From Hydrogenophaga sp. (lineage in GTDB: Bacteria; Pseudomonadota; Gammaproteobacteria; Burkholderiales; Burkholderiaceae_C), in NCBI RefSeq assembly GCF_025699295.1, contig NZ_JAILWB010000008.1, positions 62,001 through 126,000 of the forward strand: a stretch of 64,000 nt of DNA. Reading direction: 5' to 3'. Every line of letters starts with the position of its first letter. Position 1 is the stretch's first letter. Below the pieces are notes generated by a model, which had not been told where the DNA came from, did no database searches, and saw only the letters and a program-made list of their open reading frames with translations. Shown one piece after another: positions 1 through 64,000 of the stretch. The position numbers and the translations under genes were made by a program.

Positions 1-93
1 CTTGCTGGCTGGGGCTTGCGAAAGAGCCTGGAGCGCCATGGCGCCGAGGTAGTAGCCGCAGTTCCACGGACTCTGTTCACGCGGTAGCAGCAT
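1..93 (-). CDS. ABC-3C system middle component, partial
   Basis: An ATG at 93 opens a frame of 31 codons that runs off the left edge of the window. The first residues read MLLPREQSPWN and are followed by a Gly/Ala/Leu-rich helix. Small middle components of ABC-three-component (ABC-3C) conflict systems often begin in this way (family knowledge). The frame overlaps the end of the preceding gene by 17 bp, which suggests translational coupling. By analogy with known systems the ABC ATPase would lie further left. The assignment rests on context plus a short N-terminus. Confidence 0.5.
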   Translation of the reverse strand, partial: MLLPREQSPWNCGYYLGAMALQALSQAPASK

Positions 94-787
94 CGGCGGG
101 CCTTTCGAGTACTTGGCATTCGATGACAGCGTCGGCAACGATCAAGCTAATTGCCAGGTCGGCTGTCTCCTGCATGACGGAACTAGCTAGCGCCGCGGCC
201 TGAAAGTCGGCCGTCATTTCGGAAATCACCGCCTGCACGAGGGCTACCGCATTCTTCCGGGCAAAGTCGTGCGCTTGGGTATGGTGCACCCCATTCAAAT
301 CGCATAATCTGTGCAACACGCTGTGGTACGCGACAGCTGCGCGGCGCCGCACCATGCGCCCGGCGTCGTCGTTGCGTTGTTCGATCCCGCGGTAAGCTGA
401 TTCAAGAACGCCAATGTGCTTGAGATAGTCAGTGATGAAGGGATGCGCTGGCGGGAAGTCGTTGTAGGCCAGCTTCTCGTCGATCTCAGGTGGCAATAAA
501 CGCCTTGGCGCGTCGCCGTAACTCGACCAGTCCTCGGAAAACTTCGCAACGACGCGAGAAAGATAGGAAGGCAACTGCCGGGCGACCTGCTGCTGCACAG
601 CTAGAGTGAGGGTCGTCGCGGTGATGTTGAGAATTGAGCCGTTGTTGTCGCCGGCAACTGCTACGCTGCCTTTGTCTGCGGTGGCGGCTGGTGCTGCCGG
701 CACCAAGCCGCCCAGCCTAGCGATGAACTGGCCAGGCGATGGAACCAACGACCGTTTGTCGCTAGCACCGCCTTGGTCGTTGCTCAT
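77..787 (-). CDS. ABC-3C effector-arm protein with C-terminal ABC-3C domain
   Basis: A 236-residue protein. Residues 100-145 read EKLAYNDFPP, then ITDYLKHIGVLESAYRGIE. This asparagine/tyrosine-rich pattern is the signature of the C-terminal domain that ties effectors to ABC-3C conflict systems (family knowledge). Residues 40-52 contain GSVAVAGDNNGSI, a glycine/asparagine motif that recurs almost unchanged in the membrane protein encoded just upstream. No enzymatic domain is recognisable in the first 80 residues. Its ATG overlaps the upstream stop (ATGA at 784-787), so the genes form one operon. Likely role: the sensor or effector arm of an anti-phage or anti-plasmid system. Confidence 0.65.
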   Translation of the reverse strand: MSNDQGGASDKRSLVPSPGQFIARLGGLVPAAPAATADKGSVAVAGDNNGSILNITATTLTLAVQQQVARQLPSYLSRVVAKFSEDWSSYGDAPRRLLPPEIDEKLAYNDFPPAHPFITDYLKHIGVLESAYRGIEQRNDDAGRMVRRRAAVAYHSVLHRLCDLNGVHHTQAHDFARKNAVALVQAVISEMTADFQAAALASSVMQETADLAISLIVADAVIECQVLERPADAATA

Positions 788-1056
788 TTGGCCGCAAGGT
801 GGAACGCGTGCCAGATGGTCACGCCGATGCCAATCAATTCAACAACGATCGCCACCCAGGTCAGCCAGTGCGTTTCGTGCGGCGCCAGCGGCGGTGCGCC
901 CAGGTTCACGTTAGTGATCGAACCCTTGTTGCTGCCGCCGACGGCGACGGAACCGCCGCTGGCTTCAACTCGAACACTTCTCGATCCAGCACGGCGGCCC
1001 GTCAAGAAGAGCACCACGCCCAGCAACATCAATGCAAGTCCCACATACAGTTCCAC
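784..1056 (-). CDS. Small two-segment membrane protein of the ABC-3C operon
   Basis: A 90-residue protein with a hydrophobic segment at residues 4-20 and another at about 67-85. Between them lies GSVAVGGSNKGSITN, nearly identical to the GSVAVAGDNNGSI motif of the next protein in the operon. This first gene of the operon is probably the membrane-acting component. Its stop overlaps the next start (ATGA). The shared motif suggests that the two proteins either bind the same partner or bind each other. The function is inferred from context only. Confidence 0.6.
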   Translation of the reverse strand: MELYVGLALMLLGVVLFLTGRRAGSRSVRVEASGGSVAVGGSNKGSITNVNLGAPPLAPHETHWLTWVAIVVELIGIGVTIWHAFHLAAK

Positions 1057-1203
1057 GTGCCTGTCCTCCTCCGTACCAGTTCTCGATCACGATGCGCACT
1101 GCTTGCAATTGGCATCCGCACCTTGCTGTGCGCCGGTCAGCGGCGGCATCGGTCCGCGATTGTCTCTCAAACATTACCTGCTCCAAAGCCATATCCCGAA
1201 GAG

Positions 1204-1219
1204 CGTGATCCAGATCACA
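1204..1219. promoter_or_regulatory. CRP/FNR-like palindrome upstream of the ABC-3C operon
   Basis: On the minus strand the site reads TGTGATCTGGATCACG, which matches the CRP consensus TGTGA-N6-TCACA at 9 of 10 fixed positions. It lies about 150 bp upstream of the first ABC-3C gene in an otherwise empty 250-bp interval (1057-1307). Binding is inferred from the pattern alone. Confidence 0.4.
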
Positions 1220-1307
1220 CTCTGCATAGGAATTGCTCGCAAGCAGCGAAGCCAAGGACCGGCCGATCCACTGTCGTGTGACGGACGTTGCTGACATAGC
1301 GCACTTG

Positions 1308-1865
1308 TCATCGCCGGGATGACAGGAGCGCCACATCAACCACTCGCGCAGAGCAATCTCTACTCTGCTCAATAAGCCAAAAAAGCGCTTGACTACATTT
1401 CGATGCGCAATCCGCTCTGGAGTCCGGAAACGATGGCAGCCCTCGCCCGCCGATCACTCGCACGGGGAAGGACGCAGACAGCGTGGGCTGTCCAATGCGC
1501 ACCTCCACTTCAAGGCCGTGCTTCTTGGCAAAGACTTTCATCTTGGCCAGCTCGTCCTTGGCCAGCTGGGCAATCTCGGGCTGCTCCACCCCGGTGTTGG
1601 AGTGAACCACCAGGATGGGCATCGGCTGCTCGCCCTGCTCTTTCATCTCACGTGCCGTGTTCAGCACCAGGTTGGCCAGAGAGGATGAGTCCTTGCCACT
1701 GGAGAACGCTATGACGGGGGCCAGGCCCTTTGCCATGACGCTTCTGATGCGACGCATCGCGCGCATCACAGGGGTTTCCCTGCGCAGTGGAATGACGCCG
1801 CCCATGGCCTGTCCTGCTGGCTGGTCTGGTGCCGCATTGGGCTGTTCGAACAGTTCGCTTTGCAT
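1308..1865 (-). pseudogene. DndC/PAPS-reductase-like gene, 3' end replaced
   Basis: The first 156 codons encode a PP-loop enzyme of the PAPS reductase family. FSSGKDSSSLANL is the nucleotide loop, followed by ILVVHSNTGVEQPEI and ASFPVRVIGGRGLPSFPDS, as in DndC- and IbrA-type proteins. Just after DCASK (about position 1398) the similarity stops, and 29 unrelated codons follow to a TGA at 1308. Full-length relatives continue for at least a hundred more residues (family knowledge). The join probably marks the right end of the ABC-3C island. The gene has a structured leader (1880-1932) and follows the 66-residue gene at 1975-2175. Confidence 0.7.
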
Positions 1866-1879
1866 GGTTGTGTCCCATG

Positions 1880-1932
1880 AAGGCGAAGCTCGACCGCCGC
1901 GAGGCAGTCGATACCTCGCGGGGTTGATGGAG
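1880..1932 (-). promoter_or_regulatory. Structured leader L1 (alternative hairpins)
   Basis: Minus-strand leader starting ATCAACCCC. Stem B pairs CCGCGAGG with CCTCGCGG. The competing stem A pairs UCGACUG, from the loop of B, with downstream CGGUCGA. Compared with L2, the changes in stem B are compensatory (C-G to T-A). It precedes the truncated DndC-like gene. Confidence 0.7.
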
Positions 1933-1974
1933 CGCCCAGGCGATGCCGGGCGCGTGTAGCTCAGCAGTTGAGCG

Positions 1975-2175
1975 CTATTGCGACAGCCCGAGGGCTTCTC
2001 GGCGGTCGGCCGTGGTGAGCACAGTGTTGGCGCGGGCCAGCTGAGCCCAGGCGATTGCCGGAACCGTGGCCGTCCACTGCAGGCCGTACTGGCCCACGAG
2101 CGTCTTGAAGCTTGCCATCGCCTCCTCCCGCGTGGGAGGTTGCTCGGGCGCGCTGGGCATGAGTTGGTCTTGCAT
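1975..2175 (-). CDS. Small protein of unknown function (66 aa)
   Basis: The start MQDQLMPSAPEQ was chosen because it sits directly behind leader L2. A longer upstream reading would translate the leader itself. The product is soluble, with an alpha-helical look (REEAMASFKTLVGQYGLQW) and an alanine-rich C-terminus, and has no motif I recognise. It is the first gene of a two-gene unit with the DndC-like remnant and has its own regulon promoter at 2352-2393. Confidence 0.55.
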   Translation of the reverse strand: MQDQLMPSAPEQPPTREEAMASFKTLVGQYGLQWTATVPAIAWAQLARANTVLTTADRREALGLSQ

Positions 2176-2190
2176 GGTGAGTCTCAAAGT

Positions 2191-2238
2191 GAATGAAGAC
2201 CCACCGCCGTGAGGCAGTGAATCCTCACGGGGTTGATG
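2191..2238 (-). promoter_or_regulatory. Structured leader L2 (alternative hairpins)
   Basis: Minus-strand leader starting ATCAACCCC. Stem B pairs CCGTGAGG with CCTCACGG (8 bp). Stem A pairs UUCACUG with CGGUGGG through G-U pairs. It ends about 20 nt before the ATG at 2175 and is closely related to L1, with compensatory changes. Confidence 0.7.
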
Positions 2239-2351
2239 CGTTGCGCCGTAGGTGGTGCAGCGCTGTGGATGACACTCCGGAGTCACCCGTTGGGCTTGGC
2301 ATGCACAGCGCGATGGCGGCATGCGAGAACGTCAAAGACGAAAACGCTAGC

Positions 2352-2393
2352 AGTCTAGGCTGGGTTCGTGGCCCGCGCAAACGATCTGGCTTG
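2352..2393 (-). promoter_or_regulatory. Regulon promoter candidate for 1975-2175 (weak box)
   Basis: -10 TAGACT (2352-2357), 17 bp, -35 TTGCGC (2375-2380), 7 bp, then CAAGCC in the box position (2388-2393). The geometry is exact, but the box matches the TGGACC consensus poorly. I see nothing else in 2394-2583 apart from the upstream region of the plus-strand operon. Confidence 0.45.
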
Positions 2394-2583
2394 GCTGCGT
2401 CGCCGCCAAGGGGAGCGGGCCGCGGAGGGGATGTCTACATGCCCTGGTGCCGGTGTTGATCGCCCTTTGACGCTGTGGGGGCAGCCTATCTTTGTGGTGC
2501 GGAGGCCTTGACTGATCGCAGTTGAGTGCGACTCTGGGCTCATGAAGCTCTTCTCCATCAACGTTTCGAAAGACTCTTGAACC

Positions 2584-3030
2584 ATGACTGACATCAACCG
2601 TGGTGAAGACCACGAAGACTTGGCTGCGCGCTGCGCGGAAATTGAGCACTGGCAAAAGACAGGCTTGCTCAAAGGCGACGCGCTGCGCGCCTATGCTGAG
2701 CGGAAGTATCCAGGGGATGACCACGCGTTGCAGTTGGCAGAGGCCGACACGGCGCGCGAGGCATACCGGTTCGTTGCTTCTGCAAGCCTTGTTGTCCCCG
2801 TTGTGGACAAGCGGGACCACCGGGATGGCGCTCGCCTCAATGCCATGGAGCGCCACCGCATTGCGGTGATTCCTGAGTTCGAAGGCCCTTGGGATGCCGA
2901 AGTCTACGGTGAGGATGGCGAGCCGCAAGTTCGTGGAAGTGGCAACTCGCCGCGGGAAGCCATCGACAGTGCGCTGGTGGCGCTCGATCGCCTTCAAGAC
3001 GACGACAAGGGCATGGCGGACGCCTCATGA
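2584..3030 (+). CDS. Unknown protein, first gene of the glycosylase operon
   Basis: A 148-residue acidic protein of no recognised family. The first half is helical (AEIEHWQKTGLLKGDALRAY). The second half (residues 85-135: IAVIPEFEGPWDAEVYGEDG and onward) looks like a small beta-rich domain followed by a helix. Its stop overlaps the next start (ATGA at 3027-3030), so it is translationally coupled to the 94-residue protein and then to the HhH-GPD-like protein. Context suggests a role with that DNA-repair-like enzyme, but nothing in the sequence proves it. Confidence 0.6.
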   Translation: MTDINRGEDHEDLAARCAEIEHWQKTGLLKGDALRAYAERKYPGDDHALQLAEADTAREAYRFVASASLVVPVVDKRDHRDGARLNAMERHRIAVIPEFEGPWDAEVYGEDGEPQVRGSGNSPREAIDSALVALDRLQDDDKGMADAS

Positions 3031-3311
3031 AGATCGATCGCATGCGTGCCGGGATGGTGGTCTTCGATGTGGGCCGCTCGAAGATGGGGAACACGACTAT
3101 GACGACAGTCAGCGTGTGGCGAGTCCATATCAGTTCGGTTGATCTCGATGGCCGCCGAGTCGAAGCTTCCTGGAATGGAAACACGCCGAGGTGGTTCAGC
3201 GAGCGCCAGACGTCGAGGTGGCGTGAGAAGGCGCCCCTACTGGTGAAGATTGGCTACGGCTATCGCTTGGCAACGAGTGCCGAACTGAAAGCAGCGGGGA
3301 GGGCTTCGTGA
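3027..3311 (+). CDS. Small beta-rich protein of the glycosylase operon
   Basis: A 94-residue protein with repeated beta-strand patterns (VVFDVGRSKMGNTTMTTVSV, WRVHISSVDLDGRRVEASWN) and a conserved-looking tryptophan-rich middle. It overlaps both neighbours by 4 bp (ATGA at 3027, GTGA at 3308), so all three genes of the operon are coupled. No family is recognised. The fold could be a small SH3- or Tudor-like barrel, which is a guess from the strand pattern. Confidence 0.55.
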   Translation: MKIDRMRAGMVVFDVGRSKMGNTTMTTVSVWRVHISSVDLDGRRVEASWNGNTPRWFSERQTSRWREKAPLLVKIGYGYRLATSAELKAAGRAS

Positions 3312-3877
3312 TCACAGTCGAGGATTTCCAGAAAATTCGCGCACGCCTTGGCGCTCAGGCCGAAGACGACATTCAATGGTCCGAGAGCGTGACCGCGCCC
3401 AGCGATGCCGAGAGTTTCGCTCGCGAGGCCATCTTCGTGATCTGCAACAGCGGCATGAAGGCGACTGTCGCGCAGGGGATATATCAGCGCTGCATGAAGG
3501 CGCTCTATGCAGGTAGCGAAGTCTCGGATGCCTTCGGGCATGCTGGGAAGGTCTCGGCAATCGAGAGGATCTGGCGGGAACGTGAAGCACTCTTGCAGGC
3601 GTACCTGACCGCGGACGACAAGCTGGGGTTCTGTGCGAGCCTGCCTTGGGTTGGGGACATCACGAAGTACCACCTCGCAAAGAACCTGGGCGCTGATGTG
3701 GCCAAGCCTGACGTGCACTTGCAGCGCCTGGCGGATCGAGAGCAGACGACAGTCCACGAACTGTGTGAACGCTTGGCGCATGAGGTTGGACTGCGTGTCG
3801 CGACCGTGGATACCGTCCTTTGGCGGGCCTGTGCGTGCGGTGTCATCAACTCTCGTACTGGAGATATCTGCGCTTGA
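3308..3877 (+). CDS. HhH-GPD DNA glycosylase-like protein
   Basis: A 189-residue protein starting at the GTG of a GTGA overlap. Residues 113-143 read LPWVGDITKYHLAKNLGADV, then AKPDVHLQRLA. This is a helix-hairpin-helix followed by the (V/K)-x-D-x-H-x-x-R segment, whose aspartate is catalytic in endonuclease III/AlkA-type glycosylases (family knowledge). The four-cysteine iron-sulphur loop of EndoIII is absent. It is shorter than typical glycosylases (about 210 residues) and lacks the lysine of bifunctional members at the usual position. Likely role: removal or recognition of a modified or damaged base, perhaps to protect or process plasmid DNA. Confidence 0.65.
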   Translation: MITVEDFQKIRARLGAQAEDDIQWSESVTAPSDAESFAREAIFVICNSGMKATVAQGIYQRCMKALYAGSEVSDAFGHAGKVSAIERIWREREALLQAYLTADDKLGFCASLPWVGDITKYHLAKNLGADVAKPDVHLQRLADREQTTVHELCERLAHEVGLRVATVDTVLWRACACGVINSRTGDICA

Positions 3878-3927
3878 CGTAGCGATAGTGTGTCGCTGGG
3901 TGCAGGGGAATTTCGTGCCGCGTGCTC

Positions 3928-3955
3928 TTGACGAATGCTGGTTGCGTGCAATTCT
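3928..3955 (+). promoter_or_regulatory. Promoter candidate for 4001-4878
   Basis: TTGACG (3928-3933), 16 bp, AATTCT (3950-3955), 45 bp upstream of the ATG at 4001. A moderate sigma70-like match judged by eye. Confidence 0.35.
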
Positions 3956-4000
3956 GTTGTCAGGAAGGCCGTCGCCTTCAAGCCCTGAGACTGCAAAGCA

Positions 4001-4321
4001 ATGAACGATTCGATCCCTACCGCCGAATGTCCGGTGCAGCCGGTCCTGACCCCGCGCAGCAGCCGCGCCGATGTCCGTAACCCGATGCTGGCTATCCCCG
4101 AGGTGCGTGCGGCCTACGCCGCCTTGCCGCTGAGCGCCCGCGTCGCCTTGGTCAAGATGCTGCAGGCCACCAGCCGCACGTGCCGGGCCAACGCCGAGGT
4201 GGCCTACAGGAAGCACAAGCCCCCGATGTATGCCTATTGGAAGGCCATGGGCGTGAATGCCCGCCACCTTGCGCTCGCCGGCAAAGCCACTGAGTTTGAT
4301 CTTTCCATTTCGGACAAATGA
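4001..4321 (+). CDS. Unknown protein coupled to the thermonuclease gene
   Basis: A 106-residue basic protein with no recognised domain. The middle (residues 30-75) is predicted helical: EVRAAYAALPLSARVALVKM, then a basic stretch around RKHKPPMYAYWK. Its TGA overlaps the ATG of the next gene (ATGA at 4318-4321), so the two are translated together. It could be a nucleic-acid-binding partner of the nuclease, judged only from its charge and context. Confidence 0.5.
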   Translation: MNDSIPTAECPVQPVLTPRSSRADVRNPMLAIPEVRAAYAALPLSARVALVKMLQATSRTCRANAEVAYRKHKPPMYAYWKAMGVNARHLALAGKATEFDLSISDK

Positions 4322-4878
4322 AACTCCTCCTCCTCTCCACTGGCCTGCGCATGATTGGCCTGCCCGGCTGGGCCGCTCGATGGCTCGCGCGCCTGCTGCT
4401 GCTGGGTGCCCTGGCCGCCTCGACCTCTCACCTGTGGGCGGGCGAGTTCTCAGCTCGCGTCGTCGGCGTGGCCGATGGCGACACCATCACGGTGCTGACG
4501 GCGTCCAAGGAAAACATTCGGGTTCGGCTGCAGGGCATCGACGCGCCCGAATCCGGTCAGGCCTTCGGCAGCGCTTCCAAGCGCTCGCTCTCCGATCTTG
4601 TCTACGGCAAGACGGTCTCCGTGCGCTTCGCCAAGCAAGACCGGTACGGCCGCATCCTGGGCACTGTCTTCCTCGGCGGTGCGGACATCAACCTGATGCA
4701 GGTGGAGCGCGGCATGGCCTGGCACTACAAGTTCTACGAGCGCGATCAGAGTGCAAGCGACCGACAACGCTACTCCCTCGCCGAACAAGGGGCGCGTACG
4801 ACCGGCATTGGTCTCTGGCGGGACCGAAGTCCCATGCCCCCATGGGATTACCGCCGTTCCTCGAAGGGAGCGAGGTAG
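4318..4878 (+). CDS. Secreted thermonuclease (staphylococcal-nuclease fold)
   Basis: A 186-residue protein. Residues 1-41 form a long signal peptide with a hydrophobic core (WLARLLLLGALAAS) ending near LWA-GEF. The mature part has the SNase motifs: VVGVADGDTI, RVRLQGIDAPE, DRYGRILGTVFLGG and DINLMQVERGMAWHYKF. Conserved Asp, Arg and Glu residues are therefore in place for calcium-dependent cleavage of DNA or RNA. Plasmid-encoded copies are common near transfer genes (family knowledge). The product should act in the periplasm, possibly clearing extracellular nucleic acid during transfer, although that role is inference. Confidence 0.85.
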   Translation: MKLLLLSTGLRMIGLPGWAARWLARLLLLGALAASTSHLWAGEFSARVVGVADGDTITVLTASKENIRVRLQGIDAPESGQAFGSASKRSLSDLVYGKTVSVRFAKQDRYGRILGTVFLGGADINLMQVERGMAWHYKFYERDQSASDRQRYSLAEQGARTTGIGLWRDRSPMPPWDYRRSSKGAR

Positions 4879-4882
4879 AGCA

Positions 4883-4999
4883 ATGCATTCTTTTCACGAC
4901 AGCCAGCGGTCCAAGGTCTGTCAGTGGGAGGCGGCCACGTGGAAGCGAGACACCCTGGTGCCGCTGACTCACTGGCTCGAAGGCACTTTGGCGAGGTAG
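4883..4999 (+). CDS. Possible 38-residue peptide
   Basis: ATG at 4883 with a purine-rich GAGGTAGAG just upstream. The frame encodes a tryptophan-rich peptide (KVCQWEAATWKRDTLVPLTH) and ends 9 bp before the next gene. It fits neatly between two co-oriented genes, which is the main support. It could equally be spacer sequence. Confidence 0.3.
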   Translation: MHSFHDSQRSKVCQWEAATWKRDTLVPLTHWLEGTLAR

Positions 5000-5008
5000 A
5001 TTGCACCC

Positions 5009-5500
5009 ATGGGAAGTACGAAGCGCAGCAGGCCATTCCAGTCACGCTGGAAGCCCGCCTTGAACACGTTTGAGATCGCGGCGACCAGGGCGCGCAAGCT
5101 GCCTGCAGACGTGTTGGTCGGGTTGCGCACCAGCTTGGCCGGCTCGATCGATGCGCTGGGCCAGGAAGGTGCCTCAGCCACGGCCTGGCAGGATCTATGC
5201 GTGGCCTGCATCATGGCGCGGCGCATCGAGATGCACGGAGTGGTCAAGGGCCTGGCTGCACTCATTGGCGATGCCCTGCGCGTGCTCAATGACGTGCACA
5301 AGCGCAGCTTGGTCGACGGCCACTGGCACTTCAGTGTGCCCAGCGAGGACGAACTCGCCGTGCTGCGCGAGATGGTCGAGATGCACGGTTTTCAGCTGGA
5401 GCAGCTGAGTGTGGGTGAGTTTGATCAGGTTCTAGTTGCGGCGCGCAGTGAGATCGCCTCCATGGGCATTGTCGTTGCCACGCCCGCGTCGGCCCCGTAG
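5009..5500 (+). CDS. Unknown protein (163 aa)
   Basis: A helical protein with no recognised domain. Residues 35-70 (LVGLRTSLAGSIDALGQEGA and onward) and residues 118-150 (LAVLREMVEMHGFQLEQLS) look like amphipathic helices. It is the last gene of the plus-strand cluster that begins at 4001 and is followed by a strong bidirectional terminator. Confidence 0.5.
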   Translation: MGSTKRSRPFQSRWKPALNTFEIAATRARKLPADVLVGLRTSLAGSIDALGQEGASATAWQDLCVACIMARRIEMHGVVKGLAALIGDALRVLNDVHKRSLVDGHWHFSVPSEDELAVLREMVEMHGFQLEQLSVGEFDQVLVAARSEIASMGIVVATPASAP

Positions 5501-5513
5501 CGCCAAACAGAAA

Positions 5514-5559
5514 AAGCCCCACCGGTTGCCAAGCTGCTGCCTGGCTCCCGGTGGGGCTT
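5514..5559. terminator. Bidirectional terminator
   Basis: AAGCCCCACCGG (5514-5525) pairs with CCGGTGGGGCTT (5548-5559). A-rich and T-rich flanks on both sides let it end both the plus-strand gene at 5009 and the minus-strand methyltransferase gene at 5574. Confidence 0.85.
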
Positions 5560-5573
5560 GTTCGTTTTCTGGA

Positions 5574-7139
5574 TCAGAGGAAGGCTGCTGCCAACTCGTC
5601 GAGTTCGTCGACCGTCTGTTCAACGGCTTCGTGTTGTTCGTCCTGCGGTGCCTGCAGCACCAGCAAGACCGTTGGCACTTCGGTCCCCGAGGCCTTGAAC
5701 GCTCCGCGTCCAATCTGTTGGGTCGCCAGCGCGTGTTTTTCAACCCAGAGGGCGAAGGCGCGGCTCATGGCGTTGTCGGCCGTCTGCCAGGTCGTCGATG
5801 CGATGGCCGCCAGTCGACCGCCCGGCCTGACGAACTTCATGGCGTGCGTGATGTGCGCAATGTCCTTGCCACCGGAGAACGGCGGGTTGAGCAAGACGCG
5901 ATCAAAGCGCGGCGACGGCGCCACTTGCAGGAAGTCCTCGGGACGCTCAATGGCGAACCCCAGGCCTTGCAAATGCGCGACATTGCGCGGCATCAACTCG
6001 TGGCAGGTCACATTGGCCTTGCCCACCACCTCGGCCGCGGCCATGGCGATGGCGCCCTCTCCCGCCTGGGGTTCGAGCACCAGCATGCCTGGCTCCAGGC
6101 CCACTTGCAGCAGAAGCTGCGCCACAAGCTCGGGCGGCGTTGGGAAGAACTCATAGTCCTTGGACGTGAGCAGTTCCCCTTCGAAGATGGCTGTGGCGAT
6201 GGTCTCTGCCGGACTGGTAGAAAACACATGCGCTTGCTTCGGCGTGGACCACTTACCCCCCATTTCCGTGAGCACGTCGTTGACGGCCTTGTACAGCTTG
6301 GGTGACAGGCGCTCCACGATGCGGACCTCGTTGCCGGTGATCTGCACGTTGTTGAGCACAGCCAAAACGTCCTCTTTCAGCTTCGTCGCACGGGGGACCA
6401 TCGACGCACTGGAGGCGACGCCGGCAACCTTGCGCGAGGCGCCCTTGCCCTTGGGCAACGGGGCCGCTTTGAGCGGAGGGGCTACCTGCCAGTTCATCTG
6501 CATCGCTGGTACCTCAGTGGGCCAATTGCGCTCCGCGAACTTGATCGATAGCGATGAGCCTCGTGGCTCCTCATTGAGTGACACTTTCTCGACTGATTGG
6601 CGCGGCCAGCCAGGCTGGCTCACCAGGTACTGCAGCGCCTCGATGCGATCGAGCTGCTGCTTGCGTGCACGGTCTTCGAACACGGCCATGCGCAGCGTGT
6701 GCCACTCCGCGGCGACTTCAAGGACTTTGATGGTGGCGTCCATGTGCCAGTCCTCGGCAATTTCAGCCTTGCCCTTGAAGTTTTGCAGCAAGCACCAGGC
6801 GGAGTCCAGGCTGAGCACTCGGTCGTCGAGCGTTTCGGTATTCATCCGCATCGGATTCTTTGCAACGCCCAGCAGGGCCACGCATAGACTCAGCGGGTGA
6901 TTCGGCTCCAGCAAAAGTGCGTCGTGCACCGAGATCTGGATGTCATCGCCGATCGGGCGTGCACTGATCAGAGGCCGCGCTTGCGCGTCGCGCAGCTGAC
7001 GTGTGCCGTCCTCGGTTTCGAGGATCGTGGTGCCGTCGTCGAGTTCCAACACCGGCACTTCCCAAGGAAAGAGAGCGCGCAGGGCCAGGATGGGCGAGAT
7101 CTGCTTCAGGCGAGCCAGAAGCAACATGTGAGATTTCAT
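5574..7139 (-). CDS. DNA adenine methyltransferase-like protein with N-terminal extension
   Basis: A 521-residue protein. The start MKSHMLLLARLKQ was chosen because leader L3 lies immediately upstream. Residues 1-230 are of unknown function. From about 285 (LSPKLYKAVNDVLTEMGGKW) it resembles the lead-in domain of phage and plasmid class I methyltransferases. The SAM-binding motif VLEPQAGEGA lies near 358 and the catalytic NPPF motif (LLNPPFSGGKD) near 418, an order typical of N6-adenine enzymes. No restriction nuclease is adjacent, so it is an orphan enzyme. It may mask plasmid DNA from host restriction or have a regulatory role. It is driven by the regulon promoter at 7261-7302. Confidence 0.75.
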   Translation of the reverse strand: MKSHMLLLARLKQISPILALRALFPWEVPVLELDDGTTILETEDGTRQLRDAQARPLISARPIGDDIQISVHDALLLEPNHPLSLCVALLGVAKNPMRMNTETLDDRVLSLDSAWCLLQNFKGKAEIAEDWHMDATIKVLEVAAEWHTLRMAVFEDRARKQQLDRIEALQYLVSQPGWPRQSVEKVSLNEEPRGSSLSIKFAERNWPTEVPAMQMNWQVAPPLKAAPLPKGKGASRKVAGVASSASMVPRATKLKEDVLAVLNNVQITGNEVRIVERLSPKLYKAVNDVLTEMGGKWSTPKQAHVFSTSPAETIATAIFEGELLTSKDYEFFPTPPELVAQLLLQVGLEPGMLVLEPQAGEGAIAMAAAEVVGKANVTCHELMPRNVAHLQGLGFAIERPEDFLQVAPSPRFDRVLLNPPFSGGKDIAHITHAMKFVRPGGRLAAIASTTWQTADNAMSRAFALWVEKHALATQQIGRGAFKASGTEVPTVLLVLQAPQDEQHEAVEQTVDELDELAAAFL

Positions 7140-7155
7140 GGGGGGCCTGTGGAAA

Positions 7156-7210
7156 TGAAGGGCCCCCGACCCGTGAGGGGCAATGGAGCCCCTACTGGGT
7201 GGGTGAAGGC
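7156..7210 (-). promoter_or_regulatory. Structured leader L3
   Basis: Minus-strand leader starting CTTCACCCACCC. AGGGGC pairs with GCCCCT around a short loop, with outer CCC:GGG pairing and a downstream GGGGGCCC run able to compete. It is more divergent than the other copies. It precedes the methyltransferase at 5574-7139. Confidence 0.55.
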
Positions 7211-7260
7211 GCCACGGCGGCAAAGCGCGGGCGCGTACGTCGCATGGACGAACGGGGGTG

Positions 7261-7302
7261 AGTTTGGCCGGGCTTGGGTGCACGGGCAAGCGAAACGGTC
7301 CA
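7261..7302 (-). promoter_or_regulatory. Regulon promoter for 5574-7139
   Basis: -10 CAAACT (7261-7266), 17 bp, -35 TTGCCC (7284-7289), 7 bp, box TGGACC (7297-7302). The wider box reads ACTGGACCGTTTCG on the minus strand. Confidence 0.75.
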
Positions 7303-7377
7303 GTCCCGAGCAAGTGGGCCAACGGCCCCCGTGGGGACACCCCGGACTTGGTGGTGATAGTTTCGTTATGATCTGCG

Positions 7378-7478
7378 CCGAGGCCGCAAGGCTTCCCCGC
7401 TTCACCTCCCTGAGCGGGGTCTTCGCGTGTGACAGCAAGAAGACTTCCAAGCCCGGCCCATGGCCGGGTTTCTTTTTT
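7378..7478 (+). ncRNA. Candidate small RNA with anti-Shine-Dalgarno loop
   Basis: This lies between two minus-strand genes but points the other way. A TATGAT -10-like hexamer sits at about 7366-7371. The transcript would contain a hairpin CCCCGC (7395-7400) / GCGGGG (7414-7419) whose loop exposes CACCTCCCT, complementary to a GGAGG ribosome-binding site. It would end at the strong T-tailed hairpin at 7452-7478. No open reading frame of note is present. The -35 is poor, so the promoter is the weakest part of the call. Confidence 0.45.
7452..7478 (+). terminator. Plus-strand terminator
   Basis: CCCGGCC, three-base loop, GGCCGGG, followed by TTTCTTTTTT. The T tract is on the plus-strand side, although both adjacent genes are on the minus strand. 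This supports a plus-strand RNA ending here. Confidence 0.75.
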
Positions 7479-7486
7479 CTGTGCGC

Positions 7487-8677
7487 TCAGGCTACGGCCG
7501 GCTGCATCCGGTGCTGTCCCAGCAGTACGTATTCCAGGTGCTTGTCGCCACAGATCCAGCGCCGACCAGTGTCCTCGGCGGCGCGAGCCGTGGTGAAGGA
7601 ACCCGCGAACGGGTCCACCACGAGCTCTCCCGGGGGGCAGAAGAACTCCACCAACATGCGGGCCAGCTTTAGGGGCATGACGGCCCCATGGCGCGGCAGG
7701 CCCAGCGCGTCTGTCTTGGCCCGTAGGGCGCGCTGCGATGGGCAGTTGTGGGAGACGTTGAGCACGTTGCGCTGAATGCTGCCTGCTGTAGCGTTGCCGT
7801 AGCTGCCCGGGCGGATGCGGTACGCGCCGTCGGCGTTGACCGCGGTGCGGTTCTCGCCCCCGCGCTCGATCAGGCGGCGCTGCGCCGGTGTGTGGGGCTG
7901 CAGGATGCGACGGTTGTCGGCCTTGCAGCGATGCGGGTCGTTGGTGAAGTACAGCACATGCTCGTATGCCACGCCCAGTTGCATGCGTTGCTTGCTCGCC
8001 CATTGGATCGGCCCGGGTGGCTTGCAAGGGTTGAGCCAGATGAGCGAGTCCATCAGCGCCAGGCCGCAGCGGCTCTTGATGGCCAATACCAGTTCCTCTC
8101 GGTAGGTCGATCGTTCGGGCGAGCCCTCAACAAAGATGTCATTGGATACGTTGAGAGCGACTACGCCACCTGGGGCAAGCGTGCGGCAGATAGGTTCCAG
8201 GGTCGACGTGATGAAGTCCACATACGCCTGTTGGCTCGGATTGCCGTAGGCGCGCGGCTGGCGCAGGGCGTACGGCGGCGAAGTCAAGAATAGGCTCACC
8301 GGCTCATCGATGCGGTTGAGCACATCGACCGCGTTGCCCCAGATGCCGATCCCAAGTTCGGTGTGAAAACCCAGCAGCACGACCTTGGGCTGCGCCGGGG
8401 TGAGGTCGGCCTTGGCTTTGGTGGTGGCCCGCCAGACGCCGCGCTGCTGCGGGATGCGCTCGATCAGGCCCATGGCCTTGAGGGTCTGCTGGATCCAGCG
8501 CACGCGGCGCTTGGCCGGGCTGTGCTGCTCGCCGCTTGCTCCGATTGCCGTTCGCTGCGCGAATGCCGCGGGCTGCACAGCCCCGGCGCGCCCTAGGTGT
8601 GCGTAGAGCGATTCGTTGGATAGGCTGCCTGACTGCAGGTACTCATCGAGCACGGCAGCGAAGAGGTCGAGTTGCAT
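7487..8677 (-). CDS. DNA methyltransferase, TSPPY type (N4-cytosine or N6-adenine)
   Basis: A 396-residue protein. The catalytic motif TSPPYALRQPRAYG lies near residue 133, ahead of the SAM-binding motif VVDPFAGSFTTARAAE near 356. This permuted order belongs to beta-class enzymes, and TSPPY is common in N4-cytosine enzymes (family knowledge). Residues 55-95 resemble a winged helix (VRWIQQTLKAMGLIERIP). The start at 8677 lies only 8 bp from the -10 of a TTGACA/TAGCTT promoter, so the mRNA may be leaderless. A longer frame would read through a terminator hairpin. No cognate nuclease is nearby. Confidence 0.8.
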   Translation of the reverse strand: MQLDLFAAVLDEYLQSGSLSNESLYAHLGRAGAVQPAAFAQRTAIGASGEQHSPAKRRVRWIQQTLKAMGLIERIPQQRGVWRATTKAKADLTPAQPKVVLLGFHTELGIGIWGNAVDVLNRIDEPVSLFLTSPPYALRQPRAYGNPSQQAYVDFITSTLEPICRTLAPGGVVALNVSNDIFVEGSPERSTYREELVLAIKSRCGLALMDSLIWLNPCKPPGPIQWASKQRMQLGVAYEHVLYFTNDPHRCKADNRRILQPHTPAQRRLIERGGENRTAVNADGAYRIRPGSYGNATAGSIQRNVLNVSHNCPSQRALRAKTDALGLPRHGAVMPLKLARMLVEFFCPPGELVVDPFAGSFTTARAAEDTGRRWICGDKHLEYVLLGQHRMQPAVA

Positions 8678-8684
8678 GCGGTCC

Positions 8685-8712
8685 AAGCTACCGGACAAGG
8701 CCACGTTGTCAA
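8685..8712 (-). promoter_or_regulatory. TTGACA-N16-TAGCTT promoter for the TSPPY methyltransferase
   Basis: -35 TTGACA (8707-8712), 16 bp, -10 TAGCTT (8685-8690). Transcription should begin at or next to the ATG at 8677. The layout is shared with promoters at 26841-26868 and 30147-30174. Confidence 0.65.
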
Positions 8713-8740
8713 ATCGGCGGCCGCGCGAGACAAAAGAAGA

Positions 8741-8767
8741 GCCCCCTGATGCATGGCACCAGGGGGC
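8741..8767 (-). terminator. Terminator of the GHKL ATPase gene
   Basis: GCCCCCTG (8741-8748) pairs with CAGGGGGC (8760-8767), followed on the minus strand by TCTTCTTTTG. It separates the gene ending at 8803 from the methyltransferase start at 8677. Confidence 0.75.
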
Positions 8768-8802
8768 TTGAGGCGGGCGAATCAGGTTCGCCCAGGGGGT
8801 CT

Positions 8803-10845
8803 TCACTTGTTGTTGGGATTCACGATCGTGGCGTGGCGGTAGAACGCTCCATCGAGCGGGCCACCGTGCAACTCGCCCGGCTTGACGGCGTGCCAGATTG
8901 CGTCACCCAGTTGGGCTTCGCTCACCTGAACACCGCACGTGCGTTTGAGCTGCTGGCAGATCGCCCGGATCAGGTTGTCATCCATGGGGATCAGGTCCAG
9001 CTTCGCATCACCGTATTCATCGTCACCACGTTGCGCGCCGATGTGGTTTCGGCGAGCGCGCGCGATGCTGATCTGCCCGAGGTTGCGGTCGCTGAACTGC
9101 GGCCAGGTGTTCACGAGCAGTCGGCCGATGGTCTCGCTGAGATGGCTATCGCGCAGCAATCCGACCTTGAGGTCCCAATCGCGCTTTGCATCCTCTTCCC
9201 AATCCTCCACATAGTGGTTGTCGTCGGTGAAAGTCGAGAGCGCGTTGACGGGGTGGTCCTGTGCCTGCTCGCTGTTGCCCAGCAGCCAGGCGTAGTAGTT
9301 GTGGTCGCCGGCGCCGTACGCATCGACCGCCTCCAGTGTTTCGCCATCAGGCACGAAGAGCCAGTTGTTCTCGATGCGATGTTCCTCGCACCAGGCTGGA
9401 TCGACCTTGGAGGTCACGATCACCGTTGCTGCGGCCGCCTCGCGAATGTTCGCGTTGCAATCCTGCCAACAGTAGTCGACCGATTTCGCCCCGGGCGTCT
9501 CCAATTGCACCTCGAACTGCATGTCGGCACTGTCGGGCGCGATGCGGTTGATCCAGTGCTCTTCGTGCTGCGCATTGACCGAACGGATGTCGGCTACTTG
9601 CATCACTTTGAGCAGTGTGGCAGCCCAGGGATCTTCCTGAACGCAGCCTGGTGCGTTGCGCCAGACCTTGATCGCCCCGGACTTGACATCCTCATAGCTG
9701 ATCAGGGCCTCGCCGTCCTCGCCTAGTCCTCCCCACACGTGCGAAAGAACATCGGTGTAGTCGGTGTTGATGGCCACGGTGTTCACGTCCAGAAACTCAC
9801 GCCGCGGCATGAACGGCACGTCATTGAAAACGTGTCGGATGTTGAACTTGCTCGCCGGATTCCAGTACTTGCGCACGAAATCCTGGGGGTCGAGCACATC
9901 CTTCTGACTCACGATGTGGCGTCGGATCACTGCGCCAACCTCTTCCCAGATGCGGGCGACGTTCTTGTCGCGGTCGTACAGGTGAGAGCGGTCGGGCATG
10001 CGTGCTGTGAACTGTGAGGAGTCAAGGTGCACGATGTAGCTGATGCTGCCGTGGGTGTTGAAGCCGAATGGGCCGGCTTCAATGGGTAGGCCTTGCAGGT
10101 ACAGCGCGGTGTTGTTTGCGTGTGCAGGCGTCAACTCAGCGGCCCGTGTCGGCTTGGCGTGCATGAAGACTGCATGCACGTGGCCAATAGAGGTTGCCTC
10201 GCAGACGTCGCGCAGTGCCGGCAGAGAAGCATGCTGCGCCAGTGGCGTGCCGTTGTAGGTGACGGGCAGCGGGAAGCCACACACCAGGTGGTGGATGCGG
10301 GTCTCGAAGCTGTGCGTTTTGAAGTGCACCTGCTGCTGGGAACCCAGGAGATCGCGACTGGCGCCGACGAGTTCGATGCGGGTGGTCCACTCGCCCATTG
10401 CGGCGCGCTCCTCCTCGCTTTGCTCCTGCACGCTCAGCGCGCGCTGCTCGATGACATCGTCCTGGCTGAATACCAGGCGCTTTCCCTTGGAGTAGACCTT
10501 CACGCTCTGTGCGGCGAACGCGCAGGCGAAGAATCCCATGCCGAAGGGTTTGTCGACCAACTGCACCTCGGCGCTCTCCCAGCCGCTTCGGGCGAGGTCG
10601 AGTAGCACGTCGAAGTTGTCGATGCCCACACCGTCATCGCTGACGGTGATGAGCCTGGCCGCTTCGTCGCAGGTGATCGCGATCTTCGTGGCCTGTGCAC
10701 GCCGGCCGTTTTGCACCAGCTCGCCCATGACGGAGAAGCTGGAGGCAAACAGGTGGCGCATCGACTTGAAGAAGGCACGCTGATCAACGGTGGCACGCAC
10801 TGTTTGTTGCTCGCCATTGGTTGCGGTGGTTTCGATGGTTTCCAT
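8803..10845 (-). CDS. GHKL (Hsp90/MutL-like) ATPase protein
   Basis: A 680-residue protein starting METIETTATNGEQ directly behind leader L4 with an AAGGA ribosome-binding site. The N-terminal 220 residues carry the Bergerat ATP-binding motifs: GELVQNGRR (N box, Glu and Asn present) near 41-49, DDGVGI near 70 and KPFGMGFFACAFA near 102. The rest (residues 230-680) is not recognised and includes acidic and tryptophan-rich stretches. Orphan GHKL proteins occur in several bacterial conflict systems and in mobile elements (family knowledge). Its control by the same promoter and leader type as the methyltransferases suggests a joint programme. Confidence 0.75.
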   Translation of the reverse strand: METIETTATNGEQQTVRATVDQRAFFKSMRHLFASSFSVMGELVQNGRRAQATKIAITCDEAARLITVSDDGVGIDNFDVLLDLARSGWESAEVQLVDKPFGMGFFACAFAAQSVKVYSKGKRLVFSQDDVIEQRALSVQEQSEEERAAMGEWTTRIELVGASRDLLGSQQQVHFKTHSFETRIHHLVCGFPLPVTYNGTPLAQHASLPALRDVCEATSIGHVHAVFMHAKPTRAAELTPAHANNTALYLQGLPIEAGPFGFNTHGSISYIVHLDSSQFTARMPDRSHLYDRDKNVARIWEEVGAVIRRHIVSQKDVLDPQDFVRKYWNPASKFNIRHVFNDVPFMPRREFLDVNTVAINTDYTDVLSHVWGGLGEDGEALISYEDVKSGAIKVWRNAPGCVQEDPWAATLLKVMQVADIRSVNAQHEEHWINRIAPDSADMQFEVQLETPGAKSVDYCWQDCNANIREAAAATVIVTSKVDPAWCEEHRIENNWLFVPDGETLEAVDAYGAGDHNYYAWLLGNSEQAQDHPVNALSTFTDDNHYVEDWEEDAKRDWDLKVGLLRDSHLSETIGRLLVNTWPQFSDRNLGQISIARARRNHIGAQRGDDEYGDAKLDLIPMDDNLIRAICQQLKRTCGVQVSEAQLGDAIWHAVKPGELHGGPLDGAFYRHATIVNPNNK

Positions 10846-10863
10846 GTGATTCCTTGGGGGACA

Positions 10864-10917
10864 AGACCGGGAAACGCATCCCCCGGGCCGGGAGTGGTTC
10901 CCGGGCGGGGTTGAATC
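10864..10917 (-). promoter_or_regulatory. Structured leader L4 (alternative hairpins)
   Basis: Minus-strand leader starting ATTCAACCCCGCCC. Stem B pairs CCGGGA with TCCCGG around ACCAC. The competing stem A pairs CCGGGAA with downstream TTTCCCGG. The leader ends about 20 nt before the ATG at 10845. Confidence 0.7.
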
Positions 10918-10993
10918 GCTCCTGCTGGAGCAGATGGGTGTTGGCGGCCGCGAGAGGGCCGCGTGCTGGATGCATGGATCCAAGACGAGGGGA

Positions 10994-11035
10994 ATGGTAG
11001 CCAGCAGCAGCGTTTCCGTCTGCTCTTGATGTCCA
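10994..11035 (-). promoter_or_regulatory. Regulon promoter candidate for 8803-10845
   Basis: -10 TACCAT (10994-10999), 17 bp, weak -35 CAGACG (11017-11022), 7 bp, box TGGACA (11030-11035). The spacing is identical to the strong members; the -35 is poor. Confidence 0.5.
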
Positions 11036-11173
11036 GGTGGAGATTCGCGTGCGTCGCTCTCAGCGGCGATGGTCTCGTCGGACGGGTTCAACCGGTCGCC
11101 CCATAGACATCTCTTGGTTTAATGTCTTGCAACGTCCGGTTTAATCCACCCCGCACACAATCGGAGTGTCGCC

Positions 11174-12889
11174 GTGGCACAGGATGCCGGCTGGTACGCT
11201 TCGCGGGCCGCGCGCCTTTCCACCGCGGCGCGGCTTTTCACAAACTTTCAGGGATTGCGCTCTTTGGGTGCGACTTTTTTCATGCCGACGGGAACCGTTA
11301 ACTCAGCGCGTTCGAGCGGCGATGTGCTTGTCCAGGCGGATCGCTTCTTCGATGCCATGCCCTATCCGACCGCCCTGTTCGATGCGCGCGGCCACGTTCA
11401 ACGTGTGAACAAGGCGCTTTGCGACTGGATGGGGTTGGACGAGTCGCCTCTGTCCTCGGGAGCGAGCGTGGAATCTGCGTTGCGCGTGACGGACCAGACT
11501 GCAGTGGCAGCGCTTGGCGCCCGCGTGGATCGCACTCTTTCGGGCGCGCCGGTCCCCGAGTTGGATCTTCTGATCAAGCGCGGGGATGGCATTGAAGTGC
11601 ACGCGCGGGCGTCCTTCACTACGCTTCGGGGGGCAAATGGGGGGGCAAGTGCGACGATCGAAGGCGGGGCAGTTTCGCTGGTGTCGATCAGTCCCGCTGA
11701 CGAGGCCAGTGTTGAGCTGGTGCGCGCCAAACATCGCTACGCGCTGATGGCGGATGCTTTGCAGGACAGTTGCATCTTCTTTCTCGACGCGGAGGGTCGC
11801 GTAAATGACTGGAGCGAGAGCGCGCATCGCCTGCACGGTTTTGTGCGGGCACAGATCATCGGCATGCCCTTGAGTGCCCTGCAGGCGTCGGTACCGGGTG
11901 AGGAGGACGAATTGTCCAGCCAGGATGCAGTTCGCCTGGCCTGTGAGCGCGGCCAGTGGGAGGTGCACGGCTGGCGCCGGCGCGCCGATGGGCAGCCGTT
12001 TTGGGGCCACGTGCTGCTGACGGCGCTGCGCGACCGGGACGGATCGCTGGAAGGCCTCTCCTGCATCACCCGGGACATGACCGTGGCGCGCGACTTGGAC
12101 AAAGTGATGAACGACCTCAACGCGGAGCTCGAGCGCCGCGTCTCCGAGCGAGTGCGCCAGTACGCGGTGCCCAACAAGGACTTGGATGTCTTTACGCATC
12201 ACATCACGCATGACCTTCGCGGTCCACTGCGCCACCTGAACACCTTCGCCGGCCTCATTGTTGAGGATGCGCGGGTCGCCGAGAACGATGAACTGGCGCG
12301 CTACCGCGATGGCGTGCGCACCGCGACGCGCCGGGTCAACGCGATGGTGGAAGCCCTGCTTGACTACGCCCGCATCGGTCGTGCCGACCTACATCCTGTG
12401 CCACTGGCCATGGCGTCTTTGGTGCAGAACGCTATTGGTCGCGTGGAGCGGGAGCGCCCGGATGCGCGTGTGCGTTTCGTGGTCGCTGGAGATCTTCCCG
12501 TGGTGTCGGGCGACCCGATCATGCTCACTCAGTTGCTGTATAGCGTGCTGGACAACGCGGTGAAGTTCAGCGCGGGCCAGGATACCTCCGATGTGCAGAT
12601 TGGCTGGCGCCCCGAGGACGATGGCTTCGGTGAGTTCTTCGTTGCTGATGCAGGCGTCGGTTTCGATGTGAGCAAGGCCAAGAACCTGTTTGTGATGTTC
12701 GCGCGCCAGCATCACTCCCTGGAGTTCCAGGGCGACGGCACGGGCCTCGCTATCGCGCAGCGCATCGTGCAGCGCCACAACGGCCGCATATGGGCCGACA
12801 GCACACCTGGCCACGGGTGTGCGCTGTACTTCACCTTGCCGGTGGATCAGACGTTGACGGCGTCCGCCTTGGGCGACCTTGACTCCTAG
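11174..12889 (+). CDS. PAS-domain sensor histidine kinase
   Basis: A 571-residue soluble protein. Two PAS-like regions (about residues 55-165 and 185-310) precede a short coiled coil and an H box, FTHHITHDLRGPLRHLN, with the phospho-accepting histidine near 347. The ATPase domain has an N box (LLYSVLDNAVKF, near 457), VADAGVGFD and GDGTGLAIAQRIV (near 523). The DLRGPLR form of the H box is typical of phytochrome-type kinases (family knowledge). No transmembrane segment is seen, so the signal is probably cytoplasmic. No response regulator is adjacent. The GTG at 11174 is uncertain; the ATG at about 11283 is an alternative. Confidence 0.85.
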   Translation: MAQDAGWYASRAARLSTAARLFTNFQGLRSLGATFFMPTGTVNSARSSGDVLVQADRFFDAMPYPTALFDARGHVQRVNKALCDWMGLDESPLSSGASVESALRVTDQTAVAALGARVDRTLSGAPVPELDLLIKRGDGIEVHARASFTTLRGANGGASATIEGGAVSLVSISPADEASVELVRAKHRYALMADALQDSCIFFLDAEGRVNDWSESAHRLHGFVRAQIIGMPLSALQASVPGEEDELSSQDAVRLACERGQWEVHGWRRRADGQPFWGHVLLTALRDRDGSLEGLSCITRDMTVARDLDKVMNDLNAELERRVSERVRQYAVPNKDLDVFTHHITHDLRGPLRHLNTFAGLIVEDARVAENDELARYRDGVRTATRRVNAMVEALLDYARIGRADLHPVPLAMASLVQNAIGRVERERPDARVRFVVAGDLPVVSGDPIMLTQLLYSVLDNAVKFSAGQDTSDVQIGWRPEDDGFGEFFVADAGVGFDVSKAKNLFVMFARQHHSLEFQGDGTGLAIAQRIVQRHNGRIWADSTPGHGCALYFTLPVDQTLTASALGDLDS

Positions 12890-12896
12890 CCCCTCG

Positions 12897-13853
12897 CTAC
12901 CGATGTGGTCTGGGCCAGTCTGGCGTTGAACCTTCCCCTGGCACGTGGAACGCCGCCTCCAAGGGCTCAACGACTTCGGCAAGCACCTGCTCGCCGATCG
13001 CTCTGAATGCTGACTCGCCGACCTCCAGGGACGCGAGCAGACCAAGGTTGCAGATTCGCAGCGCCTGCGCAAGGTCGCGCTCGCTTCTGAGCATCTGGCG
13101 GAGTCCCGTGCCCGCACCAGTTGCCAGTGCCTGCGCCTCGCCGGGGAAGCGCTCGCGCAAGGCCTGAGTCATGTGCTCGGCCCATCGGTCTAGGTCTTCC
13201 GTGTCGTGTCGCATGTCGCGTTCACGGGTCAGCCACGCCAGGGCGAGCACGCGCCCGAGATCCTTGTTCGATCGTTTCCAGCCGTCTGTGCCTGAGATGA
13301 GGTCGGGCGCCACCCGGGGGTGGTGAAGCAGGTTTGCCAGCGCCATCATCTCCGGCCGGGCGATCCGCAGTCCGTGCTCGGTCAGTATCGGCCGCCACTC
13401 CACAAGGCCCAGGTATCTGAAGCTGCAAAGCGCAAAGTGACCTCGGTTCGTCTCGATGCGGTGCATGGCTTTTGCTGGTGAGTCGGGCCGTTGCAGATCC
13501 GGGGCCCCCAGCAGTTCTAGAAACCACTGGGCCTGTCCCGGTGGGGCAAGTCTCACCAGCGGCAACTGGTCCTCAGGCGTGCTGGCGTCTCCAGGCGTGC
13601 TCCACGCACCTTGGCGTTGCTGCCATTTCGCGTCGAACAGCTGCTCGGTTACCTGGTGTGCCACGGTCACAGCGCTCGCGTGTGGGGTGAACATGCAGTC
13701 CACGTCCTTGGTGCGGATGGCGCGCTCTGGGTCACCCGAGAAAAAGTGAAACCCCGCTGCGAGGCTGCCAACGATGATCACGTTGTCTCGGCACGTTGGC
13801 GGCAGTGCGCTCGCTATCTGGGCGAGCACGTCATCTGGCGACATCAGTTCCAT
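12897..13853 (-). CDS. AbiEii-like nucleotidyltransferase toxin
   Basis: A 318-residue protein. Residues 25-55 contain VIIVGSLAAGFHFFSG, then RTKDVDCMF. This GS...DxD arrangement is the nucleotidyltransferase catalytic core seen in AbiEii-type toxins of type IV toxin-antitoxin systems (family knowledge). The remainder is helical. The gene lies 30 bp downstream of the AbiEi-like gene in the same orientation, which is the normal antitoxin-toxin order. It may modify tRNA or another nucleic acid to stop growth when the antitoxin is lost, stabilising the plasmid or blocking phage. Confidence 0.65.
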   Translation of the reverse strand: MELMSPDDVLAQIASALPPTCRDNVIIVGSLAAGFHFFSGDPERAIRTKDVDCMFTPHASAVTVAHQVTEQLFDAKWQQRQGAWSTPGDASTPEDQLPLVRLAPPGQAQWFLELLGAPDLQRPDSPAKAMHRIETNRGHFALCSFRYLGLVEWRPILTEHGLRIARPEMMALANLLHHPRVAPDLISGTDGWKRSNKDLGRVLALAWLTRERDMRHDTEDLDRWAEHMTQALRERFPGEAQALATGAGTGLRQMLRSERDLAQALRICNLGLLASLEVGESAFRAIGEQVLAEVVEPLEAAFHVPGEGSTPDWPRPHR

Positions 13854-13883
13854 CTGGACCTCCCTGTCTCTGCTTCGATGCCC

Positions 13884-14966
13884 TCATGGCTGCGCCGAGG
13901 GGACTTCCTCAATCATGTGGTGTGCCATCTCTTCGGCCTCGCGTGTGTAGCCAAGCTCGATGAGGTCGGTCAGGCATTCGAGGGGCGTTGCATATCGCGC
14001 GCCCATTGATTCGCCGTTGAGGCTCTCGATGAAGAATGGGTCCCAGGTGTGATGTACGGCCAGCACTACCTTCTGCGCTGGATCCGTGCGCGGCACCAAG
14101 CCAGCGTTGAGCCTGCGCACGAAACTCGAATCGTTGCCTTGCACGGAAAAGTCGATCCGCGGGGGCGCGCTGATGTCGAGGTACTCGAAGTGGTGCGCTG
14201 CGCCGGCGACGCCGCCGATTCGTACGCCCTCGCTCTTGGCTCCCGCCAGTTGCCTGTTGATCCACAGTTTTTGCAGGCGCTGTGGCGTTTCCATGCCAGT
14301 CGGGTCGACAAAGTACTCCGAGGTGCGCACCGCGGCGTGCTCGCGCGCGAGCTGCATCAGCTCACGCTGCTCGGGCATTCGAAGTCTTACCGATGTGCCC
14401 ACCTCCTCAAGCAGGCGCTTCTCGCGCAGATCCTGCAGCGCCGCGGCCACTGTCGGATAACTCACGCCTGCTGTGCGTTGGAGCGCCCCGATGCGCATCG
14501 GGGTGGGGTCGTGCGCCCACAGTCGGTGAGCGACAAGGGTCGCCACGACAGCATGACGTGCCGGAAACACGTCCTTGGCGCCGCCCCCACCTTGGCCGGC
14601 GGCCCTCATTTCACTGGCGATGAGCTCTTGCAGCCAGTTGTAGAACTCGCTGGGCTTGTTCATCATGGAGCCGGTGAAAGTGCCGTCCTGCGTGTGCAGC
14701 AGGCAATGCACGCGATCCCTCAGGTCTGGGCGCACCAGGCTTCGAATCGCCTGCAGTTCGTCGAGCACCCGCGTCTCGGAGAGCCGCGTCTCGGTGAGGA
14801 CGCCCACCGCCTGCGCTTTCTTGGGCTGTTCGTCCAGGACCTGAAGCATCATCAAAACCATGTCGCGCACATCGCGCATGCTGCTGGTTTTCTTCACCTC
14901 GACGAGGATCGGGCCGCCCGCGCCGTCCCAGCGTCCGTCGAGGTCCTGTAGGGCGGGAAATTTCAT
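13884..14966 (-). CDS. AbiEi-like antitoxin with winged-helix DNA-binding domain
   Basis: A 360-residue protein. The N-terminal 95 residues have a nuclease-like strand pattern (GGPILVEVKKTSSMRDVRDM). Residues 155-200 form a winged helix (ALQRTAGVSYPTVAAALQDL, then EKRLLEEVG), as in AbiEi antitoxins that repress their own operon (family knowledge). The promoter region just upstream holds repeated GTTGCGACTT sequences in direct and inverted orientation, which fits autoregulation. It is longer than typical AbiEi proteins (about 200-280 residues), mostly because of its N-terminal extension. Confidence 0.65.
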   Translation of the reverse strand: MKFPALQDLDGRWDGAGGPILVEVKKTSSMRDVRDMVLMMLQVLDEQPKKAQAVGVLTETRLSETRVLDELQAIRSLVRPDLRDRVHCLLHTQDGTFTGSMMNKPSEFYNWLQELIASEMRAAGQGGGGAKDVFPARHAVVATLVAHRLWAHDPTPMRIGALQRTAGVSYPTVAAALQDLREKRLLEEVGTSVRLRMPEQRELMQLAREHAAVRTSEYFVDPTGMETPQRLQKLWINRQLAGAKSEGVRIGGVAGAAHHFEYLDISAPPRIDFSVQGNDSSFVRRLNAGLVPRTDPAQKVVLAVHHTWDPFFIESLNGESMGARYATPLECLTDLIELGYTREAEEMAHHMIEEVPSAQP

Positions 14967-15033
14967 GTCGCAACTCCTTTTTTAGTTGCGACTTTAGCAT
15001 TTAGGTTGCGACTTGACAATAAGGTCGCGACTA
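14967..15033. promoter_or_regulatory. Repeated operator upstream of the AbiE-like pair
   Basis: GTCGCAACT (14967-14975) and AGTTGCGAC (14984-14992) form a perfect inverted repeat. The motif repeats as GTTGCGACTT at 15005-15014 and as GTCGCGACTA at 15024-15033. The direct copies are about 20 bp apart, two helical turns. This probably binds the winged-helix antitoxin. Confidence 0.7.
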
Positions 15034-15069
15034 AACGTCTGATTGACCTTGCCCAGCTGGGCCGACCGG

Positions 15070-15732
15070 TCAGGCCGTGGCCAGCGCCTCACGCTCGCCC
15101 TGGGAGGCGTGGTCCTCTGCGATTAGAGGCGCTGAGGTCTCGAGGTGATTCAGTTCGAGCTCAAGCTCCATCCCGAAGGTGAGTGCCGCCAGTTCAGTAT
15201 CCCAGTCGCTACAGAAGCCGTTTTCCTGGCGTGCCCGGATCGTCATGGCCAGGTCGTGGCCGAGCTTGTAGATGAGCACTTGCGGGGGCACGCCTTCGCC
15301 AGCACTGCTTGCGAGTTGGCGCAACATGCCGCGGAGGGTCCGACCATCCAGAGCCTGAACGCTCAGGGCGGCGCACTCGGCGATGGCTTCGCTTTGCTCA
15401 TTGAAGTGGCGCAGCTTGGCGGCTCTGGTCTGCGCGGCGGCCATGAAGCCGCCTTCGTGCTCGCGCAGCGCGCGATCGAGCTCGACCCATGCGCTCGTTC
15501 CGTCACGATCGGTGCGCCACTTCTGGATGATGCGCTGTGCGAGCGCTGTCTCCAAGAACGCAAGGATCTCTTCCGCACTGGCGCCATAGACGTCGCGGCG
15601 CAGGCTGATCTCATAGTCGTTGATGGCGTGATCGGCTTCTATGCGCTGGGCAACGCGCATGTAGCCGTACATGGGAACGAGGACAAGCGGCACCAGCGGC
15701 GCGTTCTTGGGGGACTTGGACTTCTTGCTCAT
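15070..15732 (-). CDS. Unknown protein (220 aa)
   Basis: The start MSKKSKSPKNAPLVPLVLVP was chosen because the upstream frame crosses the next gene. The N-terminus is lysine-rich, followed by a short hydrophobic stretch (LVPLVLVPMYGYM) too short to be a clear membrane anchor. The rest is helical and acidic. No family is recognised. It lies downstream of the XRE-type gene in the same orientation without its own leader. Confidence 0.5.
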   Translation of the reverse strand: MSKKSKSPKNAPLVPLVLVPMYGYMRVAQRIEADHAINDYEISLRRDVYGASAEEILAFLETALAQRIIQKWRTDRDGTSAWVELDRALREHEGGFMAAAQTRAAKLRHFNEQSEAIAECAALSVQALDGRTLRGMLRQLASSAGEGVPPQVLIYKLGHDLAMTIRARQENGFCSDWDTELAALTFGMELELELNHLETSAPLIAEDHASQGEREALATA

Positions 15733-15848
15733 ACTGGGCAGAAGTCTGACGGCGCGAGGCGCCGCGCGCGTCTCTCCAACGCGAGAGGAATGCCCCGTTG
15801 GCGCGGGATGGGCGCGCCGGCGCACCACCCCGAGCCCGGAAGCGTCGG

Positions 15849-16313
15849 TCAGTCCAGCGCGACGGCGAGGGCTTGGCGCTTGCCCATCTTCAGCGCGGCC
15901 TGGATCGAAGCGAGGTGCTTGGCGCGCGGCACCACCCCTTGGCTTTCCCATTTCCAGATCGACAGGGATGAGGCACCAACGAGCTTGCCCATCTGCTTCT
16001 GAGTCAGGCCCAGGCGTTTGCGATGCGCCAAGAATGCAGCAGCGGAGAAGGCATTCTGGGCGGACTGCGTTGCGGGCTGCCTCGCGGTCGGCACCGCCTT
16101 GCTCGCGTTCTTTGCCACGGTGGCGCCGGTCTTGTTGGCGAGCTTCACCAGCTGATTGAGCGCGGTGCTCTGCGTCTTCACCAGGCGCTTGAGCGATGCG
16201 ATCTCCGTGCGGTGCGCGGCGCTGGCTTTGCGCAGGCTTGCCAACTCGGTTTTGAGTTCTTTTCTGGCGACGCGTGCGATCTCGCGCTTCATGGACTCTG
16301 CAAAGGACGTCAT
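15849..16313 (-). CDS. XRE-type HTH regulator with N-terminal coiled coil
   Basis: A 154-residue basic protein. Residues 1-65 form heptad-like helices (KREIARVARKELKTELASLR, LKRLVKTQSTALNQLVKLAN). Residues 97-150 form a Cro/C1-type helix-turn-helix: RKRLGLTQKQMGKLVGAS, then SLSIWKWESQG. The middle is Ala/Thr-rich linker. The layout suggests an oligomeric DNA-binding protein or nucleoid-associated repressor. It is one of few transcription-factor-like proteins in the window, so it is a candidate regulator of the plasmid promoters, but no binding site is known. Confidence 0.7.
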   Translation of the reverse strand: MTSFAESMKREIARVARKELKTELASLRKASAAHRTEIASLKRLVKTQSTALNQLVKLANKTGATVAKNASKAVPTARQPATQSAQNAFSAAAFLAHRKRLGLTQKQMGKLVGASSLSIWKWESQGVVPRAKHLASIQAALKMGKRQALAVALD

Positions 16314-16446
16314 TGGAGGACTCTTTCAGTGGCATGCGGGAGGCGTCGATTCTAGGCGCGTGAACCTTCGCGCTACGCCGCTGCACGGATTGCAGCGCTC
16401 GGGCGCAGATTGCGGGGCGGGCAGGCGTTCGTACGATCAAAGAAAA

Positions 16447-16475
16447 ATGCCCCGGACCGTGAGGCGCCGGGGCAT
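16447..16475 (-). terminator. Terminator of 16496-17119
   Basis: ATGCCCCGG (16447-16455) pairs with CCGGGGCAT (16467-16475), followed on the minus strand by TTTTTCTTT. Confidence 0.8.
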
Positions 16476-16495
16476 GAAAACTTGGTTTTTCTCGA

Positions 16496-17119
16496 TCAGC
16501 AGACGCTGGCCATGGCGGCATCAGCCAGGCTGGCGATCAAGTTGTTGGCTCGCTGCACATGCGCGGCAAGCATCGGGTCTTGGCTGCACTCGCTTGCGGT
16601 GGGCATCAAGAAGGCGCCAATGACGCGCTCGCCCGGGTTCGCGTTCTCGCACTGCTCGATGGCATGCCTCACGTTCTCAGCCTCGCAGGCGAAGAGCAGC
16701 GTGTGCTCGCCGTAGGTGAGCATCCAGTTGCTCAGCAGACCGGTGCGGTCCTCGCTGTCGGTCGAGGCGTTTGCGGGGAGTTCTCCCGCTCGCGCGGCGT
16801 CGAGCATCTCCTGCGTGATCTCGGTCAGTTCGCCCACGGAAAAGTAGGCCTTGACCGCATCGACCGCTTCGACCTCGAACGGGCCGTAGTGCGCCCACGC
16901 GACGGCGTCCACGAACTCGTCGCTGCTGGCATCTCGGTCCTTGATCGAGTGGATCTCGCGTAGGGACAGCTGCAGCAGGTGTTCGGTGGCATCCTTCGCT
17001 TCGGGTTGCCCGATGGGGATGGCCGTGTTGGCGATCCAGGCCTGAGGCACGAAGTTGACGAACAGGCGTCGTGCGATGGGAGCTTTGTTGATGGTGTTGG
17101 TGGTGTTGGTGGTGTTCAT
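16496..17119 (-). CDS. Unknown protein (207 aa) with Asn/Thr-repeat N-terminus
   Basis: The start MNTTNTTNTINK lies behind leader L5. The first ten codons are a 9-bp DNA repeat and probably disordered. Residues 15-40 have a hydrophobic strand pattern (RRLFVNFVPQAWIANTAIPI). The remainder contains acidic helices. No family is recognised, but style and length match the other small genes that follow structured leaders. It is the third gene of an operon running from 17922. Confidence 0.55.
   Translation of the reverse strand: MNTTNTTNTINKAPIARRLFVNFVPQAWIANTAIPIGQPEAKDATEHLLQLSLREIHSIKDRDASSDEFVDAVAWAHYGPFEVEAVDAVKAYFSVGELTEITQEMLDAARAGELPANASTDSEDRTGLLSNWMLTYGEHTLLFACEAENVRHAIEQCENANPGERVIGAFLMPTASECSQDPMLAAHVQRANNLIASLADAAMASVC
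17093..17116. repeat. 9-bp tandem repeat inside a gene start
   Basis: GGTGTTGGT is repeated two and two-thirds times in frame and encodes the Asn-Thr-Thr repeats. Slippage would add or remove three residues without shifting frame. Confidence 0.7.
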
Positions 17120-17121
17120 GG

Positions 17122-17172
17122 TGTACCAGGCGTTGCCTGGGCGTCCTCGCGGACAGCCCAGGCGGGTTTTAT
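17122..17172 (-). promoter_or_regulatory. Structured leader L5 (alternative hairpins, operon-internal)
   Basis: Minus-strand leader starting AAAACCCGCC. A long stem GCCTGGGC:GCCCAGGC encloses GTCC:GGAC. A second stem, CCAGGC:GCCTGG, uses the same 3' arm and reaches almost to the ATG at 17119. No promoter of the regulon class lies here, so it acts inside the operon. Confidence 0.65.
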
Positions 17173-17591
17173 GGAAGGAGGCGCAAGCCGCTGGCGGCCT
17201 GGGTCTCGCGCAGGTTGCTGAGCAGCCTGTGTGCATGGGTGATGTGCGCGCTTGCCCACGCACGGTAGTGGCCTGAGAGCTCGGCGAACGAAGCAATCAG
17301 ACGGTGGTCGCGCCGCTGCGGAAACTGCGCCGCATGTGCGGGTGCGTTGGCTCTGGCGTAGCGGGCGTAGCGCAATGCTTCGCGCCGGTTCTTGCGGACA
17401 AGGCCCAAGCGCTCTTCAAGCTGCAGGCTGATGAAATGCGCGTGCCCCATGGGCGAGCCGAGCGCGTAGACCTGCGCCTGGCACTTCCCGAGGGAGTAGG
17501 AGATCTCGCGTCTTGCAGCGCATCCAGCCGCACGAGTGCTCATACCGTTGCGCCGCAGCTGCTGATAGAGGGTGCGTCGTGCTCTTTGCAT
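17169..17591 (-). CDS. Unknown basic protein (140 aa)
   Basis: The start MQRARRTLYQQLRRNGMSTR lies 10 bp after the upstream gene's stop. The product is Arg-, Ala- and Tyr-rich and strongly basic (EALRYARYARANAPAHAAQF), with helical propensity throughout. It may bind nucleic acid, judged only from charge. Second gene of the operon from 17922. Confidence 0.45.
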   Translation of the reverse strand: MQRARRTLYQQLRRNGMSTRAAGCAARREISYSLGKCQAQVYALGSPMGHAHFISLQLEERLGLVRKNRREALRYARYARANAPAHAAQFPQRRDHRLIASFAELSGHYRAWASAHITHAHRLLSNLRETQAASGLRLLP

Positions 17592-17601
17592 TGCCACGGC
17601 C

Positions 17602-17922
17602 TCAGTGCAGTTCGGGGTCGGTGAGACCCACCTGGTCGCAGGCATCGGGCACGCACTCGGCGAGAAAGTCACCGTTGAGCGTGAACGCAACCTTGCCATC
17701 GGCGCTGATGGCCTCGGTGCCGTGGTTGCGCATGTACTCGCGAACACGCTCGCAGTCGTCTTTGGAGATCGGCAGCACGCGGCCACCGAGCTTCATGAAC
17801 CTGCGCCACAGAACGGGCTGTTGGCTGGGGGTGCTGTTTGCCATGGGCACGGGCAGCACGTCATAGATCTTGCGCGAGACGAGATTGCGAATCGTCAGCG
17901 GCGCGGTGAGGGTCAGATGCAT
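17602..17922 (-). CDS. Unknown small protein (106 aa)
   Basis: The start MHLTLTAPLTIRNLVSRKIY lies behind leader L6 with an AAAGGA ribosome-binding site. A short beta-rich N-terminus is followed by a helix (SKDDCERVREYMRNHG) and an acidic tail with two cysteines. No family is recognised. First gene of an operon that continues to 16496; its regulon promoter is at 18092-18133. Confidence 0.55.
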   Translation of the reverse strand: MHLTLTAPLTIRNLVSRKIYDVLPVPMANSTPSQQPVLWRRFMKLGGRVLPISKDDCERVREYMRNHGTEAISADGKVAFTLNGDFLAECVPDACDQVGLTDPELH

Positions 17923-17979
17923 GAGGGAGTCCTTTCGAGGGCCTCTACTGAGGCTCTGAGTGGTGGAGAGCCGCAGATG

Positions 17980-18040
17980 CACCTACCCCTGCCGGGGGAG
18001 GCCCATCTACGGGGGATGGGATTGCCGGGAGGGTTGAGGC
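17980..18040 (-). promoter_or_regulatory. Structured leader L6
   Basis: Minus-strand leader starting CTCAACCCTCCC. CCCATC pairs with GATGGG around CCCCGTA, and the loop C run can instead pair with GGGG downstream. Unlike most copies it ends nearly 60 nt before the start codon at 17922. Confidence 0.55.
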
Positions 18041-18091
18041 CGGCGTCGCTTGCGCGAGACGCCGACGTGGCACGAATGCCGTGGTGAATCG

Positions 18092-18133
18092 ATTGTGTGT
18101 TTGCGCGACTCGGCGTGCCACCGATATGGTCCA
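18092..18133 (-). promoter_or_regulatory. Regulon promoter for 17602-17922 and downstream genes
   Basis: -10 CACAAT (18092-18097), 17 bp, -35 TGGCAC (18115-18120), 7 bp, box TGGACC (18128-18133). The CACAATCGA context is the same as in the promoters at 23926 and 27836. Confidence 0.75.
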
Positions 18134-18151
18134 GTTTGTGGCCATGAATGC

Positions 18152-18185
18152 GAAGAGCCCCAGACCTTGCGGTCCGGGGCTCTTC
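18152..18185. terminator. Terminator after the methyltransferase gene
   Basis: GAAGAGCCCC (18152-18161) pairs with GGGGCTCTTC (18176-18185), with inner GACC:GGTC pairing. It lies just downstream of the stop at 18209. Confidence 0.75.
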
Positions 18186-18208
18186 TGGGGGTTGTGAAGG
18201 CCTTTCGC

Positions 18209-19153
18209 TCAGGCAACGGCCCACAGGCCGCGTGCCTCATTGCGAAACAGGTCGGTGTGCAGCTGCAGGGTCTGACGCACCTTCTCGCGCCAGTGGTGGT
18301 TCTCTGCAAGGCGCTCGGGCGCTGCAGCGGCGATCGCCGCATACAGCTTGTCCAAAGTGGCGCGCCCGCCCAAGCCCTGGAGGACCAGGCGAACGATGTT
18401 CTTCCAGGTACCACTCACCCGTGCTCCCTGCTCCTTGACGAGCGTGGAAAGCAGGACGACAGCTGAGACGCTTCGCTTTTCCCAGATGAGCAGGTACTCA
18501 TGCAGGATCCGCGGCAGCTTCATCGCGCCGTAGGTCTTGGTGTCGGACACGCAGTTGTGCTGGGTCTTGATGATCACGGCGGCCAGCTCGTTGGCGGGCA
18601 TGCGAGCGATCATCTCGGCCTGGTAGGACGTGTAGACCCCGCCGCGGCGCCAATCACCGATCAGGGTGCCGTAGTAGCCCCCTGGTCGCGTTGCGCGGCG
18701 CTGGTTGAGCAACACCATCTGCATCTTCTCGTGGAACTCGGCATCATCCGCGCAGTGGCTGAGGTCACCGGGATCGGCCTTGTCGCCCCACATGCCGCCG
18801 GGGCCCGTGTACTTGATCATGCCGCCGTATGGCGGGTGAGATATCACGAGATCAGCGGGCTTTCCTACATGGTTGAGGATGTCCATCGAGACGGCGTTGA
18901 AGCCCTGATGCAGGTCCAGACCGTAGGCCTCGATGCCCATCTCGCGGGCGACTTCGACGCTGGTGCCGCTGCCAACCATGGGATCGACAAACACCTGCGG
19001 CCGAACCTGTTCGAACAGGGAACGGTAGACGTGGCCTGACGCGTTGCCGCGCCACTTGCTGTCGCCCCAGGGGCCTCGCTCGGGAAAGCTGATCACGCTG
19101 CCGGTCATGCCGGGGCTGGCGCTCTTGGTTTGATTCACTTCGTGGATCTCCAT
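18209..19153 (-). CDS. DNA methyltransferase (DPxxGSG / SHPPY)
   Basis: A 314-residue enzyme. VFVDPMVGSGTSVEVAREMG (residues 54-73) is the SAM-binding motif and ISHPPYGGMIKYTG (about 105) is the catalytic motif. The order is the reverse of the TSPPY enzyme at 7487, so the two are not recent duplicates. The C-terminal 60 residues resemble a winged helix (LDKLYAAIAAAAPERLAENH, then VRQTLQ). The first 15 coding bases (ATGGAGATCCACGAA) are identical to those of the DpdA-like gene, so the true start may be the later MTGSVISFPERG. It is regulated by leader L7 and the promoter at 19279-19320. Confidence 0.75.
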   Translation of the reverse strand: MEIHEVNQTKSASPGMTGSVISFPERGPWGDSKWRGNASGHVYRSLFEQVRPQVFVDPMVGSGTSVEVAREMGIEAYGLDLHQGFNAVSMDILNHVGKPADLVISHPPYGGMIKYTGPGGMWGDKADPGDLSHCADDAEFHEKMQMVLLNQRRATRPGGYYGTLIGDWRRGGVYTSYQAEMIARMPANELAAVIIKTQHNCVSDTKTYGAMKLPRILHEYLLIWEKRSVSAVVLLSTLVKEQGARVSGTWKNIVRLVLQGLGGRATLDKLYAAIAAAAPERLAENHHWREKVRQTLQLHTDLFRNEARGLWAVA

Positions 19154-19159
19154 GTGATG

Positions 19160-19209
19160 AAGGGACCACGCCCCGCTCGGGAGGTGGTCCCGGGTGGGTT
19201 TGTTGAACT
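19160..19209 (-). promoter_or_regulatory. Structured leader L7 (alternative hairpins)
   Basis: Minus-strand leader starting TTCAACAAACCC. Stem A: GGGACCAC (19162-19169) with GTGGTCCC (19184-19191), a perfect 8-bp repeat. Stem B: CGGGA (19178-19182) with TCCCG (19188-19192). The two share 19188-19191, so they cannot coexist. Confidence 0.75.
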
Positions 19210-19278
19210 GATGTTTGGCAGCGTGGACGCCTTACGGCTGTCTTGCTGCAGATGGCACTGTGGCCATGGGGTGAGCTG

Positions 19279-19320
19279 ATTTTGGGGGGCGCTGCGAGTT
19301 TGGGCTACCGAATCGGCTCA
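19279..19320 (-). promoter_or_regulatory. Regulon promoter for 18209-19153
   Basis: -10 CAAAAT (19279-19284), 17 bp, -35 TAGCCC (19302-19307), 7 bp, box TGAGCC (19315-19320), followed by GATTCGG. It overlaps the stop of the small membrane-protein gene. Confidence 0.65.
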
Positions 19321-19596
19321 GATCGCGCTTCGGGGAACATCTGGATGAGCGGCGAAGTGCGATGGCAACTCCGCCCGGTCCGCCGAAGGGGTCAAAAACT
19401 CGACAGTCGGTGCTGTCAGAGGCTCGCCCATTGCCGACGCGGTACGGACCAGAAACCCTGCCACCGGCCCTCCCCAGACCAGCGCCGCAGTGGCGGCAAT
19501 GATCAGAGCGAGGTGCTTGATCAGCCAGGCGAGAAGCTTCCAGATGGGGCGCTCGTCCTTCCATCCGAAGTCCTCTTGGTCGCGACTTGAGTTCAT
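19318..19596 (-). CDS. Small membrane protein (92 aa)
   Basis: One long hydrophobic region, WLIKHLALIIAATAALVWGG, at residues 24-45 follows a charged N-terminus. The C-terminus is polar. Probably a single-pass inner-membrane protein of unknown role. No leader is seen. Confidence 0.5.
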   Translation of the reverse strand: MNSSRDQEDFGWKDERPIWKLLAWLIKHLALIIAATAALVWGGPVAGFLVRTASAMGEPLTAPTVEFLTPSADRAELPSHFAAHPDVPRSAI

Positions 19597-19748
19597 GGGT
19601 GCACGATAGCGCAGCCACCTGTTGCGATGCGAAGGATCTGTCTTTGGGCATGCAATCGCTTCTCAGGGCAAGCGCCCTTGCGCGCTGGCCGGGGGCACGT
19701 CCCAGATGGTGCTACCCCGTCCCTGCCACTTCAAGTCCGCAGACGAGA

Positions 19749-19774
19749 AAGGGCGGCCTTTGTGGGCCGCCCTT
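19749..19774. terminator. Terminator of the DpdA-like gene
   Basis: AAGGGCGGCC (19749-19758) pairs with GGCCGCCCTT (19765-19774), just past the stop at 19798. Confidence 0.75.
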
Positions 19775-19797
19775 CTCTATTCGTGTTGTGCCGCTGC

Positions 19798-20784
19798 TCA
19801 CGCCACGAGCGACGGTGAGTAGCGTTCTTCGTTATTGGCACTGATGCGCTGCATTGCCGCCTTCATCCAGCGATCCATCTCGGTGCAGCGGTGCGCCATC
19901 GAGTTGGAGACGCCAGAACGGTGGGCCTTGAGCCTCGCGCCGAAATCGTAGGCCATGGAGTCGGCCGAGGCGATCCATCTCTGGTCGCCAAGCTCCGTAA
20001 GTGCCTCGCCTTTGACGCCGAACAGATGGAGTCGGCTCCCCTTTGGGATCATCGTCTTCACGCGATCCAGGATCGCGTAGAGGCCGTGCCTGGGGTGCCG
20101 CAGCGTGCGCCGGCAGACCGATCCGACGCCGATGAGGGCGGGTGTGGCCAGCCAGGGCTGCCAGCGCTCCCAAACCTGCATCATCATCTCCATGCTGCGC
20201 TCGTAGTGCTCAACCTCCCAGCCCTGGATGACCGGCACCGGCGGCGGAAGCATGTTGGCGACCACGTTCGAAGTTGTCGTCTTGGCCAGTTCGTTCTGCC
20301 ACTCGTAGAGGATGCGCAGCGTGCCTTCGAGGAAAGTGCCGGTCGCGCGGATGCGAAAGTCCACTTCCGCCTCGCTGGTGGCGATCTCGGGTTCCACGCA
20401 GCAGTCACTTTGGCTCCACCAAGAAGCGCCGGAGCCGGTTGCAAACTCGATGTACTCGGCGTACGTCCAGGGGAAGATGCCGCCCATGCCGCGCTGGCGG
20501 CCCTTGGCCTTCCAGAGCTTCATGGCGACGAAGCCCGCGCTGTCCATTGCGAAGTCGGTCTCGCTAAGGTCGGTCGCCTCGGGGAAGGCAAAGGCCTGCT
20601 TGCTCTGCGACCAGAAGGCGTTGGCCGAGACCATCACCGGGTAGGCCTGGTTGAAGGCGTGGGCTGCCATGTGGCCGCTTTTGTGGGGGATGCCCACGCG
20701 CATGACCATCTCGTCGTGCAGGTGCGCATTGACCTGGCCGAACGGCAGGTTCTCTGCGAGTTCTTTCATTTCGTGGATCTCCAT
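19798..20784 (-). CDS. DpdA-like transglycosylase (tRNA-guanine transglycosylase superfamily)
   Basis: A 328-residue protein. Residues 81-85 (DSAGF) correspond to the base-binding DSGGF of tRNA-guanine transglycosylases. PVPVIQGWEVEHYERSMEMM and IGVGSVCRRT match the mid-barrel strands. RLHLFGVKG (about 252) and SADSMAYDFGAR (about 274) match the region with the catalytic aspartate. This late block resembles DpdA and related phage or plasmid proteins that exchange guanine for a 7-deazaguanine in DNA (family knowledge). No preQ0-synthesis or other dpd genes are in the window. It may modify plasmid DNA using host-made precursor. It has leader L8 and the promoter at 20907-20948. The later MKELAENL is an alternative start. 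Confidence 0.75.
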   Translation of the reverse strand: MEIHEMKELAENLPFGQVNAHLHDEMVMRVGIPHKSGHMAAHAFNQAYPVMVSANAFWSQSKQAFAFPEATDLSETDFAMDSAGFVAMKLWKAKGRQRGMGGIFPWTYAEYIEFATGSGASWWSQSDCCVEPEIATSEAEVDFRIRATGTFLEGTLRILYEWQNELAKTTTSNVVANMLPPPVPVIQGWEVEHYERSMEMMMQVWERWQPWLATPALIGVGSVCRRTLRHPRHGLYAILDRVKTMIPKGSRLHLFGVKGEALTELGDQRWIASADSMAYDFGARLKAHRSGVSNSMAHRCTEMDRWMKAAMQRISANNEERYSPSLVA

Positions 20785-20790
20785 GGGAAA

Positions 20791-20838
20791 TGGAGGGACC
20801 ACGCCCCCTGCGGGATGCGTGATCCCGGTGGGGTTGAG
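20791..20838 (-). promoter_or_regulatory. Structured leader L8 (alternative hairpins)
   Basis: Minus-strand leader starting CTCAACCCCACC. Stem A: GGGAUCACGC pairs with GCGUGGUCCC over ten positions, including one G-U. Stem B: CGGGAT (20811-20816) with ATCCCG (20822-20827). Both use 20822-20826, so they exclude each other. This is the clearest example. Confidence 0.8.
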
Positions 20839-20906
20839 GGTGAAGGGTGCGATCACGCGCTCGTCGCCGAGGCGCTGCACCGGTGCCACTGAGGCGTGTG
20901 GTTGGG

Positions 20907-20948
20907 ACGATAGTGGTGAGGCTCTTCCTCAGCAAGCGATTCGGTCCA
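20907..20948 (-). promoter_or_regulatory. Regulon promoter for 19798-20784
   Basis: -10 TATCGT (20907-20912), 17 bp, -35 TTGCTG (20930-20935), 7 bp, box TGGACC (20943-20948). The box context is GCTGGACCGAATCGC. Confidence 0.75.
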
Positions 20949-21026
20949 GCTGGAGTGCCGATCCCGTCTTGGTTGTTGAGGGTCGACTGCGCCCGTCGTC
21001 AGTTGCAGCAAGGTCTCCTGCGCGCG

Positions 21027-21485
21027 CTACAGCTGCGACGACGGCCCCGCGTGTCCGATTCGCATCCAGCCCTCCCGAAACCGATCCTGTTCGTACTGTG
21101 GAGGATCCAGCCAAAACGACACTTTGCCATCCTTCTCCTGTCGCTTGGCCAGCGCCGTGACCTCTGCGGGCTGGAGGACGTAGGCCACTGGTGTGGCGAG
21201 CACTTGATTCAGGATGACCCAGTAGTGCCCCATTACCTTGTCCAGCGACGCGCCCAATGGCACCGCTGAACGCTTGGAAAGTGACTTGACCTGGATGCTG
21301 ACCAGGCGGGTCGCGTCGTAGCTGTAGGCAATGAGGTCCACGCCGCGGGCATTGCGAGCAGTGGGCATCACGTTCCATCCCATGAGCGAGAGCTTGTAGC
21401 AGCAGTAGTAGAGGCCCACGTTGCCCACGATCTGCGGGTCAAGTTTGCTGCCGGGCCCTTGCTGGAATCCTTCCTCAGCCTTCAT
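21027..21485 (-). CDS. PD-(D/E)xK nuclease-like protein
   Basis: A 152-residue protein starting MKAEEGFQQGPGSKLD. GVDLIAYSYDATRLVSIQVK (residues 48-67) has the D...(Q/E)xK spacing of restriction-type nuclease folds, with Asp on one strand and QVK on the next. The N-terminal helix pattern (IVGNVGLYYCCYKLSLMGWN) is typical of this group. Many such plasmid proteins are of unknown role. It lies upstream of the DpdA-like gene without a visible leader. Confidence 0.6.
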   Translation of the reverse strand: MKAEEGFQQGPGSKLDPQIVGNVGLYYCCYKLSLMGWNVMPTARNARGVDLIAYSYDATRLVSIQVKSLSKRSAVPLGASLDKVMGHYWVILNQVLATPVAYVLQPAEVTALAKRQEKDGKVSFWLDPPQYEQDRFREGWMRIGHAGPSSQL

Positions 21486-21625
21486 GTTCTGTCCCTCGCG
21501 GAGTCTGTTCGTTCGCTGCAACTGTATCGGCAGCGAGGGGCACCGTCTTGTGGCTCAGGCCGCCCATATCGGCCTGGTAGATGAGCTCCGCTAGGATGTC
21601 CACTCCGGACCAAGGGGGAAGCAGT

Positions 21626-22582
21626 ATGACGGCTCATGAGGACGCTCTGAAAGACGATGAGGCCAAAGAGCGCGCACGCGTAGCGAACGTGGTCAGAGGT
21701 GAGTGGCATGCGAGCGAGCGCGCATTGAGAAAGCGCTTTTACCGGCGCGCGAGTTGGCCGATCGTTGCCGACAAGCTGAGACGACGACTTCAGCATGCAG
21801 CCGAGGTAGCGCGCAGCGAGCACCCGTGGGAGCATCTCTATGTCCGGACTGATGACCCGAGCAGGAGCGTAAGCATCTGGTTCGGAAAGCACCCCCTTCC
21901 AGGGGTTGCAGAAGAAGACATCGAAGTTGGCGCCTCCATGGTGATCTCGCAAGACTCTCGGGGCGGCATAGCAGTGCTTCTCTTTCCCTTCGAGTCGCTG
22001 AACTTGCGGCAGCGGAAGCCCAAACTCATCTGGGGGTACTTTGACGGCCCCGAATGCATGTGTGAGAAAACCATCCTTGGGATGGTGCGCGATTTCCTGC
22101 GCTACGGTCGTGCGACCAGTGGCCTCATGGCGGCGAGCGGGCAGGACCGGCGAACTGTGGAACGGCTCGAAGAACGGAGTCGAGGCTTTGAAAGCAAGAC
22201 AGCGCTGGCAGGTCTTCATCCATGGGCTTTGGGCGCACTCGTTCTGGGGTCTCTGGCAACCTTGGCACTTTTCATCGCCTGGTTGACTGCGGGAGACGGA
22301 GACAAGTTTGAGCCGTGGACGGGGATTGTCGCCCTGCTGACTGGTTGGACCTCGGTATGGGTTCAAAGGCTTGGGAGAAGCCGCGACGAAGCGCGAGCCC
22401 GGGTGATCGCAGCGGAAGATGCGGAGAGGGCTGAACGAGATCGGAGATTCGAGAGCAAGCGGGAGATGCTGACGGAACGAAGCAAGATGCCGAAGGACCG
22501 AAAGCGCGATGAGCCCCTACCTCCCCATTTCCTCAGCTACAAGGTGACCATAGGGCAGCACGGTCAAGTGCGACAGCAATGA
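21626..22582 (+). CDS. Unknown membrane protein (318 aa)
   Basis: The start MTAHEDALKDDEA has a strong GGGGGA site 6 bp upstream. Two hydrophobic segments lie at about residues 205-230 (HPWALGALVLGSLATLALFI) and 240-258. The N-terminal 200 residues are soluble and charged. The C-terminus is a charged helix (AAEDAERAERDRRFESKREM). One of few plus-strand genes in this part, flanked by minus-strand genes, with its own terminator. No family is recognised. Confidence 0.6.
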   Translation: MTAHEDALKDDEAKERARVANVVRGEWHASERALRKRFYRRASWPIVADKLRRRLQHAAEVARSEHPWEHLYVRTDDPSRSVSIWFGKHPLPGVAEEDIEVGASMVISQDSRGGIAVLLFPFESLNLRQRKPKLIWGYFDGPECMCEKTILGMVRDFLRYGRATSGLMAASGQDRRTVERLEERSRGFESKTALAGLHPWALGALVLGSLATLALFIAWLTAGDGDKFEPWTGIVALLTGWTSVWVQRLGRSRDEARARVIAAEDAERAERDRRFESKREMLTERSKMPKDRKRDEPLPPHFLSYKVTIGQHGQVRQQ

Positions 22583-22584
22583 AA

Positions 22585-22617
22585 AAGCCCCCAGCGGATT
22601 GCTCTGCATGGGGGCTT
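22585..22617. terminator. Bidirectional terminator
   Basis: AAGCCCCCA (22585-22593) pairs with TGGGGGCTT (22609-22617), between convergent genes ending at 22582 and 22629. Confidence 0.8.
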
Positions 22618-22628
22618 GATCAATGGTG

Positions 22629-22988
22629 TCAGGCGGACGCGTAGCGCTCGCGGCCTGCCAGGTGGTCTGCGACCACAGCGAACCAGGCGCGCTCGATGCT
22701 CGACAGGTTCTTTGTCGCTTGCATGACGATCCTTTGCGCGTTCTGCGAAAGGGTGGGCGCCATGCTTGCTCGCGACTCGACGCGGGCGCGGTACAGGCCG
22801 CGGCCGACGCTCTCGATCAGGCCCTTGTTGAGGGCGTTCTCCATGGCCTTGTTGAGCTGCCGCGCCGACAACCCCGGGAAGTAGGGATGGAGGTCCGCGC
22901 GGCGCGTGTCTGCGTTCCGATCGGCGATGTGTTTCGCCACTTCGCGGTAGGTCGGCAAGTTCTCTTGGGGGTGGAGGTCGTTGATCAT
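22629..22988 (-). CDS. Unknown protein (119 aa), possible winged helix
   Basis: The start MINDLHPQENLPTYREVAKH lies 29 bp after the upstream gene. Residues 15-75 (AKHIADRNADTR, LSARQLNKAMENALNKGLIE, VGRGLYR) look like a winged helix ending in a wing. The rest is helical. It is translated from the operon promoter at 23926-23967 and may be a small DNA-binding protein. Confidence 0.55.
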   Translation of the reverse strand: MINDLHPQENLPTYREVAKHIADRNADTRRADLHPYFPGLSARQLNKAMENALNKGLIESVGRGLYRARVESRASMAPTLSQNAQRIVMQATKNLSSIERAWFAVVADHLAGRERYASA

Positions 22989-23017
22989 GGGTTCAGCGTT
23001 GCTGGGTGGCGCTGGCC

Positions 23018-23818
23018 TCAGTCGAGCACGGTGTCCAGTTCGGCGCGGTGCTCTTTCTGCGTGCGAAACGCTTGGTGCACCCGAAAGCCCTGCATGAAGG
23101 CGATCCATTGGGCTGCCTTCTCATGACTGTCGAACGCTGCGACGGACTGGTCCTCGCGCGTGACAACCACCGGGTAGGCCGCGTTGCCCTCCTTCACCTC
23201 AATGGCGAACTGGGGCAGCACGTAGTTCTTGGCGCGGTAGACCTCCTCGGCGCGGCGCACGTCGATGATCCGCACGATGTTGGCCGTGTTGACAGCATCG
23301 CCGAATTCGCTGCGGCACAGGTTGCGCTCGCCATCGAGCAGAGGCTCGAGCAGCAGGGGAACCCGCAGCACGCCGCCGGTGCGGGCGATGAAGCCCACGG
23401 TACTGTGCTCTTCGCACCAGTCTCGGCCAGTTTGCGGATCGCCATAGAAGATTCGCAGCATGGTTCCATTGGTGCCGAAGTCGTCGCAGCTCGCGCGCGC
23501 CGCTTCCAGGACGCGTTGAACCGCCTTTGGCGTGCCCGGTCGGAACCAGGTGCGCTTGGAGGCGGGGTGCTTGGCGAACAAGCGCAGCAGCTTCTCGTTG
23601 AGCCTGTAGCACTCACGTGTGCCGCGCAGCTCGGGGTCGAGCGCAGGCAACTCCATGAGGTCCGACAGGTGCTGGGCCTCTTCGAAGCAGTTGTCAAAGC
23701 CGAAGCAGCTGAAGCCGGCGCCGTTGTCGATGACGTACAGGCGCTGTTCCAGGTTCAGGCCCAGGCCATCGACCATCTCGACTGGGTAGTTGGGTTTGGT
23801 GTTCACGAAATGCTCCAC
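23018..23818 (-). CDS. Unknown protein (266 aa)
   Basis: GTG start at 23818 (reading V-E-H-F-V-N) directly behind leader L9. The GTG at 23806 or the ATG at 23776 are alternatives. No family is recognised. It has an aromatic, Gly/Phe-rich segment (YVIDNGAGFSCFGFDNCFEE) near the N-terminus and a two-layer alpha/beta look later. First gene of a two-gene operon. Confidence 0.55.
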   Translation of the reverse strand: MEHFVNTKPNYPVEMVDGLGLNLEQRLYVIDNGAGFSCFGFDNCFEEAQHLSDLMELPALDPELRGTRECYRLNEKLLRLFAKHPASKRTWFRPGTPKAVQRVLEAARASCDDFGTNGTMLRIFYGDPQTGRDWCEEHSTVGFIARTGGVLRVPLLLEPLLDGERNLCRSEFGDAVNTANIVRIIDVRRAEEVYRAKNYVLPQFAIEVKEGNAAYPVVVTREDQSVAAFDSHEKAAQWIAFMQGFRVHQAFRTQKEHRAELDTVLD

Positions 23819-23822
23819 GAAG

Positions 23823-23879
23823 GGAATTCCGGGAAACCAAAGTCCCGTCCGGGAATAGGTTCCCGGAAGGGTTGGATGA
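23823..23879 (-). promoter_or_regulatory. Structured leader L9 (alternative hairpins)
   Basis: Minus-strand leader starting ATCCAACCCTTCC. Stem B: CCGGGAA with TTCCCGG. Stem A: TTCCGGGAACC with GGTTTCCCGGAA, one bulged A. An inner TCCC:GGGA forms only with stem A. Confidence 0.75.
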
Positions 23880-23925
23880 ATGCCGGCAGGAGCCGACGCG
23901 GTGACCAGGGGGTCAGTGCGGCTCG

Positions 23926-23967
23926 ATTGTGGTGAGGTCGAGACAGGCAGGCAATTGAATCGGTTCA
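23926..23967 (-). promoter_or_regulatory. Regulon promoter for 23018-23818
   Basis: -10 CACAAT (23926-23931), 17 bp, -35 TTGCCT (23949-23954), 7 bp, box TGAACC (23962-23967). Box context AACTGAACCGATTC. Confidence 0.75.
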
Positions 23968-24029
23968 GTTGGGACGCTGGTAGCGGGCTGCACCTTGGCG
24001 CCGGATGCGCGGCGGGCTGAGAATGAGAC

Positions 24030-24245
24030 ATGCGATCTGAACGACGCCATCCCTTGGTGCGGATCATGCACAGCCTTCGCTACGGCTGGGGCCTGGACCT
24101 GCGCCAGCAACCGGGCGCGCTCGGGCGTGTCGTGCGCACCGCTCGCGCCTGCAGCGGCAGGACGCGCAGCGGTAGCATGGGCGGCGAGTCCAACCTCAAG
24201 GTGCTTCGTGTGCGCGAGGCCTGGCGCGGGGTCGAGCTGTCGTGA
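24030..24245 (+). CDS. Possible 71-residue basic protein upstream of the UDG-like gene
   Basis: An arginine-rich frame (MHSLRYGWGLDLRQQPGALG and onward) whose TGA overlaps the GTG of the next gene (GTGA). That overlap is the main support, since such coupling is common in this window. Its composition could equally arise by chance in GC-rich DNA. Confidence 0.35.
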   Translation: MRSERRHPLVRIMHSLRYGWGLDLRQQPGALGRVVRTARACSGRTRSGSMGGESNLKVLRVREAWRGVELS

Positions 24246-24910
24246 GTGCCGCCCCGCCGCTGCGCCCGCACGGCGCCTGGTTGCGCGACGGCCGCCCCGA
24301 CGCGCCCAAGACACTTGCCAGCGCCGAGGAGCGCGAGTTTCGACGCAGCAGGCTGCAGGCCGCTCACATGCGCCCGCTCAGTGACCTGGCCATGCGAATC
24401 AGAGAGCGACAGGTCGATCCGAGGTCGGTGCCCGACTTCGATCCGCTGGACGGTGGCGTTGAGGCCGAGGTGCTTTTCTTGCTGGAGGCCCCGGGCCCGC
24501 GCGCCGTGCAAAGTGGGTTTGTCTCGCGCAACAACCCCGACGAGACGGCCAAGAACTTCTTCCTGTCTTCCCAGGAGGCCGGCATCGAGCGCCGGCGCAC
24601 GCTGCTGTGGAATGTCGTGCCCTGGTACGTCGGCGAGGGGGGCAGGATCCGGCCTGTACGCGGGTCCGATGTCGCCCAGGCGCGAGAATGGCTGGAGGCG
24701 TTGCTGGCTTTGCTGCCGGGCCTGCGGATTGTTGTGTTCGTCGGGCGCAAGGCCGCATTGGCCTCGCAGCTGGTGGTGCAGGTGCGCCCGGGGGTTGGGG
24801 TGCAGAGCATGCCGCATCCCTCGCCCGTGTTCGTCAATCGATCAGCGAAAAATCGTTCTCAGATCGTGGAGGCGCTGCGCTTGCTCGCTCAGAAGCTCGA
24901 CCCGCGGTAG
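24242..24910 (+). CDS. Uracil-DNA glycosylase superfamily protein
   Basis: A 222-residue protein starting at a GTG. FLLEAPGPRA (about 80-88) is the motif A region, LLWNVVPWYVG an internal strand, LRIVVFVGRKAA the following strand and MPHPSPVFVN (about 190) the HPS motif B. Conserved residues for uracil recognition are therefore partly present. No cysteine pairs for an iron-sulphur cluster are seen, unlike the second family member at 32398. It may repair or read uracil in incoming single-stranded plasmid DNA, or be repurposed. Confidence 0.7.
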   Translation: MSAAPPLRPHGAWLRDGRPDAPKTLASAEEREFRRSRLQAAHMRPLSDLAMRIRERQVDPRSVPDFDPLDGGVEAEVLFLLEAPGPRAVQSGFVSRNNPDETAKNFFLSSQEAGIERRRTLLWNVVPWYVGEGGRIRPVRGSDVAQAREWLEALLALLPGLRIVVFVGRKAALASQLVVQVRPGVGVQSMPHPSPVFVNRSAKNRSQIVEALRLLAQKLDPR

Positions 24911-25033
24911 TCTGCGTTCTACTTCACGCGCCACTGCTTGCGATCAGGGGACGGAGCGGACCGCATTGCGGCGGTCTTCTTGCCAGGGGCGCTGGCGAAT
25001 CGCTGACGACGGCTACAGTGATCGCGCGTTGCC

Positions 25034-26179
25034 TCAGGCCGCCTCAGTGAAGGGCTCGCGAGTGATGCCAGGCTCGTCGTCGAACGGGCTCTCGCCGATG
25101 GGCCGCTCGTAGGGCTGCGACTGGGTTGCGGGTTTGCTGGCGGGCGGAGTGGCTTCCGGATTGGTGTCTTTCCCGCCAGGATTGCTGATGGCCTGGTCAT
25201 TGGCCGGCTCGCCACCCTTGTCAGCGTCGTGGGCCGAAGCGCCGTCCTCGCTCTTGCCGGCGTTGCCCTTGCGCTCCTTCTTGCTGGCGATCTGCTGCAG
25301 CAAGTCGTCGAGCTTCTTCTGCATGTCCTCACTCAGGCTGGCGAACCCGGGGTCGGCGCGCAGCTCCTGCGCGAGCGAGTACAGACGCACGCCTTGCTTG
25401 ACGGTTACCTGCTGCACGGCCGGGGCGATGAACTTGGCCGTGACGCGGGTCTTTCCGCTTTTCTGGGCCTTCTGCAGCCCTTCCTGGATCCGCTCGGTGG
25501 CAGCGTCACCGTGTTCGGCGATCACGTGCAGAGCGGCCGTCGCGGAAATCTTGTCCTGGGCGACGAGATCGCGCAGCGGCGCCGGCGCGCCAATGAGGGT
25601 CAGCAGATCGCGCACGTACGTGGCGGTCAGACTCAGGCGGCTGGCAACCTGTTGCTCCGACCAGCCAAACCCGATCAGGCGTTTGCAAACGGCGGCCTTT
25701 TCCAAGGCCTCCAGCGGCTTGCCGGTTGCCGATCTGGCCAGGGCGACGGTGATCTCTTCCATCGAACGGGCTTGGTCGCTCACGATCATCGGCACCCGCT
25801 CGATGGCAGCACCTTCGCTCACCGCAAGATCGAGCGCTTGTAGTCGGCAGTGGCCATCGGTCACGTAGATCACATCGGCCGCGCCTTCGCGCGCCACGTA
25901 GCCGGCCAGGGGGTGCTGCTGATCGAAGCCCGCCTGCAGCATGCTGTTGGCCAGCGAGCGGATGTGCTCATCCAGCGCAGTGCTTTTCACACGCACGTTG
26001 AAGCCGTCGAGGACCCGAATCTGAGCGCGCGGCACCATCCACAGCCGGCTGGTCTGAGCGTTTGCCTCGGCCATTGCGTCGGCAGTGGAGCCGGCCTGCA
26101 GGGCGATTGCCGGGCTGGTGGCCAGCTGCTTGGCTTGTTCCAGTTGCGTGATCTGCTCGGGGAGGGCTTTCGTGGTCAT
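25034..26179 (-). CDS. ParB-like protein
   Basis: A 381-residue protein. Residues 52-140 form the ParB/Srx-like domain, with VTDGHCRLQALDLAV in place of the usual GxRRxxA box, so the CTP-binding arginines are altered. Residues 170-200 are the helix-turn-helix (WSEQQVASRLSLTATYVRDL). The last 90 residues are a low-complexity Lys/Glu/Pro tail. No parA gene is adjacent, and a ParM-type locus handles partition elsewhere. It may be a transcription or spreading factor rather than a segregation protein. It forms an operon with two small genes. Confidence 0.7.
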   Translation of the reverse strand: MTTKALPEQITQLEQAKQLATSPAIALQAGSTADAMAEANAQTSRLWMVPRAQIRVLDGFNVRVKSTALDEHIRSLANSMLQAGFDQQHPLAGYVAREGAADVIYVTDGHCRLQALDLAVSEGAAIERVPMIVSDQARSMEEITVALARSATGKPLEALEKAAVCKRLIGFGWSEQQVASRLSLTATYVRDLLTLIGAPAPLRDLVAQDKISATAALHVIAEHGDAATERIQEGLQKAQKSGKTRVTAKFIAPAVQQVTVKQGVRLYSLAQELRADPGFASLSEDMQKKLDDLLQQIASKKERKGNAGKSEDGASAHDADKGGEPANDQAISNPGGKDTNPEATPPASKPATQSQPYERPIGESPFDDEPGITREPFTEAA

Positions 26180-26224
26180 GCGCTTGTCTCGATTGGGTCT
26201 GGTCTGGGTGAGGAAAAGGCTTGC

Positions 26225-26407
26225 TCAGATGTCGACGCCGTCGTCGAGCACATGGGCGTCGTGGCCAGGGCCCAGCTCGCGAAGGGCGATCTGGTCGGCA
26301 GTTTGGCGATCGGTGAAGCCGGCGGCGCTGAACATGTCGGGGGTCCAGGACTTCTCGTCCTCTGCGAGGAACGCGCGCTCGGCGGGGCGATAGACGTAGA
26401 AGGTCAT
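26225..26407 (-). CDS. Small unknown protein (60 aa)
   Basis: A compact acidic frame, MTFYVYRPAERAFLAEDEKS, in an operon between the 107-residue gene and the ParB-like gene, with spacings of about 40 bp on each side. No family is recognised. Confidence 0.5.
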   Translation of the reverse strand: MTFYVYRPAERAFLAEDEKSWTPDMFSAAGFTDRQTADQIALRELGPGHDAHVLDDGVDI

Positions 26408-26447
26408 TTCGTGGCTATGGGTGAAGGGGGTGGGCTGGTTTGGTGAC

Positions 26448-26771
26448 TCAACCGAGGCCGTTCAGCGCTCGATCGCGCACGGTCTCGCACCGCACACAGT
26501 TGAGATGGGCAGCCTTGGAGTTGGCCCATATCGTGAACACGCCTACGGGGCGCGCGCCGCAAAGCGCTGCGGTGCCGGGCGCCTCACCCGCTCTTCGCAG
26601 GTGCACCTGAACACCGACCGCCGCGTAGCTGAGCAGAGGCAGGTCTGGATTTGTCTCGTGTGGCTCACGCGCTCTGGCAAACACGCCAGCGATGACGCCC
26701 TGTGCCTGCTCGGCCGTTAGGGTGTTCGCGATGTGCTCACGCACGTTGATGGGAAGGGGTGGCAGGCTCAT
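26448..26771 (-). CDS. Small Cys-containing unknown protein (107 aa)
   Basis: First gene of the ParB-like operon. Cysteines in ALCGARPVG and in HLNCVRC could form a small metal site together with the histidine, which is a guess from spacing. The N-terminal half is helical (VREHIANTLTAEQAQGVIAG). The promoter is the palindrome-containing one at 26841-26868. Confidence 0.5.
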   Translation of the reverse strand: MSLPPLPINVREHIANTLTAEQAQGVIAGVFARAREPHETNPDLPLLSYAAVGVQVHLRRAGEAPGTAALCGARPVGVFTIWANSKAAHLNCVRCETVRDRALNGLG

Positions 26772-26840
26772 GCGGGATTGCGTACTTGGCCGCTTGCGAT
26801 GCGGATCACGTCGGCGGCGCCCAGTCGGGGCATGAATTCA

Positions 26841-26868
26841 AGCTACAGGCACGTGCCCTGTTGTCAAG
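26841..26868 (-). promoter_or_regulatory. TTGACA-N16-TAGCTT promoter with palindromic spacer
   Basis: -35 TTGACA (26863-26868), 16 bp, -10 TAGCTT (26841-26846). The spacer contains the perfect palindrome GGCACGTGCC (26849-26858), an obvious repressor-site candidate for this ParB-like operon. Confidence 0.65.
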
Positions 26869-26889
26869 GCCTGCAAACCGGCCTTTTCT

Positions 26890-27825
26890 TCAGGAGGCGT
26901 CGTCTTCATCGAGTTCGCCGAAGCCGCTCGGACGGGGGTAGCTTGCGCGCTCGCGCAGCGCCACGCGAACCAACAAGGAGTCGAACTGCTGTTCGATCTC
27001 GCTCTGGGTGGTTGCAACGATTGACGGGATCGGCGTCAGCACATCGATGTGTTGCGCGGCATCGGTGATGCTGGCGAGTCGGATGCGAGGGACGAACACG
27101 TCACGTTCACTGATGAGGCAGGCGCTCACCGCGGCTTGTCGCTGCGCGAGCGCTTGTACACGCAGCGCGTCGTGCATGTCGCTGATGTCGTGTTCGCTTG
27201 GCGCCCCTACCGTGGGAGTGCCGTTCTCCGTGCATGCTCGCAGGTGAGCCATTTCCAGAGCCTCCTCGAATTCACTGCGCAGACCGTAGTCGAGTTCGCA
27301 GCTGCTCCACTGGGAGTTCTGGTACCGATGCGTGACGGATGCACCTTGCTCGTTCGCGCTGAGAACGTACAGCGGCTCATGGGGAGTTCCAGGTGCGAAG
27401 GCGAGGTGAACGATGCTGCTGCGGTCCAGCGCCTGGGCGGCGGCTTGCTGCTGCTGCTGCGTGCCAGCCTGCGCGAAGGCTTCGCATGCCGCTGGCATGG
27501 GAGCCCAATTGAAGAGTTCCCTGTGCAGCGGGTGCGGGGCGGCAAGGGTAGCCAGAGGGTCTATCGAACGGGCACTGATGCAATCGAGGTCGAGGCATGC
27601 GCTTGCGTCGCACTGCGTTGCGGTTTGCGCATCCACGCGGACTTGCGGGTACACGCAGCGCAGCAGCACGGCAGTGCCGCTCGGATAGGCCTTGGCCGCG
27701 CCGGCGCGCGCCCGTTCATTGGAGACGAGCGCGAGTAGCAAGTAGCGATTCGCAAGGAAGCATTCGCGCAGCGATGGCAGCAGCAATGCCGCCTGAGAGT
27801 TCTTGTCGTTTGGGGTGGCTGTCAT
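26890..27825 (-). CDS. Unknown protein (311 aa)
   Basis: The start MTATPNDKNSQAALLLPSLR lies 11 bp from the -10 of its regulon promoter, so the mRNA has almost no leader. It contains a glutamine run (QAGTQQQQQAAAQA) and no recognised domain. The C-terminus is acidic (FGELDEDDAS). It belongs to the box-controlled group but lacks the structured leader, so promoter and leader control can be separated. Confidence 0.5.
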   Translation of the reverse strand: MTATPNDKNSQAALLLPSLRECFLANRYLLLALVSNERARAGAAKAYPSGTAVLLRCVYPQVRVDAQTATQCDASACLDLDCISARSIDPLATLAAPHPLHRELFNWAPMPAACEAFAQAGTQQQQQAAAQALDRSSIVHLAFAPGTPHEPLYVLSANEQGASVTHRYQNSQWSSCELDYGLRSEFEEALEMAHLRACTENGTPTVGAPSEHDISDMHDALRVQALAQRQAAVSACLISERDVFVPRIRLASITDAAQHIDVLTPIPSIVATTQSEIEQQFDSLLVRVALRERASYPRPSGFGELDEDDAS

Positions 27826-27835
27826 GGTGCGATCG

Positions 27836-27877
27836 ATTGTGGAAACGCATTCGGTAGCGCGCCAACGAATCGGTCCA
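27836..27877 (-). promoter_or_regulatory. Regulon promoter for 26890-27825
   Basis: -10 CACAAT (27836-27841), 17 bp, -35 TGGCGC (27859-27864), 7 bp, box TGGACC (27872-27877). Box context AACTGGACCGATTCG, closest to consensus. Confidence 0.75.
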
Positions 27878-27969
27878 GTTGCGCTTGCGTCGGCAAGGCG
27901 CTTCATTCACGTGGTGAGCCGCTTCGGTTGCGTTCACCTCTCTGTTGCGATAGATGCGCGTGCGTCTTG

Positions 27970-29079
27970 TCAGGTCCCCTGTCCAGCGGCGCACAACTGC
28001 AGGCCGGGGTAGCGGTCGAACGCCCAGCGGGGTGAGTCACTGCGGCCCTGTGCGAGCTGTCGCAGCACCCATCTGCGCAATCCCACATCCGTCATGGGGC
28101 TGTCCCCCAGCGGTTGCATGACGCTCTCGCGCTCCTGGCTGAGCACGGTCGCAAAGGAGAGCATCTGTGCGTCCTGAAGCCGGGCCATGGCCGCGTGCAC
28201 CTGGGCGTCGGTGTTTGCCGCTTGAAGGATGTGGGCGCCGTATTCGTTGATGACCAGTTCTGAGCGCGCGCATTGCAGGCCTTCGCTTGCCTGGACATGC
28301 AACGCTTGCAGGGCCTGGGCGCGGATCTCACGGTTGACGATGGGCGGGATCCCCATCGTGTGCAGGAAGGCACATTGCATGGCAACCTCAGCCGCGCTGA
28401 TGGAGCCCAGCTGGAAGCGCTGGCGGCTGGCGCCCTCGACGACGGTGGCCAGCGAGTGACCCAGTTCGTCCATGGAGACAACAACAGTGAGGGCTTGTGG
28501 GCCACTGGTCTGCGACAGCGAGAAGGCAATGTGTACGTCGCGGTAGCCCTTCTTGCGGATGACAGGTAGCTGCAACTGCAGCATGAGCTCGCACTTCAAG
28601 ACCCAGGCCAGCGGGTTTGCGGAACTCGTGTCTTGGTTGCCTGGTGCGCGGGCTGTATGCACCAGTGCGTGCAGATCTATCTCTCGCACGCTGAAATCGG
28701 CCTGCCAGTACGGGGAGATGAGTACACCCAGAGTGCGGGAGGACTCGCGCGAGTGCCGTCCGGGGGGTTGATCCAGGCTGCGCTGGCGCAGATTCTGGCG
28801 AACGAGCGCGCACGCCAGATCGCCGTAGAGTTGGTGCGCCTGGTGCAGCGGGTGATCGGCGGGGGGCAGAAGATCAGCCCCGGGGACCTTGGGCTGGCGC
28901 AGGCAGGCACGCATGAGGGATGTGAACAGGAGGCTTCGGCTCGCCCCGCTGCTTCGGCGAGTGCTCTTCTCGAGCTGCACATATTCGCTGCGCGTGTACT
29001 CACTGAGCATCGGCGCGAGTTCGGCGAAGCTGCTTGGCGTCTGGTCCACGAGGGGCAGCGTTGGTGCGAAGTCGTTCAT
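27970..29079 (-). CDS. Unknown protein (369 aa)
   Basis: The start MNDFAPTLPLVDQ was preferred over a TTG 12 bp upstream. No family is recognised. It has a serine/arginine-rich region near residues 40-55 and mixed alpha/beta segments later. It shares general style with the 311-residue gene downstream, but I see no clear sequence similarity. The C-terminus is basic (WVLRQLAQGRSDSPRWAF). Confidence 0.5.
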   Translation of the reverse strand: MNDFAPTLPLVDQTPSSFAELAPMLSEYTRSEYVQLEKSTRRSSGASRSLLFTSLMRACLRQPKVPGADLLPPADHPLHQAHQLYGDLACALVRQNLRQRSLDQPPGRHSRESSRTLGVLISPYWQADFSVREIDLHALVHTARAPGNQDTSSANPLAWVLKCELMLQLQLPVIRKKGYRDVHIAFSLSQTSGPQALTVVVSMDELGHSLATVVEGASRQRFQLGSISAAEVAMQCAFLHTMGIPPIVNREIRAQALQALHVQASEGLQCARSELVINEYGAHILQAANTDAQVHAAMARLQDAQMLSFATVLSQERESVMQPLGDSPMTDVGLRRWVLRQLAQGRSDSPRWAFDRYPGLQLCAAGQGT

Positions 29080-29191
29080 GCGGGGGGACAACTGGGAGGC
29101 GCGGTTGGTCAGGCGGCTTGGTTTGGCGTCCTGAACGTGGAATCACCTTTTGGGCGTAGGGCAACGATAGGGACCGCGCGCGTGAGCCGAG

Positions 29192-29227
29192 CCCGGTCTA
29201 CGTGGCTAAAAGGGTCCGTAGACCGGG
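29192..29227. repeat. Perfect inverted repeat
   Basis: CCCGGTCTACG (29192-29202) and CGTAGACCGGG (29217-29227), 11 bp each, with a third half-copy CCCGGTCT at about 29247. It lies between minus-strand genes. It has no T tract, so it could be an operator or a transcript-end structure. Confidence 0.6.
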
Positions 29228-29254
29228 GTTGCGTGGGCGCAATGACGCCCGGTC

Positions 29255-29572
29255 TTAGCGTCTGCTGCGGGGATGGGCTTGTCCGCCTACGGCTTCTTCC
29301 GCTTCTTCGGCCAGGGCCGCGCGGATGTCGGCGATCAGATCGATGAAGCGCACGCGAGATGGGTAGTGGCGAAAGTTTCCATTGGGCAGCTCTCGCCCGA
29401 CGCTCCAGCCCGGCTCGAAGGTGTGCACCTGCACGTAGGTCTTGTCGCTCAGGGCGATCTCGCCATCCACTGCGTCATCGGCCTCGCTGACGCCGAGCAC
29501 CCCAATGCCTGTGGCGCGCAGCTTGGCGGCCAGGGTGTTTTCGCGGCTTGCCACTGCGTGTTGCTCGCTCAC
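29255..29572 (-). CDS. Unknown protein (105 aa)
   Basis: Start ATG overlaps the previous stop (ATGA at 29569-29572), so it is coupled to the 178-residue gene. A small alpha/beta protein (YVQVHTFEPGWSVGRELPNG), with an acidic helix near the end (ADIRAALAEEAEEAVGG). No family is recognised. Confidence 0.5.
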   Translation of the reverse strand: MSEQHAVASRENTLAAKLRATGIGVLGVSEADDAVDGEIALSDKTYVQVHTFEPGWSVGRELPNGNFRHYPSRVRFIDLIADIRAALAEEAEEAVGGQAHPRSRR

Positions 29573-30105
29573 TGGATGCGGGTGATGGTGGCGAGGTCGC
29601 CGGCAGCGGGCATGGGCGGGACCATGGGGATGGAGTCTCCCACGGCCATGACGCTGGGGCTCAGGCCGGTCAGTTCACTTTCGGTGAGGCCGTGTTCTTC
29701 CTTGAGTGAGTCGCGGGTGACATACCCCCATTTGCCGTCGTTCTCGTCGTAGCCGCGCAGCCAGTCGATGCGGTAGAGCGGCCCGCCCTGGGCGTTGGTG
29801 CACGCCACGGCGATGTTGTACGGGTCTCCTTCCATGTGCTCGAACAATTCGCTCACGCGCTGGCGCAGCGCGCCGGCTTCGGCATCGTTGAAGGTGCGCT
29901 CGCCGCTGTGCATGTTGACGATCTCATCGAGCGGGTCGTCGAAGTGGAAGGCCAAGCCGTCGCGCTCGAGGCTCATGCAGAACTGCTCTGCCTGGGCGCG
30001 GCTGGAGATGGGCCGCAGAAAGTACTCGCGGCCTGCGCGCACGTTGTTGGCATCAGGGGCGCGGTCATCGGGCGCGGCGCCCGCGGCGGGGGAGGTTGTG
30101 GTCAT
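29569..30105 (-). CDS. Unknown protein (178 aa)
   Basis: The start MTTTSPAAGAAPDD was chosen over an upstream GTG because it fits the promoter at 30147-30174. The N-terminus is Ala/Asp-rich and probably disordered; the core is acidic and alpha/beta (SSRAQAEQFCMSLERDGLAF). No domain is recognised. First of a coupled pair. Confidence 0.5.
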   Translation of the reverse strand: MTTTSPAAGAAPDDRAPDANNVRAGREYFLRPISSRAQAEQFCMSLERDGLAFHFDDPLDEIVNMHSGERTFNDAEAGALRQRVSELFEHMEGDPYNIAVACTNAQGGPLYRIDWLRGYDENDGKWGYVTRDSLKEEHGLTESELTGLSPSVMAVGDSIPMVPPMPAAGDLATITRIQ

Positions 30106-30146
30106 CGTGTCCTTGAATGTGCCCACCAACCGGGGGGCTTGCGTTC

Positions 30147-30174
30147 AAGGTACGCCACAAAGTTGCTTTGTCTA
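30147..30174 (-). promoter_or_regulatory. TAGACA-N16-TACCTT promoter with palindromic spacer
   Basis: -35 TAGACA (30169-30174), 16 bp, -10 TACCTT (30147-30152). The spacer carries ACAAAG-TTG-CTTTGT, a perfect 6-bp inverted repeat. Downstream, CCTTGAA:TTCAAGG can form a leader hairpin before the ATG at 30105. Confidence 0.55.
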
Positions 30175-30295
30175 GGGGGCGAGAGCGCGCGGTGGTAGCC
30201 AGCCGCGCTTTGATGGGCGAGGATAGAGTTTCGCGTTCTGAGTTGCCGGCGTTTGAAGATGGCGCGCGCGCTGGCGGGCGCTTTGTCCGTGAACA

Positions 30296-31306
30296 ATGAG
30301 AGGCCAACGCATGCCCGAGCAGATGACCATCGTCGCGATCGAGGATCTATTGGCCGTCGAACCGCAGGAGCTGAGCAATTGCTTGCGGACGCTGCAGGCC
30401 TGGGTGCTGCGCACCAGGCGGTTGGTGGCCCATGCCGAACAGCAAGGCGTTGACCCGGCGATGCTCGTTCTGGAGCCCTTTCGCTGGTCGCCGCGCGAAA
30501 CGCGCGCGCGCGAAGCGACGGCCGCCCCCGTGGGTCTGGACACACCGGTAGAAGACCTTGGCTTGCGTCGCGCGGCGGTCTTTGAGATGCGCGAGCGCAA
30601 CCTGGTCTGCCCGGAGGACTTCGCGCTGGCCAGCGAGGACGAGTTGCTTGCGATGAAGGATGTTGGTCAAACCAGCGTCGAGCACCTGCGCAGGCTGCTG
30701 GGTGAGCACGGGCTTGGGTTTCGGGAGAGCGACCACCCATTGCACGCGGCCCTCGCCCAAGCGGAGATTGCGCACAAGACGCCGGCGGCACAGCGCTGCG
30801 TGAGTGATGCGAGTTCGATCTCCCAACTGGGACTGCGGCCTGCGACCGTCACACGTTGCCTGGAACGCCACATCGACACCGTTGGCGCACTGCGCGCGAT
30901 GACGTTGAGCGAGTTGTGGGGACAGTTCGGCAAGATCACGCTGCGCGAGCTTGTGCTGACGCTTCGCGGCGTGGGCCTGGAGTTGAACGAGGCACCCGAT
31001 CAGTGGGCGCTGTGGAAGTTTGGCGTGCTTGAGCCCGATGCCTTGACTCGCCCGCACGATGAGGACGTGGTGCGCAACCTGGCCCCCTGGGTTGGCATGT
31101 CTGTGGTCAAAGCGCTGGAGCGCGCCGGCGTGGCTACTGTGGGCGCAGCGCGCGACGTGAGCACTGGACTTGGCCGTGGTGACGCAATGCGCGTGAGCGG
31201 GCTTGGCGAAACCGGAACGAGCAGGCTGCGTGAGTTCTTCGGTGGTGGACGGGCCGTGCACACCCAGGCCAAAGCTGCACAGACGCTCCTGCCGTGGCCA
31301 CGCTGA
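30296..31306 (+). CDS. Protein with RNA-polymerase alpha-CTD-like repeats
   Basis: A 336-residue protein. Residues 80-142 (LDTPVEDLGLRRAAVFEMRE ... FALASEDELLAMKDVGQTSV ... LGEHGLGF) follow the C-terminal domain of RNA polymerase alpha closely. Related helix-hairpin-helix-like segments recur at about 170-232 (ISQLGLRPATVTRCLERHID) and 245-315. The arginine and asparagine that touch the UP element in the true alpha subunit appear to be replaced. It may mimic alpha-CTD to recruit or divert transcription factors or polymerase. This is inference; the repeated-domain layout is the visible fact. MPEQMTIVAIEDL at 30311 is an alternative start. Confidence 0.65.
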   Translation: MRGQRMPEQMTIVAIEDLLAVEPQELSNCLRTLQAWVLRTRRLVAHAEQQGVDPAMLVLEPFRWSPRETRAREATAAPVGLDTPVEDLGLRRAAVFEMRERNLVCPEDFALASEDELLAMKDVGQTSVEHLRRLLGEHGLGFRESDHPLHAALAQAEIAHKTPAAQRCVSDASSISQLGLRPATVTRCLERHIDTVGALRAMTLSELWGQFGKITLRELVLTLRGVGLELNEAPDQWALWKFGVLEPDALTRPHDEDVVRNLAPWVGMSVVKALERAGVATVGAARDVSTGLGRGDAMRVSGLGETGTSRLREFFGGGRAVHTQAKAAQTLLPWPR

Positions 31307-31619
31307 CGGAGCCCCCTCGAATCCATCGGGCCGCCCCTTGGCAGGGGCAACTAGCCGACTGGGCGCAGCGGCAGTGACCTCAACTTGCCAGGAGTTCTCC
31401 TATTTGAGGGGCGCGCGGCTTTGCCCCTTCCCCAATATGTGCATCCAAGCGTCTTGGCGTCGGCCGAGAAATCGGCCACCATCTGCGGGCGGGAATGCAT
31501 GCTGAGGTGGGGCTGGGTGGCGCCGCATGCCCGCCCCGGCCTCCCACCGGCCGCCGGACAAGTCACCAGGCGACACACATGCGCTGAATCCTCGATGAGG
31601 CGGCCTTTGGAGGGAACCC
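31307..31619. other. Intergenic region without a gene
   Basis: 313 bp between plus-strand genes. It holds a short GCCCCT..AGGGGC hairpin (about 31335-31351), a longer imperfect one near 31379-31410, and a good TTTGGAGGG ribosome-binding site for the next gene. No convincing ORF or promoter is seen. Confidence 0.5.
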
Positions 31620-32360
31620 ATGAGCGATCGCACCTTTCAGGCCCCCCGTGGCGCTTGCACCTTCGCGCTTGCGTGCGCCGCCACGCTGCTGAGTGCCTGT
31701 TCCGGGCACTTGTACACGGTGGAAAACGCGACCCCAGATACCACTCCATCGGGCCTGAAGTACCAAGGCATCCCTGTCTACGCTCAACTCAACGTGATTG
31801 AGTTGTACCAGCTGCGCGCCCACGTCGAGGACAAGACAGGCAAGCTGCTCGGCACGGCTGCGGAGAACACCTGCGTGCCCTTGCTCAAGCAGGTGTTTTC
31901 CGTGCGCACCGACTACAGCAAACGGATGTTCGTGCGCTATGAGCCGGGGGCCTTCGACAGCAGCAAGTTTGCGCTCAAGCTCAAGGACGGGGCGCTGGAG
32001 TCGGTCAACGCAGATTCAGACTCGACAGCTGGGCTGAAGAACCTTGCTGCAATCTTGCCGTTTGTGACGCCTCCCTACGGAGAGAAGACGCCCTCGGACT
32101 CTGCCAGCATCGCATCCGTGGACGGAGCCGATGGCAAGCCAAAGCCCGACACCGACTCGGCGAAGAAGAAGCTCGCCTGCAATGCTGAACCCAAGCTGAT
32201 CGGTCTGTATGAGGCCCCGGGGGTGCGCAGCTTTGACGACCTGGTGAAGGCAATTGCCGACGCCGAAAAGGGCTCGAAAGGCAAGACTGAGGATCAGGGC
32301 GGCAACCCCGGCGCGAACAAGGGAGCTGGCACCCCTGGGATGCCCCGCGCCACTCAATGA
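31620..32360 (+). CDS. Lipoprotein of unknown function
   Basis: A 246-residue protein. A lipobox LLSAC ends the signal sequence at residue 28. The mature part begins CSGHLYTVENATP, is soluble, and ends in a low-complexity Lys/Gly/Asn tail. It has two cysteines that could form a disulphide. No family is recognised. Probably anchored in the outer membrane. Plasmid-borne lipoproteins often act in surface exclusion or transfer, but nothing here proves either. Confidence 0.6.
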   Translation: MSDRTFQAPRGACTFALACAATLLSACSGHLYTVENATPDTTPSGLKYQGIPVYAQLNVIELYQLRAHVEDKTGKLLGTAAENTCVPLLKQVFSVRTDYSKRMFVRYEPGAFDSSKFALKLKDGALESVNADSDSTAGLKNLAAILPFVTPPYGEKTPSDSASIASVDGADGKPKPDTDSAKKKLACNAEPKLIGLYEAPGVRSFDDLVKAIADAEKGSKGKTEDQGGNPGANKGAGTPGMPRATQ

Positions 32361-32397
32361 GGCGGCCAGAGCGCATCCGCCCCAAATCCCCGGGAGG

Positions 32398-33087
32398 ATG
32401 TCTTCTGTCCATCCGGCACAACCCGCGGAGGTGGACTTGACGCACGTCCCGATCTCCTGGCCGCGCGAGTTCGCACGGGTGGTGCGCTGCGCATCGTGCA
32501 CCAAAGCGCACAGTGCCAAGCTGCTACGCGACGACGCAGAGAACGTGCCCCAGCCAGGGTACGTGGGAGCGAACTACGAGGCGCACCGCGTGCTCCTAGT
32601 CGGGCAGAACCCGGGCACGCCCAAATCGCTGTCAGCTGAAGACCTTCCTTATACGGCCGCCTTGCGCACCTTGCGCGACAACCCCAGCGAGGGAGCGTAC
32701 GAACAGCTACGTATCCAGCTTGAGTCTTTCATTGTGCGCTGGCCTGTGCACGGCAACTATTTCCCATTGCGCGAGTGCGGGCTGAGCCTGGAAGACATCG
32801 CCTACACGAACGTGGTGCGCTGCCGCACGCAGGGTGATGCGGCGCCATCGCGCGCGTTGACCGACAACTGCGTTGTCACGCATTTCGAGCGCTGGCTCGA
32901 TGTGCTCGCGCCGCGCATCGTGGTCTTCATCGGGAAGTGGGCTGCCGACCACGCGCGCGAACCGGTGGCCAGTCGCGGTATTGCCTTTGTCTACATGAAC
33001 CGCCAGCGGAGCCTGAGCGGCGCCGAGCGCAGGGCCAATCGGGATGCGGTGGTGGCGGCGGTGCTCACCGCTAGGGCGTCGGGGTGA
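32398..33087 (+). CDS. Iron-sulphur uracil-DNA glycosylase-like protein with altered motifs
   Basis: A 229-residue protein starting MSSVHPAQPAEV behind a GGGAGG site. Cysteines in RCASC (31 and 34), and a further pair 16 residues apart (NVVRC...DNC), match the iron-sulphur spacing of family 4/5 uracil-DNA glycosylases (family knowledge). LLVGQNPGTP replaces the usual GEAPG of motif A, and FVYMNRQRSLSG stands where HPS of motif B is expected. It is therefore clearly of the superfamily but may recognise a different base, or be inactive. It could act on modified DNA. Confidence 0.7.
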   Translation: MSSVHPAQPAEVDLTHVPISWPREFARVVRCASCTKAHSAKLLRDDAENVPQPGYVGANYEAHRVLLVGQNPGTPKSLSAEDLPYTAALRTLRDNPSEGAYEQLRIQLESFIVRWPVHGNYFPLRECGLSLEDIAYTNVVRCRTQGDAAPSRALTDNCVVTHFERWLDVLAPRIVVFIGKWAADHAREPVASRGIAFVYMNRQRSLSGAERRANRDAVVAAVLTARASG

Positions 33088-33316
33088 TTGGCCAAGCCCG
33101 AAACTCATTCGTCTCAGTCCAGGCCTCCACCAGCTGGTTGAACGACACGCGCGCGATGTACCAGCTGGCCAGATCTCGCCATGCGGCCTGCTGCAGGTTG
33201 CGCACCTGAGCGGCAATCTCGCCCAGCGGCTTGGTGCGCAGTGGGTGCTTGGCCTCCAGTGCGTGAAGAAGCACCGCAGGCGCGGCGCTGGAATCTGTGG
33301 ATGGGCTGGCGCTCAT
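33071..33316 (-). CDS. Small unknown protein (81 aa)
   Basis: A convergent gene overlapping the end of the glycosylase-like gene by 17 bp. A helical, tryptophan-containing protein (QAAWRDLASWYIARVSFNQL). A weak TGGACA box lies upstream at 33382-33387, without a convincing -10. Confidence 0.45.
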   Translation of the reverse strand: MSASPSTDSSAAPAVLLHALEAKHPLRTKPLGEIAAQVRNLQQAAWRDLASWYIARVSFNQLVEAWTETNEFRAWPITPTP

Positions 33317-33416
33317 GGGTTTGATCTGGCGGGTGAGGAAGATCTTTGTGCGTGCGATCAGGCTACAGGAGCCCTGCTCGGTGTCCAGTCAGCGTAGGGG
33401 CATCGTCCAATCAAAA

Positions 33417-33602
33417 CTAACTTTTTGGGCTCTGGAGGCCCGACCCAGGCATATGCCGCCTGGTCGCCAGCAGATCGCGCAACTGCATCTCAAACCGGGC
33501 CAGTTCTAGCGCGAAACCGCTGACCTCGGCGACCTCCGCCTCATCGCCCTGGCGTTCTGCCCGCAGGGTCACAAAGTGACTTTCCGCCATTCGCATCTCC
33601 AC
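33417..33602 (-). CDS. Small protein coupled to the integrase
   Basis: 61 residues, beginning 6 bp after the integrase stop. Helical (ALELARFEMQLRDLLATRRH). The tight spacing suggests it is translated with the recombinase. No family is recognised. Confidence 0.45.
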   Translation of the reverse strand: MEMRMAESHFVTLRAERQGDEAEVAEVSGFALELARFEMQLRDLLATRRHMPGSGLQSPKS

Positions 33603-33608
33603 CTGCGC

Positions 33609-35147
33609 TCAGACCTGCAGATTCAGCTCGAGATAGCTGTCGCGCTCTTCTTGCGCTTGCTCGACATGCACAACGTCGACGAGCACGCCCTCGTCGAGCT
33701 TGAGCAGCCTGGTCGCCGTGCGCTGCAGCAGACCGAGCTCGTACATCACTTGAGGGGTCACTTCCTTGTCCACCAGGAGCCGAACTGCGTCTCCCGGCAG
33801 CAGGCGAACGCCCTTCGCGGCCTTCCCCGACAGGTACATCGATCGCACGTCCAGGGACTGCGCAAGCGCCTTCAACCCGTCGCACGACTGAAGTCGGTCG
33901 AGCCATGCCTTGGCGCGCGCCGTCTGCTCTTTGGACTGCGAGTACACGCTCCCGTTGTAGGCCCCCGTGACGGAAGGACGCTGATGACCCGCCTCCACAC
34001 TCACTTGCCGCGCTCCCTCACGAATCACCTCCGCGTTGGCGCGGTACACCGACATCTCAACCGTGCTTTGAACCGGCGCTGGCAGGCCCGTGAGCTCCTG
34101 GTAGCGACGCTGGGCGTACATGTGCCGCAAGCCGTGTGGCACAACCCCCATCCCCTTCTTCGTGATCCCGTACTTGCCGCACACGTAGTAGAAGTGGTTC
34201 TGCATCTGCTCGTAGTCCTTTCCAGGGACCGCCAGGCGCAACAAGCGATGGTTGCGGGCCAGCCGCTTGGCTCGCTCCAGTGCGTCTTGCTGCCACGCAC
34301 GCAGCGTCGGATCTTCCGAGAACGGCACCGTCCTGGATTTCCCCCCCTTTGCGCCGCCGCGCGAGTCACCCCTGATGTGCAGGAAGTCTCCCAGATCCCC
34401 GCTGACCGGCTCCGCGTGAGTCGCTTCGGCCGCACGAAGGCCAAATGCGTACTGCAGTTCCAGGCACATCGCCACAACCGGGTGTTCTTCACGCATCTTC
34501 TCAATCACCTGCATTGGATCGACTCCTTTCACCGACCAGGTCTTCGGCTCCAGAGCCACCTTGCTGGTGCGCATGGCCACCAGATCAATCCCGTGGTCGT
34601 TCAACCAAGTGAGATACGCGCCGTCGCGCGGCACCACTCCAGGGCGATTCATCAGCGTCGTCATCACCCGAAGGCTGCTCACCTTGTTCTGAATCGTTCC
34701 GTACGACTGGCCCTCCTTCACCCAGCGCTTGATCAAGGCAAGAACATGCTTGCGCCCCACCTCGCTTAGATTGCGAACCGTCATTCGTTCCTCCTTCAGT
34801 TCGCGCATGGCTCGAATCAGTGCTTCCTTGTGCTGGGTCTGCGTTGTTTCAGACATGGAACGCTTGCGGCCCGTGCCTGCAGGAAGATTTCCCTTTTCAA
34901 ACAGGTAGATCACCTGCGCAATGATGTCGTGCTTGTGCACGTGCTCCGCGCGTTCCGCCACAGCCGCCAGGACGCCCGTATGGCGTTTCCTGTTCGCGGC
35001 CGTCGTCTTTTGCGCTTTCAGGTCTGCACTGATCTGGCGATTCACTTCCCTAGCGCGCGCGCGCTCCTGCAAGCGGCGCTCGCGGCGCCCCTCCTTCGAC
35101 TCGGGCAGATCGCCACCATCTCCAATGTTGGTTTCCTCTTTCGCCAT
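33609..35147 (-). CDS. Tyrosine recombinase / integrase
   Basis: A 512-residue protein. After a basic N-terminal extension, residues 70-190 are a SAM-like core-binding domain. The catalytic domain has the first arginine in FGLRAAEATHAEP (about 240), HGLRHMYAQRRYQE (HxxR, about 345) and, later, SVEAGHQRPSVTGAYNGS with a candidate nucleophilic tyrosine. This layout is that of the integrase group often found on proteobacterial plasmids and ICEs (family knowledge). It is unusual in having 130 residues after the tyrosine. It could resolve multimers or integrate the element; no attachment site was identified. Confidence 0.75.
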   Translation of the reverse strand: MAKEETNIGDGGDLPESKEGRRERRLQERARAREVNRQISADLKAQKTTAANRKRHTGVLAAVAERAEHVHKHDIIAQVIYLFEKGNLPAGTGRKRSMSETTQTQHKEALIRAMRELKEERMTVRNLSEVGRKHVLALIKRWVKEGQSYGTIQNKVSSLRVMTTLMNRPGVVPRDGAYLTWLNDHGIDLVAMRTSKVALEPKTWSVKGVDPMQVIEKMREEHPVVAMCLELQYAFGLRAAEATHAEPVSGDLGDFLHIRGDSRGGAKGGKSRTVPFSEDPTLRAWQQDALERAKRLARNHRLLRLAVPGKDYEQMQNHFYYVCGKYGITKKGMGVVPHGLRHMYAQRRYQELTGLPAPVQSTVEMSVYRANAEVIREGARQVSVEAGHQRPSVTGAYNGSVYSQSKEQTARAKAWLDRLQSCDGLKALAQSLDVRSMYLSGKAAKGVRLLPGDAVRLLVDKEVTPQVMYELGLLQRTATRLLKLDEGVLVDVVHVEQAQEERDSYLELNLQV

Positions 35148-36071
35148 CAGTTGCTCCTCATCGTTGCGGGGTCGACCCGGGTCCCAGAATCCCAGCGCCT
35201 GCGATCTGCGTCACGCTGGTGCCACCAGTGAATGCGTTCTTCCCTTGCAATGGCTCCGGACCGCCCATCAAGGCCTCCGCCGCAAAGGCAACAGAACAAC
35301 GCACGCACGTCAACATCGAGCCTTTCGGCCCCTCTACAGATTGGGTTCCAGGTTTTGCGCCTCCTGGCAGGCATCTCTCAAGTCTTGGTCCTTCGCCGGG
35401 TACGTTAGTAATCCATCCTGCCGTCACGGGAAGCGACTCCGTGGGGCAACCCTCTTGCGAGGGGCACCCTGAACCAGTGAGTGGGTTCAGGGGGGGTAAC
35501 TGACCTCCAAGGTCAGGGCCGTTTCCGGTTGGCCAGCCTCAACCAGCTATTCGCTGATCTCGTGACTTCACTTGCCAGGAGGACTTGTCCCCTGACCCGT
35601 TCCGCTCGCGCTCTTTCCCGTCATTCCCTTTGTAGGCCCCTCTGGGCTCCCAGCTCTGCCAGGCGGATTGACTTGCCACTCAAGGTGGGCGCGTGCGTCG
35701 GCACGTGAAGTAGTTGCTTGATACCCCGAAGGGTCGCCGGCTCAGGTGCTTCTGTAGAGAACAACACGTGAAGGCGGGTCCAGTCTTTGGACCTGATGGA
35801 TTGCTAGAGGGCTAAGCCCCAATGGGGCCGCCACTTCCTGTCCGCATCGCGGGACAAGCCGCTGGGTCACTGACCCGGTTTCGGACCGCTTGGTCCTGGC
35901 GCGTGCCTCTCAAAGTGGAGAGGTACGGCTTGCTCCATCTTGGGAGCGGTAGAGGCAGGCGCTGGGCCCGCGAAACATCACGTGGATGTAGTGGCTCGGA
36001 CTCTATCGGCCATCTTGAGAGGCTGCAACCGAATCGGGCCAGCTGTTGGCAAGTGTTCTTGCACTCGGAGG

Positions 36072-36080
36072 TTGTCCACA
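36072..36080 (+). promoter_or_regulatory. DnaA-box-like site
   Basis: TTGTCCACA differs from the TTATCCACA consensus at one position. It is paired with an inverted copy 124 bp away. Confidence 0.35.
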
Positions 36081-36203
36081 GTTGCACGGCGACTCTCATT
36101 CTCACGATCCTTCCTTTAGCGCATCCCGGCAGGGCTTGTAAATACAGGGCCTTGTCATCACTCACTCTTCGATGGTTCCCTTGAATCTGCGCCTTTCGTG
36201 AGG

Positions 36204-36212
36204 TGTGGACAA
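36204..36212 (-). promoter_or_regulatory. DnaA-box-like site (inverted copy)
   Basis: TGTGGACAA on the plus strand is the exact reverse complement of the site at 36072-36080. Confidence 0.35.
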
Positions 36213-36400
36213 CCGGCCCACTGTTGGCTCGATAGCCGCGTCAAGAGATGCGGACTGCATGACGTGTCGTGCTCTTCAAGTTGGGGAAGGCCTGGCTCCG
36301 AATGTGTGGTCGCCCGACTCTGCTGGCACCCCTGCAGGGGCGCTCGAACCGCGCCCACATGTGGTGTGAGGCGGGAATCAATCTCGGAATGCAGCCCTAG

Positions 36401-36530
36401 TACCGAAACCCCCCTCTTTCGGTATCTGCGAGCCGTCGCACACGCGGCGAAATACCGAACCCCCCCCTCTTTCGGTACCTACGATCTGCGGCAAGCGCCG
36501 CGAAATACCGAAACCCCCCCTCTTTCGGAA
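36401..36530. repeat. parC/centromere-like tandem repeats
   Basis: Three copies, 52-53 bp apart, of the inverted repeat TACCGAAA - C-rich spacer - TTTCGGTA, beginning at 36401, 36453 and 36506. The third ends TTTCGGAA. Between them lies a GC-rich spacer containing CGGCGAAA or CCGCGAAA. The position directly upstream of parM is where type II partition loci carry parC, bound by ParR. Confidence 0.8.
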
Positions 36531-36565
36531 TTTCGTTGACGATTTTCTGGCGCGCGCGCCAAAAC

Positions 36566-36607
36566 TGGACCGGATCGCGCGACAAGCCTGCTCAGTTCTC
36601 GAAGAAT
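36566..36607 (+). promoter_or_regulatory. Regulon promoter for parM (the only plus-strand copy)
   Basis: Box TGGACC (36566-36571), 7 bp, -35 GCGACA (36579-36584), 17 bp, -10 AAGAAT (36602-36607). The box context is AAACTGGACCGGATCGC. The geometry is the same as the minus-strand copies. Confidence 0.75.
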
Positions 36608-36652
36608 TCCCTGTCCGCACACGTTTGTGCTTACTTGAAACAGGAGAGTCCC

Positions 36653-37759
36653 TTGAAACGCGATCTGCCCCTTGCCTACGGCGCCCCACGCGCTTCCATT
36701 ACCGTGGCCACGCGCGCCATCGATGTCGGCTACGCCAATACGAAGTACACCCTTGGGCGCAAGGTGATCTTCAATGAGGCCATGATTGAGACTGGCACCT
36801 TTCCATCGATCGCAGCATCAATCCCTCGCAGCCGCAAGCTGGAGTACAAGCCTGGAGACCAAGCGAGCGATGGGTGCCTGACTGAAATCGACGGAGCCCT
36901 CTACTTTGCTGGCAAGGGCGTCGCTATGCACTTGAAGGGCTCACAGCCTCGTCACGTCCTTGCCGACTACAGCACGACTCCGAACTACCTTGCCCTCATG
37001 CATGGTGCGATGCACTACATGCTTGAGGACGCTGGCAACCCGCAGGAGCTGGTGATTGAGCACCTGGCTTTAGGACTGCCCCTGAATAACTACTCTGAAT
37101 ACCGGACCCGCCTCGTCGAACTCGCGAAGGGCACGCACTTCATCGGATCTGTCGACAGTGCTGCCGGCACTCGTACGGTGCGTGTTTTGAACGCTTACGT
37201 CCTGATGCAACCGTTTGGCGCTCTTGCAAACCTCGGGCTCACCCAAGGCTTGGGCCTTGAGGGTTGGAACCTGGTGATTGATGTTGGAGGTGGCACCGTC
37301 GACTACCTCGTTTCCAGGGATCGCCAGCCCAACCTCACGCGTTCTGGTGCCCACTCCGGTTCGATGCTGGAATGTGCGCATGCCGTGGCCAAAGAGATCG
37401 ATCCTGGCTTGGTGAAGAACTACCAGATCGTTGAAGAAATCGACCAGGCCATTCGCCTGCGCGCTGAAACCTTCGAGGTTGCTGGACGGACGTACTACTT
37501 GGCGAACTATGCGGCGGCGATTGACGCCGTCTTGCGCACCGCCTACGAAGCGATGCTTGCGAACGTCGGCGACTTCGCGGACTTTCGAACCATCCTGATC
37601 TGTGGCGGTGGCGCCGAGGTGTTCCACAGCTTCTTGGTCCGTCATGTTCCTTCGCTCGAGCGTCGGATCAAGATGGATGCTGGCGCGATCTTTTCGAATG
37701 TGAGGGGATTCCACATTGCGGCCGAGGCCATCAGTGAGGCGGCATCCGCCGCGGTCTGA
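36653..37759 (+). CDS. parM: ParM-like actin ATPase for plasmid segregation
   Basis: A 368-residue protein. It starts at a TTG (36653) preceded by AGGAG at 36642-36646. The upstream TTG at 36536 lies before the promoter and is not plausible. Actin-fold motifs are present: AIDVGYANTKYT (phosphate 1), LVIDVGGGTVDYLV (phosphate 2) and ILICGGGAEVF (adenosine). It should form filaments that push plasmid copies apart, bound to parC through the next gene's product. The promoter carries the regulon box, so partition is wired into the same circuit as the minus-strand genes. Confidence 0.8.
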   Translation: MKRDLPLAYGAPRASITVATRAIDVGYANTKYTLGRKVIFNEAMIETGTFPSIAASIPRSRKLEYKPGDQASDGCLTEIDGALYFAGKGVAMHLKGSQPRHVLADYSTTPNYLALMHGAMHYMLEDAGNPQELVIEHLALGLPLNNYSEYRTRLVELAKGTHFIGSVDSAAGTRTVRVLNAYVLMQPFGALANLGLTQGLGLEGWNLVIDVGGGTVDYLVSRDRQPNLTRSGAHSGSMLECAHAVAKEIDPGLVKNYQIVEEIDQAIRLRAETFEVAGRTYYLANYAAAIDAVLRTAYEAMLANVGDFADFRTILICGGGAEVFHSFLVRHVPSLERRIKMDAGAIFSNVRGFHIAAEAISEAASAAV

Positions 37760-37779
37760 GAGAAACGAGGGATACGGAC

Positions 37780-38199
37780 ATGGACACCTTGCCTAACGAT
37801 GCCGGACACGGCCAGGATGACGATGACGTCGTCTCCGAAGTTCGCGTTACTCCCCGGATCTACAAAGACGATCCGTTCGGTGTTTACGAAGTCCTCATCG
37901 GCATCTCACCAAAGAAGCGAAACGTCGTCGCTCGCGAGTTGATGACTCTCGGGCTTGTGTTCTTGCGGCAGAAGCACGGGCCGTCTGATTCGCGCGCGGT
38001 ACCGCTGTCCATGGGGCACATGGCCAGTGCGTCCACTTTGGGGGCAACACCTGTGCGCAAGTCAGCCAAGCGGCGCGCGACGCCTGTGGTTGCGACCGCG
38101 GAGGCGGCTCGAGACGCCAAGGATGGAGCGGCCGCCTTCACGTCGCTCTTCGGGGGCGCCCTGGACGCGATGGCAGGGACAGAGGTCGCAACGGGTTGA
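37780..38199 (+). CDS. ParR-like adaptor
   Basis: A 139-residue protein 20 bp after parM. Residues 24-62 (VRVTPRIYKDDPFGVYEVLI, then ISPKKRNVVARELMTLGLVF) look like the ribbon-helix-helix start of ParR proteins, with the (K/R)R-x(2-4)-RELM helix. The C-terminus is Ala/Lys-rich. Together with parM and the parC-like repeats it makes a type II partition locus. Confidence 0.6.
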   Translation: MDTLPNDAGHGQDDDDVVSEVRVTPRIYKDDPFGVYEVLIGISPKKRNVVARELMTLGLVFLRQKHGPSDSRAVPLSMGHMASASTLGATPVRKSAKRRATPVVATAEAARDAKDGAAAFTSLFGGALDAMAGTEVATG

Positions 38200-38217
38200 T
38201 GGGAGTCAGCACATGAG

Positions 38218-38238
38218 AGGGCCGGCTTGTCCGGCCCT
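38218..38238 (+). terminator. Terminator of the partition operon
   Basis: AGGGCCGG (38218-38225) pairs with CCGGCCCT (38231-38238), followed by TTT. Confidence 0.8.
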
Positions 38239-38316
38239 TTTCGTTTCCGGGCGCCCTTGACATCAAGGGGATCCATGAGAACCTGATTGCATCGAAACCA
38301 AGTTTCTGGACCTGAG

Positions 38317-38661
38317 ATGCCCTACCTGACCCAACTCGACCTGACTGCCGCCGATTTCCGCCAGCACTGCGAGCTGGAGCCGGCAATTGCGAAAGAGCCT
38401 CACTGGCTGCTGAGTGCTCTCTATGGCCGCGACCTGCTGAAGATGAAGCTGCGCCTGGTCTCCCCCGGCATGAGCGTGCCGGATTGGAAGCATGCCTCCT
38501 ACCTGGACCCGCAACTGGAACGCATGGTCGACGAACTCGGCTTGCGCGACGCTCCGAAGCCGCGAACCCTTTGTGAGAAACTCAGGTACATCAAGACTGC
38601 TACTGCGTCAATGGTTGCCTTGAGCAAGGGCGAGCCGCTTCCCGCTTGGAGCTACGCCTGA
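38317..38661 (+). CDS. Unknown protein (114 aa)
   Basis: The start MPYLTQLDLTAADFRQHCEL was chosen because the longer frame crosses an untranslated stretch. A helical, soluble protein with no recognised family (ALYGRDLLKMKLRLVSPGMS). A TGGACC sequence lies at the start codon but without a -35/-10 set and is probably chance. Confidence 0.5.
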   Translation: MPYLTQLDLTAADFRQHCELEPAIAKEPHWLLSALYGRDLLKMKLRLVSPGMSVPDWKHASYLDPQLERMVDELGLRDAPKPRTLCEKLRYIKTATASMVALSKGEPLPAWSYA

Positions 38662-38677
38662 TCGAATCGAACATCCT

Positions 38678-38881
38678 ATGAGCACCTTCCAATTCATTCT
38701 TTCCTGCGTGGTGGGCATTGTCATGCTGGTCACGGTTGCCGCCCTCACCCCCGGGCGCGGTACGACGAACCCTGAACCCGATGAGGACGGTGGGGATGAC
38801 GATGCTCGCACCCGCGTCGACCGGGCCGTTACGCATGATCACGGGTCAATCGATCGTTTCGGCAACCACGACGACTACTGA
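38678..38881 (+). CDS. Small membrane protein (67 aa)
   Basis: A single hydrophobic segment (FQFILSCVVGIVMLVTVAAL, residues 4-23) followed by a very acidic soluble tail (NPEPDEDGGDDDARTRVD). 16 bp after the previous gene. Unknown role. Confidence 0.5.
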   Translation: MSTFQFILSCVVGIVMLVTVAALTPGRGTTNPEPDEDGGDDDARTRVDRAVTHDHGSIDRFGNHDDY

Positions 38882-38947
38882 CTCAGCGCCTTCCTTGGGC
38901 GCACCTTCTTGTCGTCGGGCTCAGACGGCGCGCGAAGGCCAAAAAAA

Positions 38948-38979
38948 AACCCCGGCACACGAGATGTGTGGCCGGGGTT
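38948..38979. terminator. Bidirectional terminator
   Basis: AACCCCGG..CACAC, loop GAGAT, GTGTG..CCGGGGTT, with a nine-base A tract on one side. Between convergent genes. Confidence 0.8.
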
Positions 38980-39036
38980 CTTCATTCCGCTTGGCGATTG
39001 ACCCGCCTCGTTAGAGGCTTGGGCTTGCGCTGGAGC

Positions 39037-39885
39037 TTAGGGGAGTTCGGGGGTCGCCTTCTTCTTCGGCGCCTTCTTGAGGACCGTGACCTTGGCTTTG
39101 AGCCAGGCGCGATCATCAATGGCGTCGATCAGATGCTCGCCCACTTCATTGAAGTGCACGTCCTCGATGCGGCGTGGCTCCTGCTCGGGGCCGGCGCTCA
39201 GATCGATGAAGTAGGTGTCGGAGGCACGGTCGTAGCCGAGCATCACGGTACCTTGGAACTTCGCAGTTTTCACCTCGGCCGTGATCGCGGGGGCGATGAG
39301 AGCAGAGTCGGACTCTTTCGGGTCGATGAAGTTGAGGTTGGTGGCGCCGGCGTCCACCAGCACGTTCACCACTCGGCGCATGCCACCGTCGACACGCAGC
39401 TTCTCCATCTGCTCGATCATGTCGCGGAGATAGGGATTGCCGATCTCGGTGTAGGCAACCGAGAAGCGGTCGTTGATCGCGAGGTAGCGCCCTTGCCACT
39501 TGGCCGGGAAGAACGTCTCGGCACCGGTGAGCATGATGGTGCGGCTGCCGCGGTCACTCGGATCGTCGGAACCATCGGCGGCCGTGCCGTCGAACCGGCG
39601 CAGCTTGTAGAACTTGACTTCTACCTTGTCGCCAACGGCAACCGGTGCGCTCAGATGCTCCGTCGCCACGACACAGAAGGAGGATGGGCCGCTCTTGATC
39701 AGCGTGAACTGCTCGTCCTGCTCGACCACTTTGCCTTCAGCTGGAGAGAGGTAGTTCACTCCGCCGAGCATGTTGTGGCTGATCTCGCCTGTGTAGGTGG
39801 ACCATTTGTAGCGACGGATGTTGGCACCCACGTGGGCGCTGATCACGGACTTGAGCCAGGTGGCGGCTTGTTCTTTGAGGTTCAT
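39037..39885 (-). CDS. Unknown conserved-looking protein (282 aa)
   Basis: The start MNLKEQAATWLKSVISAHVG lies behind leader L10. No domain is recognised. The N-terminal half is rich in beta-strands (YKWSTYTGEISHNMLGGVNY), then a well-structured alpha/beta region with an acidic end, and a Lys-rich tail (KAPKKKATPELP). It ends at a strong bidirectional terminator. Together with the other leader-controlled genes it may belong to one functional set. Confidence 0.55.
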   Translation of the reverse strand: MNLKEQAATWLKSVISAHVGANIRRYKWSTYTGEISHNMLGGVNYLSPAEGKVVEQDEQFTLIKSGPSSFCVVATEHLSAPVAVGDKVEVKFYKLRRFDGTAADGSDDPSDRGSRTIMLTGAETFFPAKWQGRYLAINDRFSVAYTEIGNPYLRDMIEQMEKLRVDGGMRRVVNVLVDAGATNLNFIDPKESDSALIAPAITAEVKTAKFQGTVMLGYDRASDTYFIDLSAGPEQEPRRIEDVHFNEVGEHLIDAIDDRAWLKAKVTVLKKAPKKKATPELP

Positions 39886-39904
39886 GGTGTTTTCCAGTAG
39901 AAAA

Positions 39905-39960
39905 CGCCGGAAGCCTCGTACCCGACCGGGTAGTGAGGCTACCCGGCGGGTTGGTTGAAT
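39905..39960 (-). promoter_or_regulatory. Structured leader L10 (alternative hairpins, operon-internal)
   Basis: Minus-strand leader starting ATTCAACCAACCC. Stem B: CCGGGTAG (39926-39933) with CTACCCGG (39939-39946). Stem A: GCCGG..AGCCTC with GAGGCT..CCGGC (39906-39917 with 39935-39947). An inner TACCC:GGGTA forms only with A. The two stems exclude each other. Confidence 0.8.
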
Positions 39961-40015
39961 GTCGCCACACGGGCGACGCAGTGCGGCAAAAGCCGACAAC
40001 GAAGAGGATTTTTCC

Positions 40016-40246
40016 TCAGGCGGCTGCTTGTGTCGCTTTGATCGGCTCAGTTGTGCTGGTGCACATGGCCTCCAGCCAGTCCTGGCAGTAGGCGGCGCCG
40101 TGCACGCCGTGCGTGCGCACCGCGCGAACTCGCGTCATCGACACGTTCATCTGTCTGGCCAGGCATTGGATGGTTTTGCCGTGTTGTCGCATCAAGCGGC
40201 GTACCGCCTCGGGCGACAGGTGATCAGGGCTGGAGGGCCGGTTCAA
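40016..40246 (-). CDS. Small HTH-like protein (76 aa)
   Basis: Probable TTG start at 40246, overlapping the end of the upstream gene by 23 bp. Residues 10-45 (LSPEAVRRLMRQHGKTIQCL, ARQMNVSMTRVRAVRTHGV) fit a helix-turn-helix. Short proteins of this kind are common plasmid regulators. The start is uncertain. Confidence 0.55.
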   Translation of the reverse strand: MNRPSSPDHLSPEAVRRLMRQHGKTIQCLARQMNVSMTRVRAVRTHGVHGAAYCQDWLEAMCTSTTEPIKATQAAA

Positions 40247-40571
40247 CTGGCGACTCGCTGTCGTAGAACTTGCGGGGCACGTAGTCTTTGATCGGCCAAC
40301 CGTGTTCGGTGCTGAGCTCCATGGCATAGGCCAGGGCTCGCGAGTGTCGGCCGTGATCCCCAACGCATTCGACGCCGCCGCCCTTGAGGTGGACGTAGAC
40401 GGAGAAGAACGTCGGGTTCTCGTAGTCGGGTTCGACGTAGCGCTGATCGCTGCCGTCCTGGAGCAGGTCGCTCACGGGTTGGATTTCGATGGCGTCGTAG
40501 AGGTGGGTATGTCCCTGGACGATGCCCTCGAAGAAGCGGTCATCCAGGTCCGGGGTGATGGTGTTGGTCAT
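40224..40571 (-). CDS. Unknown protein (115 aa)
   Basis: The start MTNTITPDLDDRFFEGIVQG lies behind leader L11. A small alpha/beta protein with a conserved-looking C-terminal strand (FFSVYVHLKGGGVECVGDHG). No family is recognised. It continues into the HTH-like gene and the 39037 gene. Confidence 0.55.
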   Translation of the reverse strand: MTNTITPDLDDRFFEGIVQGHTHLYDAIEIQPVSDLLQDGSDQRYVEPDYENPTFFSVYVHLKGGGVECVGDHGRHSRALAYAMELSTEHGWPIKDYVPRKFYDSESPVEPALQP

Positions 40572-40582
40572 GGTGGTACCTA

Positions 40583-40635
40583 AGGCAAAAGGCGCACCGC
40601 CCAGCAGGTGGTGGTGCACCCGATGGGTTGAGTTG
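40583..40635 (-). promoter_or_regulatory. Structured leader L11 (alternative hairpins)
   Basis: Minus-strand leader starting ACTCAACCCATC. Stem A: GGUGCACC with GGUGCGCC (8 bp with one G-U), extended CC:GG after a mismatch. Within it, GGUG:CACC can form as an alternative. Confidence 0.65.
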
Positions 40636-40670
40636 ATGGCTGCCATGTGGGCAGCGAAAACGGCTGTGCC

Positions 40671-40734
40671 GGATTCCTTCAGCCCCCGGCAGGGGGGGGC
40701 TCAAGGAATCCACCTGATCGCTGGGATCAGGTGG
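40671..40734. terminator. Tandem hairpins between operons
   Basis: GGATTCCTT..AGCCCCC with GGGGGGGCT..AAGGAATCC (40671-40711), then CCACCTGATC with GATCAGGTGG (40710-40734). They follow the stop of 40765-41040. No T tract, so termination is not certain. Confidence 0.5.
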
Positions 40735-40764
40735 AGCCGTTGGCGCAGTGGCGCCGCACCGGGA

Positions 40765-41040
40765 TCAGTGCCGCATCGAGTAATCCACTGGCGTCTGATT
40801 GGTGCGGACGAGGATCCAGTCACGCATTGATTCTCGAGCCGCGGCGATGACATCGCGCAGCTCCTCGGGCTGATCGCCCAGGTCATGTTCCAAGCTCGGC
40901 ACCTTGATGAGGTAGCCGGCGGGTGTTTCGATCTGAACACATTGGGCTGCGTCTTCACTGAGCAGCAGCATGGTCCAGTCGTCGAGCATGCCGGGTCGAA
41001 GATCCAGCGTTCCAGGAGGTGGGGCCCAAGGCATCGTCAT
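40765..41040 (-). CDS. Unknown small protein (91 aa)
   Basis: Start overlaps the previous stop (ATGA at 41037-41040). A proline-rich N-terminus (MPWAPPPGTLDLRPGMLDD), then an acidic alpha/beta core. No family is recognised. Confidence 0.5.
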   Translation of the reverse strand: MTMPWAPPPGTLDLRPGMLDDWTMLLLSEDAAQCVQIETPAGYLIKVPSLEHDLGDQPEELRDVIAAARESMRDWILVRTNQTPVDYSMRH

Positions 41041-41651
41041 GCTGCACAGACCTCCTGCACCTCGGCGCGCTGCGTCATGATGCTCTGCCCGTTGTAACTC
41101 ACCTCCCCCACTCGCGTGAAGAGGCTCTGCGAGCGCTCGATCGCTTGCGCGAGCGCGATGCGTTGCAGGGCGATGACGTCACGAGCTGAGAGGCTTTCGA
41201 GTGCGCGATCGCTGCTGAACAGGATCGCGGCCGTCTGGCCCTTCTGGGTATGGCGGATAGTGAGGTCGATGCTGCCCAGATTCGCGCCGACCGTCGTCAT
41301 CACGAAGCCATTGCGGACCTCGTAGTCGAATCTGGCGAGCTCGCTCTTGGCCTTTTCGTGCGTCACCTGGTAAACGCCCACCTCGCTGACCAGGTAGGTT
41401 CGGGCTTCGCCGTCCATCTTCAACGCGGCCAGCGATTCAGCGCTGTAGCGACCGTCAATGTACAGGGGCGTGAGATGGGTACCGTAGGCGCGCACGATCC
41501 AGAGGAAGGCCATGCCGGGCGCGAACATTTCGATCAGGGCCTGACGGTCGTGTTTGTAGAAGTCCTGCTTGTAGTGGGTGAGCAGCGGGTATCCCGGCTC
41601 TTCCACCACCGAGCGCATGCGCTCAAAAAGAACATCGGATGGGTGGCTCAT
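41037..41651 (-). CDS. Unknown protein (204 aa)
   Basis: The start MSHPSDVLFERMRSVVEEPG lies behind leader L12. Soluble alpha/beta protein with no recognised domain. It includes TYLVSEVGVYQVTHEKAKSE and, later, a helical region LSARDVIALQRIALAQAIER. Driven by the promoter at 41762-41803 and coupled to the 91-residue gene. Confidence 0.55.
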   Translation of the reverse strand: MSHPSDVLFERMRSVVEEPGYPLLTHYKQDFYKHDRQALIEMFAPGMAFLWIVRAYGTHLTPLYIDGRYSAESLAALKMDGEARTYLVSEVGVYQVTHEKAKSELARFDYEVRNGFVMTTVGANLGSIDLTIRHTQKGQTAAILFSSDRALESLSARDVIALQRIALAQAIERSQSLFTRVGEVSYNGQSIMTQRAEVQEVCAA

Positions 41652-41666
41652 TGCTTGTTCTCGATG

Positions 41667-41715
41667 GAGGGAACACGAGCCCCCTCGGGAGCTTGTGTCC
41701 CTGAGGGTTGTTGGA
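41667..41715 (-). promoter_or_regulatory. Structured leader L12 (alternative hairpins)
   Basis: Minus-strand leader starting ATCCAACAACCC. Stem A: AGGGA..CAC..AGC with GCT..GTG..TCCCT (one bulge, one mismatch), enclosing CTCCC:GGGG. Alternative GGGA:TCCC uses the 5' arm. Confidence 0.65.
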
Positions 41716-41761
41716 TGGCGACGCAGGGTCGCCGAACAGTGCAGCGCACTGAGGTGGTTGG

Positions 41762-41803
41762 ATTGTCAGAGGGAGGGCACGAGTGCGCAAGCGAGCCGGT
41801 CCA
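41762..41803 (-). promoter_or_regulatory. Regulon promoter for 41037-41651
   Basis: -10 GACAAT (41762-41767), 17 bp, -35 TTGCGC (41785-41790), 7 bp, box TGGACC (41798-41803), in context GCTGGACCGGCTCGC. Confidence 0.75.
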
Positions 41804-41838
41804 GCCGGGCTTGGTGGGACCCCATAGGGAAAAAAGAA

Positions 41839-41868
41839 AAGCCCCCCCACATTGCTGCGGGGGGGCTT
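41839..41868. terminator. Terminator of 41882-42103
   Basis: AAGCCCCCCC (41839-41848) pairs with GGGGGGGCTT (41859-41868), with an A-rich stretch beyond. Confidence 0.8.
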
Positions 41869-41881
41869 TGGACACGTGGCC

Positions 41882-42103
41882 TCAGGCGGCCATCGCCATA
41901 CGGTTGACGTGATTCGACACGGCCATGAATTCCCGAACGGTATTCAGGATTTGCGTGCCGCGCTTCGTCGCGAGTGCTTGCATCTTCGCGCCCGGGGTCA
42001 AGCGGTTGAACCACAGGACGTTCTGGATGGGAACACCGGCTTGAATCAGCACCGGCGTGGACAGAGGTTCACGGATCTGGGAAACGGAATTCGTTGCGGT
42101 CAT
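41882..42103 (-). CDS. Unknown small protein (73 aa)
   Basis: The start MTATNSVSQIREPLSTPVL was chosen because a hairpin leader lies just upstream. Soluble and helical with basic patches (LTPGAKMQALATKRGTQILN). No family is recognised. Confidence 0.5.
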   Translation of the reverse strand: MTATNSVSQIREPLSTPVLIQAGVPIQNVLWFNRLTPGAKMQALATKRGTQILNTVREFMAVSNHVNRMAMAA

Positions 42104-42137
42104 GGGGACTCTCCAAAGTGTTACCGGGCACGTCGCC

Positions 42138-42171
42138 CCTTGTGCACTCTCCGCAGAGAAAGCACACAAGG
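42138..42171 (-). promoter_or_regulatory. Variant leader hairpin
   Basis: CCTTGTG..GC with GC..CACAAGG (42138-42145 with 42162-42171), enclosing TCTC:GAGA. It lies upstream of 41882-42103 but lacks the TTCAACCC start. The stretch 42172-42514 holds no convincing gene. Confidence 0.45.
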
Positions 42172-42519
42172 AACGACGCGCGCCGGGAACGAGAGATCCA
42201 CGACCAGATGGGCAAGTCACCAACCGGCCAGTGCCAGGCACCAATCGGTTGTGACGCCAGGCGTAGCACTGCGAGCAGCGCTACGTCTCATGGCTTGCTG
42301 CATCTGTTTCAGGCAGCGGCTTCGAAACCGAAGCCATGGGTAGAGGCGATTGCAGGAATCGCAAATGGTGCGAGCACCAAGGTAAGGGCCATTCTATGGC
42401 GCCTACTCGCCTTCGTGCATGCGTGCCGGTCGTCTCTGTTGCATCTGGCACGCTCGCCGCTGCGCACCGTCCTATGCGCGTGCATATTGCACGCTCTGGC
42501 CGCGTGGGGAAAAGAAAAA

Positions 42520-42547
42520 CCGCCTACAGACACGTGTCTGCGGGCGG
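42520..42547 (-). terminator. Terminator of 42602-42790
   Basis: CCGCC..CAGACAC with GTGTCTG..GGCGG, followed on the minus strand by TTTTTCTTTT. Confidence 0.75.
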
Positions 42548-42601
42548 CTTGTGGGTTCGAGCCTCTCGGGCTCTCGAACAGGGCGCTTGCGCGCTGCTGA
42601 G

Positions 42602-42790
42602 CTACTCGCTCATAGCGAACGCTGCGAGCTCCTTCTGGCGCTGTTCGCGATTTCGGCGATTCTTCTCGACGAGCTTCTTGTTGTCCTCGCCAAGCCAGTG
42701 ATTGACGACGAGTGCTGCTGCGATACCCAGAAGCATGAAGAGTTTCAGGAAATCGAGGCCAGACATGAGGTGTTGAAGCAATTGCTGCAT
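42602..42790 (-). CDS. Small membrane protein (62 aa)
   Basis: A hydrophobic segment (LFMLLGIAAALVVNHWLG, residues 17-34) followed by a charged helix (KNRRNREQRQKELAAFAM). Single-pass protein in the same transcription unit as the next membrane protein. Unknown role. Confidence 0.5.
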   Translation of the reverse strand: MQQLLQHLMSGLDFLKLFMLLGIAAALVVNHWLGEDNKKLVEKNRRNREQRQKELAAFAMSE

Positions 42791-42858
42791 TGTGATGTTT
42801 CCGATTTTAGGGGGGTCCCCAATAAACGCAAGGTGTGGTCTTCGCTGGGGCGCAACAT

Positions 42859-43257
42859 TTAGCTGCGCCCGCTGCGTCGACGTGCCTCGGACCGGACCAC
42901 GGTGTATGCAATGCTTCTCATGGTCTTGAGTTGCCGGGCTTCGGCTTCTTCCGCACTGTCGTTCGCCAGCTCGACCTCGCGCTCGGCGAAGCGATTGGCC
43001 AACGCGTAGAACGCGACGAACCAGGCGACGGAAAACGCCACGACGATGCCATCCGAGAACTTGTAGCCGACGAGCGCGAGAATCGTCGAGCCAAGCATGG
43101 AGAAGTCATGGGTGAGTTCTCGCATGCGACTCACGGCAGCTGCCGACTGGTCGAGTTCTTCGAACTTGCGTCGAAGCGCGGGCCCTACAGTTCGCCACAG
43201 CAGTACCGCAAGAAGCGGCACCAGTGCGACAAGCGCAAGGATTTTCCAAAGGGTCAT
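42859..43257 (-). CDS. Small membrane protein (132 aa)
   Basis: The start MTLWKILALVALVPLLAVLL has a strong AAGGAG site. The N-terminal helix is one membrane segment; IVVAFSVAWFVAFYALANRF (about 70-90) is another. Between them is a short basic/acidic region and after them a charged coil. Likely an inner-membrane protein of unknown function, controlled by leader L13 and promoter at 43380-43421. Confidence 0.55.
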   Translation of the reverse strand: MTLWKILALVALVPLLAVLLWRTVGPALRRKFEELDQSAAAVSRMRELTHDFSMLGSTILALVGYKFSDGIVVAFSVAWFVAFYALANRFAEREVELANDSAEEAEARQLKTMRSIAYTVVRSEARRRSGRS

Positions 43258-43290
43258 TTGTACTCCTTGTTTTTGGTTGTGAAACCTGCC

Positions 43291-43331
43291 AAGGAGCACC
43301 CCTGACGGGGTGTTCCCGTCAGGGTGGTGAA
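43291..43331 (-). promoter_or_regulatory. Structured leader L13 (alternative hairpins)
   Basis: Minus-strand leader starting ATTCACCACCC. Stem B: CTGACGGG (43302-43309) with CCCGTCAG (43315-43322). Stem A: GGAaCACCCC with GGGGUGcUCC (43293-43302 with 43307-43316), one mismatch. They share arms and exclude each other. It ends 33 nt before the ATG, leaving room for a separate ribosome-binding site. Confidence 0.75.
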
Positions 43332-43379
43332 TGCGTGCGCTGGGGCACGCGTCTGTCGCAATTGCGAAAGGTGGCCAGA

Positions 43380-43421
43380 AGTCTACGGGCTGGCGCGGAG
43401 CCGTGCCAGCCATCTGGTCCA
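43380..43421 (-). promoter_or_regulatory. Regulon promoter for 42859-43257
   Basis: -10 TAGACT (43380-43385), 17 bp, -35 TGGCAC (43403-43408), 7 bp, box TGGACC (43416-43421), context CACTGGACCAGATGGC. Confidence 0.75.
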
Positions 43422-43433
43422 GTGCGCGGCGGC

Positions 43434-44627
43434 CTACTTCGACGCGAACTCGGCCGGGTCGTGTGCGCTGTGCGAGCCCTTCGATCGCTGGCTGAGGAAG
43501 ATGACCGCTCCCACGCCTCCCCGAGCCCAGTACATGCCGTTTTCCTCATCGGCGATGCCGACGCTTGGGGGCAAACACTCGTCCCAGCCGTCGAATTGAC
43601 CGAAGGCCGGCGCGATGGCCCAGCGCTTTGCGCTCGGCGCGTCGGGGTTGTGCACACGCTCCGCGGCCGTGGGGTGTTGGCTCACAAACCGAGGGTCGAG
43701 CAGGTAGTACAACCAAGCCTCGTCAGGCCCGAGGCGAAAGAACTGGAAATTGCAGTTCGGCGCGTGGCCAGGCGCAACCGAATAGCGAGGAGCTTCTTCG
43801 TCGCTCACCGGTTTTCTTGCCGCGGGCGTCGCCGGTTCTGGGAACAGCCCCGTTTCTTGTAGTTCCAGCTGTGATTGCTGCGTCTGGTGGCCCTGCTGCA
43901 TGCGGGCGATCTGCGCCCAGCGCCTACCCGCTGCCTCGCTCTGCTGCCGTTGGTAAGCCTCTTGAGCCGCGCGGATGCGCTGCTCGCGCTCCTCCAGGCG
44001 TCGCTGCGCGCTGGCCACCAGTCCCTTCATGTCTGGGTGGAATCCCCAGCGGAAGGTCACCGTTTGGTTGATCGCGGCCATTGCGTCCTCGCGCGTGCGC
44101 GTGCCTGCGGGCCAGTTCGGCGCAACGATCAAGCTGCCGTAGGCGCAGTTGGGCGGCAGATCTTGCAGCGCCAGGACGCCACTTTCTCCAACCTGGACAA
44201 ACAGCGCGAGCGGCACACCACTGTCCAGGCTTGCGGTGGCCACCGGGTGGTTCTTTGGCGCGTGCTCGTGCCACAGCAATGGGCCGACCAGCCGTACCGG
44301 CCATTGCACCAATTCGCCATCAAGCGGCAGGACAGCGCTGCTCACGCGCGTCTTGTAGTCTGGCAATCGAAGGGCACCCTTGGCTTGCATCGCGCGCAGC
44401 CACTCGATACCCAAGGCTCGCGCAAGGTTCTCGGCCCCTGCGGCGCACTCAGGACGCTCCTGCGCGGCCTCGTGCGCGAAATGCCACTCCTTCTCCTCCC
44501 CCTTTCTGGCCACGAGCGGGCTGTTGCAGGTCGGACAGAAGCAGCCACACGCAGCTCCCTTGGGGACATCGCCGACAAAGCGAACCACCCCCTGGGCGTC
44601 AAGAGCCATGATCAGAACGGATGACAT
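43434..44627 (-). CDS. CoiA-like protein with N-terminal zinc motif
   Basis: A 397-residue protein. Residues 25-55 (GAACGCFCPTCNSPLVARKG, then EEKEWHFAHEA) match the CoiA-type zinc-binding start (CxxC...H...H), found in competence CoiA and in plasmid proteins near DNA-transfer genes (family knowledge). The usual nuclease-like core of CoiA is not obvious. Residues 200-250 form a charged coiled coil. It follows dnaB by 27 bp on the same strand and probably shares its transcript. It may handle incoming DNA. Confidence 0.6.
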   Translation of the reverse strand: MSSVLIMALDAQGVVRFVGDVPKGAACGCFCPTCNSPLVARKGEEKEWHFAHEAAQERPECAAGAENLARALGIEWLRAMQAKGALRLPDYKTRVSSAVLPLDGELVQWPVRLVGPLLWHEHAPKNHPVATASLDSGVPLALFVQVGESGVLALQDLPPNCAYGSLIVAPNWPAGTRTREDAMAAINQTVTFRWGFHPDMKGLVASAQRRLEEREQRIRAAQEAYQRQQSEAAGRRWAQIARMQQGHQTQQSQLELQETGLFPEPATPAARKPVSDEEAPRYSVAPGHAPNCNFQFFRLGPDEAWLYYLLDPRFVSQHPTAAERVHNPDAPSAKRWAIAPAFGQFDGWDECLPPSVGIADEENGMYWARGGVGAVIFLSQRSKGSHSAHDPAEFASK

Positions 44628-44654
44628 AGGGAAGCGCGCCTTCCTCGCTGTTGC

Positions 44655-46160
44655 TCAGGGTTCGTAGCCCGACAGGGACTCAAAGCGCGTGAGCGAGTTC
44701 AAGAATGCCAGCTTGACGGTGCCGGTGGGGCCGTTGCGTTGCTTGGCGATGATGACCTCGGCCACGCCTGGCTCCTTGCAAGCGTCCTTTGTGTAGTACT
44801 CGTCTCGGTAGATGAACATGATGATGTCCGCATCTTGTTCAATGGCGCCCGACTCGCGCAGGTCGCTCATCATGGGGCGCTTGTCGGCGCGGGCCTCAAC
44901 GCTTCGGTTCAACTGCGAGAGCGCGATCACCGGGCACTGCAGCTCCTTGGCCAGCATCTTCAGCCCTCGCGAGATCTCCCCAATTTCCGAAGCGCGGTTG
45001 TCGCCGTCGTTGCTGCCCGACATCAGCTGCAGGTAGTCCACGACGATGAGGCCCAACCCCCCGGTCTGGCGGGCAAGGCGGCGTGCATTGGCGCGCAACT
45101 CACTGGGCTTGAGGCCCGGGGATTCGTCGATGTGCAGCGAGACGTTGCGCAGCTTCTCTATCGCCTCTGTGAGGCGGGGCCATTCCTCATCCGTGAGCTT
45201 GCCGGTTCGAAGGTTTCCCTGGTTGATGCGTCCAATCGATCCCACGACGCGCACGGCCAGCTGCGAGGCGCCCATTTCCATGGAGAAGACAGCGACGGCC
45301 TTGCCCTCGTTGAGTGCGACGTTCTCGGCGATGTTGATAGCTAGCGAGGTCTTCCCCATGCTCGGGCGTGCAGCCAACACGATCAGGTCGCCCGGCTGCA
45401 GGCCTGAGGTCATGCGATCGAGGTCGATGAAGCCGGTGGGAAGGCCTGTGACGTCCTGCGGGTTGTCCGCGCGCGCGCTCACCTCATCGATGAGGGCGGC
45501 GACGAGGTTGGTCATCGACTGAAACCCGGCCTTCAATCGAGAGCCCTGCTCACCGATGGAGAAAACCTTTTGCTCTGCCTGGTCGAGGATGGTGGCCACG
45601 TCGCGCCCTTGCGGATTGAGCGCGGTGGTCGCGATCTCATCACTTGCGGCCACAAGGCGGCGCAGCACCGAGCGCTCGTGCACGATCTCGGCGTAGCGGC
45701 GGATGTTGGCCGCGCTGGGCACGTACTGAGCGAGCGAGTTGAGGTAGACCAGTCCTCCCGCGGCATCTTCCTTGCCGTGCGACTGCAGCCGCTCGAAGAC
45801 CGTGACCACGTCTGCTGCCCTGCTAGCGTTGATCAGCTGCTCGATGGCCTCATAGATCAGGCGGTGTTCGTAGCGGTAGAAGGCTCCCGGGGTCAGCATG
45901 TCGCCCACGCGGTCCCAGGCGGCGTTGTCCAGCAGCAGGCCGCCGAGCACGCTGGACTCCGCTTCGATGGAGTGCGGGGGAACGCGCAAGGCCCCCAAGT
46001 CGCTTGGTACGTCGAAGCCCGCAGGCGGATCCTGGGGGATTGTTGGTCGTGCAGCGCGGTGCGCTCGCGGCGCCGGCGCGGCGGGCGAGAAGGTTGGATC
46101 GAACAATCCATCCGGTGGCGTGCCCAGCGAGCCGATGTCGTCAAAGTCTTCAATGCTCAC
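44655..46160 (-). CDS. dnaB: Replicative DNA helicase DnaB
   Basis: A 501-residue protein. It starts at a GTG (46160), with GGAGG 8 bp upstream, inside the end of the previous gene. Longer frames lack such a signal. The N-terminal collar (SIEAESSVLGGLLLDNAAWD), Walker A (ARPSMGKTSLAINIAENVA, about 268), VDYLQLM, and LSQLNRSVEARADKRPMMSD are all present. It should unwind plasmid DNA at the fork, probably loaded by a plasmid or host initiator. Its place in an operon with the recombinase-like gene suggests replication and copy-control functions are co-regulated. Confidence 0.9.
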   Translation of the reverse strand: MSIEDFDDIGSLGTPPDGLFDPTFSPAAPAPRAHRAARPTIPQDPPAGFDVPSDLGALRVPPHSIEAESSVLGGLLLDNAAWDRVGDMLTPGAFYRYEHRLIYEAIEQLINASRAADVVTVFERLQSHGKEDAAGGLVYLNSLAQYVPSAANIRRYAEIVHERSVLRRLVAASDEIATTALNPQGRDVATILDQAEQKVFSIGEQGSRLKAGFQSMTNLVAALIDEVSARADNPQDVTGLPTGFIDLDRMTSGLQPGDLIVLAARPSMGKTSLAINIAENVALNEGKAVAVFSMEMGASQLAVRVVGSIGRINQGNLRTGKLTDEEWPRLTEAIEKLRNVSLHIDESPGLKPSELRANARRLARQTGGLGLIVVDYLQLMSGSNDGDNRASEIGEISRGLKMLAKELQCPVIALSQLNRSVEARADKRPMMSDLRESGAIEQDADIIMFIYRDEYYTKDACKEPGVAEVIIAKQRNGPTGTVKLAFLNSLTRFESLSGYEP

Positions 46161-47574
46161 TCGTTGCCTCCTTGGATTCGGCTGCGCGGCGGCGCGCTGG
46201 GCGCTCATCTGTCGTTTCTGCATCTGGAGCGTCGGCCGCAATGCATGCGATGCCGGCGGCTCGGGCAATCACGCGCAGCGCCTCCAGTGTTTTGAAGCCC
46301 GCGCGCAGCTTCACTTGCTCCTCGTCCATCTCGCGCAGCCACTGTTGGATGAGCGTGTTGCGGATGACCGATGGGCCTTGCGCGCCGCCATAGTGGATGC
46401 CGGGGACGTTGGCCGCGCCGCGCGGCTGACGGGCCTGTCCGGCGTGCAGCCCGGCGAAGGCGCGCTTGAAGACGAGGTAGACCGAGGCGCTTTCCATGGG
46501 GAGAAAGTGCTCGTTCTTCACCTCCTGCCCTGGCGCAGGGCGCTTGCCTTGACGCGAGGGGAACAGTGGCCCCTGAAGGCTGTGCAGCTTGAGGAAGGCC
46601 GAGCGCTCATAGAGCGTGGTGAAGGTGGCTGCCTTTAGGGTGAGCATGCGTTCGCGCAGAGCGACCCACGGCAACAAGGATTCGCAAAGGCGCGTGCTGA
46701 GCGTGATGCTTCGCGATTGCAGGGTGCGCGAGGCGGGCACGGTGAGCACCACCGGTGCCAGCGGCATACGCGCAGCGCAAGGGTTGTCTATAGCCGGGTC
46801 ATCGACGTTGAGATCGCACGCGGGCGCTGTGCCAGGCAGCAGCGTGCCTTGGCCGGCATCCTGCATAGCCTTCAGGATGTTGAGCCCTCCTGCGCCGAGG
46901 TCTGCGAGCTTGAGGTTGATCAGTTCAGCGCAGGTGATGCCCGTCTCGGCAACGAGTGCGACGGCCGCGCGGTCGCGCAACAGCCACCACTGGCGAATAC
47001 TGTCCGTGCTTGGGGCGAAGGTCTGGCGCAGCTGGCGGGTGTTTTGCAGCCGAGCGAGCAGGCCTGGGGGCAGCACGGCGCCTTGAGCATCCTGTGCGTT
47101 GTATTCGGGCTGGAGCTCTTCAAGCGTCGGGACGTCCTCGATCCAGCCTTTGGTTTTGGCGGTTGAGTAGACGCCCTTGAGCACGCGAAAGTACCTCACG
47201 CGGGTGAGGCTGGACATGCTCGATGGATTACGGGCTGGTCGGTGCTTGCGCCGAAGGCTGGGGGCTGGGCCGTCCAGAAAGGCGCGGATCGTCTCTGCGC
47301 TTGCGTCACTCCAGTGCAGCGCCTGTCCGGCGAGCCATGTGCACCAGGCGCCCCAGAGCACTTCGTTGGCGCTGATGGAGCTGGGAGCCATGGGTCTCGG
47401 CTGCTGGGTGCGGCAGATCTCGCTCCACAGCTGCACGGCTTGCAGGTGGTTGGGTGCATGCGGGTTGGCGCGGCCGCTGGCTGGGGGGGTTGGCGCGGGC
47501 GTCTCAGGCTCTCGCTCGGGCCGCTCAGGGTGAATGCGCGGTCGGCCGCGTTTGCGTGGGGCGGTGCTGCTCAT
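46150..47574 (-). CDS. Degenerate tyrosine-recombinase-like protein with AT-hook
   Basis: A 474-residue protein. The N-terminus has an AT-hook (RKRGRPRIHPERP). The middle and end resemble a tyrosine recombinase, but the first catalytic arginine of the GxRxxEL box is a cysteine (TGITCAELINLKL), and the HxxR box is only partly kept (GAQGPSVIRNTLIQQ). It therefore probably binds DNA without cutting it. Its start overlaps the upstream stop (ATGA at 47571-47574) and its end contains the dnaB start. A role in plasmid replication initiation or regulation is plausible but inferred. Confidence 0.6.
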   Translation of the reverse strand: MSSTAPRKRGRPRIHPERPEREPETPAPTPPASGRANPHAPNHLQAVQLWSEICRTQQPRPMAPSSISANEVLWGAWCTWLAGQALHWSDASAETIRAFLDGPAPSLRRKHRPARNPSSMSSLTRVRYFRVLKGVYSTAKTKGWIEDVPTLEELQPEYNAQDAQGAVLPPGLLARLQNTRQLRQTFAPSTDSIRQWWLLRDRAAVALVAETGITCAELINLKLADLGAGGLNILKAMQDAGQGTLLPGTAPACDLNVDDPAIDNPCAARMPLAPVVLTVPASRTLQSRSITLSTRLCESLLPWVALRERMLTLKAATFTTLYERSAFLKLHSLQGPLFPSRQGKRPAPGQEVKNEHFLPMESASVYLVFKRAFAGLHAGQARQPRGAANVPGIHYGGAQGPSVIRNTLIQQWLREMDEEQVKLRAGFKTLEALRVIARAAGIACIAADAPDAETTDERPARRRAAESKEATSEH

Positions 47575-48200
47575 GGCTGTGTTCGGGGGCGTTGACGTTG
47601 TGAGATGGGTCTGATGCCGGTGACTTGCTCGACGGCGGAAATGGCTTGATTGAAGACCTGGTGGCACAGCTTGGGGGCGAGCTTGTGCATCTGGTGCAGG
47701 TTGTTCATGGCCTTGACCTGATGCGTGAGCAGGGCTTCCATGGCCTCGATGTCGAACTCCTGGCCAAAGCGCCCATCGGGCAGTGCGCTGCGCTGGCCAG
47801 GGGGTAGCAGGGTGAGCAGCAGCAGGGACCATTGATCGGGGATGGGGGCCAGAAAGTGCATCCAGAACGGCCACTGCGCGGTGAGGGCGCCGAGGTAGGC
47901 CCGGCACTCTGGGATGGCGTGAATGGGCCTGGGGTCTTCGTTGTAGCCGTCGAAGGCGAGCAGCACGGAGCCGGCGAAGCGGCGAGCGTTTTCCTCGGAA
48001 CTTGAGAGGTGCAAGAGGGTGTCCAGGCTGCTGCCCACGCCGGGCTGCATCAACTCCTCGCGTGCGATCACAAGGCAGATGGCGCCGGCATCTGTGGGGA
48101 TGACGTCAAGGCTCTTGCCGAGGTAGAGGTGGGGGATGGGGCTATTCACTGGGGTACGTACGAAAACTAGGTTTCGGTGAGTTGGTCTTGAATAAAACAT
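47571..48200 (-). CDS. Unknown protein (209 aa), first gene of the dnaB operon
   Basis: The ATG at 48200 lies inside an AT-rich inverted repeat, so a later GTG (reading NSPIPHLYLGKSLD) is a possible true start. Soluble, with an alpha/beta N-terminal half (VIPTDAGAICLVIAREELMQ) and a helical C-terminus. No family is recognised. Coupled by ATGA overlap to the recombinase-like gene. Confidence 0.55.
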   Translation of the reverse strand: MFYSRPTHRNLVFVRTPVNSPIPHLYLGKSLDVIPTDAGAICLVIAREELMQPGVGSSLDTLLHLSSSEENARRFAGSVLLAFDGYNEDPRPIHAIPECRAYLGALTAQWPFWMHFLAPIPDQWSLLLLTLLPPGQRSALPDGRFGQEFDIEAMEALLTHQVKAMNNLHQMHKLAPKLCHQVFNQAISAVEQVTGIRPISQRQRPRTQP

Positions 48201-48427
48201 ATATGAATAGCTAGCTGCGTCAAGCCCAACTCCCCCTCTTTCCTGATAAACCTCGTCGTTCGATGCGCCAGGGCGGCGTGGGGCTCGCGGCGGCCCGGCG
48301 CCATAGATGTGAGGTGGGCGCTAGGAGGGGGGAAGGTCGGGCAATAGGGCCCCCCTCTAACCAGGGCATCTCAGGATCGCGTGTCTTGGTGGGCGCGGGC
48401 AGATGGCTAGTTATATATGTTTTATTA
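48190..48427. repeat. AT-rich inverted repeats flanking a divergent control region
   Basis: AATAAAACATATAT at 48191-48204 recurs inverted at about 48411-48425. The copies lie about 200 bp apart around a GC-rich core that holds a GAGGGGGG/CCCCCCTC hairpin. The left copy contains the start codon ATG-TTT-TAT of the minus-strand gene; the right copy encodes ATG-TTT-TAT-TAG. The region may be an operator pair or a replication origin. Confidence 0.6.
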
Positions 48428-48581
48428 GAACGGGGTGCGCCGGCGCAAACTTGGTTTTCTGCCACCGGCCACCGGGCGAGGGCCAGCCCCGCTCAACAAC
48501 CCATTGCACCCCCGTTGGCCAGGGTTGTCAGGCACCCACATCGCCCTATCGTTGAAGCCTTGTTTCGCACGCCCATCAGCG

Positions 48582-49145
48582 ATGAACTTCAAACTCCTTG
48601 ACCTGCTGCGCCTGTCGCCCAAATCCCGCGCCTTCGCCCGCTCTGCGGGCACCTCCCAGTTCCATGACACCAGCGTCATGACCTACCCCCTCAGCTCGCT
48701 CACCGAGAGCGAGCAGCGCGCCCACCACGCCGGCGACCTGGCCATGCTCAACGCTGCGTTGCGTGAAATCTCGCGCCTGTCCCCGGACAACCCCATCCTG
48801 CAGCCAGAGGTCGCACGCAGCATCTACGAGAGCGGCGTCACCACATTCCGCGACCACGGCTGGAAGGCTGCCATCCATCTCGAGGTGGACCCCCACAGCG
48901 TGCACAACGAGCACCTCATCGACTTCGAGGGCCGCCGCCAACGCCTGATCACCGCCCTCGCCGCCTCCCCCATCGAGCACCAATACTCGCGCTTCCTGCT
49001 TCTGTTTCGTAAGGTCCAGATCTCCTGGCGCGGGCGCATCTACCCCACCCTGCACGCCGCCACCGCCGCCAAGAACGCCGAACTCGCCCGCCTGCGCGCC
49101 TGCAGCCTGGGTGATGCACTGGAGCAGCGCCCCGTGCGCGCGTGA
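48582..49145 (+). CDS. Unknown protein (187 aa)
   Basis: The start MNFKLLDLLRLSPKSRAFAR was chosen over a longer frame through the control region. Soluble, with helical segments (LAMLNAALREISRLSPDNPI) and a basic, His-containing middle (LEVDPHSVHNEHLIDFEGRR). No family is recognised. Divergent from the dnaB operon and coupled to the next gene (GTGA overlap). Confidence 0.55.
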   Translation: MNFKLLDLLRLSPKSRAFARSAGTSQFHDTSVMTYPLSSLTESEQRAHHAGDLAMLNAALREISRLSPDNPILQPEVARSIYESGVTTFRDHGWKAAIHLEVDPHSVHNEHLIDFEGRRQRLITALAASPIEHQYSRFLLLFRKVQISWRGRIYPTLHAATAAKNAELARLRACSLGDALEQRPVRA

Positions 49146-49660
49146 TCACCATCCCCACCCAAGGTCCCAACATGCCCTCTGCAAACCACTTCCAGCGCGA
49201 GTTCACCCGCCTGCGCTTTGACCACGCAAGCAACCTCGGGCAGTGCTTCATCCGCGCACGCATCAGCGCAGAACAAGTGCTGGTGCTGTGCACACAGCTG
49301 CGCGAGTACAGCGGCCCGTCCATCACCAATGCCGTCGAGTCCATCGTCACCAACGCGCTTGAGGAGCTCGCCCGCTGCAACGCCCTGGCCCCACTTGTGG
49401 CTTCTCACCCGCGCTGGCATTTCTGGCGCCGTGCGCCCAAGCCCGCCGAACTCGTGGCCCTGGCGCGCGAGCGCTTGGTCTGGGTCGAGCACTACACACG
49501 TGGCTGCGCCATTGGTCCCGACGCTACCTGGGCACTCGTGGTGAACCCCAGCGACGCTCCCCAGTGGCACTACGCCAAACCCAGTGCGCTGGCCCGGCGC
49601 TTTCGCGTGGGCGCCGACTTCTTCGACGTCGCCGACTCCAGACTGACTTTTAGCCCCTGA
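49142..49660 (+). CDS. Unknown protein (172 aa)
   Basis: GTG start in a GTGA overlap; MPSANHFQREFTRLRFDHAS at about 49172 is an alternative. Soluble alpha/beta protein, no family recognised. It ends with a strong terminator. Together with the 187-residue gene it forms a small plus-strand operon facing away from dnaB, possibly copy-control related; that is only position-based. Confidence 0.5.
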   Translation: MITIPTQGPNMPSANHFQREFTRLRFDHASNLGQCFIRARISAEQVLVLCTQLREYSGPSITNAVESIVTNALEELARCNALAPLVASHPRWHFWRRAPKPAELVALARERLVWVEHYTRGCAIGPDATWALVVNPSDAPQWHYAKPSALARRFRVGADFFDVADSRLTFSP

Positions 49661-49699
49661 GCCGCATCCCGCCCGCAGCCACGGCGCCCAACAAAAAAG

Positions 49700-49723
49700 G
49701 CCCCCTGTCGAGAGACAGGGGGC
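49700..49723. terminator. Bidirectional terminator
   Basis: GCCCCCTGTC (49700-49709) pairs with GACAGGGGGC (49714-49723), followed by TTTTTCTT; A-rich on the other side. Confidence 0.85.
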
Positions 49724-49753
49724 TTTTTCTTGGAACCTCACACCGCTTGATGC

Positions 49754-50389
49754 TCAGGCCAGCTGCGCCTGGCGCGCACGCATCAGCCTCAGCTCAGGCC
49801 TGCGCCGCAAAGCATGCTGCAGCACCCGAAGGTTGCCGCCGAAGTTGGCCACCGCCTCGCAGGCTGGAAATGCCTGCTCGCGTTCGCTCGGGTGGGCACC
49901 CAGCAGCTGGCGCAGCGCGGCATCAGCCTCGCCTCGGGTGAGGATCGCCGCCTCGCGCATGCCGAAGAGCACGCGCGCGTAACGCCGCTCGCGCCCGCTG
50001 GCGTCAAGCTCGACCCGCGCACGAGCGGCCGCCGGCGCCAACAGATCAAAGAGACCCGCGTGCAGTCGACGCTCGTTGCCACTGCAGCCACGGCGCATCG
50101 CCTGCCCAGCTAGCGCCAGCGCCACAAGCGCGAAGATCTCGCCGTAAGGCGACTGCCCGTACGAGCCTGGCCAACTGGTCTTTCCGTGGGCCGCCAGAAG
50201 GAGCCGTGCGCGCCCTCGATCGCCCAGCAACGCGCGCGCGCTCGCAAGCGTCTCGGCCAGCGCGTCCTCGCTCACACGCGTGCCAAGGCACATGCGATTG
50301 AGCTCGAGCAAGCCTTGTGCGAGCGCATCGCTGCAGCTTTGCAGCTGGCGTGCATAGCCAGCGATCTGATGTTGGTCATGGTCATTCAT
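49754..50389 (-). CDS. Unknown protein (211 aa)
   Basis: The start MNDHDQHQIAGYARQLQSC was preferred; a longer frame to 50629 has no clear start signal. Helical, Ala/Arg/Leu-rich, with no recognised domain (LASARALLGDRGRARLLLAA). It sits alone between two terminators. Not visibly tied to a leader. Confidence 0.45.
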   Translation of the reverse strand: MNDHDQHQIAGYARQLQSCSDALAQGLLELNRMCLGTRVSEDALAETLASARALLGDRGRARLLLAAHGKTSWPGSYGQSPYGEIFALVALALAGQAMRRGCSGNERRLHAGLFDLLAPAAARARVELDASGRERRYARVLFGMREAAILTRGEADAALRQLLGAHPSEREQAFPACEAVANFGGNLRVLQHALRRRPELRLMRARQAQLA

Positions 50390-50780
50390 GTCAATACAGG
50401 AATAGAGCCAGACCCCCCGCGCCAAGCGCAAGTGGCCCGGCAGGGGATAGATGAACGCAGCGCGCACCAAAGACGAGGCGTCCTGCGAGTGAAGGTCAAG
50501 AATGCCTTGACGAATCGTCGAAACGATAGTGCTCGCACTGTAGCGCCGCGCGCACACCGTGTCCGCTCGTGCGGTCCGCTGCCAAGCGTCCTTCCCGGCG
50601 AACCAGCGAACTGCCTTTGTGCGCTCCACCCACGCAGTTATCCACTGTTACTGGGGATAACTCGACCTCAAGCGCCCTCCTTCGCAGATCAAACCCTTGC
50701 GCGTCAACGGCTGGCATTAGGTTGCTCGCTTTTTAGGCATGGCGGCTTTCCATGGTTGCTGGCCACTCGAGCCGAGGCGA
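50390..50780. other. Intergenic region with DnaA-box-like inverted pair
   Basis: TTATCCACT (50638-50646) and TGGGGATAA (50652-50660) form GTTATCC...GGATAAC, two near-consensus DnaA boxes facing each other. No convincing gene or promoter is visible in the rest. Confidence 0.4.
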
Positions 50781-50784
50781 AAAA

Positions 50785-50816
50785 AAACCCCCGAGCCTTT
50801 CGGCTTCGGGGGGTTT
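50785..50816 (-). terminator. Terminator of the methyltransferase-helicase gene
   Basis: AAACCCCCGA..GCC with GGC..TTCGGGGGGTTT, followed on the minus strand by eight T residues. Confidence 0.85.
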
Positions 50817-50827
50817 CACAAACGGCT

Positions 50828-53800
50828 CTAAGCCGCCTCGGCCTCCATTGCTGAAGTGCCAACTGTCGCTTTGTCGAGGTCCAGCTCGGCCTCGATCTCG
50901 CGTTGACGCGCGCGCGCCGCCTCAAGCTCGTCGCGGAACTCGAAGTCCATGTCGAGCATCGCCTGGATGCCGGCGAGTTCCTCGGTCTTGTGACCGAATT
51001 CCTCACGCAGGTCCTGCGGCCACTTCACGAAGTCCTTGAAGGTCTCGTAAGCAGCCAGGCCGACGCCGCTCATGTCCGCCATCTGCGGTCGGTTGACGCG
51101 CACTCGCATGCCCGTCGACGTCTCCCGCAGGATCAGGTCGGTCGTGCCGCCCCAGCGTGAGGCTTCAAGCACGAAGTTGCCGATGCGCGCGATCACGGTG
51201 TCGCCACCGTTGATCTTGCTCACTGCCCTCAATGCCATCCCCACAGCCAGGTAGTTGTCCGTCTCGCCCGCCATTGCCGCCGCTGCTGTTGCCAGCATTG
51301 GTTGGAAGGCAACCTCGGGCGTGATCGCCGCGGCTTCTCGGGAAACCCCCTCGACCTTGGCCATGTTTTTCTCGATCCAGTTGAGCCGCTGCTGCAGGTC
51401 GGCCTTGCGGCGTCCCATCTTCCAGCGATCCTGCTCAAAGTGGTCAAACTTCAACGAGAGCTTTTGCACCTTCGCGTCCACCGTTGCCTTCTCAAGCACC
51501 AGCGGATTGCCCGACGCAATCGCCTTGATCTCCGCGTAGGACAGCGCCGTCATGGAGATGTCCTCCACGGTGCGCAATCCCTGCTCGGCCGTCATCACCT
51601 GGTCGATGAATCTCGCCTTCACGTCCAGCAGGTTCCAGCTGTAGCTGTCGAACGAGCCTTCGGTCACGTAGCGCCAGAGTTCGATGCTTTCACATTCGTT
51701 GCCCTGACGGTCCGCGCGTCCGTCTCGCTGCTCGACATCCGACGGGCGCCATGGGGCGTCAATCTGATGCAGTGCCTTCAGCCTGGTTTGCACGTTCGTT
51801 CCGGTACCAAGCATCGGCGTGGACCCAAACAGCACTCGCACGATGCCCTCACGGACCTTCTTGAACAGCTTCGCTTTCGCGCTGTCGCTTGAGTGGTCCT
51901 GAATGAACGCAATCTCGGCTTCCGGGATCCCTTTCGCAACGAGTAGGCGCTTGACCTCCTCATAGACCGAGAACCCAGGCGCGCCAGGCGTGCCCAGGTC
52001 ACTGAACACCAGCTGCGTCAGCCGTTGCTGCGCACCGTCCTTCCAGATGCGGAACACGTTGCTTGCGGCCTTCGCCAGCTTGCCCTCGGGATCGAACGCA
52101 GCGCCTGGGATCACCATCCGCACGTCGATCGCCGCGCGGCGGCCATCGTTGGTCACTGCGAGCATGTTGTCTTCCTCGGGCTTGACCGCGCGGTTGCGAA
52201 TCTTGTCCGCACGCTCGACCAGTCCCTTGATCACTTCCTTGAGCACATCGCTAGGCTCTGCCACCATGACCTGAGGCTTGCCGCCTTCGATCACCGGTGT
52301 GGGGAGGTTCAACATCCGCTTGGTTCTGACATCCGCGACCCCTTTGAAGATCGCCATCAGTTCCGGCAGGTTGGAGAAACGACAGAACCGAGTGTTTGTC
52401 CTGAAGCCGCTGCCATCCGGCGCCAGCTCTATACCTGTGACGCTCTCGCCGAAGCTTGCCGCCCAGGCGTCGAACTCGTAGATGCCGTAACGCCGGAGCG
52501 TGCGCGGCTGCAAGTACATCTGGAAGGTATGCATCTCACAGATCGAGTTCGCCAGAGGCGTTGCCGTCGCCATCGTCAGCCCCTCCTCCTTGCCCCCGCG
52601 CATATCCATGATGACTCGCGTCTTCATGAACACATCGAACGCTCGCTGTGAGGCGGTGTTCGGAATCCCCGCGATGCGTGGCATCTTGGTGATCTTCTGC
52701 AGGTTCTTGTAGGCATGGGCTTCATCGATGAACAGGTAGTCGACGCCCAGGTCGTCGAACCACACTGCCGTCTCGTCGGCCTTTCCGCTCTCCACCAAGC
52801 GTTCCAGCTTGGCTTCGTAGTCCTTCATCCGGCGCTCGATCTCCTTGATGGATCGCTTTGCGCCCGAGTCTGACGTGAGCGAGAGCGACATGCGCGCCTC
52901 ACTCATCATCTGTTCGATGAAGTCCTGTTGCACCTCGGGACTCAGCATCAACCGTTCGAAGGTCGACTGCGTCATCACGACTGCATCCCAGTCACCCGTG
53001 GCCACTCGCGCCACGAACGTGCGGCGTTTGTCGCCACTGAGATCCTCTTTCGTTGCCATCAGCACCTTTGCCTGCGGATACAGGCGCAATGCTTCAGCGC
53101 AGTACTGCTCAAGGGTAGAGCCCTGAACCACATGCAACGGCTTGCGAGCCTTGCCAAGTCGGCGCAACTCCATACCTGCTGCAATCATCGTGAGCGTCTT
53201 GCCCGCGCCGACGCAATGCGCCAGCAAGGTGTTGCCATTCACGACGATCCGCCAGATGGCGTCCTTCTGATGCGGGTAAGGCACCACCACCGCGCTCATG
53301 CCCGGCAGCTGAAGGTGTGATCCGTCAAATCGCCGGGGGACGACTTGGTTGAACGTGTCGTTGTACAGGCGCAGCAGCCGGTCACGGCGTGCGTCATCGC
53401 GGTAGACCCAATTCCTGAACTGGTCCCGAATCGCTTGCCATTTCTCGCGCGCGCTCAGAGTTGCCTGGGGGTCGACCATCGACGTGCCGTTGATCGTCAC
53501 CAGCACGGTTGGCGGCTGCTGGTTCAACGCGGCTTCCACCAGTTGCAACGCACAGCGTCTTTCCGTTCCCCACTTTGTGGTCTGCAGTGTGTAGTCGCCC
53601 ACGTTCTGCAGCCTGTAGCCCCCCTTGACGCTCCACGTCGCCGTGTTCACGTCATAGCTCACCGTGATCTCATTCCGGGTGTCGTTCACCAGCTCCGCCG
53701 CGAACGTCTTGACGACGTCGGTGGGAATCCACGGTGCACCCAGTCTTGCCTCCACCTCGGCAGGGCCCAGGTCGGAAGGAATCACGGCCTCAAGGGCTGG

Positions 53801-55978
53801 GATGTTGCTTTCGTAAGCGGGCCCCGCGGCCTTGGCTTGCTCGATCTTTTCGCGAATGTGCCCCGAGAGGTATTCATCCGCGGGAACCCAACACGCCAGC
53901 ATAGGGTCGCGAAACGCGGTGCCATGCGCCTTGAGTTCGTTGACCACTTCCATCACCGGCTTGCCGGTGCGGAGCGCCATGTCCTTCAGAACGATCCGAC
54001 CGTAAACGGCCAGGCTCAGCAGCATCGCGTCCTTTGCGGTTTCCACCTTGTCAGGCAGTACCACTTGTCCGACGGTGCGCTTGGTGAAGACGTCAGCCTT
54101 GACGGCCTTGCCCTCCTCATCGTCCCAGATCTCCAACGCGAGCATCAGCGGCCAGCTGGGGTCTCCTCGCATCACACGGCTGTTAGCCGTAGTGCTCAGG
54201 TAGCCCATCTGCGCCACGTAGGCGTCGTACACCTTGTTCAGATGCTGTTGGTGTTTGGCGAGTGCGACGTCATCTTCCGAGGATGCCTGAAACTCGATCA
54301 CGGCCTTGGCCGCATCGCGAACCTCGACCATGCCCAGCAAGCGCTTGCGCGCGGTGCCTGCGTACAGCGAGTCCACGTCGACAAGTTCGTCACCCTCAGA
54401 GATGCAGATCCGACCACCTTGCATCACAAACGCCCCCGGCAGGGCCTGGGTGGTGTTGCTGTAGCGGACCATCGCACTCGGAGCAGCGTCAAACTGATCC
54501 ATTGCTCTCGGCACGTAGACCCCGGAGGGCATGCACGTGGCGATCAGCTGGTTGAGCGCAATGCCCAACTGCTCGGTGTCACCGTCGAAGACGGGCACGG
54601 CCTCTTCGCCGTACTGAGCCGACTGCCATGCGAGCTTGCCCAGGATGTGATCCGGGTTGCGCACGTAGTAGCTGTTGATGGCCACCTTCTGCTCGTAGGA
54701 GCGCCCGGTTGCACGGTTGTATGCGTACTTCGAGGTCGGTTGACCGTCCTTGAACATCGCGTCACTCGCGCCTCCTAGCTCGACCCATCCAGCTTTTGCA
54801 CTGAAGTCAGGCAACTCCCGGCGCTTGAGCACCAGGATGTCCGTCACCGCTTGCGTGTTTGCAAACGACTCGAACGCCATCGTTGGCAGACGGAAGGCCC
54901 CAAGCAGTTCGGCGTGAGCCGAGAGCCACTTGCGATGCTTGTCGCTGATGCTGTCCAGACTCTGACGAGTTGTGATCATCACCATCAGGCCACCCGGTCG
55001 CACCAACTCCAGCCCCTTGCCGAGGAAGTAGTTGTGGATGCTCCAGTCGGCATACGGTGCCTTGCTCACGTCCTTCGTTTTGTACTTGCCGAAGGGTGCG
55101 TTCGTGACGATCAGGTCAAAGAACGCCGTGGGCAGCTTCGCTTCTTCCAGTCCACAGGCATGAACCTGCAATCCGTAGGGTGCGAAGTTGGCTTCCAGGA
55201 TGCTTGCGCTCACCGAGTCGAGCTCGACTGCGGTCAACTCGCTCTTGGCCACCATGGCTTGGGGCATGCCAGCGATGATGTGCCCGACGCCAGCGGCAGG
55301 TTCGAGAACCCGCCCGCCTTCGAAGCCCAGCTGGTCCACGATGCGCCAGAGCGCCTGCACCACGTGCGGGTCCGTGTAGAACGCCGTGTTCACGGACGAC
55401 TGCATCTCTGCAAACTCCCGTTCAGTGGTCAGTGCTTTGAGTTCATCTCGCAGAACAGAGAACGCGTGCTGTTTGGATCCGTCCGGGGAAAACACCCGAG
55501 CCGTTCCGCCCCAGCCGCTGTACTTCAGCAGCTGCACCATTTCCTGCTCACTGGGCTTGGCCTTGTCTTGCGACAGCCTTCGCACCAGCTTGATTGCGGA
55601 GATGTTGTCCAGGACGCGCTGCTCAGCCGAAGCCGATGGGCGATAGTCGTCCGAGTCAATCAAGGGCCACAGCGTCTTGCGGACAGCGATGTCCAGATCG
55701 TTGTTGGCCTCTCCCCAGCCTGCCAGGACCTGATCAACGATGCTGCCCAAGGCATCACCGCTGTCGGCTTCAGCACTGCTGAGGACTTCGATTTCCTCGC
55801 CATGTTCGGGGGCACTCGAAACGGACTGGTCCATTTCCAGAGCCACCTGAGCGATGACGGAGGTGACCACAGCGATCTCAGTCTTGCGAGAGGGGATCTC
55901 GAAGTCTTCGAACGTCAGGCCACCGGCCCACTTCACCGATTCGGCAACGCGGGCTGTTTGATGGGCATTGGATGCCAT
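50828..55978 (-). CDS. Giant DNA methyltransferase-helicase fusion (DarB-like)
   Basis: A 1,716-residue protein. Residues 220-300 contain a SAM-binding motif VLEPAAGVGHIIAG and the catalytic-type VTNAPFGKYK, an adenine-methyltransferase core with Ala in place of the usual second Pro. From about 918 (AHCVGAGKTLTMIAAGM) comes a superfamily-2 helicase: FIDEAHAYKN (about 1085) is the DEAH box, and DVEQRDGRADRQG (about 1421) the arginine-finger motif. This layout matches DarB of phage P1 and similar plasmid proteins that protect incoming DNA from restriction (family knowledge). Start: MASNAHQTARV with GGAG 8 bp upstream. Leader L14 precedes it. Confidence 0.8.
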   Translation of the reverse strand: MASNAHQTARVAESVKWAGGLTFEDFEIPSRKTEIAVVTSVIAQVALEMDQSVSSAPEHGEEIEVLSSAEADSGDALGSIVDQVLAGWGEANNDLDIAVRKTLWPLIDSDDYRPSASAEQRVLDNISAIKLVRRLSQDKAKPSEQEMVQLLKYSGWGGTARVFSPDGSKQHAFSVLRDELKALTTEREFAEMQSSVNTAFYTDPHVVQALWRIVDQLGFEGGRVLEPAAGVGHIIAGMPQAMVAKSELTAVELDSVSASILEANFAPYGLQVHACGLEEAKLPTAFFDLIVTNAPFGKYKTKDVSKAPYADWSIHNYFLGKGLELVRPGGLMVMITTRQSLDSISDKHRKWLSAHAELLGAFRLPTMAFESFANTQAVTDILVLKRRELPDFSAKAGWVELGGASDAMFKDGQPTSKYAYNRATGRSYEQKVAINSYYVRNPDHILGKLAWQSAQYGEEAVPVFDGDTEQLGIALNQLIATCMPSGVYVPRAMDQFDAAPSAMVRYSNTTQALPGAFVMQGGRICISEGDELVDVDSLYAGTARKRLLGMVEVRDAAKAVIEFQASSEDDVALAKHQQHLNKVYDAYVAQMGYLSTTANSRVMRGDPSWPLMLALEIWDDEEGKAVKADVFTKRTVGQVVLPDKVETAKDAMLLSLAVYGRIVLKDMALRTGKPVMEVVNELKAHGTAFRDPMLACWVPADEYLSGHIREKIEQAKAAGPAYESNIPALEAVIPSDLGPAEVEARLGAPWIPTDVVKTFAAELVNDTRNEITVSYDVNTATWSVKGGYRLQNVGDYTLQTTKWGTERRCALQLVEAALNQQPPTVLVTINGTSMVDPQATLSAREKWQAIRDQFRNWVYRDDARRDRLLRLYNDTFNQVVPRRFDGSHLQLPGMSAVVVPYPHQKDAIWRIVVNGNTLLAHCVGAGKTLTMIAAGMELRRLGKARKPLHVVQGSTLEQYCAEALRLYPQAKVLMATKEDLSGDKRRTFVARVATGDWDAVVMTQSTFERLMLSPEVQQDFIEQMMSEARMSLSLTSDSGAKRSIKEIERRMKDYEAKLERLVESGKADETAVWFDDLGVDYLFIDEAHAYKNLQKITKMPRIAGIPNTASQRAFDVFMKTRVIMDMRGGKEEGLTMATATPLANSICEMHTFQMYLQPRTLRRYGIYEFDAWAASFGESVTGIELAPDGSGFRTNTRFCRFSNLPELMAIFKGVADVRTKRMLNLPTPVIEGGKPQVMVAEPSDVLKEVIKGLVERADKIRNRAVKPEEDNMLAVTNDGRRAAIDVRMVIPGAAFDPEGKLAKAASNVFRIWKDGAQQRLTQLVFSDLGTPGAPGFSVYEEVKRLLVAKGIPEAEIAFIQDHSSDSAKAKLFKKVREGIVRVLFGSTPMLGTGTNVQTRLKALHQIDAPWRPSDVEQRDGRADRQGNECESIELWRYVTEGSFDSYSWNLLDVKARFIDQVMTAEQGLRTVEDISMTALSYAEIKAIASGNPLVLEKATVDAKVQKLSLKFDHFEQDRWKMGRRKADLQQRLNWIEKNMAKVEGVSREAAAITPEVAFQPMLATAAAAMAGETDNYLAVGMALRAVSKINGGDTVIARIGNFVLEASRWGGTTDLILRETSTGMRVRVNRPQMADMSGVGLAAYETFKDFVKWPQDLREEFGHKTEELAGIQAMLDMDFEFRDELEAARARQREIEAELDLDKATVGTSAMEAEAA

Positions 55979-55999
55979 GTGTTTCTCCATTCCTGTTGA

Positions 56000-56063
56000 G
56001 GAAATGCAGGAAACACACCCCTCCCTTGCGGGAGTGGCGTGCATTCCCGCGAAGGTTTTGAAG
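56000..56063 (-). promoter_or_regulatory. Structured leader L14 (alternative hairpins)
   Basis: Minus-strand leader starting TTCAAAACCTTCG. Stem B: GCGGGA with TCCCGC. Stem A: GGAA..CAC..CC with GG..GTG..TTCC, enclosing CTCCC:GGGAG. Precedes the giant helicase gene. Coordinates may be off by one. Confidence 0.65.
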
Positions 56064-56111
56064 GTTGGTGTCCGCCCCCCTGGGCTTGAAACTCCAAGGG
56101 AGCATCTGGGT

Positions 56112-56152
56112 GCGCTAAGGCGCCCGGATGTACAACGAAGGCGACGCGTCCA
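56112..56152 (-). promoter_or_regulatory. Regulon promoter candidate for 50828-55978 (weak)
   Basis: Box TGGACG (56147-56152), 7 bp, -35 TTCGTT (56134-56139), then TAGCGC 16 bp away (56112-56117). Spacing and hexamers deviate from the strong members. Confidence 0.35.
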
Positions 56153-56202
56153 GATGGGAAGCGCCGTCTTGTTCAAGTGCTCTCGGTGTGAACGCACTTG
56201 AA

Positions 56203-56226
56203 AAAGACCCCCTTCTCGGGGGCCTT
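56203..56226 (-). terminator. Terminator of 56246-56674
   Basis: ACCCCC..GGGGG hairpin with a TTCTC loop, followed by T residues on the minus strand. Confidence 0.65.
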
Positions 56227-56245
56227 CGATTGGTGTTGTGCTCGC

Positions 56246-56674
56246 TCAAGGCGAGTCAAAGGTGATCACCCAGCCCGTACGTGCGCCGGCGCTGAGCCTC
56301 TTCAGATTGAAGATCGCGCGCTGCGCCCGCGGGTCGTTCGACGTTGCATCCACAGTCCTGCAGACGAAGCTGGCGTCTTGTTGGGCGACGGCCGCGAAGG
56401 CGCTTGCCTCCAGCAGTGCATGCAAACGCTGACTGGTTTCGAGGTGGAGACTGTGACGACGCATCGCGTGGTTGTCCCACGCAACGTAGCGTTCATAGGT
56501 TCCCGCCTCGATCCCGATGCGCCCGCCGGCGAACGCTCGCGCCAAGGCGCCCGAGACATCGATCACCAGGCCGATCTCAACGAGGCTGTCGAAATCCAGT
56601 GCACGAGCCGCCTCCGCAGGAATGAAGTGGCTGTATTGCGAGACTCGCACTACTTGCCCTCCCCGTCCACGCAT
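56246..56674 (-). CDS. Unknown protein (142 aa)
   Basis: A soluble alpha/beta protein with no recognised family (LVEIGLVIDVSGALARAFAG). Overlaps the upstream gene by 29 bp. Third of three minus-strand genes that share the promoter at 57424-57465. Confidence 0.5.
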   Translation of the reverse strand: MRGRGGQVVRVSQYSHFIPAEAARALDFDSLVEIGLVIDVSGALARAFAGGRIGIEAGTYERYVAWDNHAMRRHSLHLETSQRLHALLEASAFAAVAQQDASFVCRTVDATSNDPRAQRAIFNLKRLSAGARTGWVITFDSP

Positions 56675-56976
56675 TGGTTCATCGCGCTCGGCTCGAAAGC
56701 CTCCAGCAACGCGGCCATGACTTTCGCCTGGTCCGACGATGCGTCGCTGTTGGCGAATTGCTCCAGGTCGAGCTCAGCACGCTTGTCGTCCACAGTTGCC
56801 TGATTCACGACTTCTGTCATTCGCTCTTCCCGGGCCTTGTCCGCGGCGCGCTGCACCTTGGCCATTTGCTCTCGGCGCCGTTTCTCACGATCTTTTGCCT
56901 GCGCAGCACCGTCATAGCCGTTGATGGCAATGCTGATCTTGCGTGGGCGCTCGATGTCAAAGTGGTTACGCGACAC
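56650..56976 (-). CDS. Unknown charged protein (108 aa)
   Basis: Highly charged, with a long helical region (KDREKRRREQMAKVQRAADK). Coiled-coil or nucleic-acid-associated by composition. Overlaps the upstream gene by 11 bp. No family is recognised. Confidence 0.5.
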   Translation of the reverse strand: MSRNHFDIERPRKISIAINGYDGAAQAKDREKRRREQMAKVQRAADKAREERMTEVVNQATVDDKRAELDLEQFANSDASSDQAKVMAALLEAFEPSAMNQCVDGEGK

Positions 56977-57223
56977 AGCAGCCTCCCACGTCGTCCATCA
57001 ACGAAACGAAGTTCGGGTGTACCGACCACTTGGTGTCGTTGAGCGCCTCGAAGCTGCTCTGGTTGTAAGTCCGGGAAGCTTCGCCCGAATCGAGCGAGAA
57101 CACGCGGATCTCGTCATTGCGCTCGGGCTTGACTGCAACTGGGCGTCCACCCAGGTAGATCACAAGTGGCTCCCCAACGCTATCCGCAGCCCGGGCGCTG
57201 GAAAGCAGGTTGTTGTAGTTCAT
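56966..57223 (-). CDS. Unknown small protein (85 aa)
   Basis: The start MNYNNLLSSARAADSVGEPL lies behind leader L17. A beta-rich core (LVIYLGGRPVAVKPERNDEI) ending in a cysteine pair (DDVGGCCVA). No family is recognised. First gene of its operon. Confidence 0.5.
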   Translation of the reverse strand: MNYNNLLSSARAADSVGEPLVIYLGGRPVAVKPERNDEIRVFSLDSGEASRTYNQSSFEALNDTKWSVHPNFVSLMDDVGGCCVA

Positions 57224-57259
57224 TGTTCTATCTCCACGTGGTCGTGCGACCACGAATGC

Positions 57260-57317
57260 GACGCTTCTGGCCGTTGCGGGCGCAGAAGCGCCAAAACGGC
57301 GGGTTTGTCTTGAGACT
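57260..57317 (-). promoter_or_regulatory. Structured leader L17 (alternative hairpins)
   Basis: Minus-strand leader starting CTCAAGACAAACCC. Stem B: GCCGTT with AACGGC. Stem A: CGCTTCT with AGAAGCG, enclosing GCC:GGC. A further GTGGTCG..CGACCAC hairpin lies closer to the start. Confidence 0.65.
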
Positions 57318-57423
57318 GACCATCACGCCTCGGCACAGAGCCGGGGCCGCTCAGGGGTGAGCAGGTCAACGGGTGAGGGCTGGCGCGGAGCCAGCGAAGG
57401 CAGGGAACTGCCAATCAGCGGCA

Positions 57424-57465
57424 ATCTTATTGGCGCCGCAAAGCCTCGTCAAAGGATCTGGCTCA
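57424..57465 (-). promoter_or_regulatory. Regulon promoter for 56966-57223
   Basis: -10 TAAGAT (57424-57429), 17 bp, -35 TTGACG (57447-57452), 7 bp, box TGAGCC (57460-57465). The best -35/-10 pair of the class; the same box variant occurs at 19315. Confidence 0.65.
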
Positions 57466-57549
57466 CGTCAGGCGATCGCCTCGGTCTATGAGGCGTTTCT
57501 CCCCTGTAGATGCGGTTCCGCGCCCCAGAGTCCCTCGTAGATTAGGACG

Positions 57550-58332
57550 ATGCACAGCCACGCCGAACTTCTGCAGACCGCCTTCTTGGGGCCTTGGGTG
57601 CGCGCGCCAGGCGATGGCCCGCGAACACAGCACGTGTACAGCTCGCTACTGCATTGGTACGAAGCCGCGAAGTTCATGCCCCATCACCCGGACCTACGCG
57701 ACGCAGTTCTGCTACAGCCGACCGTCAAGGAGGTTAAGCGTTTTGGCAAGCTGCGGCAGAGTTCTTGGCGTAGCGACTGGAATCTCGTGCGCCCCTCTAT
57801 CCTGATCGCCGGCCTGGGATTCCTGACCCTACAGCGTCCGGACCTTGGATTGCGCGAGGTGGACCTGTCAATGATCAAGACCGGAATGGCGCCCATGGGT
57901 CTCCCCGAACGATTTGTCGACGCATGTCTTGAGCGTTTCGACACATGGAGAAGAGGCCCGCGCATCACCTTCATCGGAGCCGATAGCGCGCCCGAGCAGG
58001 TCGTCGGCAAGGCGCTGGGAAAGTTGGTTTCGGCCATGCCAACATGGACGTTGGTCACCAGTGCCTCGGCGCGAGCACCTTGGCGTCTGCACGACTGGTG
58101 TCTCGCCAACTTCATCCCGGCCGAGTACCAGGGTGGACCCAGCACGAAACTCACCCGCGGCTATCTGCGTGACCTCGTGGACAAGTGTGACCAGGTGGTC
58201 GTTTTTGAAGAGCGCCAGGCCAAGCGCCACGACGCCGTGATCTCGCACGCTCGCCACTTGAAGAAGAAGGTGTCACTGGAACTCTACGCGCCAGCTGCTG
58301 AGCTGCCTCGAGAACTGGAGGGCCTACGGTAG
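57550..58332 (+). CDS. NADAR-like domain fused to a SLOG-like Rossmann domain
   Basis: A 260-residue protein. Residues 28-100 (VYSSLLHWYEAAKFMPHHPD ... VKEVKRFGKLRQSSWRSDWN ... LVRPSILIAG) follow the NADAR pattern (S-x-E-H-Y-x-x-A-K-F, then gR..R.DW..vR). The usual glutamate of EHY appears to be a leucine. Residues 136-245 (PRITFIGADSAPEQVVGKAL, then CDQVVVFEE) look like a SLOG/DprA-type nucleotide-binding fold. NADAR domains remove ADP-ribose-type groups from nucleobases or related substrates (family knowledge). The fusion suggests a role in ADP-ribose or nucleotide signalling in conflict. Both assignments are by eye. Confidence 0.5.
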   Translation: MHSHAELLQTAFLGPWVRAPGDGPRTQHVYSSLLHWYEAAKFMPHHPDLRDAVLLQPTVKEVKRFGKLRQSSWRSDWNLVRPSILIAGLGFLTLQRPDLGLREVDLSMIKTGMAPMGLPERFVDACLERFDTWRRGPRITFIGADSAPEQVVGKALGKLVSAMPTWTLVTSASARAPWRLHDWCLANFIPAEYQGGPSTKLTRGYLRDLVDKCDQVVVFEERQAKRHDAVISHARHLKKKVSLELYAPAAELPRELEGLR

Positions 58333-58412
58333 TCACCCTGGCGCCAAAGCAAATCAGTGCAATCCTGCCGTGGCCACCACGTCATTTAGCAGGTAAAAGT
58401 CAGAGCCATGAA

Positions 58413-58448
58413 AAAAGGCCTGCCCTCCCGAAGGAGCGCAGGCCTTTT
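58413..58448. terminator. Bidirectional terminator
   Basis: AAAAGGCCTGC (58413-58423) pairs with GCAGGCCTTTT (58438-58448), enclosing CTCC:GGAG. Between convergent genes. Confidence 0.85.
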
Positions 58449-58457
58449 CGTTGCTCG

Positions 58458-59015
58458 TTAGCGCCAATACGCCACGGGCTGTTGCAATGCCCTGACCACG
58501 CGGTACGTACCCGCGGAATTGATCAGGAAGACTCGTTGACCAGGTGCAACCGCGTCGAAGGGCGCGGGCTGCACGATGGTGATGACGCGCGCCGGCATGC
58601 CGTTGCGGCCTTGCAGTTGCAAGACGATCTCCTGCGCCTGATTGGTCGCCATGGCCGTCGTCACACGTTCGCCAGCGAGGCCACCCAGGGTGGTTCCGAT
58701 GACGGTTGCTGCGCTGTTGGTCGAGGCCTTGCGGCCCAACAACCCGCCAACAACTGCTCCGACACCGGTGCCCGCTGCGCGAGCTTGCCAGGTCGGCTCG
58801 GTACGCGCCATGCGAACCTGCACCACCACGGCGTCCTCAGTTTGCGAGTAGACCTGTGCTTGGCCGCTGCCGTACACGTTGCCCGACTGAGCATGCGCCT
58901 TGTCGGGGACCATCATCACGAAGCCGACCACCAGGACCGCGAGGATCTCGGCGGCGGCGAGAGCAATCGAGCTCGCAGAAGCTTTGCGAAGTGCAGAAAC
59001 GATGTTGAAGTTCAT
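58458..59015 (-). CDS. SlyB-like glycine-zipper protein
   Basis: A 185-residue protein. A signal-like hydrophobic segment (residues 17-36: IALAAAEILAVLVVGFVMMV), then a soluble part with a glycine-zipper region (GTGVGAVVGGLLGRKASTNS, GTTLGGLAGERVTT). This pattern is typical of SlyB/17-kDa surface antigen proteins (family knowledge). No lipobox cysteine is seen. Lies downstream of the pilus genes with leader L15; probably a cell-envelope accessory of pilus assembly. Confidence 0.65.
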   Translation of the reverse strand: MNFNIVSALRKASASSIALAAAEILAVLVVGFVMMVPDKAHAQSGNVYGSGQAQVYSQTEDAVVVQVRMARTEPTWQARAAGTGVGAVVGGLLGRKASTNSAATVIGTTLGGLAGERVTTAMATNQAQEIVLQLQGRNGMPARVITIVQPAPFDAVAPGQRVFLINSAGTYRVVRALQQPVAYWR

Positions 59016-59040
59016 GGGATTTCCTTTGAGTGAGAGAGCG

Positions 59041-59085
59041 CAAAGGAATCCCCCCTGCAGGGAGGTTTCCCTGCAGGGTTGCAAT
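59041..59085 (-). promoter_or_regulatory. Structured leader L15 (alternative hairpins, operon-internal)
   Basis: Minus-strand leader starting ATTGCAACCC. Stem B: CCCTGCAG (59053-59060) with CTGCAGGG (59071-59078). Stem A: GGGAA..CCTCC with GGGGG..TTCCT, enclosing the GCA loop. The two share the middle arm. Confidence 0.7.
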
Positions 59086-59104
59086 ATGGAGACGATGACG
59101 ACGG

Positions 59105-59260
59105 TCAGTTGTCGTCGAACATGAAGTCGACTTCACGGAACGGATCCGCGTCGGCGACCTTTTCGTCTTCTTGGTGATGGTCGGCTAGTGACGATTCGTG
59201 GCGGCCCCTGAAGGCGCCAAGAACTACGATCAGACCGACGAAGGCGAGGAGGTATTGCAT
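59105..59260 (-). CDS. Small membrane protein (51 aa)
   Basis: MQYLLAFVGLIVVLGAFRGR: a single hydrophobic segment, then an acidic tail (DEKVADADPFREVDFMFDDN). Start chosen behind leader L16 with an AGGA site. Probably a pilus or envelope-associated small protein. Confidence 0.55.
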   Translation of the reverse strand: MQYLLAFVGLIVVLGAFRGRHESSLADHHQEDEKVADADPFREVDFMFDDN

Positions 59261-59276
59261 ATCAGTTTCCTGGTAT

Positions 59277-59314
59277 GGAACCCCCCCCGACGGGACAGGT
59301 CCCGTCTGGGTGAA
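59277..59314 (-). promoter_or_regulatory. Structured leader L16 (alternative hairpins)
   Basis: Minus-strand leader starting CTTCACCCAG. Stem B: GACGGGA (59289-59295) with TCCCGTC (59300-59306). Stem A: GGGACC with GGTTCC (one G-U), enclosing TCCC:GGGG. An eight-C run lies inside the plus-strand copy. Confidence 0.65.
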
Positions 59315-59359
59315 GGCATGCGCAGGGCATGCGAATGCTCGAATGAGCAAGGTCTTTAG

Positions 59360-59401
59360 AGTTTACCGTGGCCAGCGATTCCCTGCTGGCCCTGAAGTCC
59401 A
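59360..59401 (-). promoter_or_regulatory. Regulon promoter candidate for 59105-59260
   Basis: -10 TAAACT (59360-59365), 17 bp, weak -35 CAGCAG (59383-59388), 7 bp, box TGGACT (59396-59401). Exact geometry; the -35 is poor. It lies just beyond the stop of pilV. Confidence 0.5.
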
Positions 59402-59414
59402 GGTCGGCCCTTCG

Positions 59415-60953
59415 CTATTCCTTCATGCAGGCCAACAAGGCGACGTTGCGTCCACGGGTTTCTGCCGCGGAACGAGTGACCCGGGCCGAGTCGAACGTCA
59501 TGTAGACCGGCGCACTCGGATAGTAGGAGCCGCCATACCAACGCGAACCCGGTGAGGAGCCGGCGAACGCGCCCCAGCCCGAGCCGAACGGCTCTTCGAA
59601 GTTGTGGAAGGTGCCTGTAATCTGCTGCAGCGCATCCAGCTGTGCGGACCCCAAAGCACGCCCGGGGTCGACGCCTCGGCCTGCATCCCATGACCGGATG
59701 AACTCACCACGCAGGTCCACGGTGCCGTTGGTTCCATTGGCCGCGCGCCAGCCATCCGGGCAGGATCCAGCGTTGAAGTAGGCGTACATACCAGACTCCC
59801 CGCCCCCGCCCGCGCCCTTCCAGATGCCGCCTTGGCAGGAAAGGAATTTGCCATCTACTTCACGGGCGATGCTACCGTTGCGCACGCATGCAGCATCCTC
59901 GACTGCTATCTCCGAAATCTCCAGAGAGCCTGCCAGTCTATTGATCACGGCTGTACCGTCGACACGAATGTTGCCGCTGTCATCGACGCCGATGGCGGCC
60001 CAGCTGCCGGTGCCATCGCACGTATAGGCTCGGGGGCCGGTACCGACCGTGGGAGTAAGCACAGCTCGCGTAAAGCCGCGTTGCGTTGCATCGCATGTGC
60101 CAAGGCCAGCTGCGGTTTCGACCGGGTCACGCCAGAACGTGCTGCCGGCCTTCCGCCAGACGTCCGACTCGCAGGCCAGCACACTACCTAGAGCATCGCG
60201 AGCAAGCGCCCCGCGTGGCGAGCATGCGGCCCCTTCAACTTGAACAGCAGAAGCGCCAAACAGAATTGGCGTGTTCATGGTGTTGAGTTGCGGGTTCCCC
60301 GGTACCTCGTCGCGGTACAGCGTGGACTCATTGCCTGGGCCATCTGCATACCAGAGGGCCATGGCAGCATGTCCCTGAGTGATCGCAACCGCACCGCCGG
60401 TGCCGTCGCATCGCTGCGCCAAGTGGTTTGCGTTCGCGAACGCCCCAATAGCGAACTCGTACCCGCCAATTGCGCCGCGCACTGTTGAAGCGTCGGTGGA
60501 GTAGATTGCTCCCCCCGCACCTCCGATCGTGGCGGCAAGTTGAGCCAGGGCGAGATCGTCGAACGCCTCGCCGCCCTCAGCAACGACCAATCCATTTAGC
60601 TTGTAGGCGCTAGGCTGAAGCACAAGCACACAGGTGGCTTGCCCACGGCCGTTGGTAAGGGAAAAGCCCGGCTGCAGATTGCCGGCAGTGACCAAGTCCT
60701 GGACTCGGATGAGCACCGGCTGAGTGGCGGTCGCAATCGCTGCGATCGCACCGTAGTTGTCCTTGATGTAGGCGTTCGCTGCATCGCCTACCGCACGCGT
60801 GTGAGCGGCGATTACCGAGATCTCAGCATCCTCCCCCGCCTTGTTGCTAAGTTGGGCGACACCTACTGCAACCGATGCCATCACCACGAGTGCGATCAAC
60901 ATTTCGAGCAGGGTCACGCCCCGGGCATTGCCCATCGCCTTGTTCACTTTCAT
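59415..60953 (-). CDS. pilV: PilV-type minor pilin / pilus adhesin
   Basis: A 512-residue protein. The start MKVNKAMGNARG has a GGAGG site. The prepilin signal G-VTLLEMLIALVVM has glutamate 5 of the mature protein and a hydrophobic helix. Residues 30-400 resemble the constant part of PilV from thin-pilus plasmids. The C-terminal 110 residues (CPDGWRAANGTNGTVDLRGE, FIRSWDAGRGVD, then a Gly/Ser/Tyr-rich end) look like a phage tail-fibre or collar tip. In R64-type systems this tip is switched by a shufflon; here only one fixed tip is seen and no shufflase gene. It would decide recipient recognition. Confidence 0.75.
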   Translation of the reverse strand: MKVNKAMGNARGVTLLEMLIALVVMASVAVGVAQLSNKAGEDAEISVIAAHTRAVGDAANAYIKDNYGAIAAIATATQPVLIRVQDLVTAGNLQPGFSLTNGRGQATCVLVLQPSAYKLNGLVVAEGGEAFDDLALAQLAATIGGAGGAIYSTDASTVRGAIGGYEFAIGAFANANHLAQRCDGTGGAVAITQGHAAMALWYADGPGNESTLYRDEVPGNPQLNTMNTPILFGASAVQVEGAACSPRGALARDALGSVLACESDVWRKAGSTFWRDPVETAAGLGTCDATQRGFTRAVLTPTVGTGPRAYTCDGTGSWAAIGVDDSGNIRVDGTAVINRLAGSLEISEIAVEDAACVRNGSIAREVDGKFLSCQGGIWKGAGGGGESGMYAYFNAGSCPDGWRAANGTNGTVDLRGEFIRSWDAGRGVDPGRALGSAQLDALQQITGTFHNFEEPFGSGWGAFAGSSPGSRWYGGSYYPSAPVYMTFDSARVTRSAAETRGRNVALLACMKE

Positions 60954-60975
60954 CGCGCCTCCTCTGTTCCGTGAT

Positions 60976-62034
60976 TTACGCTCGCACACGGTCGTATGCG
61001 ATCGGATTGCCGGCAACCGCCCGCACAGCATCTGCCTTTGAGATAACGCCCTGACGAATGAGGGCCTGAATCGAATCGCCCAGTGGGATCGAGACGCCGT
61101 CTTCCTTGCGTTCCATCATGGCGTTCATCTTGTCGGCGTCACCGAAGTGCTTGGAATAGGTGCGCTTGTGGTTCGCGAGAAAATCGACCGCAAGCGCATA
61201 CCCACCCCCATCTGCTCGGGGGATCAAGGTCTGGTTGACGACCCCGAGTAGGCTTGCCGCCAAGGATCGCGACTTAGCCTCCTGCTCCGTATCGCTGAAG
61301 AAGGCCAGCATCTTGGTGACCGTGTGCAGGGCAGAGCTTGCGTGCAACGTGCCAATCACAAGATGTCCGGATTCGCCAGCAATCAACGCTTGTTCAGCGG
61401 TTTCTCGATCTCTGATCTCTCCAATCACAATGACATCGGGCCGCTGACGCAAGGCCGCGCGTACGCCATCAAGCACCGAGTCGCAATCCACTCCGACCTC
61501 ACGCTGCGAGAAAATCGCGTTCTTCCGCTCAAACACGTACTCAATCGGCTCTTCCACCGTCACGACATGAACTGCGCGTGATTGATTTATGGCGTCGACC
61601 ATCGCCGCCATGCTCGATGTCTTGCCGGAGCCGGTGGGCCCTGAAATCAGAAGCAACCCAGAAGGGGTGTCGAGCAGTACCCGAAGCCCACCTGGCAGTC
61701 CCTGCTTCTGCAGGGTGGGCATCTCAGACGGGATACGGCGCATCGACAGCATGAGTCGCTTGCCCGCGTTTGCCAGGTAGGCGTTGATGCGTAGGCGGTG
61801 ACCTTCGATCTGATGCGGTCGATTGATCTCGCCTTTCGTGATCAGCTGCTCTGCATCGGGCTCGATGGCCAGCAAGAGCTCAAAGATCTCCTTGTAGGTG
61901 ATCTTCTCGCCTGTACCAGCATCGCTCCACCCGCGTGCCGTCTTGACCATGATCGTGTCTTCTGACTGGACCATGATGTCAGTGATGTGCGCGTTCTTCG
62001 CCAATGCGGCAAGCACTGCCTGCGTAACTTTCAT
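60976..62034 (-). CDS. PilT-family pilus ATPase
   Basis: A 352-residue protein. Walker A (SGPTGSGKTSS, about 135), the Asp box (VVTVEEPIEYVF), Walker B (RQRPDVIVIGEIRD) and His box (ESGHLVIGTLHASSALHT) are all in place. Length and start fit PilT/retraction-type or DotB-like ATPases rather than the longer PilB extension type. It should power pilus movement from the cytoplasmic side. A second, more divergent ATPase of the same fold follows two genes upstream. Confidence 0.85.
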   Translation of the reverse strand: MKVTQAVLAALAKNAHITDIMVQSEDTIMVKTARGWSDAGTGEKITYKEIFELLLAIEPDAEQLITKGEINRPHQIEGHRLRINAYLANAGKRLMLSMRRIPSEMPTLQKQGLPGGLRVLLDTPSGLLLISGPTGSGKTSSMAAMVDAINQSRAVHVVTVEEPIEYVFERKNAIFSQREVGVDCDSVLDGVRAALRQRPDVIVIGEIRDRETAEQALIAGESGHLVIGTLHASSALHTVTKMLAFFSDTEQEAKSRSLAASLLGVVNQTLIPRADGGGYALAVDFLANHKRTYSKHFGDADKMNAMMERKEDGVSIPLGDSIQALIRQGVISKADAVRAVAGNPIAYDRVRA

Positions 62035-62038
62035 GCTC

Positions 62039-62497
62039 TTATGTCCCTACGATAACCACGGCGCCGTCTGGAATGGCCGTGGGGAGGCTAATGCCGGTGT
62101 CTAGGCCAGTGCTCGAGACGAGTCGCCCCGTTATGGCGCTCTTCGTTCCGACCAGGAAGGACTTCCTTGTCATTTCGGCCAGGCGGTGAACCGTTCCGAC
62201 TTCCGCGCTGCCCGATGCATACACATAGAGCTGCCCACCTTGAACGAGGTTGGTCCAGAGCGGGTTCTTCTTGTAGCCAGGCAACCAGTACGACTCCAAC
62301 GCATGGTCTTGAATGACGCCGGACGCACCTGGATTGGCGCCAAGGTATCTGCTCAAGGCGTTGCGATACGCGAGCATGTTCGTCGCGGAAACGCTCGCCA
62401 CAATTGATGCGGTGGCAGCCTCTTGGCGTGGCGCCGCCTGCCCGGTGAAGTACACCATCAGCGCGAAGAAGACAGCCGCGACCCAGATGGGAACCAA
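62039..62497 (-). CDS. pilM: PilM-like thin-pilus protein
   Basis: A 152-residue protein. One N-terminal membrane helix (IWVAAVFFALMVYFTGQAAP), then a periplasmic alpha/beta region (RNALSRYLGANPGASGVIQD). Size and layout match PilM of IncI1-type thin-pilus operons (family knowledge). It lies 4 bp from the next gene's start and 1 bp after the previous gene's stop, so the genes are tightly coupled. Confidence 0.55.
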   Translation of the reverse strand: MVPIWVAAVFFALMVYFTGQAAPRQEAATASIVASVSATNMLAYRNALSRYLGANPGASGVIQDHALESYWLPGYKKNPLWTNLVQGGQLYVYASGSAEVGTVHRLAEMTRKSFLVGTKSAITGRLVSSTGLDTGISLPTAIPDGAVVIVGT

Positions 62498-62498
62498 T

Positions 62499-63476
62499 TC
62501 AGCCTCTCAGTGCAATGCGAGCATCCGTATCGCTCGCCGTCGCCGACGCGGGCCGGCGCTGAACAAACAGCCTGTTGCGCTGCATCTGTACTTCGTTGGC
62601 GATCTGTTCCCACTTGCGCTGACGCAAGGTAGTACGGACCCCATGAGAGTCCGGGTCAGCCAGCCAAAGAAATTCAAGCTTCGGCTTGCGAGGAGTGCCT
62701 TCCAGGCGCTGATGCATCACCGCCGCAAGCCCGTTGGCAAGCATGCTCGAGGTGTCGTCGGGGTTCCCAATGGCGCTATTCGCCAGCGAGTAGAGTCGTT
62801 CGACAGCCATGGGAACCGACTCACCGTGGACGGTGCAAACCACCAGCCGGCCATTTGCCGACGCGCGCAGCGCCTCAGCCGCAGTCTCTGGATCGCGCAC
62901 TTCGCCAATAAAGATGATGCTCGGCGAGCGGCGAAGCATTTTGCGGCATGCCTCACCGAAGTCACCGTGCTCTTCCCAGGTTTGGAAGCAGACGCCTTCA
63001 CCATGGGTGCCTTCCAACGGCATCTCTGGCGGATCTTCGATGGTCATCGCCACACCACCATGACGCTTCAATCGCTCAACCACCACTGCCGAGACGCTGG
63101 TGGTCTTCCCTTGTCCGAACGTCCCAGCGAAGACCACCAAGCCGGACAGTTCCTTTCTCACCAGCATTTCGACGTACGAAGGGTGGATGCTGAGTTCTTC
63201 GGGCGTCGGAATGCTCGCAGGCATGCGGCGCAGTACGAAGATGTCCTCGTTGACCGACTTCAAGTAGGACACCCGATAGGAGATTCCATTGCTTCGCACT
63301 GCAAACTCGTCGTTCTTGGTGGTCTGACCTCGCTTGCCGCAAAGCGCGCGCAATTCGGCAAGTTCCTCCGACGCTGCCACAGGAGCGACAACCGGGTCCT
63401 TTGTGCCAGGGACTCCTGAAAGCCAAGCTTGGTTCGAGCTCAGGTAGATGTCCTTGAAGTCCAGTTCTTCCAGCAT
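62499..63476 (-). CDS. Second PilT/VirB11-like ATPase
   Basis: A 325-residue protein starting MLEELDFKDIYLSSN, chosen because the longer frame enters the pilin gene. VVFAGTFGQGKTTSVSAV (about 118) is Walker A, MTIEDPPEMPLEG an Asp box, and RRSPSIIFIGEVRDPETA a Walker B. The C-terminus ends in a basic tail. It is more divergent than the PilT gene at 60976, but the ATPase core is intact. One may drive assembly, the other retraction; which is which cannot be told here. Confidence 0.75.
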   Translation of the reverse strand: MLEELDFKDIYLSSNQAWLSGVPGTKDPVVAPVAASEELAELRALCGKRGQTTKNDEFAVRSNGISYRVSYLKSVNEDIFVLRRMPASIPTPEELSIHPSYVEMLVRKELSGLVVFAGTFGQGKTTSVSAVVVERLKRHGGVAMTIEDPPEMPLEGTHGEGVCFQTWEEHGDFGEACRKMLRRSPSIIFIGEVRDPETAAEALRASANGRLVVCTVHGESVPMAVERLYSLANSAIGNPDDTSSMLANGLAAVMHQRLEGTPRKPKLEFLWLADPDSHGVRTTLRQRKWEQIANEVQMQRNRLFVQRRPASATASDTDARIALRG

Positions 63477-63517
63477 TACGCCACTCCCATACGTGTCTAA
63501 GGTTGCCGCTACGTCAA

Positions 63518-64000
63518 TCAGTTGCCACGAAACACCACTGTGGTGCCGGCACTGCAAACGTTCACGGCCGTCGGAGGATTTACAGGAAACACCGTGATCG
63601 CGCTGCCGCTGCCGACGGTAACGCTCTGCCAGCCGTGGGCACCAGTGAGCATCGGTACGCACAACTCCTCGTCAATGTTGGTCAGCGTCACGTCGAACGC
63701 CGAGACCGCCGAGGTGAGGCTGATCGTTCCGTTGGCCACATGCGTCAGCGTCGGGGGGTTCGTGTTGGTGTCCACGCGGATCGTTGTAGGAACCCGCTTG
63801 GAGAACACCAACACGTTGTTGAGACTGGTGCCATTTGCGCCATAGTTGCCCTGGCCCTGCCAGATCTGTTTGGCGGCTGCGCGAATTGCGGCGAGATCCT
63901 GAGCCAGCTGCGTGGTCCTCTGGGACGCCATCGCACTTTGGTAGAGAGACAGCGCACCAGCCACGACGACCGCCATCACGGTCAGGCCAGCCATTAGTTC
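63518..64000 (-). CDS. pilS: PilS-type major pilin, partial at window edge
   Basis: The frame continues past the right edge, so the start is missing. The visible start ...E-L-M-A-G-L-T-V-M-A-V-V-V-A-G has glutamate 5 and the hydrophobic helix of a mature type IV pilin. The rest has the disulphide-forming cysteines (DEELCVPM, NVCSAG) and size of PilS from IncI-type thin pili (family knowledge). It would be the main pilus subunit and lies first in the visible pilus operon. Confidence 0.7.
   Translation of the reverse strand, partial: ELMAGLTVMAVVVAGALSLYQSAMASQRTTQLAQDLAAIRAAAKQIWQGQGNYGANGTSLNNVLVFSKRVPTTIRVDTNTNPPTLTHVANGTISLTSAVSAFDVTLTNIDEELCVPMLTGAHGWQSVTVGSGSAITVFPVNPPTAVNVCSAGTTVVFRGN

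Follow-up and report, generated by a model that had tools for sequence, protein, structure and literature searches.

The window, by which we mean the whole 64,000-nt stretch of contig NZ_JAILWB010000008.1 (Hydrogenophaga sp.) that was analysed, is part of a large conjugative element which is akin to Hydrogenophaga, Polaromonas and Rhodoferax megaplasmids bearing the same leaders. A first-pass annotation had reported that 17 minus-strand genes in the window follow structured leaders with two mutually exclusive hairpins. The leader family is confirmed, and it extends beyond that first description. Each leader reads, 5' to 3': a lead, arm1 with its loop, arm2, a G-run, arm3, the ribosome-binding region and the start codon. 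The lead is conserved and almost without G (approximately UUYAUCAACCC), and arm1 is GGG-rich. Arm1 pairs with arm2 in stem B, and arm3 pairs with arm1 and the loop in stem A. A third pairing, stem C, which was absent from the first description, joins arm3 to the ribosome-binding region that precedes the start codon. Stem A draws on arms that B and C also use.

As the type example we use the leader of a DpdA-like gene (20770..20846, minus strand), assigned from its sequence, fold and energies and from the Pfam DpdA match of the gene. The lead occupies 20846-20828, arm1 20827-20822, the loop 20821-20817, arm2 20816-20811, the G-run spacer 20810-20805 and arm3 20804-20795, followed by the SD GGAG (20782-20779) and the ATG (20769-20767). 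Stem C pairs 20803-20799 with 20776-20772 and 20795-20790 with 20784-20779. The arms first described here, CGGGAT:ATCCCG at 20827-20811 and GGGATCACGC:GCGTGGTCCC ending at 20795, were recovered as written. So were the differing arms with preserved pairing at 1921 (CCGCGAGG/CCTCGCGG) and 2230 (CCGTGAGG/CCTCACGG), and GCCGG..AGCCTC/GAGGCT..CCGGC at 39946.

Leaders were collected with a covariance model, R1, which at the time of selection encoded stem B and the lead:G-run pairs and no A or C pair. R1 matched 13 leaders in the window, all on the minus strand; ten of these belong to its 16 training sequences (13 from this contig, 3 from elsewhere) and so match by construction. These ten are the type example (38.5 bits, E 4e-8) and the leaders of gene 1308-1865 (185 aa; leader 1866..1934, E 1.3e-8; A -15.8, B -15.8 and a weak C of -3.8), which has a partial DndC/CysD likeness under curated cut-offs (NCBIfam); ORF 1975-2175 (66 aa; 2176..2243, E 1.2e-7), where arm3 can pair directly 5' of the ATG (C -12.6); gene 5574-7139 (521 aa, with a weak methyltransferase-like match; 7140..7210, E 1.1e-6, C -17.6); gene 8803-10845 (680 aa, HATPase_c_3 by Pfam; 10846..10921, E 1.9e-9, weak C of -5.2); gene 18209-19138 (19139..19209, E 7.9e-6, C -13.1), of 309 aa if it starts at GTG 19138, a start set by analogy with the leader at 20827; gene 23018-23806 (23807..23883, E 4.7e-10, weak C of -4.4), of 262 aa with GTG 23806 taken as its start; gene 39037-39885 (282 aa; 39886..39962, E 1.3e-7), whose leader has orthologues on BPS33, PBL-H3 and Rhodoferax plasmids; gene 41037-41651 (204 aa; 41652..41718, E 2e-5); and ORF 59105-59260 (51 aa; 59261..59321, E 2.5e-5, weak C of -4.7).

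The three matches from outside the training set lie at 40588, 43290 and 59045. They are the leaders of gene 40224-40571 (115 aa; 40572..40639, minus strand, E 0.13, with a poor stem B), of ORF 42859-43257 (132 aa; 43258..43334, minus strand, E 0.0011), where a 10-pair stem C covers the SD (C -19.0), and of gene 58458-59015 (185 aa, with a weak glycine-zipper/OmpA-like match; 59016..59089, minus strand, E 0.00053, C -15.9), which has orthologues. R1 thus supports 13 of the 16 candidates listed at E<=0.13. Of the remainder, the leader at 56050 (55979..56067, minus strand), ahead of gene 50828-55978 (1716 aa), scores E 4.3 alone and is backed by its orthologues on two plasmids (E 0.015 and 0.11); the Eco57I/ResIII helicase match of this gene came from a Pfam search on the longer ORF 50828-56197. 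Two others are weak and gave no R1 match: a possible, divergent leader at 57292 (57224..57310, minus strand; ORF 56966-57223, 85 aa), proposed by eye and energies, and a doubtful hairpin at 17149 (17120..17160, minus strand), 5' of gene 16496-17119 and previously placed at 17122. The seventeenth copy was not found. The suggestion that control is exerted per gene, including within operons, held, although 17122, one of its three operon examples, is without model support.

Predicted folding separates the leaders from other gene starts. For 17 leaders of the contig the mean folding z was -4.0, with 15 of the 17 below -2; at other gene starts of the contig it was -0.22, with 12 of 107 below -2. Since, in addition, leaders' own arms pair better than swapped arms (below), the leaders are beyond chance. 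The distance from the end of the R1 match to the chosen start codon was 16-32 nt for the 13 window leaders, and in 157 of 181 leaders the start codon lay at 15-26 nt; start codons were chosen by script, with five changed by eye, and several lie within longer open frames.

To ask how specific the pairings are, arms were swapped between leaders in two sets. The first comprised 70 leaders of related replicons, the 16 training sequences among them (77 matches minus five antisense, one terminator-like and one partial). The second comprised 111 leaders from 14 other genomes (135 matches: a start codon was present for 132, dropping antisense and short cases left 129, and removing near-duplicates left 111). 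In the 70, own arms outperformed swapped arms in stem B (-11.1 vs -7.8), stem A (-16.4 vs -9.9) and stem C (-11.7 vs -7.5), in each case with 0/20000 permutations as good, while five control pairings gave no own-partner gain (smallest 2379/20000). The 53 leaders from outside this contig gave the same result as the full 70. In the 111, A, B and C again each returned 0/20000 (smallest control 1325/20000). Computation thus shows gene-specific pairing in all three stems, with A competing for arms of the other two. This upholds the earlier claims of two mutually exclusive stems sharing arm1 and of covariation between copies. In stem B both sides had changed in 155 cells against 59.8 in shuffles (0/500), and covariation was 0.295 against 0.097 (0/500), in an alignment that had been fitted to the stem B structure and holds a few antisense rows. 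A formal covariation analysis of stem A in five DUF3150 leaders was null (187/500 shuffles as good), there being too few changes.

Several results count against a switch. In 14/70 and 21/111 leaders own C did not improve on the mean of its swapped row, and C is weak in leaders 1921, 10904, 23867 and 59306; stem C also has no clear G.U excess (91 G.U vs 78 A.C). Among orthologues, own and cross energies were nearly equal (A -16.5/-15.4; B -11.8/-11.2; C -12.7/-11.4). Some controls were not null: arm2:arm3 (61/20000) and arm1:SD (371/20000) in the 17 copies of the contig, and lead:SD pairing, which in the 70 leaders fell below the swapped level (19974/20000). The C-run:G-run mini-stem of the first-pass annotation can pair, with covariation almost silent either way, its letters being almost invariant. 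The letters of two other tested pairings likewise change little: lead:G-run specificity gave 7494/20000 in the 70 leaders and 13452/20000 in the loop/stem-half set, and arm2:G-run gave 289/20000 in the latter.

Taking these results together, we put a probability of roughly 0.7 on a reading in which each leader acts in cis as a two-state RNA switch controlling translation of the gene behind it, with B+C as the OFF state and A as the ON state. In the OFF state, the lead ACCC would pair with the G-run and so lengthen stem B, and stem C would keep arm3 on the ribosome-binding region. In the ON state, formation of A would make B and C impossible, leaving the ribosome-binding region unpaired; arm1 would then serve as a decoy for that region. 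(Mimicry of the ribosome-binding region by arm1 through common letters was considered and set aside, the effect being small: 3.79 vs 3.57, 254/20000.) Which state is ON and which is OFF is inferred, as is control at translation, the level that stem C makes likely. In silico, the arm-swap tests give what a translational switch calls for, alternative helices with one over the ribosome-binding region. At least three arm3:ribosome-binding-region pairs occur in 57 of 70 predicted ensembles, and opening this region costs a median of 8.0 kcal/mol (70 leaders). Against the switch, openness of the 15 nt before the start is only a little below that in other genes (0.43 vs 0.48), and stem A is favoured in 17 of 70 full leaders, so that some would be ON by default.

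Our first choice of trigger is a common trans factor, a protein or small RNA, that would bind the conserved lead, loosen the lead:G-run clamp and shift the folding to A, so that many of the element's genes would switch at once. An all-vs-all ORF comparison of partial elements gave no candidate for a shared regulator. ProQ was found in five of five genomes only on contigs without leaders and in none of three plasmid records; CsrA (PF02599) matched in none of eight genomes or records, the same search being positive in 3 of 14 control genomes. Among the matches listed for an antisense-lead pattern, no regulator candidate emerged.

The second choice, which we regard as a serious though minority possibility, is a self-contained kinetic timer: A would form on nascent RNA and leave the start open, the mature mRNA would refold to the silent B+C, and only new mRNA would be translated. 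With the RNA ended 4 nt past the model end of arm3, A is favoured over B in 46/70 leaders, compared with the 17/70 at full length, and 28 switch sign; the G.U-rich stem A also seems tuned. However, the sign is unchanged in 42/70, A is ahead in only 28/70 when the RNA stops exactly at the model end, the estimates are thermodynamic only, and a timer leaves the conservation of the lead outside its C-run unexplained.

It is conceivable, if rather unlikely, that the switch is an expression platform for upstream sensors that bind a signal, riboswitch-like or protein-sensing: radC RNA (RF01754) in some islands and other hairpins elsewhere. Like our leaders, radC RNA is a leader element, and in four loci (L110, L113, L114 and L116) all but one of the 12 Rfam radC RNAs lie directly 5' of a leader or overlap it; as L113, L114 and L116 are homologous, these 11 cases are not all independent. 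Yet neither the window (at gathering score or E<=5) nor any of six further leader-rich loci (at gathering score) has a radC match, and 196 leaders have no strong fixed-position conservation 5' of the lead. The radC RNA, which is tabulated in PMC2864571, differs from the leaders in being a separate 149-nt model.

An H-type pseudoknot, with stem B plus loop:arm3 pairing in place of stem A, seems improbable. The loop:arm3 pairing is indeed gene-specific in 180 leaders (-3.0 own vs -2.0 swapped; 0/20000), but the stem-B part of arm1, which a pseudoknot does not need to match arm3, is also arm3-specific past the loop partner in 147 of 180 leaders (-6.1 vs -4.3; 0/20000), in a test whose own control of arm2 against that part of arm3 was not null (171/20000). 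The pseudoknot may still be an intermediate.

We think it very improbable that the structures work as single-stranded DNA in conjugation, as a promoter or protein site. In Frpo-type single-strand DNA promoters, promoter elements lie in or beside a hairpin. Here, no conserved, fixed-distance promoter-like motif was found 5' of the lead in 196 leaders, nor a sigma-70-like site in 18000-24500, the sole stretch scanned. The leaders are indeed carried by mobile elements, where most members of a cluster share one strand, and STAXI, a published motif of tandem pseudoknots near DNA-handling genes, was weighed by its authors as possible ssDNA (PMC2864571). The leaders resemble STAXI in being structured elements by DNA-handling genes and differ in architecture, and the passage on STAXI in PMC2864571 names no link to a ribosome-binding region. 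The position of the leaders ahead of start codons and the pairing of arm3 with the ribosome-binding region argue against DNA, as does the interior of stem A, where 215 G.U stand against 19 A.C in 156 of 181 leaders (51.6 vs 15.5 in swapped pairs), which points to RNA of the sense strand.

We give least credence to transcription attenuation, with A as an intrinsic terminator and B as antiterminator, because, despite a GC-rich A and T runs after A in 6/20 JS666 and 8/18 G549 leaders, T>=5 follows arm3 in 26/181 leaders overall, the GC stem plus U run occurs in 0/17 on this contig, and stem C is left unexplained; of the earlier alternative "translation or termination", translation is the likely one and intrinsic termination finds no support.

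The covariance-model search proposed earlier was run and gave matches in 44 of the 299 genomes examined from the bacterial family; the 17 loci of the wider survey were selected for having matches. At somewhat less than even odds, the leaders would form a post-transcriptional regulon of conjugative plasmids and islands, mainly those of this proteobacterial class. Many genes of a block would each have an isostructural, sequence-private switch of their own, all of them read through one shared lead by a putative factor or by folding kinetics alone, radC RNA-type sensor domains being optional front ends. The protein at 13884-14966 was tried as a pointer to relatives and gave a single one (G047), on whose contig a hairpin scan found no leaders and R1, run over three of four pieces (L012-L014), gave weak matches (best E 0.039). 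Gene 39037-39885 had no match in viral contigs.

In translational riboswitch platforms, exclusive helices in the 5' leader set the pairing of the ribosome-binding region. The leaders share this logic; they differ in that no conserved aptamer core was found and in that a single architecture, with arms particular to each gene, is reused repeatedly on one replicon. Type I toxin mRNAs such as hok have metastable structures, as reportedly does a type I toxin mRNA studied in H. pylori, and folding order or refolding gates access to the start site. That is a likeness to the leaders, which, in contrast, precede many different genes per element, not toxins as annotated, and for which no antisense RNA was identified.

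If this is true, mobile DNA would carry an extensive and apparently undescribed level of gene control, in which each element repeats one switch design over and over while the private sequences co-evolve, and radC RNA would gain an expression platform and a path to its function. The leaders would offer a set of natural two-state RNAs with which to test the sequence rules of switching, and a handle on the timing of genes in large conjugative elements (methyltransferases, recombination, SSB and others). A literature search, in which subscription journals were poorly covered, found no description of the leaders. The Rfam comparison suggested earlier was also made: no Rfam 15 family matches the window's leaders at gathering score, and on leader-rich loci no family covers the switch itself. 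The sole Rfam match of the window is anti-hemB (7394-7477), on the opposite strand and outside the leaders.

Shortly upstream of the start codon, each leader runs 5' to 3' through a lead, arm 1 with its loop, arm 2, a G-run, arm 3 and the ribosome-binding region. The arms described in the first-pass annotation lie where it had placed them, and its stems A and B are indeed mutually exclusive: arm 1 can pair with arm 2 (stem B) or, together with the loop, with arm 3 (stem A), never both. In many leaders, arm 3 has a second complement in the ribosome-binding region just 5' of the start codon (stem C), as in the 20827 leader (CGTGG..CTCCAT with ATGGAG..CCACG, immediately 5' of the ATG) and the 43324 leader (GTGCTCCTTG with CAAGGAGTAC). 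Since arm 3 cannot join A and C together, nor arm 1 A and B, B+C and A are alternative states. Sequence evidence supports a translational two-state switch, in which stems B and C would form in the OFF state and stem A in the ON state. Both translation as the level of control and a trigger are what we infer; searches that included an all-versus-all ORF comparison of partial elements, the listed occurrences of an antisense-lead pattern, ProQ and CsrA found no regulator.

Where 17 copies had been counted before, 16 candidates can be listed in the window: 13 are backed by a covariance model, one (56050) by the leaders of orthologues, and two (57292 and 17149) are weak. The model (R1) was built on stem B and the lead:G-run pairs, without A or C pairs; it matches the 13 at E<=0.13, 10 of them being among its own 16 building sequences. 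Further copies lie on the contig (C41) outside the window, e.g. near contig positions 159531, 180172, 184214 and 193743. In folding against shuffles, 17 C41 leaders gave a mean z of -4.0 (z < -2 in 15), versus -0.22 for 107 other gene starts (z < -2 in 12).

Real pairings predict that the arms of one leader match each other better than they match arms exchanged between leaders. With 18 hand-picked copies (17 for B), this was so for A, B and C (0/20000 permutations each), and the control pairings of the ribosome-binding region with arm 1 (0.086) and arm 2 (0.196) were not significant. R1 was then searched against two contigs of the genome (C41 and C22) and three named plasmids. With 70 leaders, 16 of them the R1 training set, A, B and C were each 0/20000 and five control pairings were not significant; the 53 non-C41 leaders (three being training sequences) gave the same result. 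Among the 17 C41 copies alone, two controls were not null (arm2:arm3, 61/20000; arm1:SD, 371/20000). Over the 70, pairing of the lead is weaker with the ribosome-binding region of its own leader than with those of other leaders (19974/20000). A model built from the R1 matches (R2) was used on other genomes; 111 of the leaders that it found, from 14 genomes, again gave 0/20000 for each of A, B and C, and none of five controls reached significance in that direction. For stem C, own pairing was no better than the swapped row mean in 14/70 and 21/111 leaders.

The covariation claimed earlier is borne out for stem B, with 155 doubly changed cells in 125 distinct rows versus 59.8 in shuffles (0/500), in an alignment fitted to the stem B structure itself. 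Stem A helix interiors (156/181 leaders) hold 215 G.U versus 19 A.C, compared with 51.6 versus 15.5 after swapping, an excess that fits a sense-strand RNA; this bias is absent in B (25, 24) and C (91, 78). The lead is nearly G-free, with a consensus of about UUYAUCAACCC, and no strong motif lies upstream of it (196 leaders). Pairing of its ACCC to the G-run that follows arm 2 can lengthen stem B; these letters are nearly invariant, so covariation says little about this pairing.

Control had been proposed at translation or termination. Stem C over the ribosome-binding region points to translation; T runs of at least 5 after arm 3 are rare (26/181 leaders overall, 0/17 on C41), which argues against intrinsic termination. 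In 157/181 leaders, the distance from the model end to the chosen start codon is 15-26 nt. Several chosen starts sit within longer open frames and are thus putative; in PBL-H3 and JS666, many annotated start codons match the chosen ones. Behind the C41 leader L011:18281 is an 18-codon ORF extending to the next start codon, and comparable short starts are present behind its BPS33 and PBL-H3 counterparts (L073:8021 and L056:10248); this is perhaps translational coupling.

In the predicted ensembles of the 70 full leaders, at least three stem C pairs form in 57 and A outweighs B in 10; opening the ribosome-binding region costs a median of 8.0 kcal/mol. A beats B in 28/70 when the RNA stops at the model end of arm 3, in 46/70 when it is 4 nt longer and in 17/70 in the full leader, the preference flipping sign between the latter two in 28/70. 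Averaged over the 15 nt that precede the start, openness falls just below that of other genes (0.43 versus 0.48).

The DUF3150 gene retains its leader on C41, BPS33, PBL-H3, JS666 and a Burkholderiales MAG. At one position the loop/arm3/pre-start triple is C/G/C in three of the five, and A/U/A in JS666 (its pre-start letter read after a gap had been moved by eye). PBL-H3 has U/U/A, losing the A-stem pair but keeping the C-stem pair. A formal count on the five sequences was not above shuffles, and across 12 orthologue groups own pairing beats cross pairing only slightly. No leader is recognisable immediately before the homologues of gene 39037-39885 on Methylibium petroleiphilum, Burkholderia vietnamiensis and Caballeronia plasmids (L125, L127, L128). 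Just upstream of the DUF3150 leaders (L010, upstream of 13594-13647; equivalents in L073, L057 and L123) and of the 184214 leader (contig numbering; L011, upstream of 18281-18329) is a small hairpin whose loop is CUUAG and whose stem changes.

R2 matched 44/299 genomes of the family (E<=0.01), 25/369 of the class (E<=0.003) and 8/398 of the phylum (E<=0.002; all from the same class), in overlapping draws that each count the own and PBL-H3 genomes. Seventeen loci from 14 genomes (320,563 bases), chosen for having matches, hold 135 at E<=0.1, with most matches of a given locus on the same strand. At E<=0.05 there were 13 matches on the Rhodoferax ferrireducens T118 plasmid, four on pTM3 of the alphaproteobacterium Tistrella mobilis, two weak ones in B. 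vietnamiensis G4, one weak one in Caballeronia grimmiae and none in M. petroleiphilum. Genes preceded by leaders include those for DpdA-like, C5 methyltransferase, RecT, SSB, RadC, ribonucleotide reductase, DUF3150, DUF3577, DUF4942, DUF6094 and Eco57I/helicase proteins, and for N6/N4-methyltransferase-like proteins below the curated cut-off. Leaders in which alternative helices form across the ribosome-binding region are of a known kind; their repeated, gene-private use across mobile elements appears to be new. The covariance-model search suggested at first pass found relatives in other genomes; no Rfam family matched the leaders themselves, in the window or in leader-rich loci, and our literature search found no description of them. 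Of 12 matches to the Rfam radC RNA (RF01754) in four loci that are partly homologous (L113:8575-8790, L114:8487-8701, L116:7329-7544, L110:13210-13366), 11 overlap a leader or sit immediately 5' of one.

C41 (220,462 bases, the window being 62001-126000; genome 4.69 Mb) carries conjugation genes. TraI_2, whose PBL-H3 counterpart is annotated as a MobH relaxase, TraD/TraG, VirB4-like, TrbI and secretin are encoded outside the window, and DnaB and a shufflon N-terminal pilin (PilV-like; 59415-61031, minus strand) inside it. Plasmids of Hydrogenophaga sp. BPS33, Hydrogenophaga sp. PBL-H3 and Polaromonas sp. JS666 encode relatives of the C41 DUF3150 protein with 78%, 73% and 55% identity, respectively. 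Matches in a genome of the same genus (G001) coincide in position with those on the PBL-H3 plasmid, which makes Hydrogenophaga the probable host. Four of the counted leaders lie on C22 (19410-32334, minus strand), perhaps another piece of the same element. An Rfam anti-hemB RNA (window 7394-7477, plus strand, 58.7 bits) lies on the strand opposite the leaders, ~180 nt 5' of the leader at 7193, and window 36409-36514 holds a 53-nt tandem pair whose copies are 81% alike.
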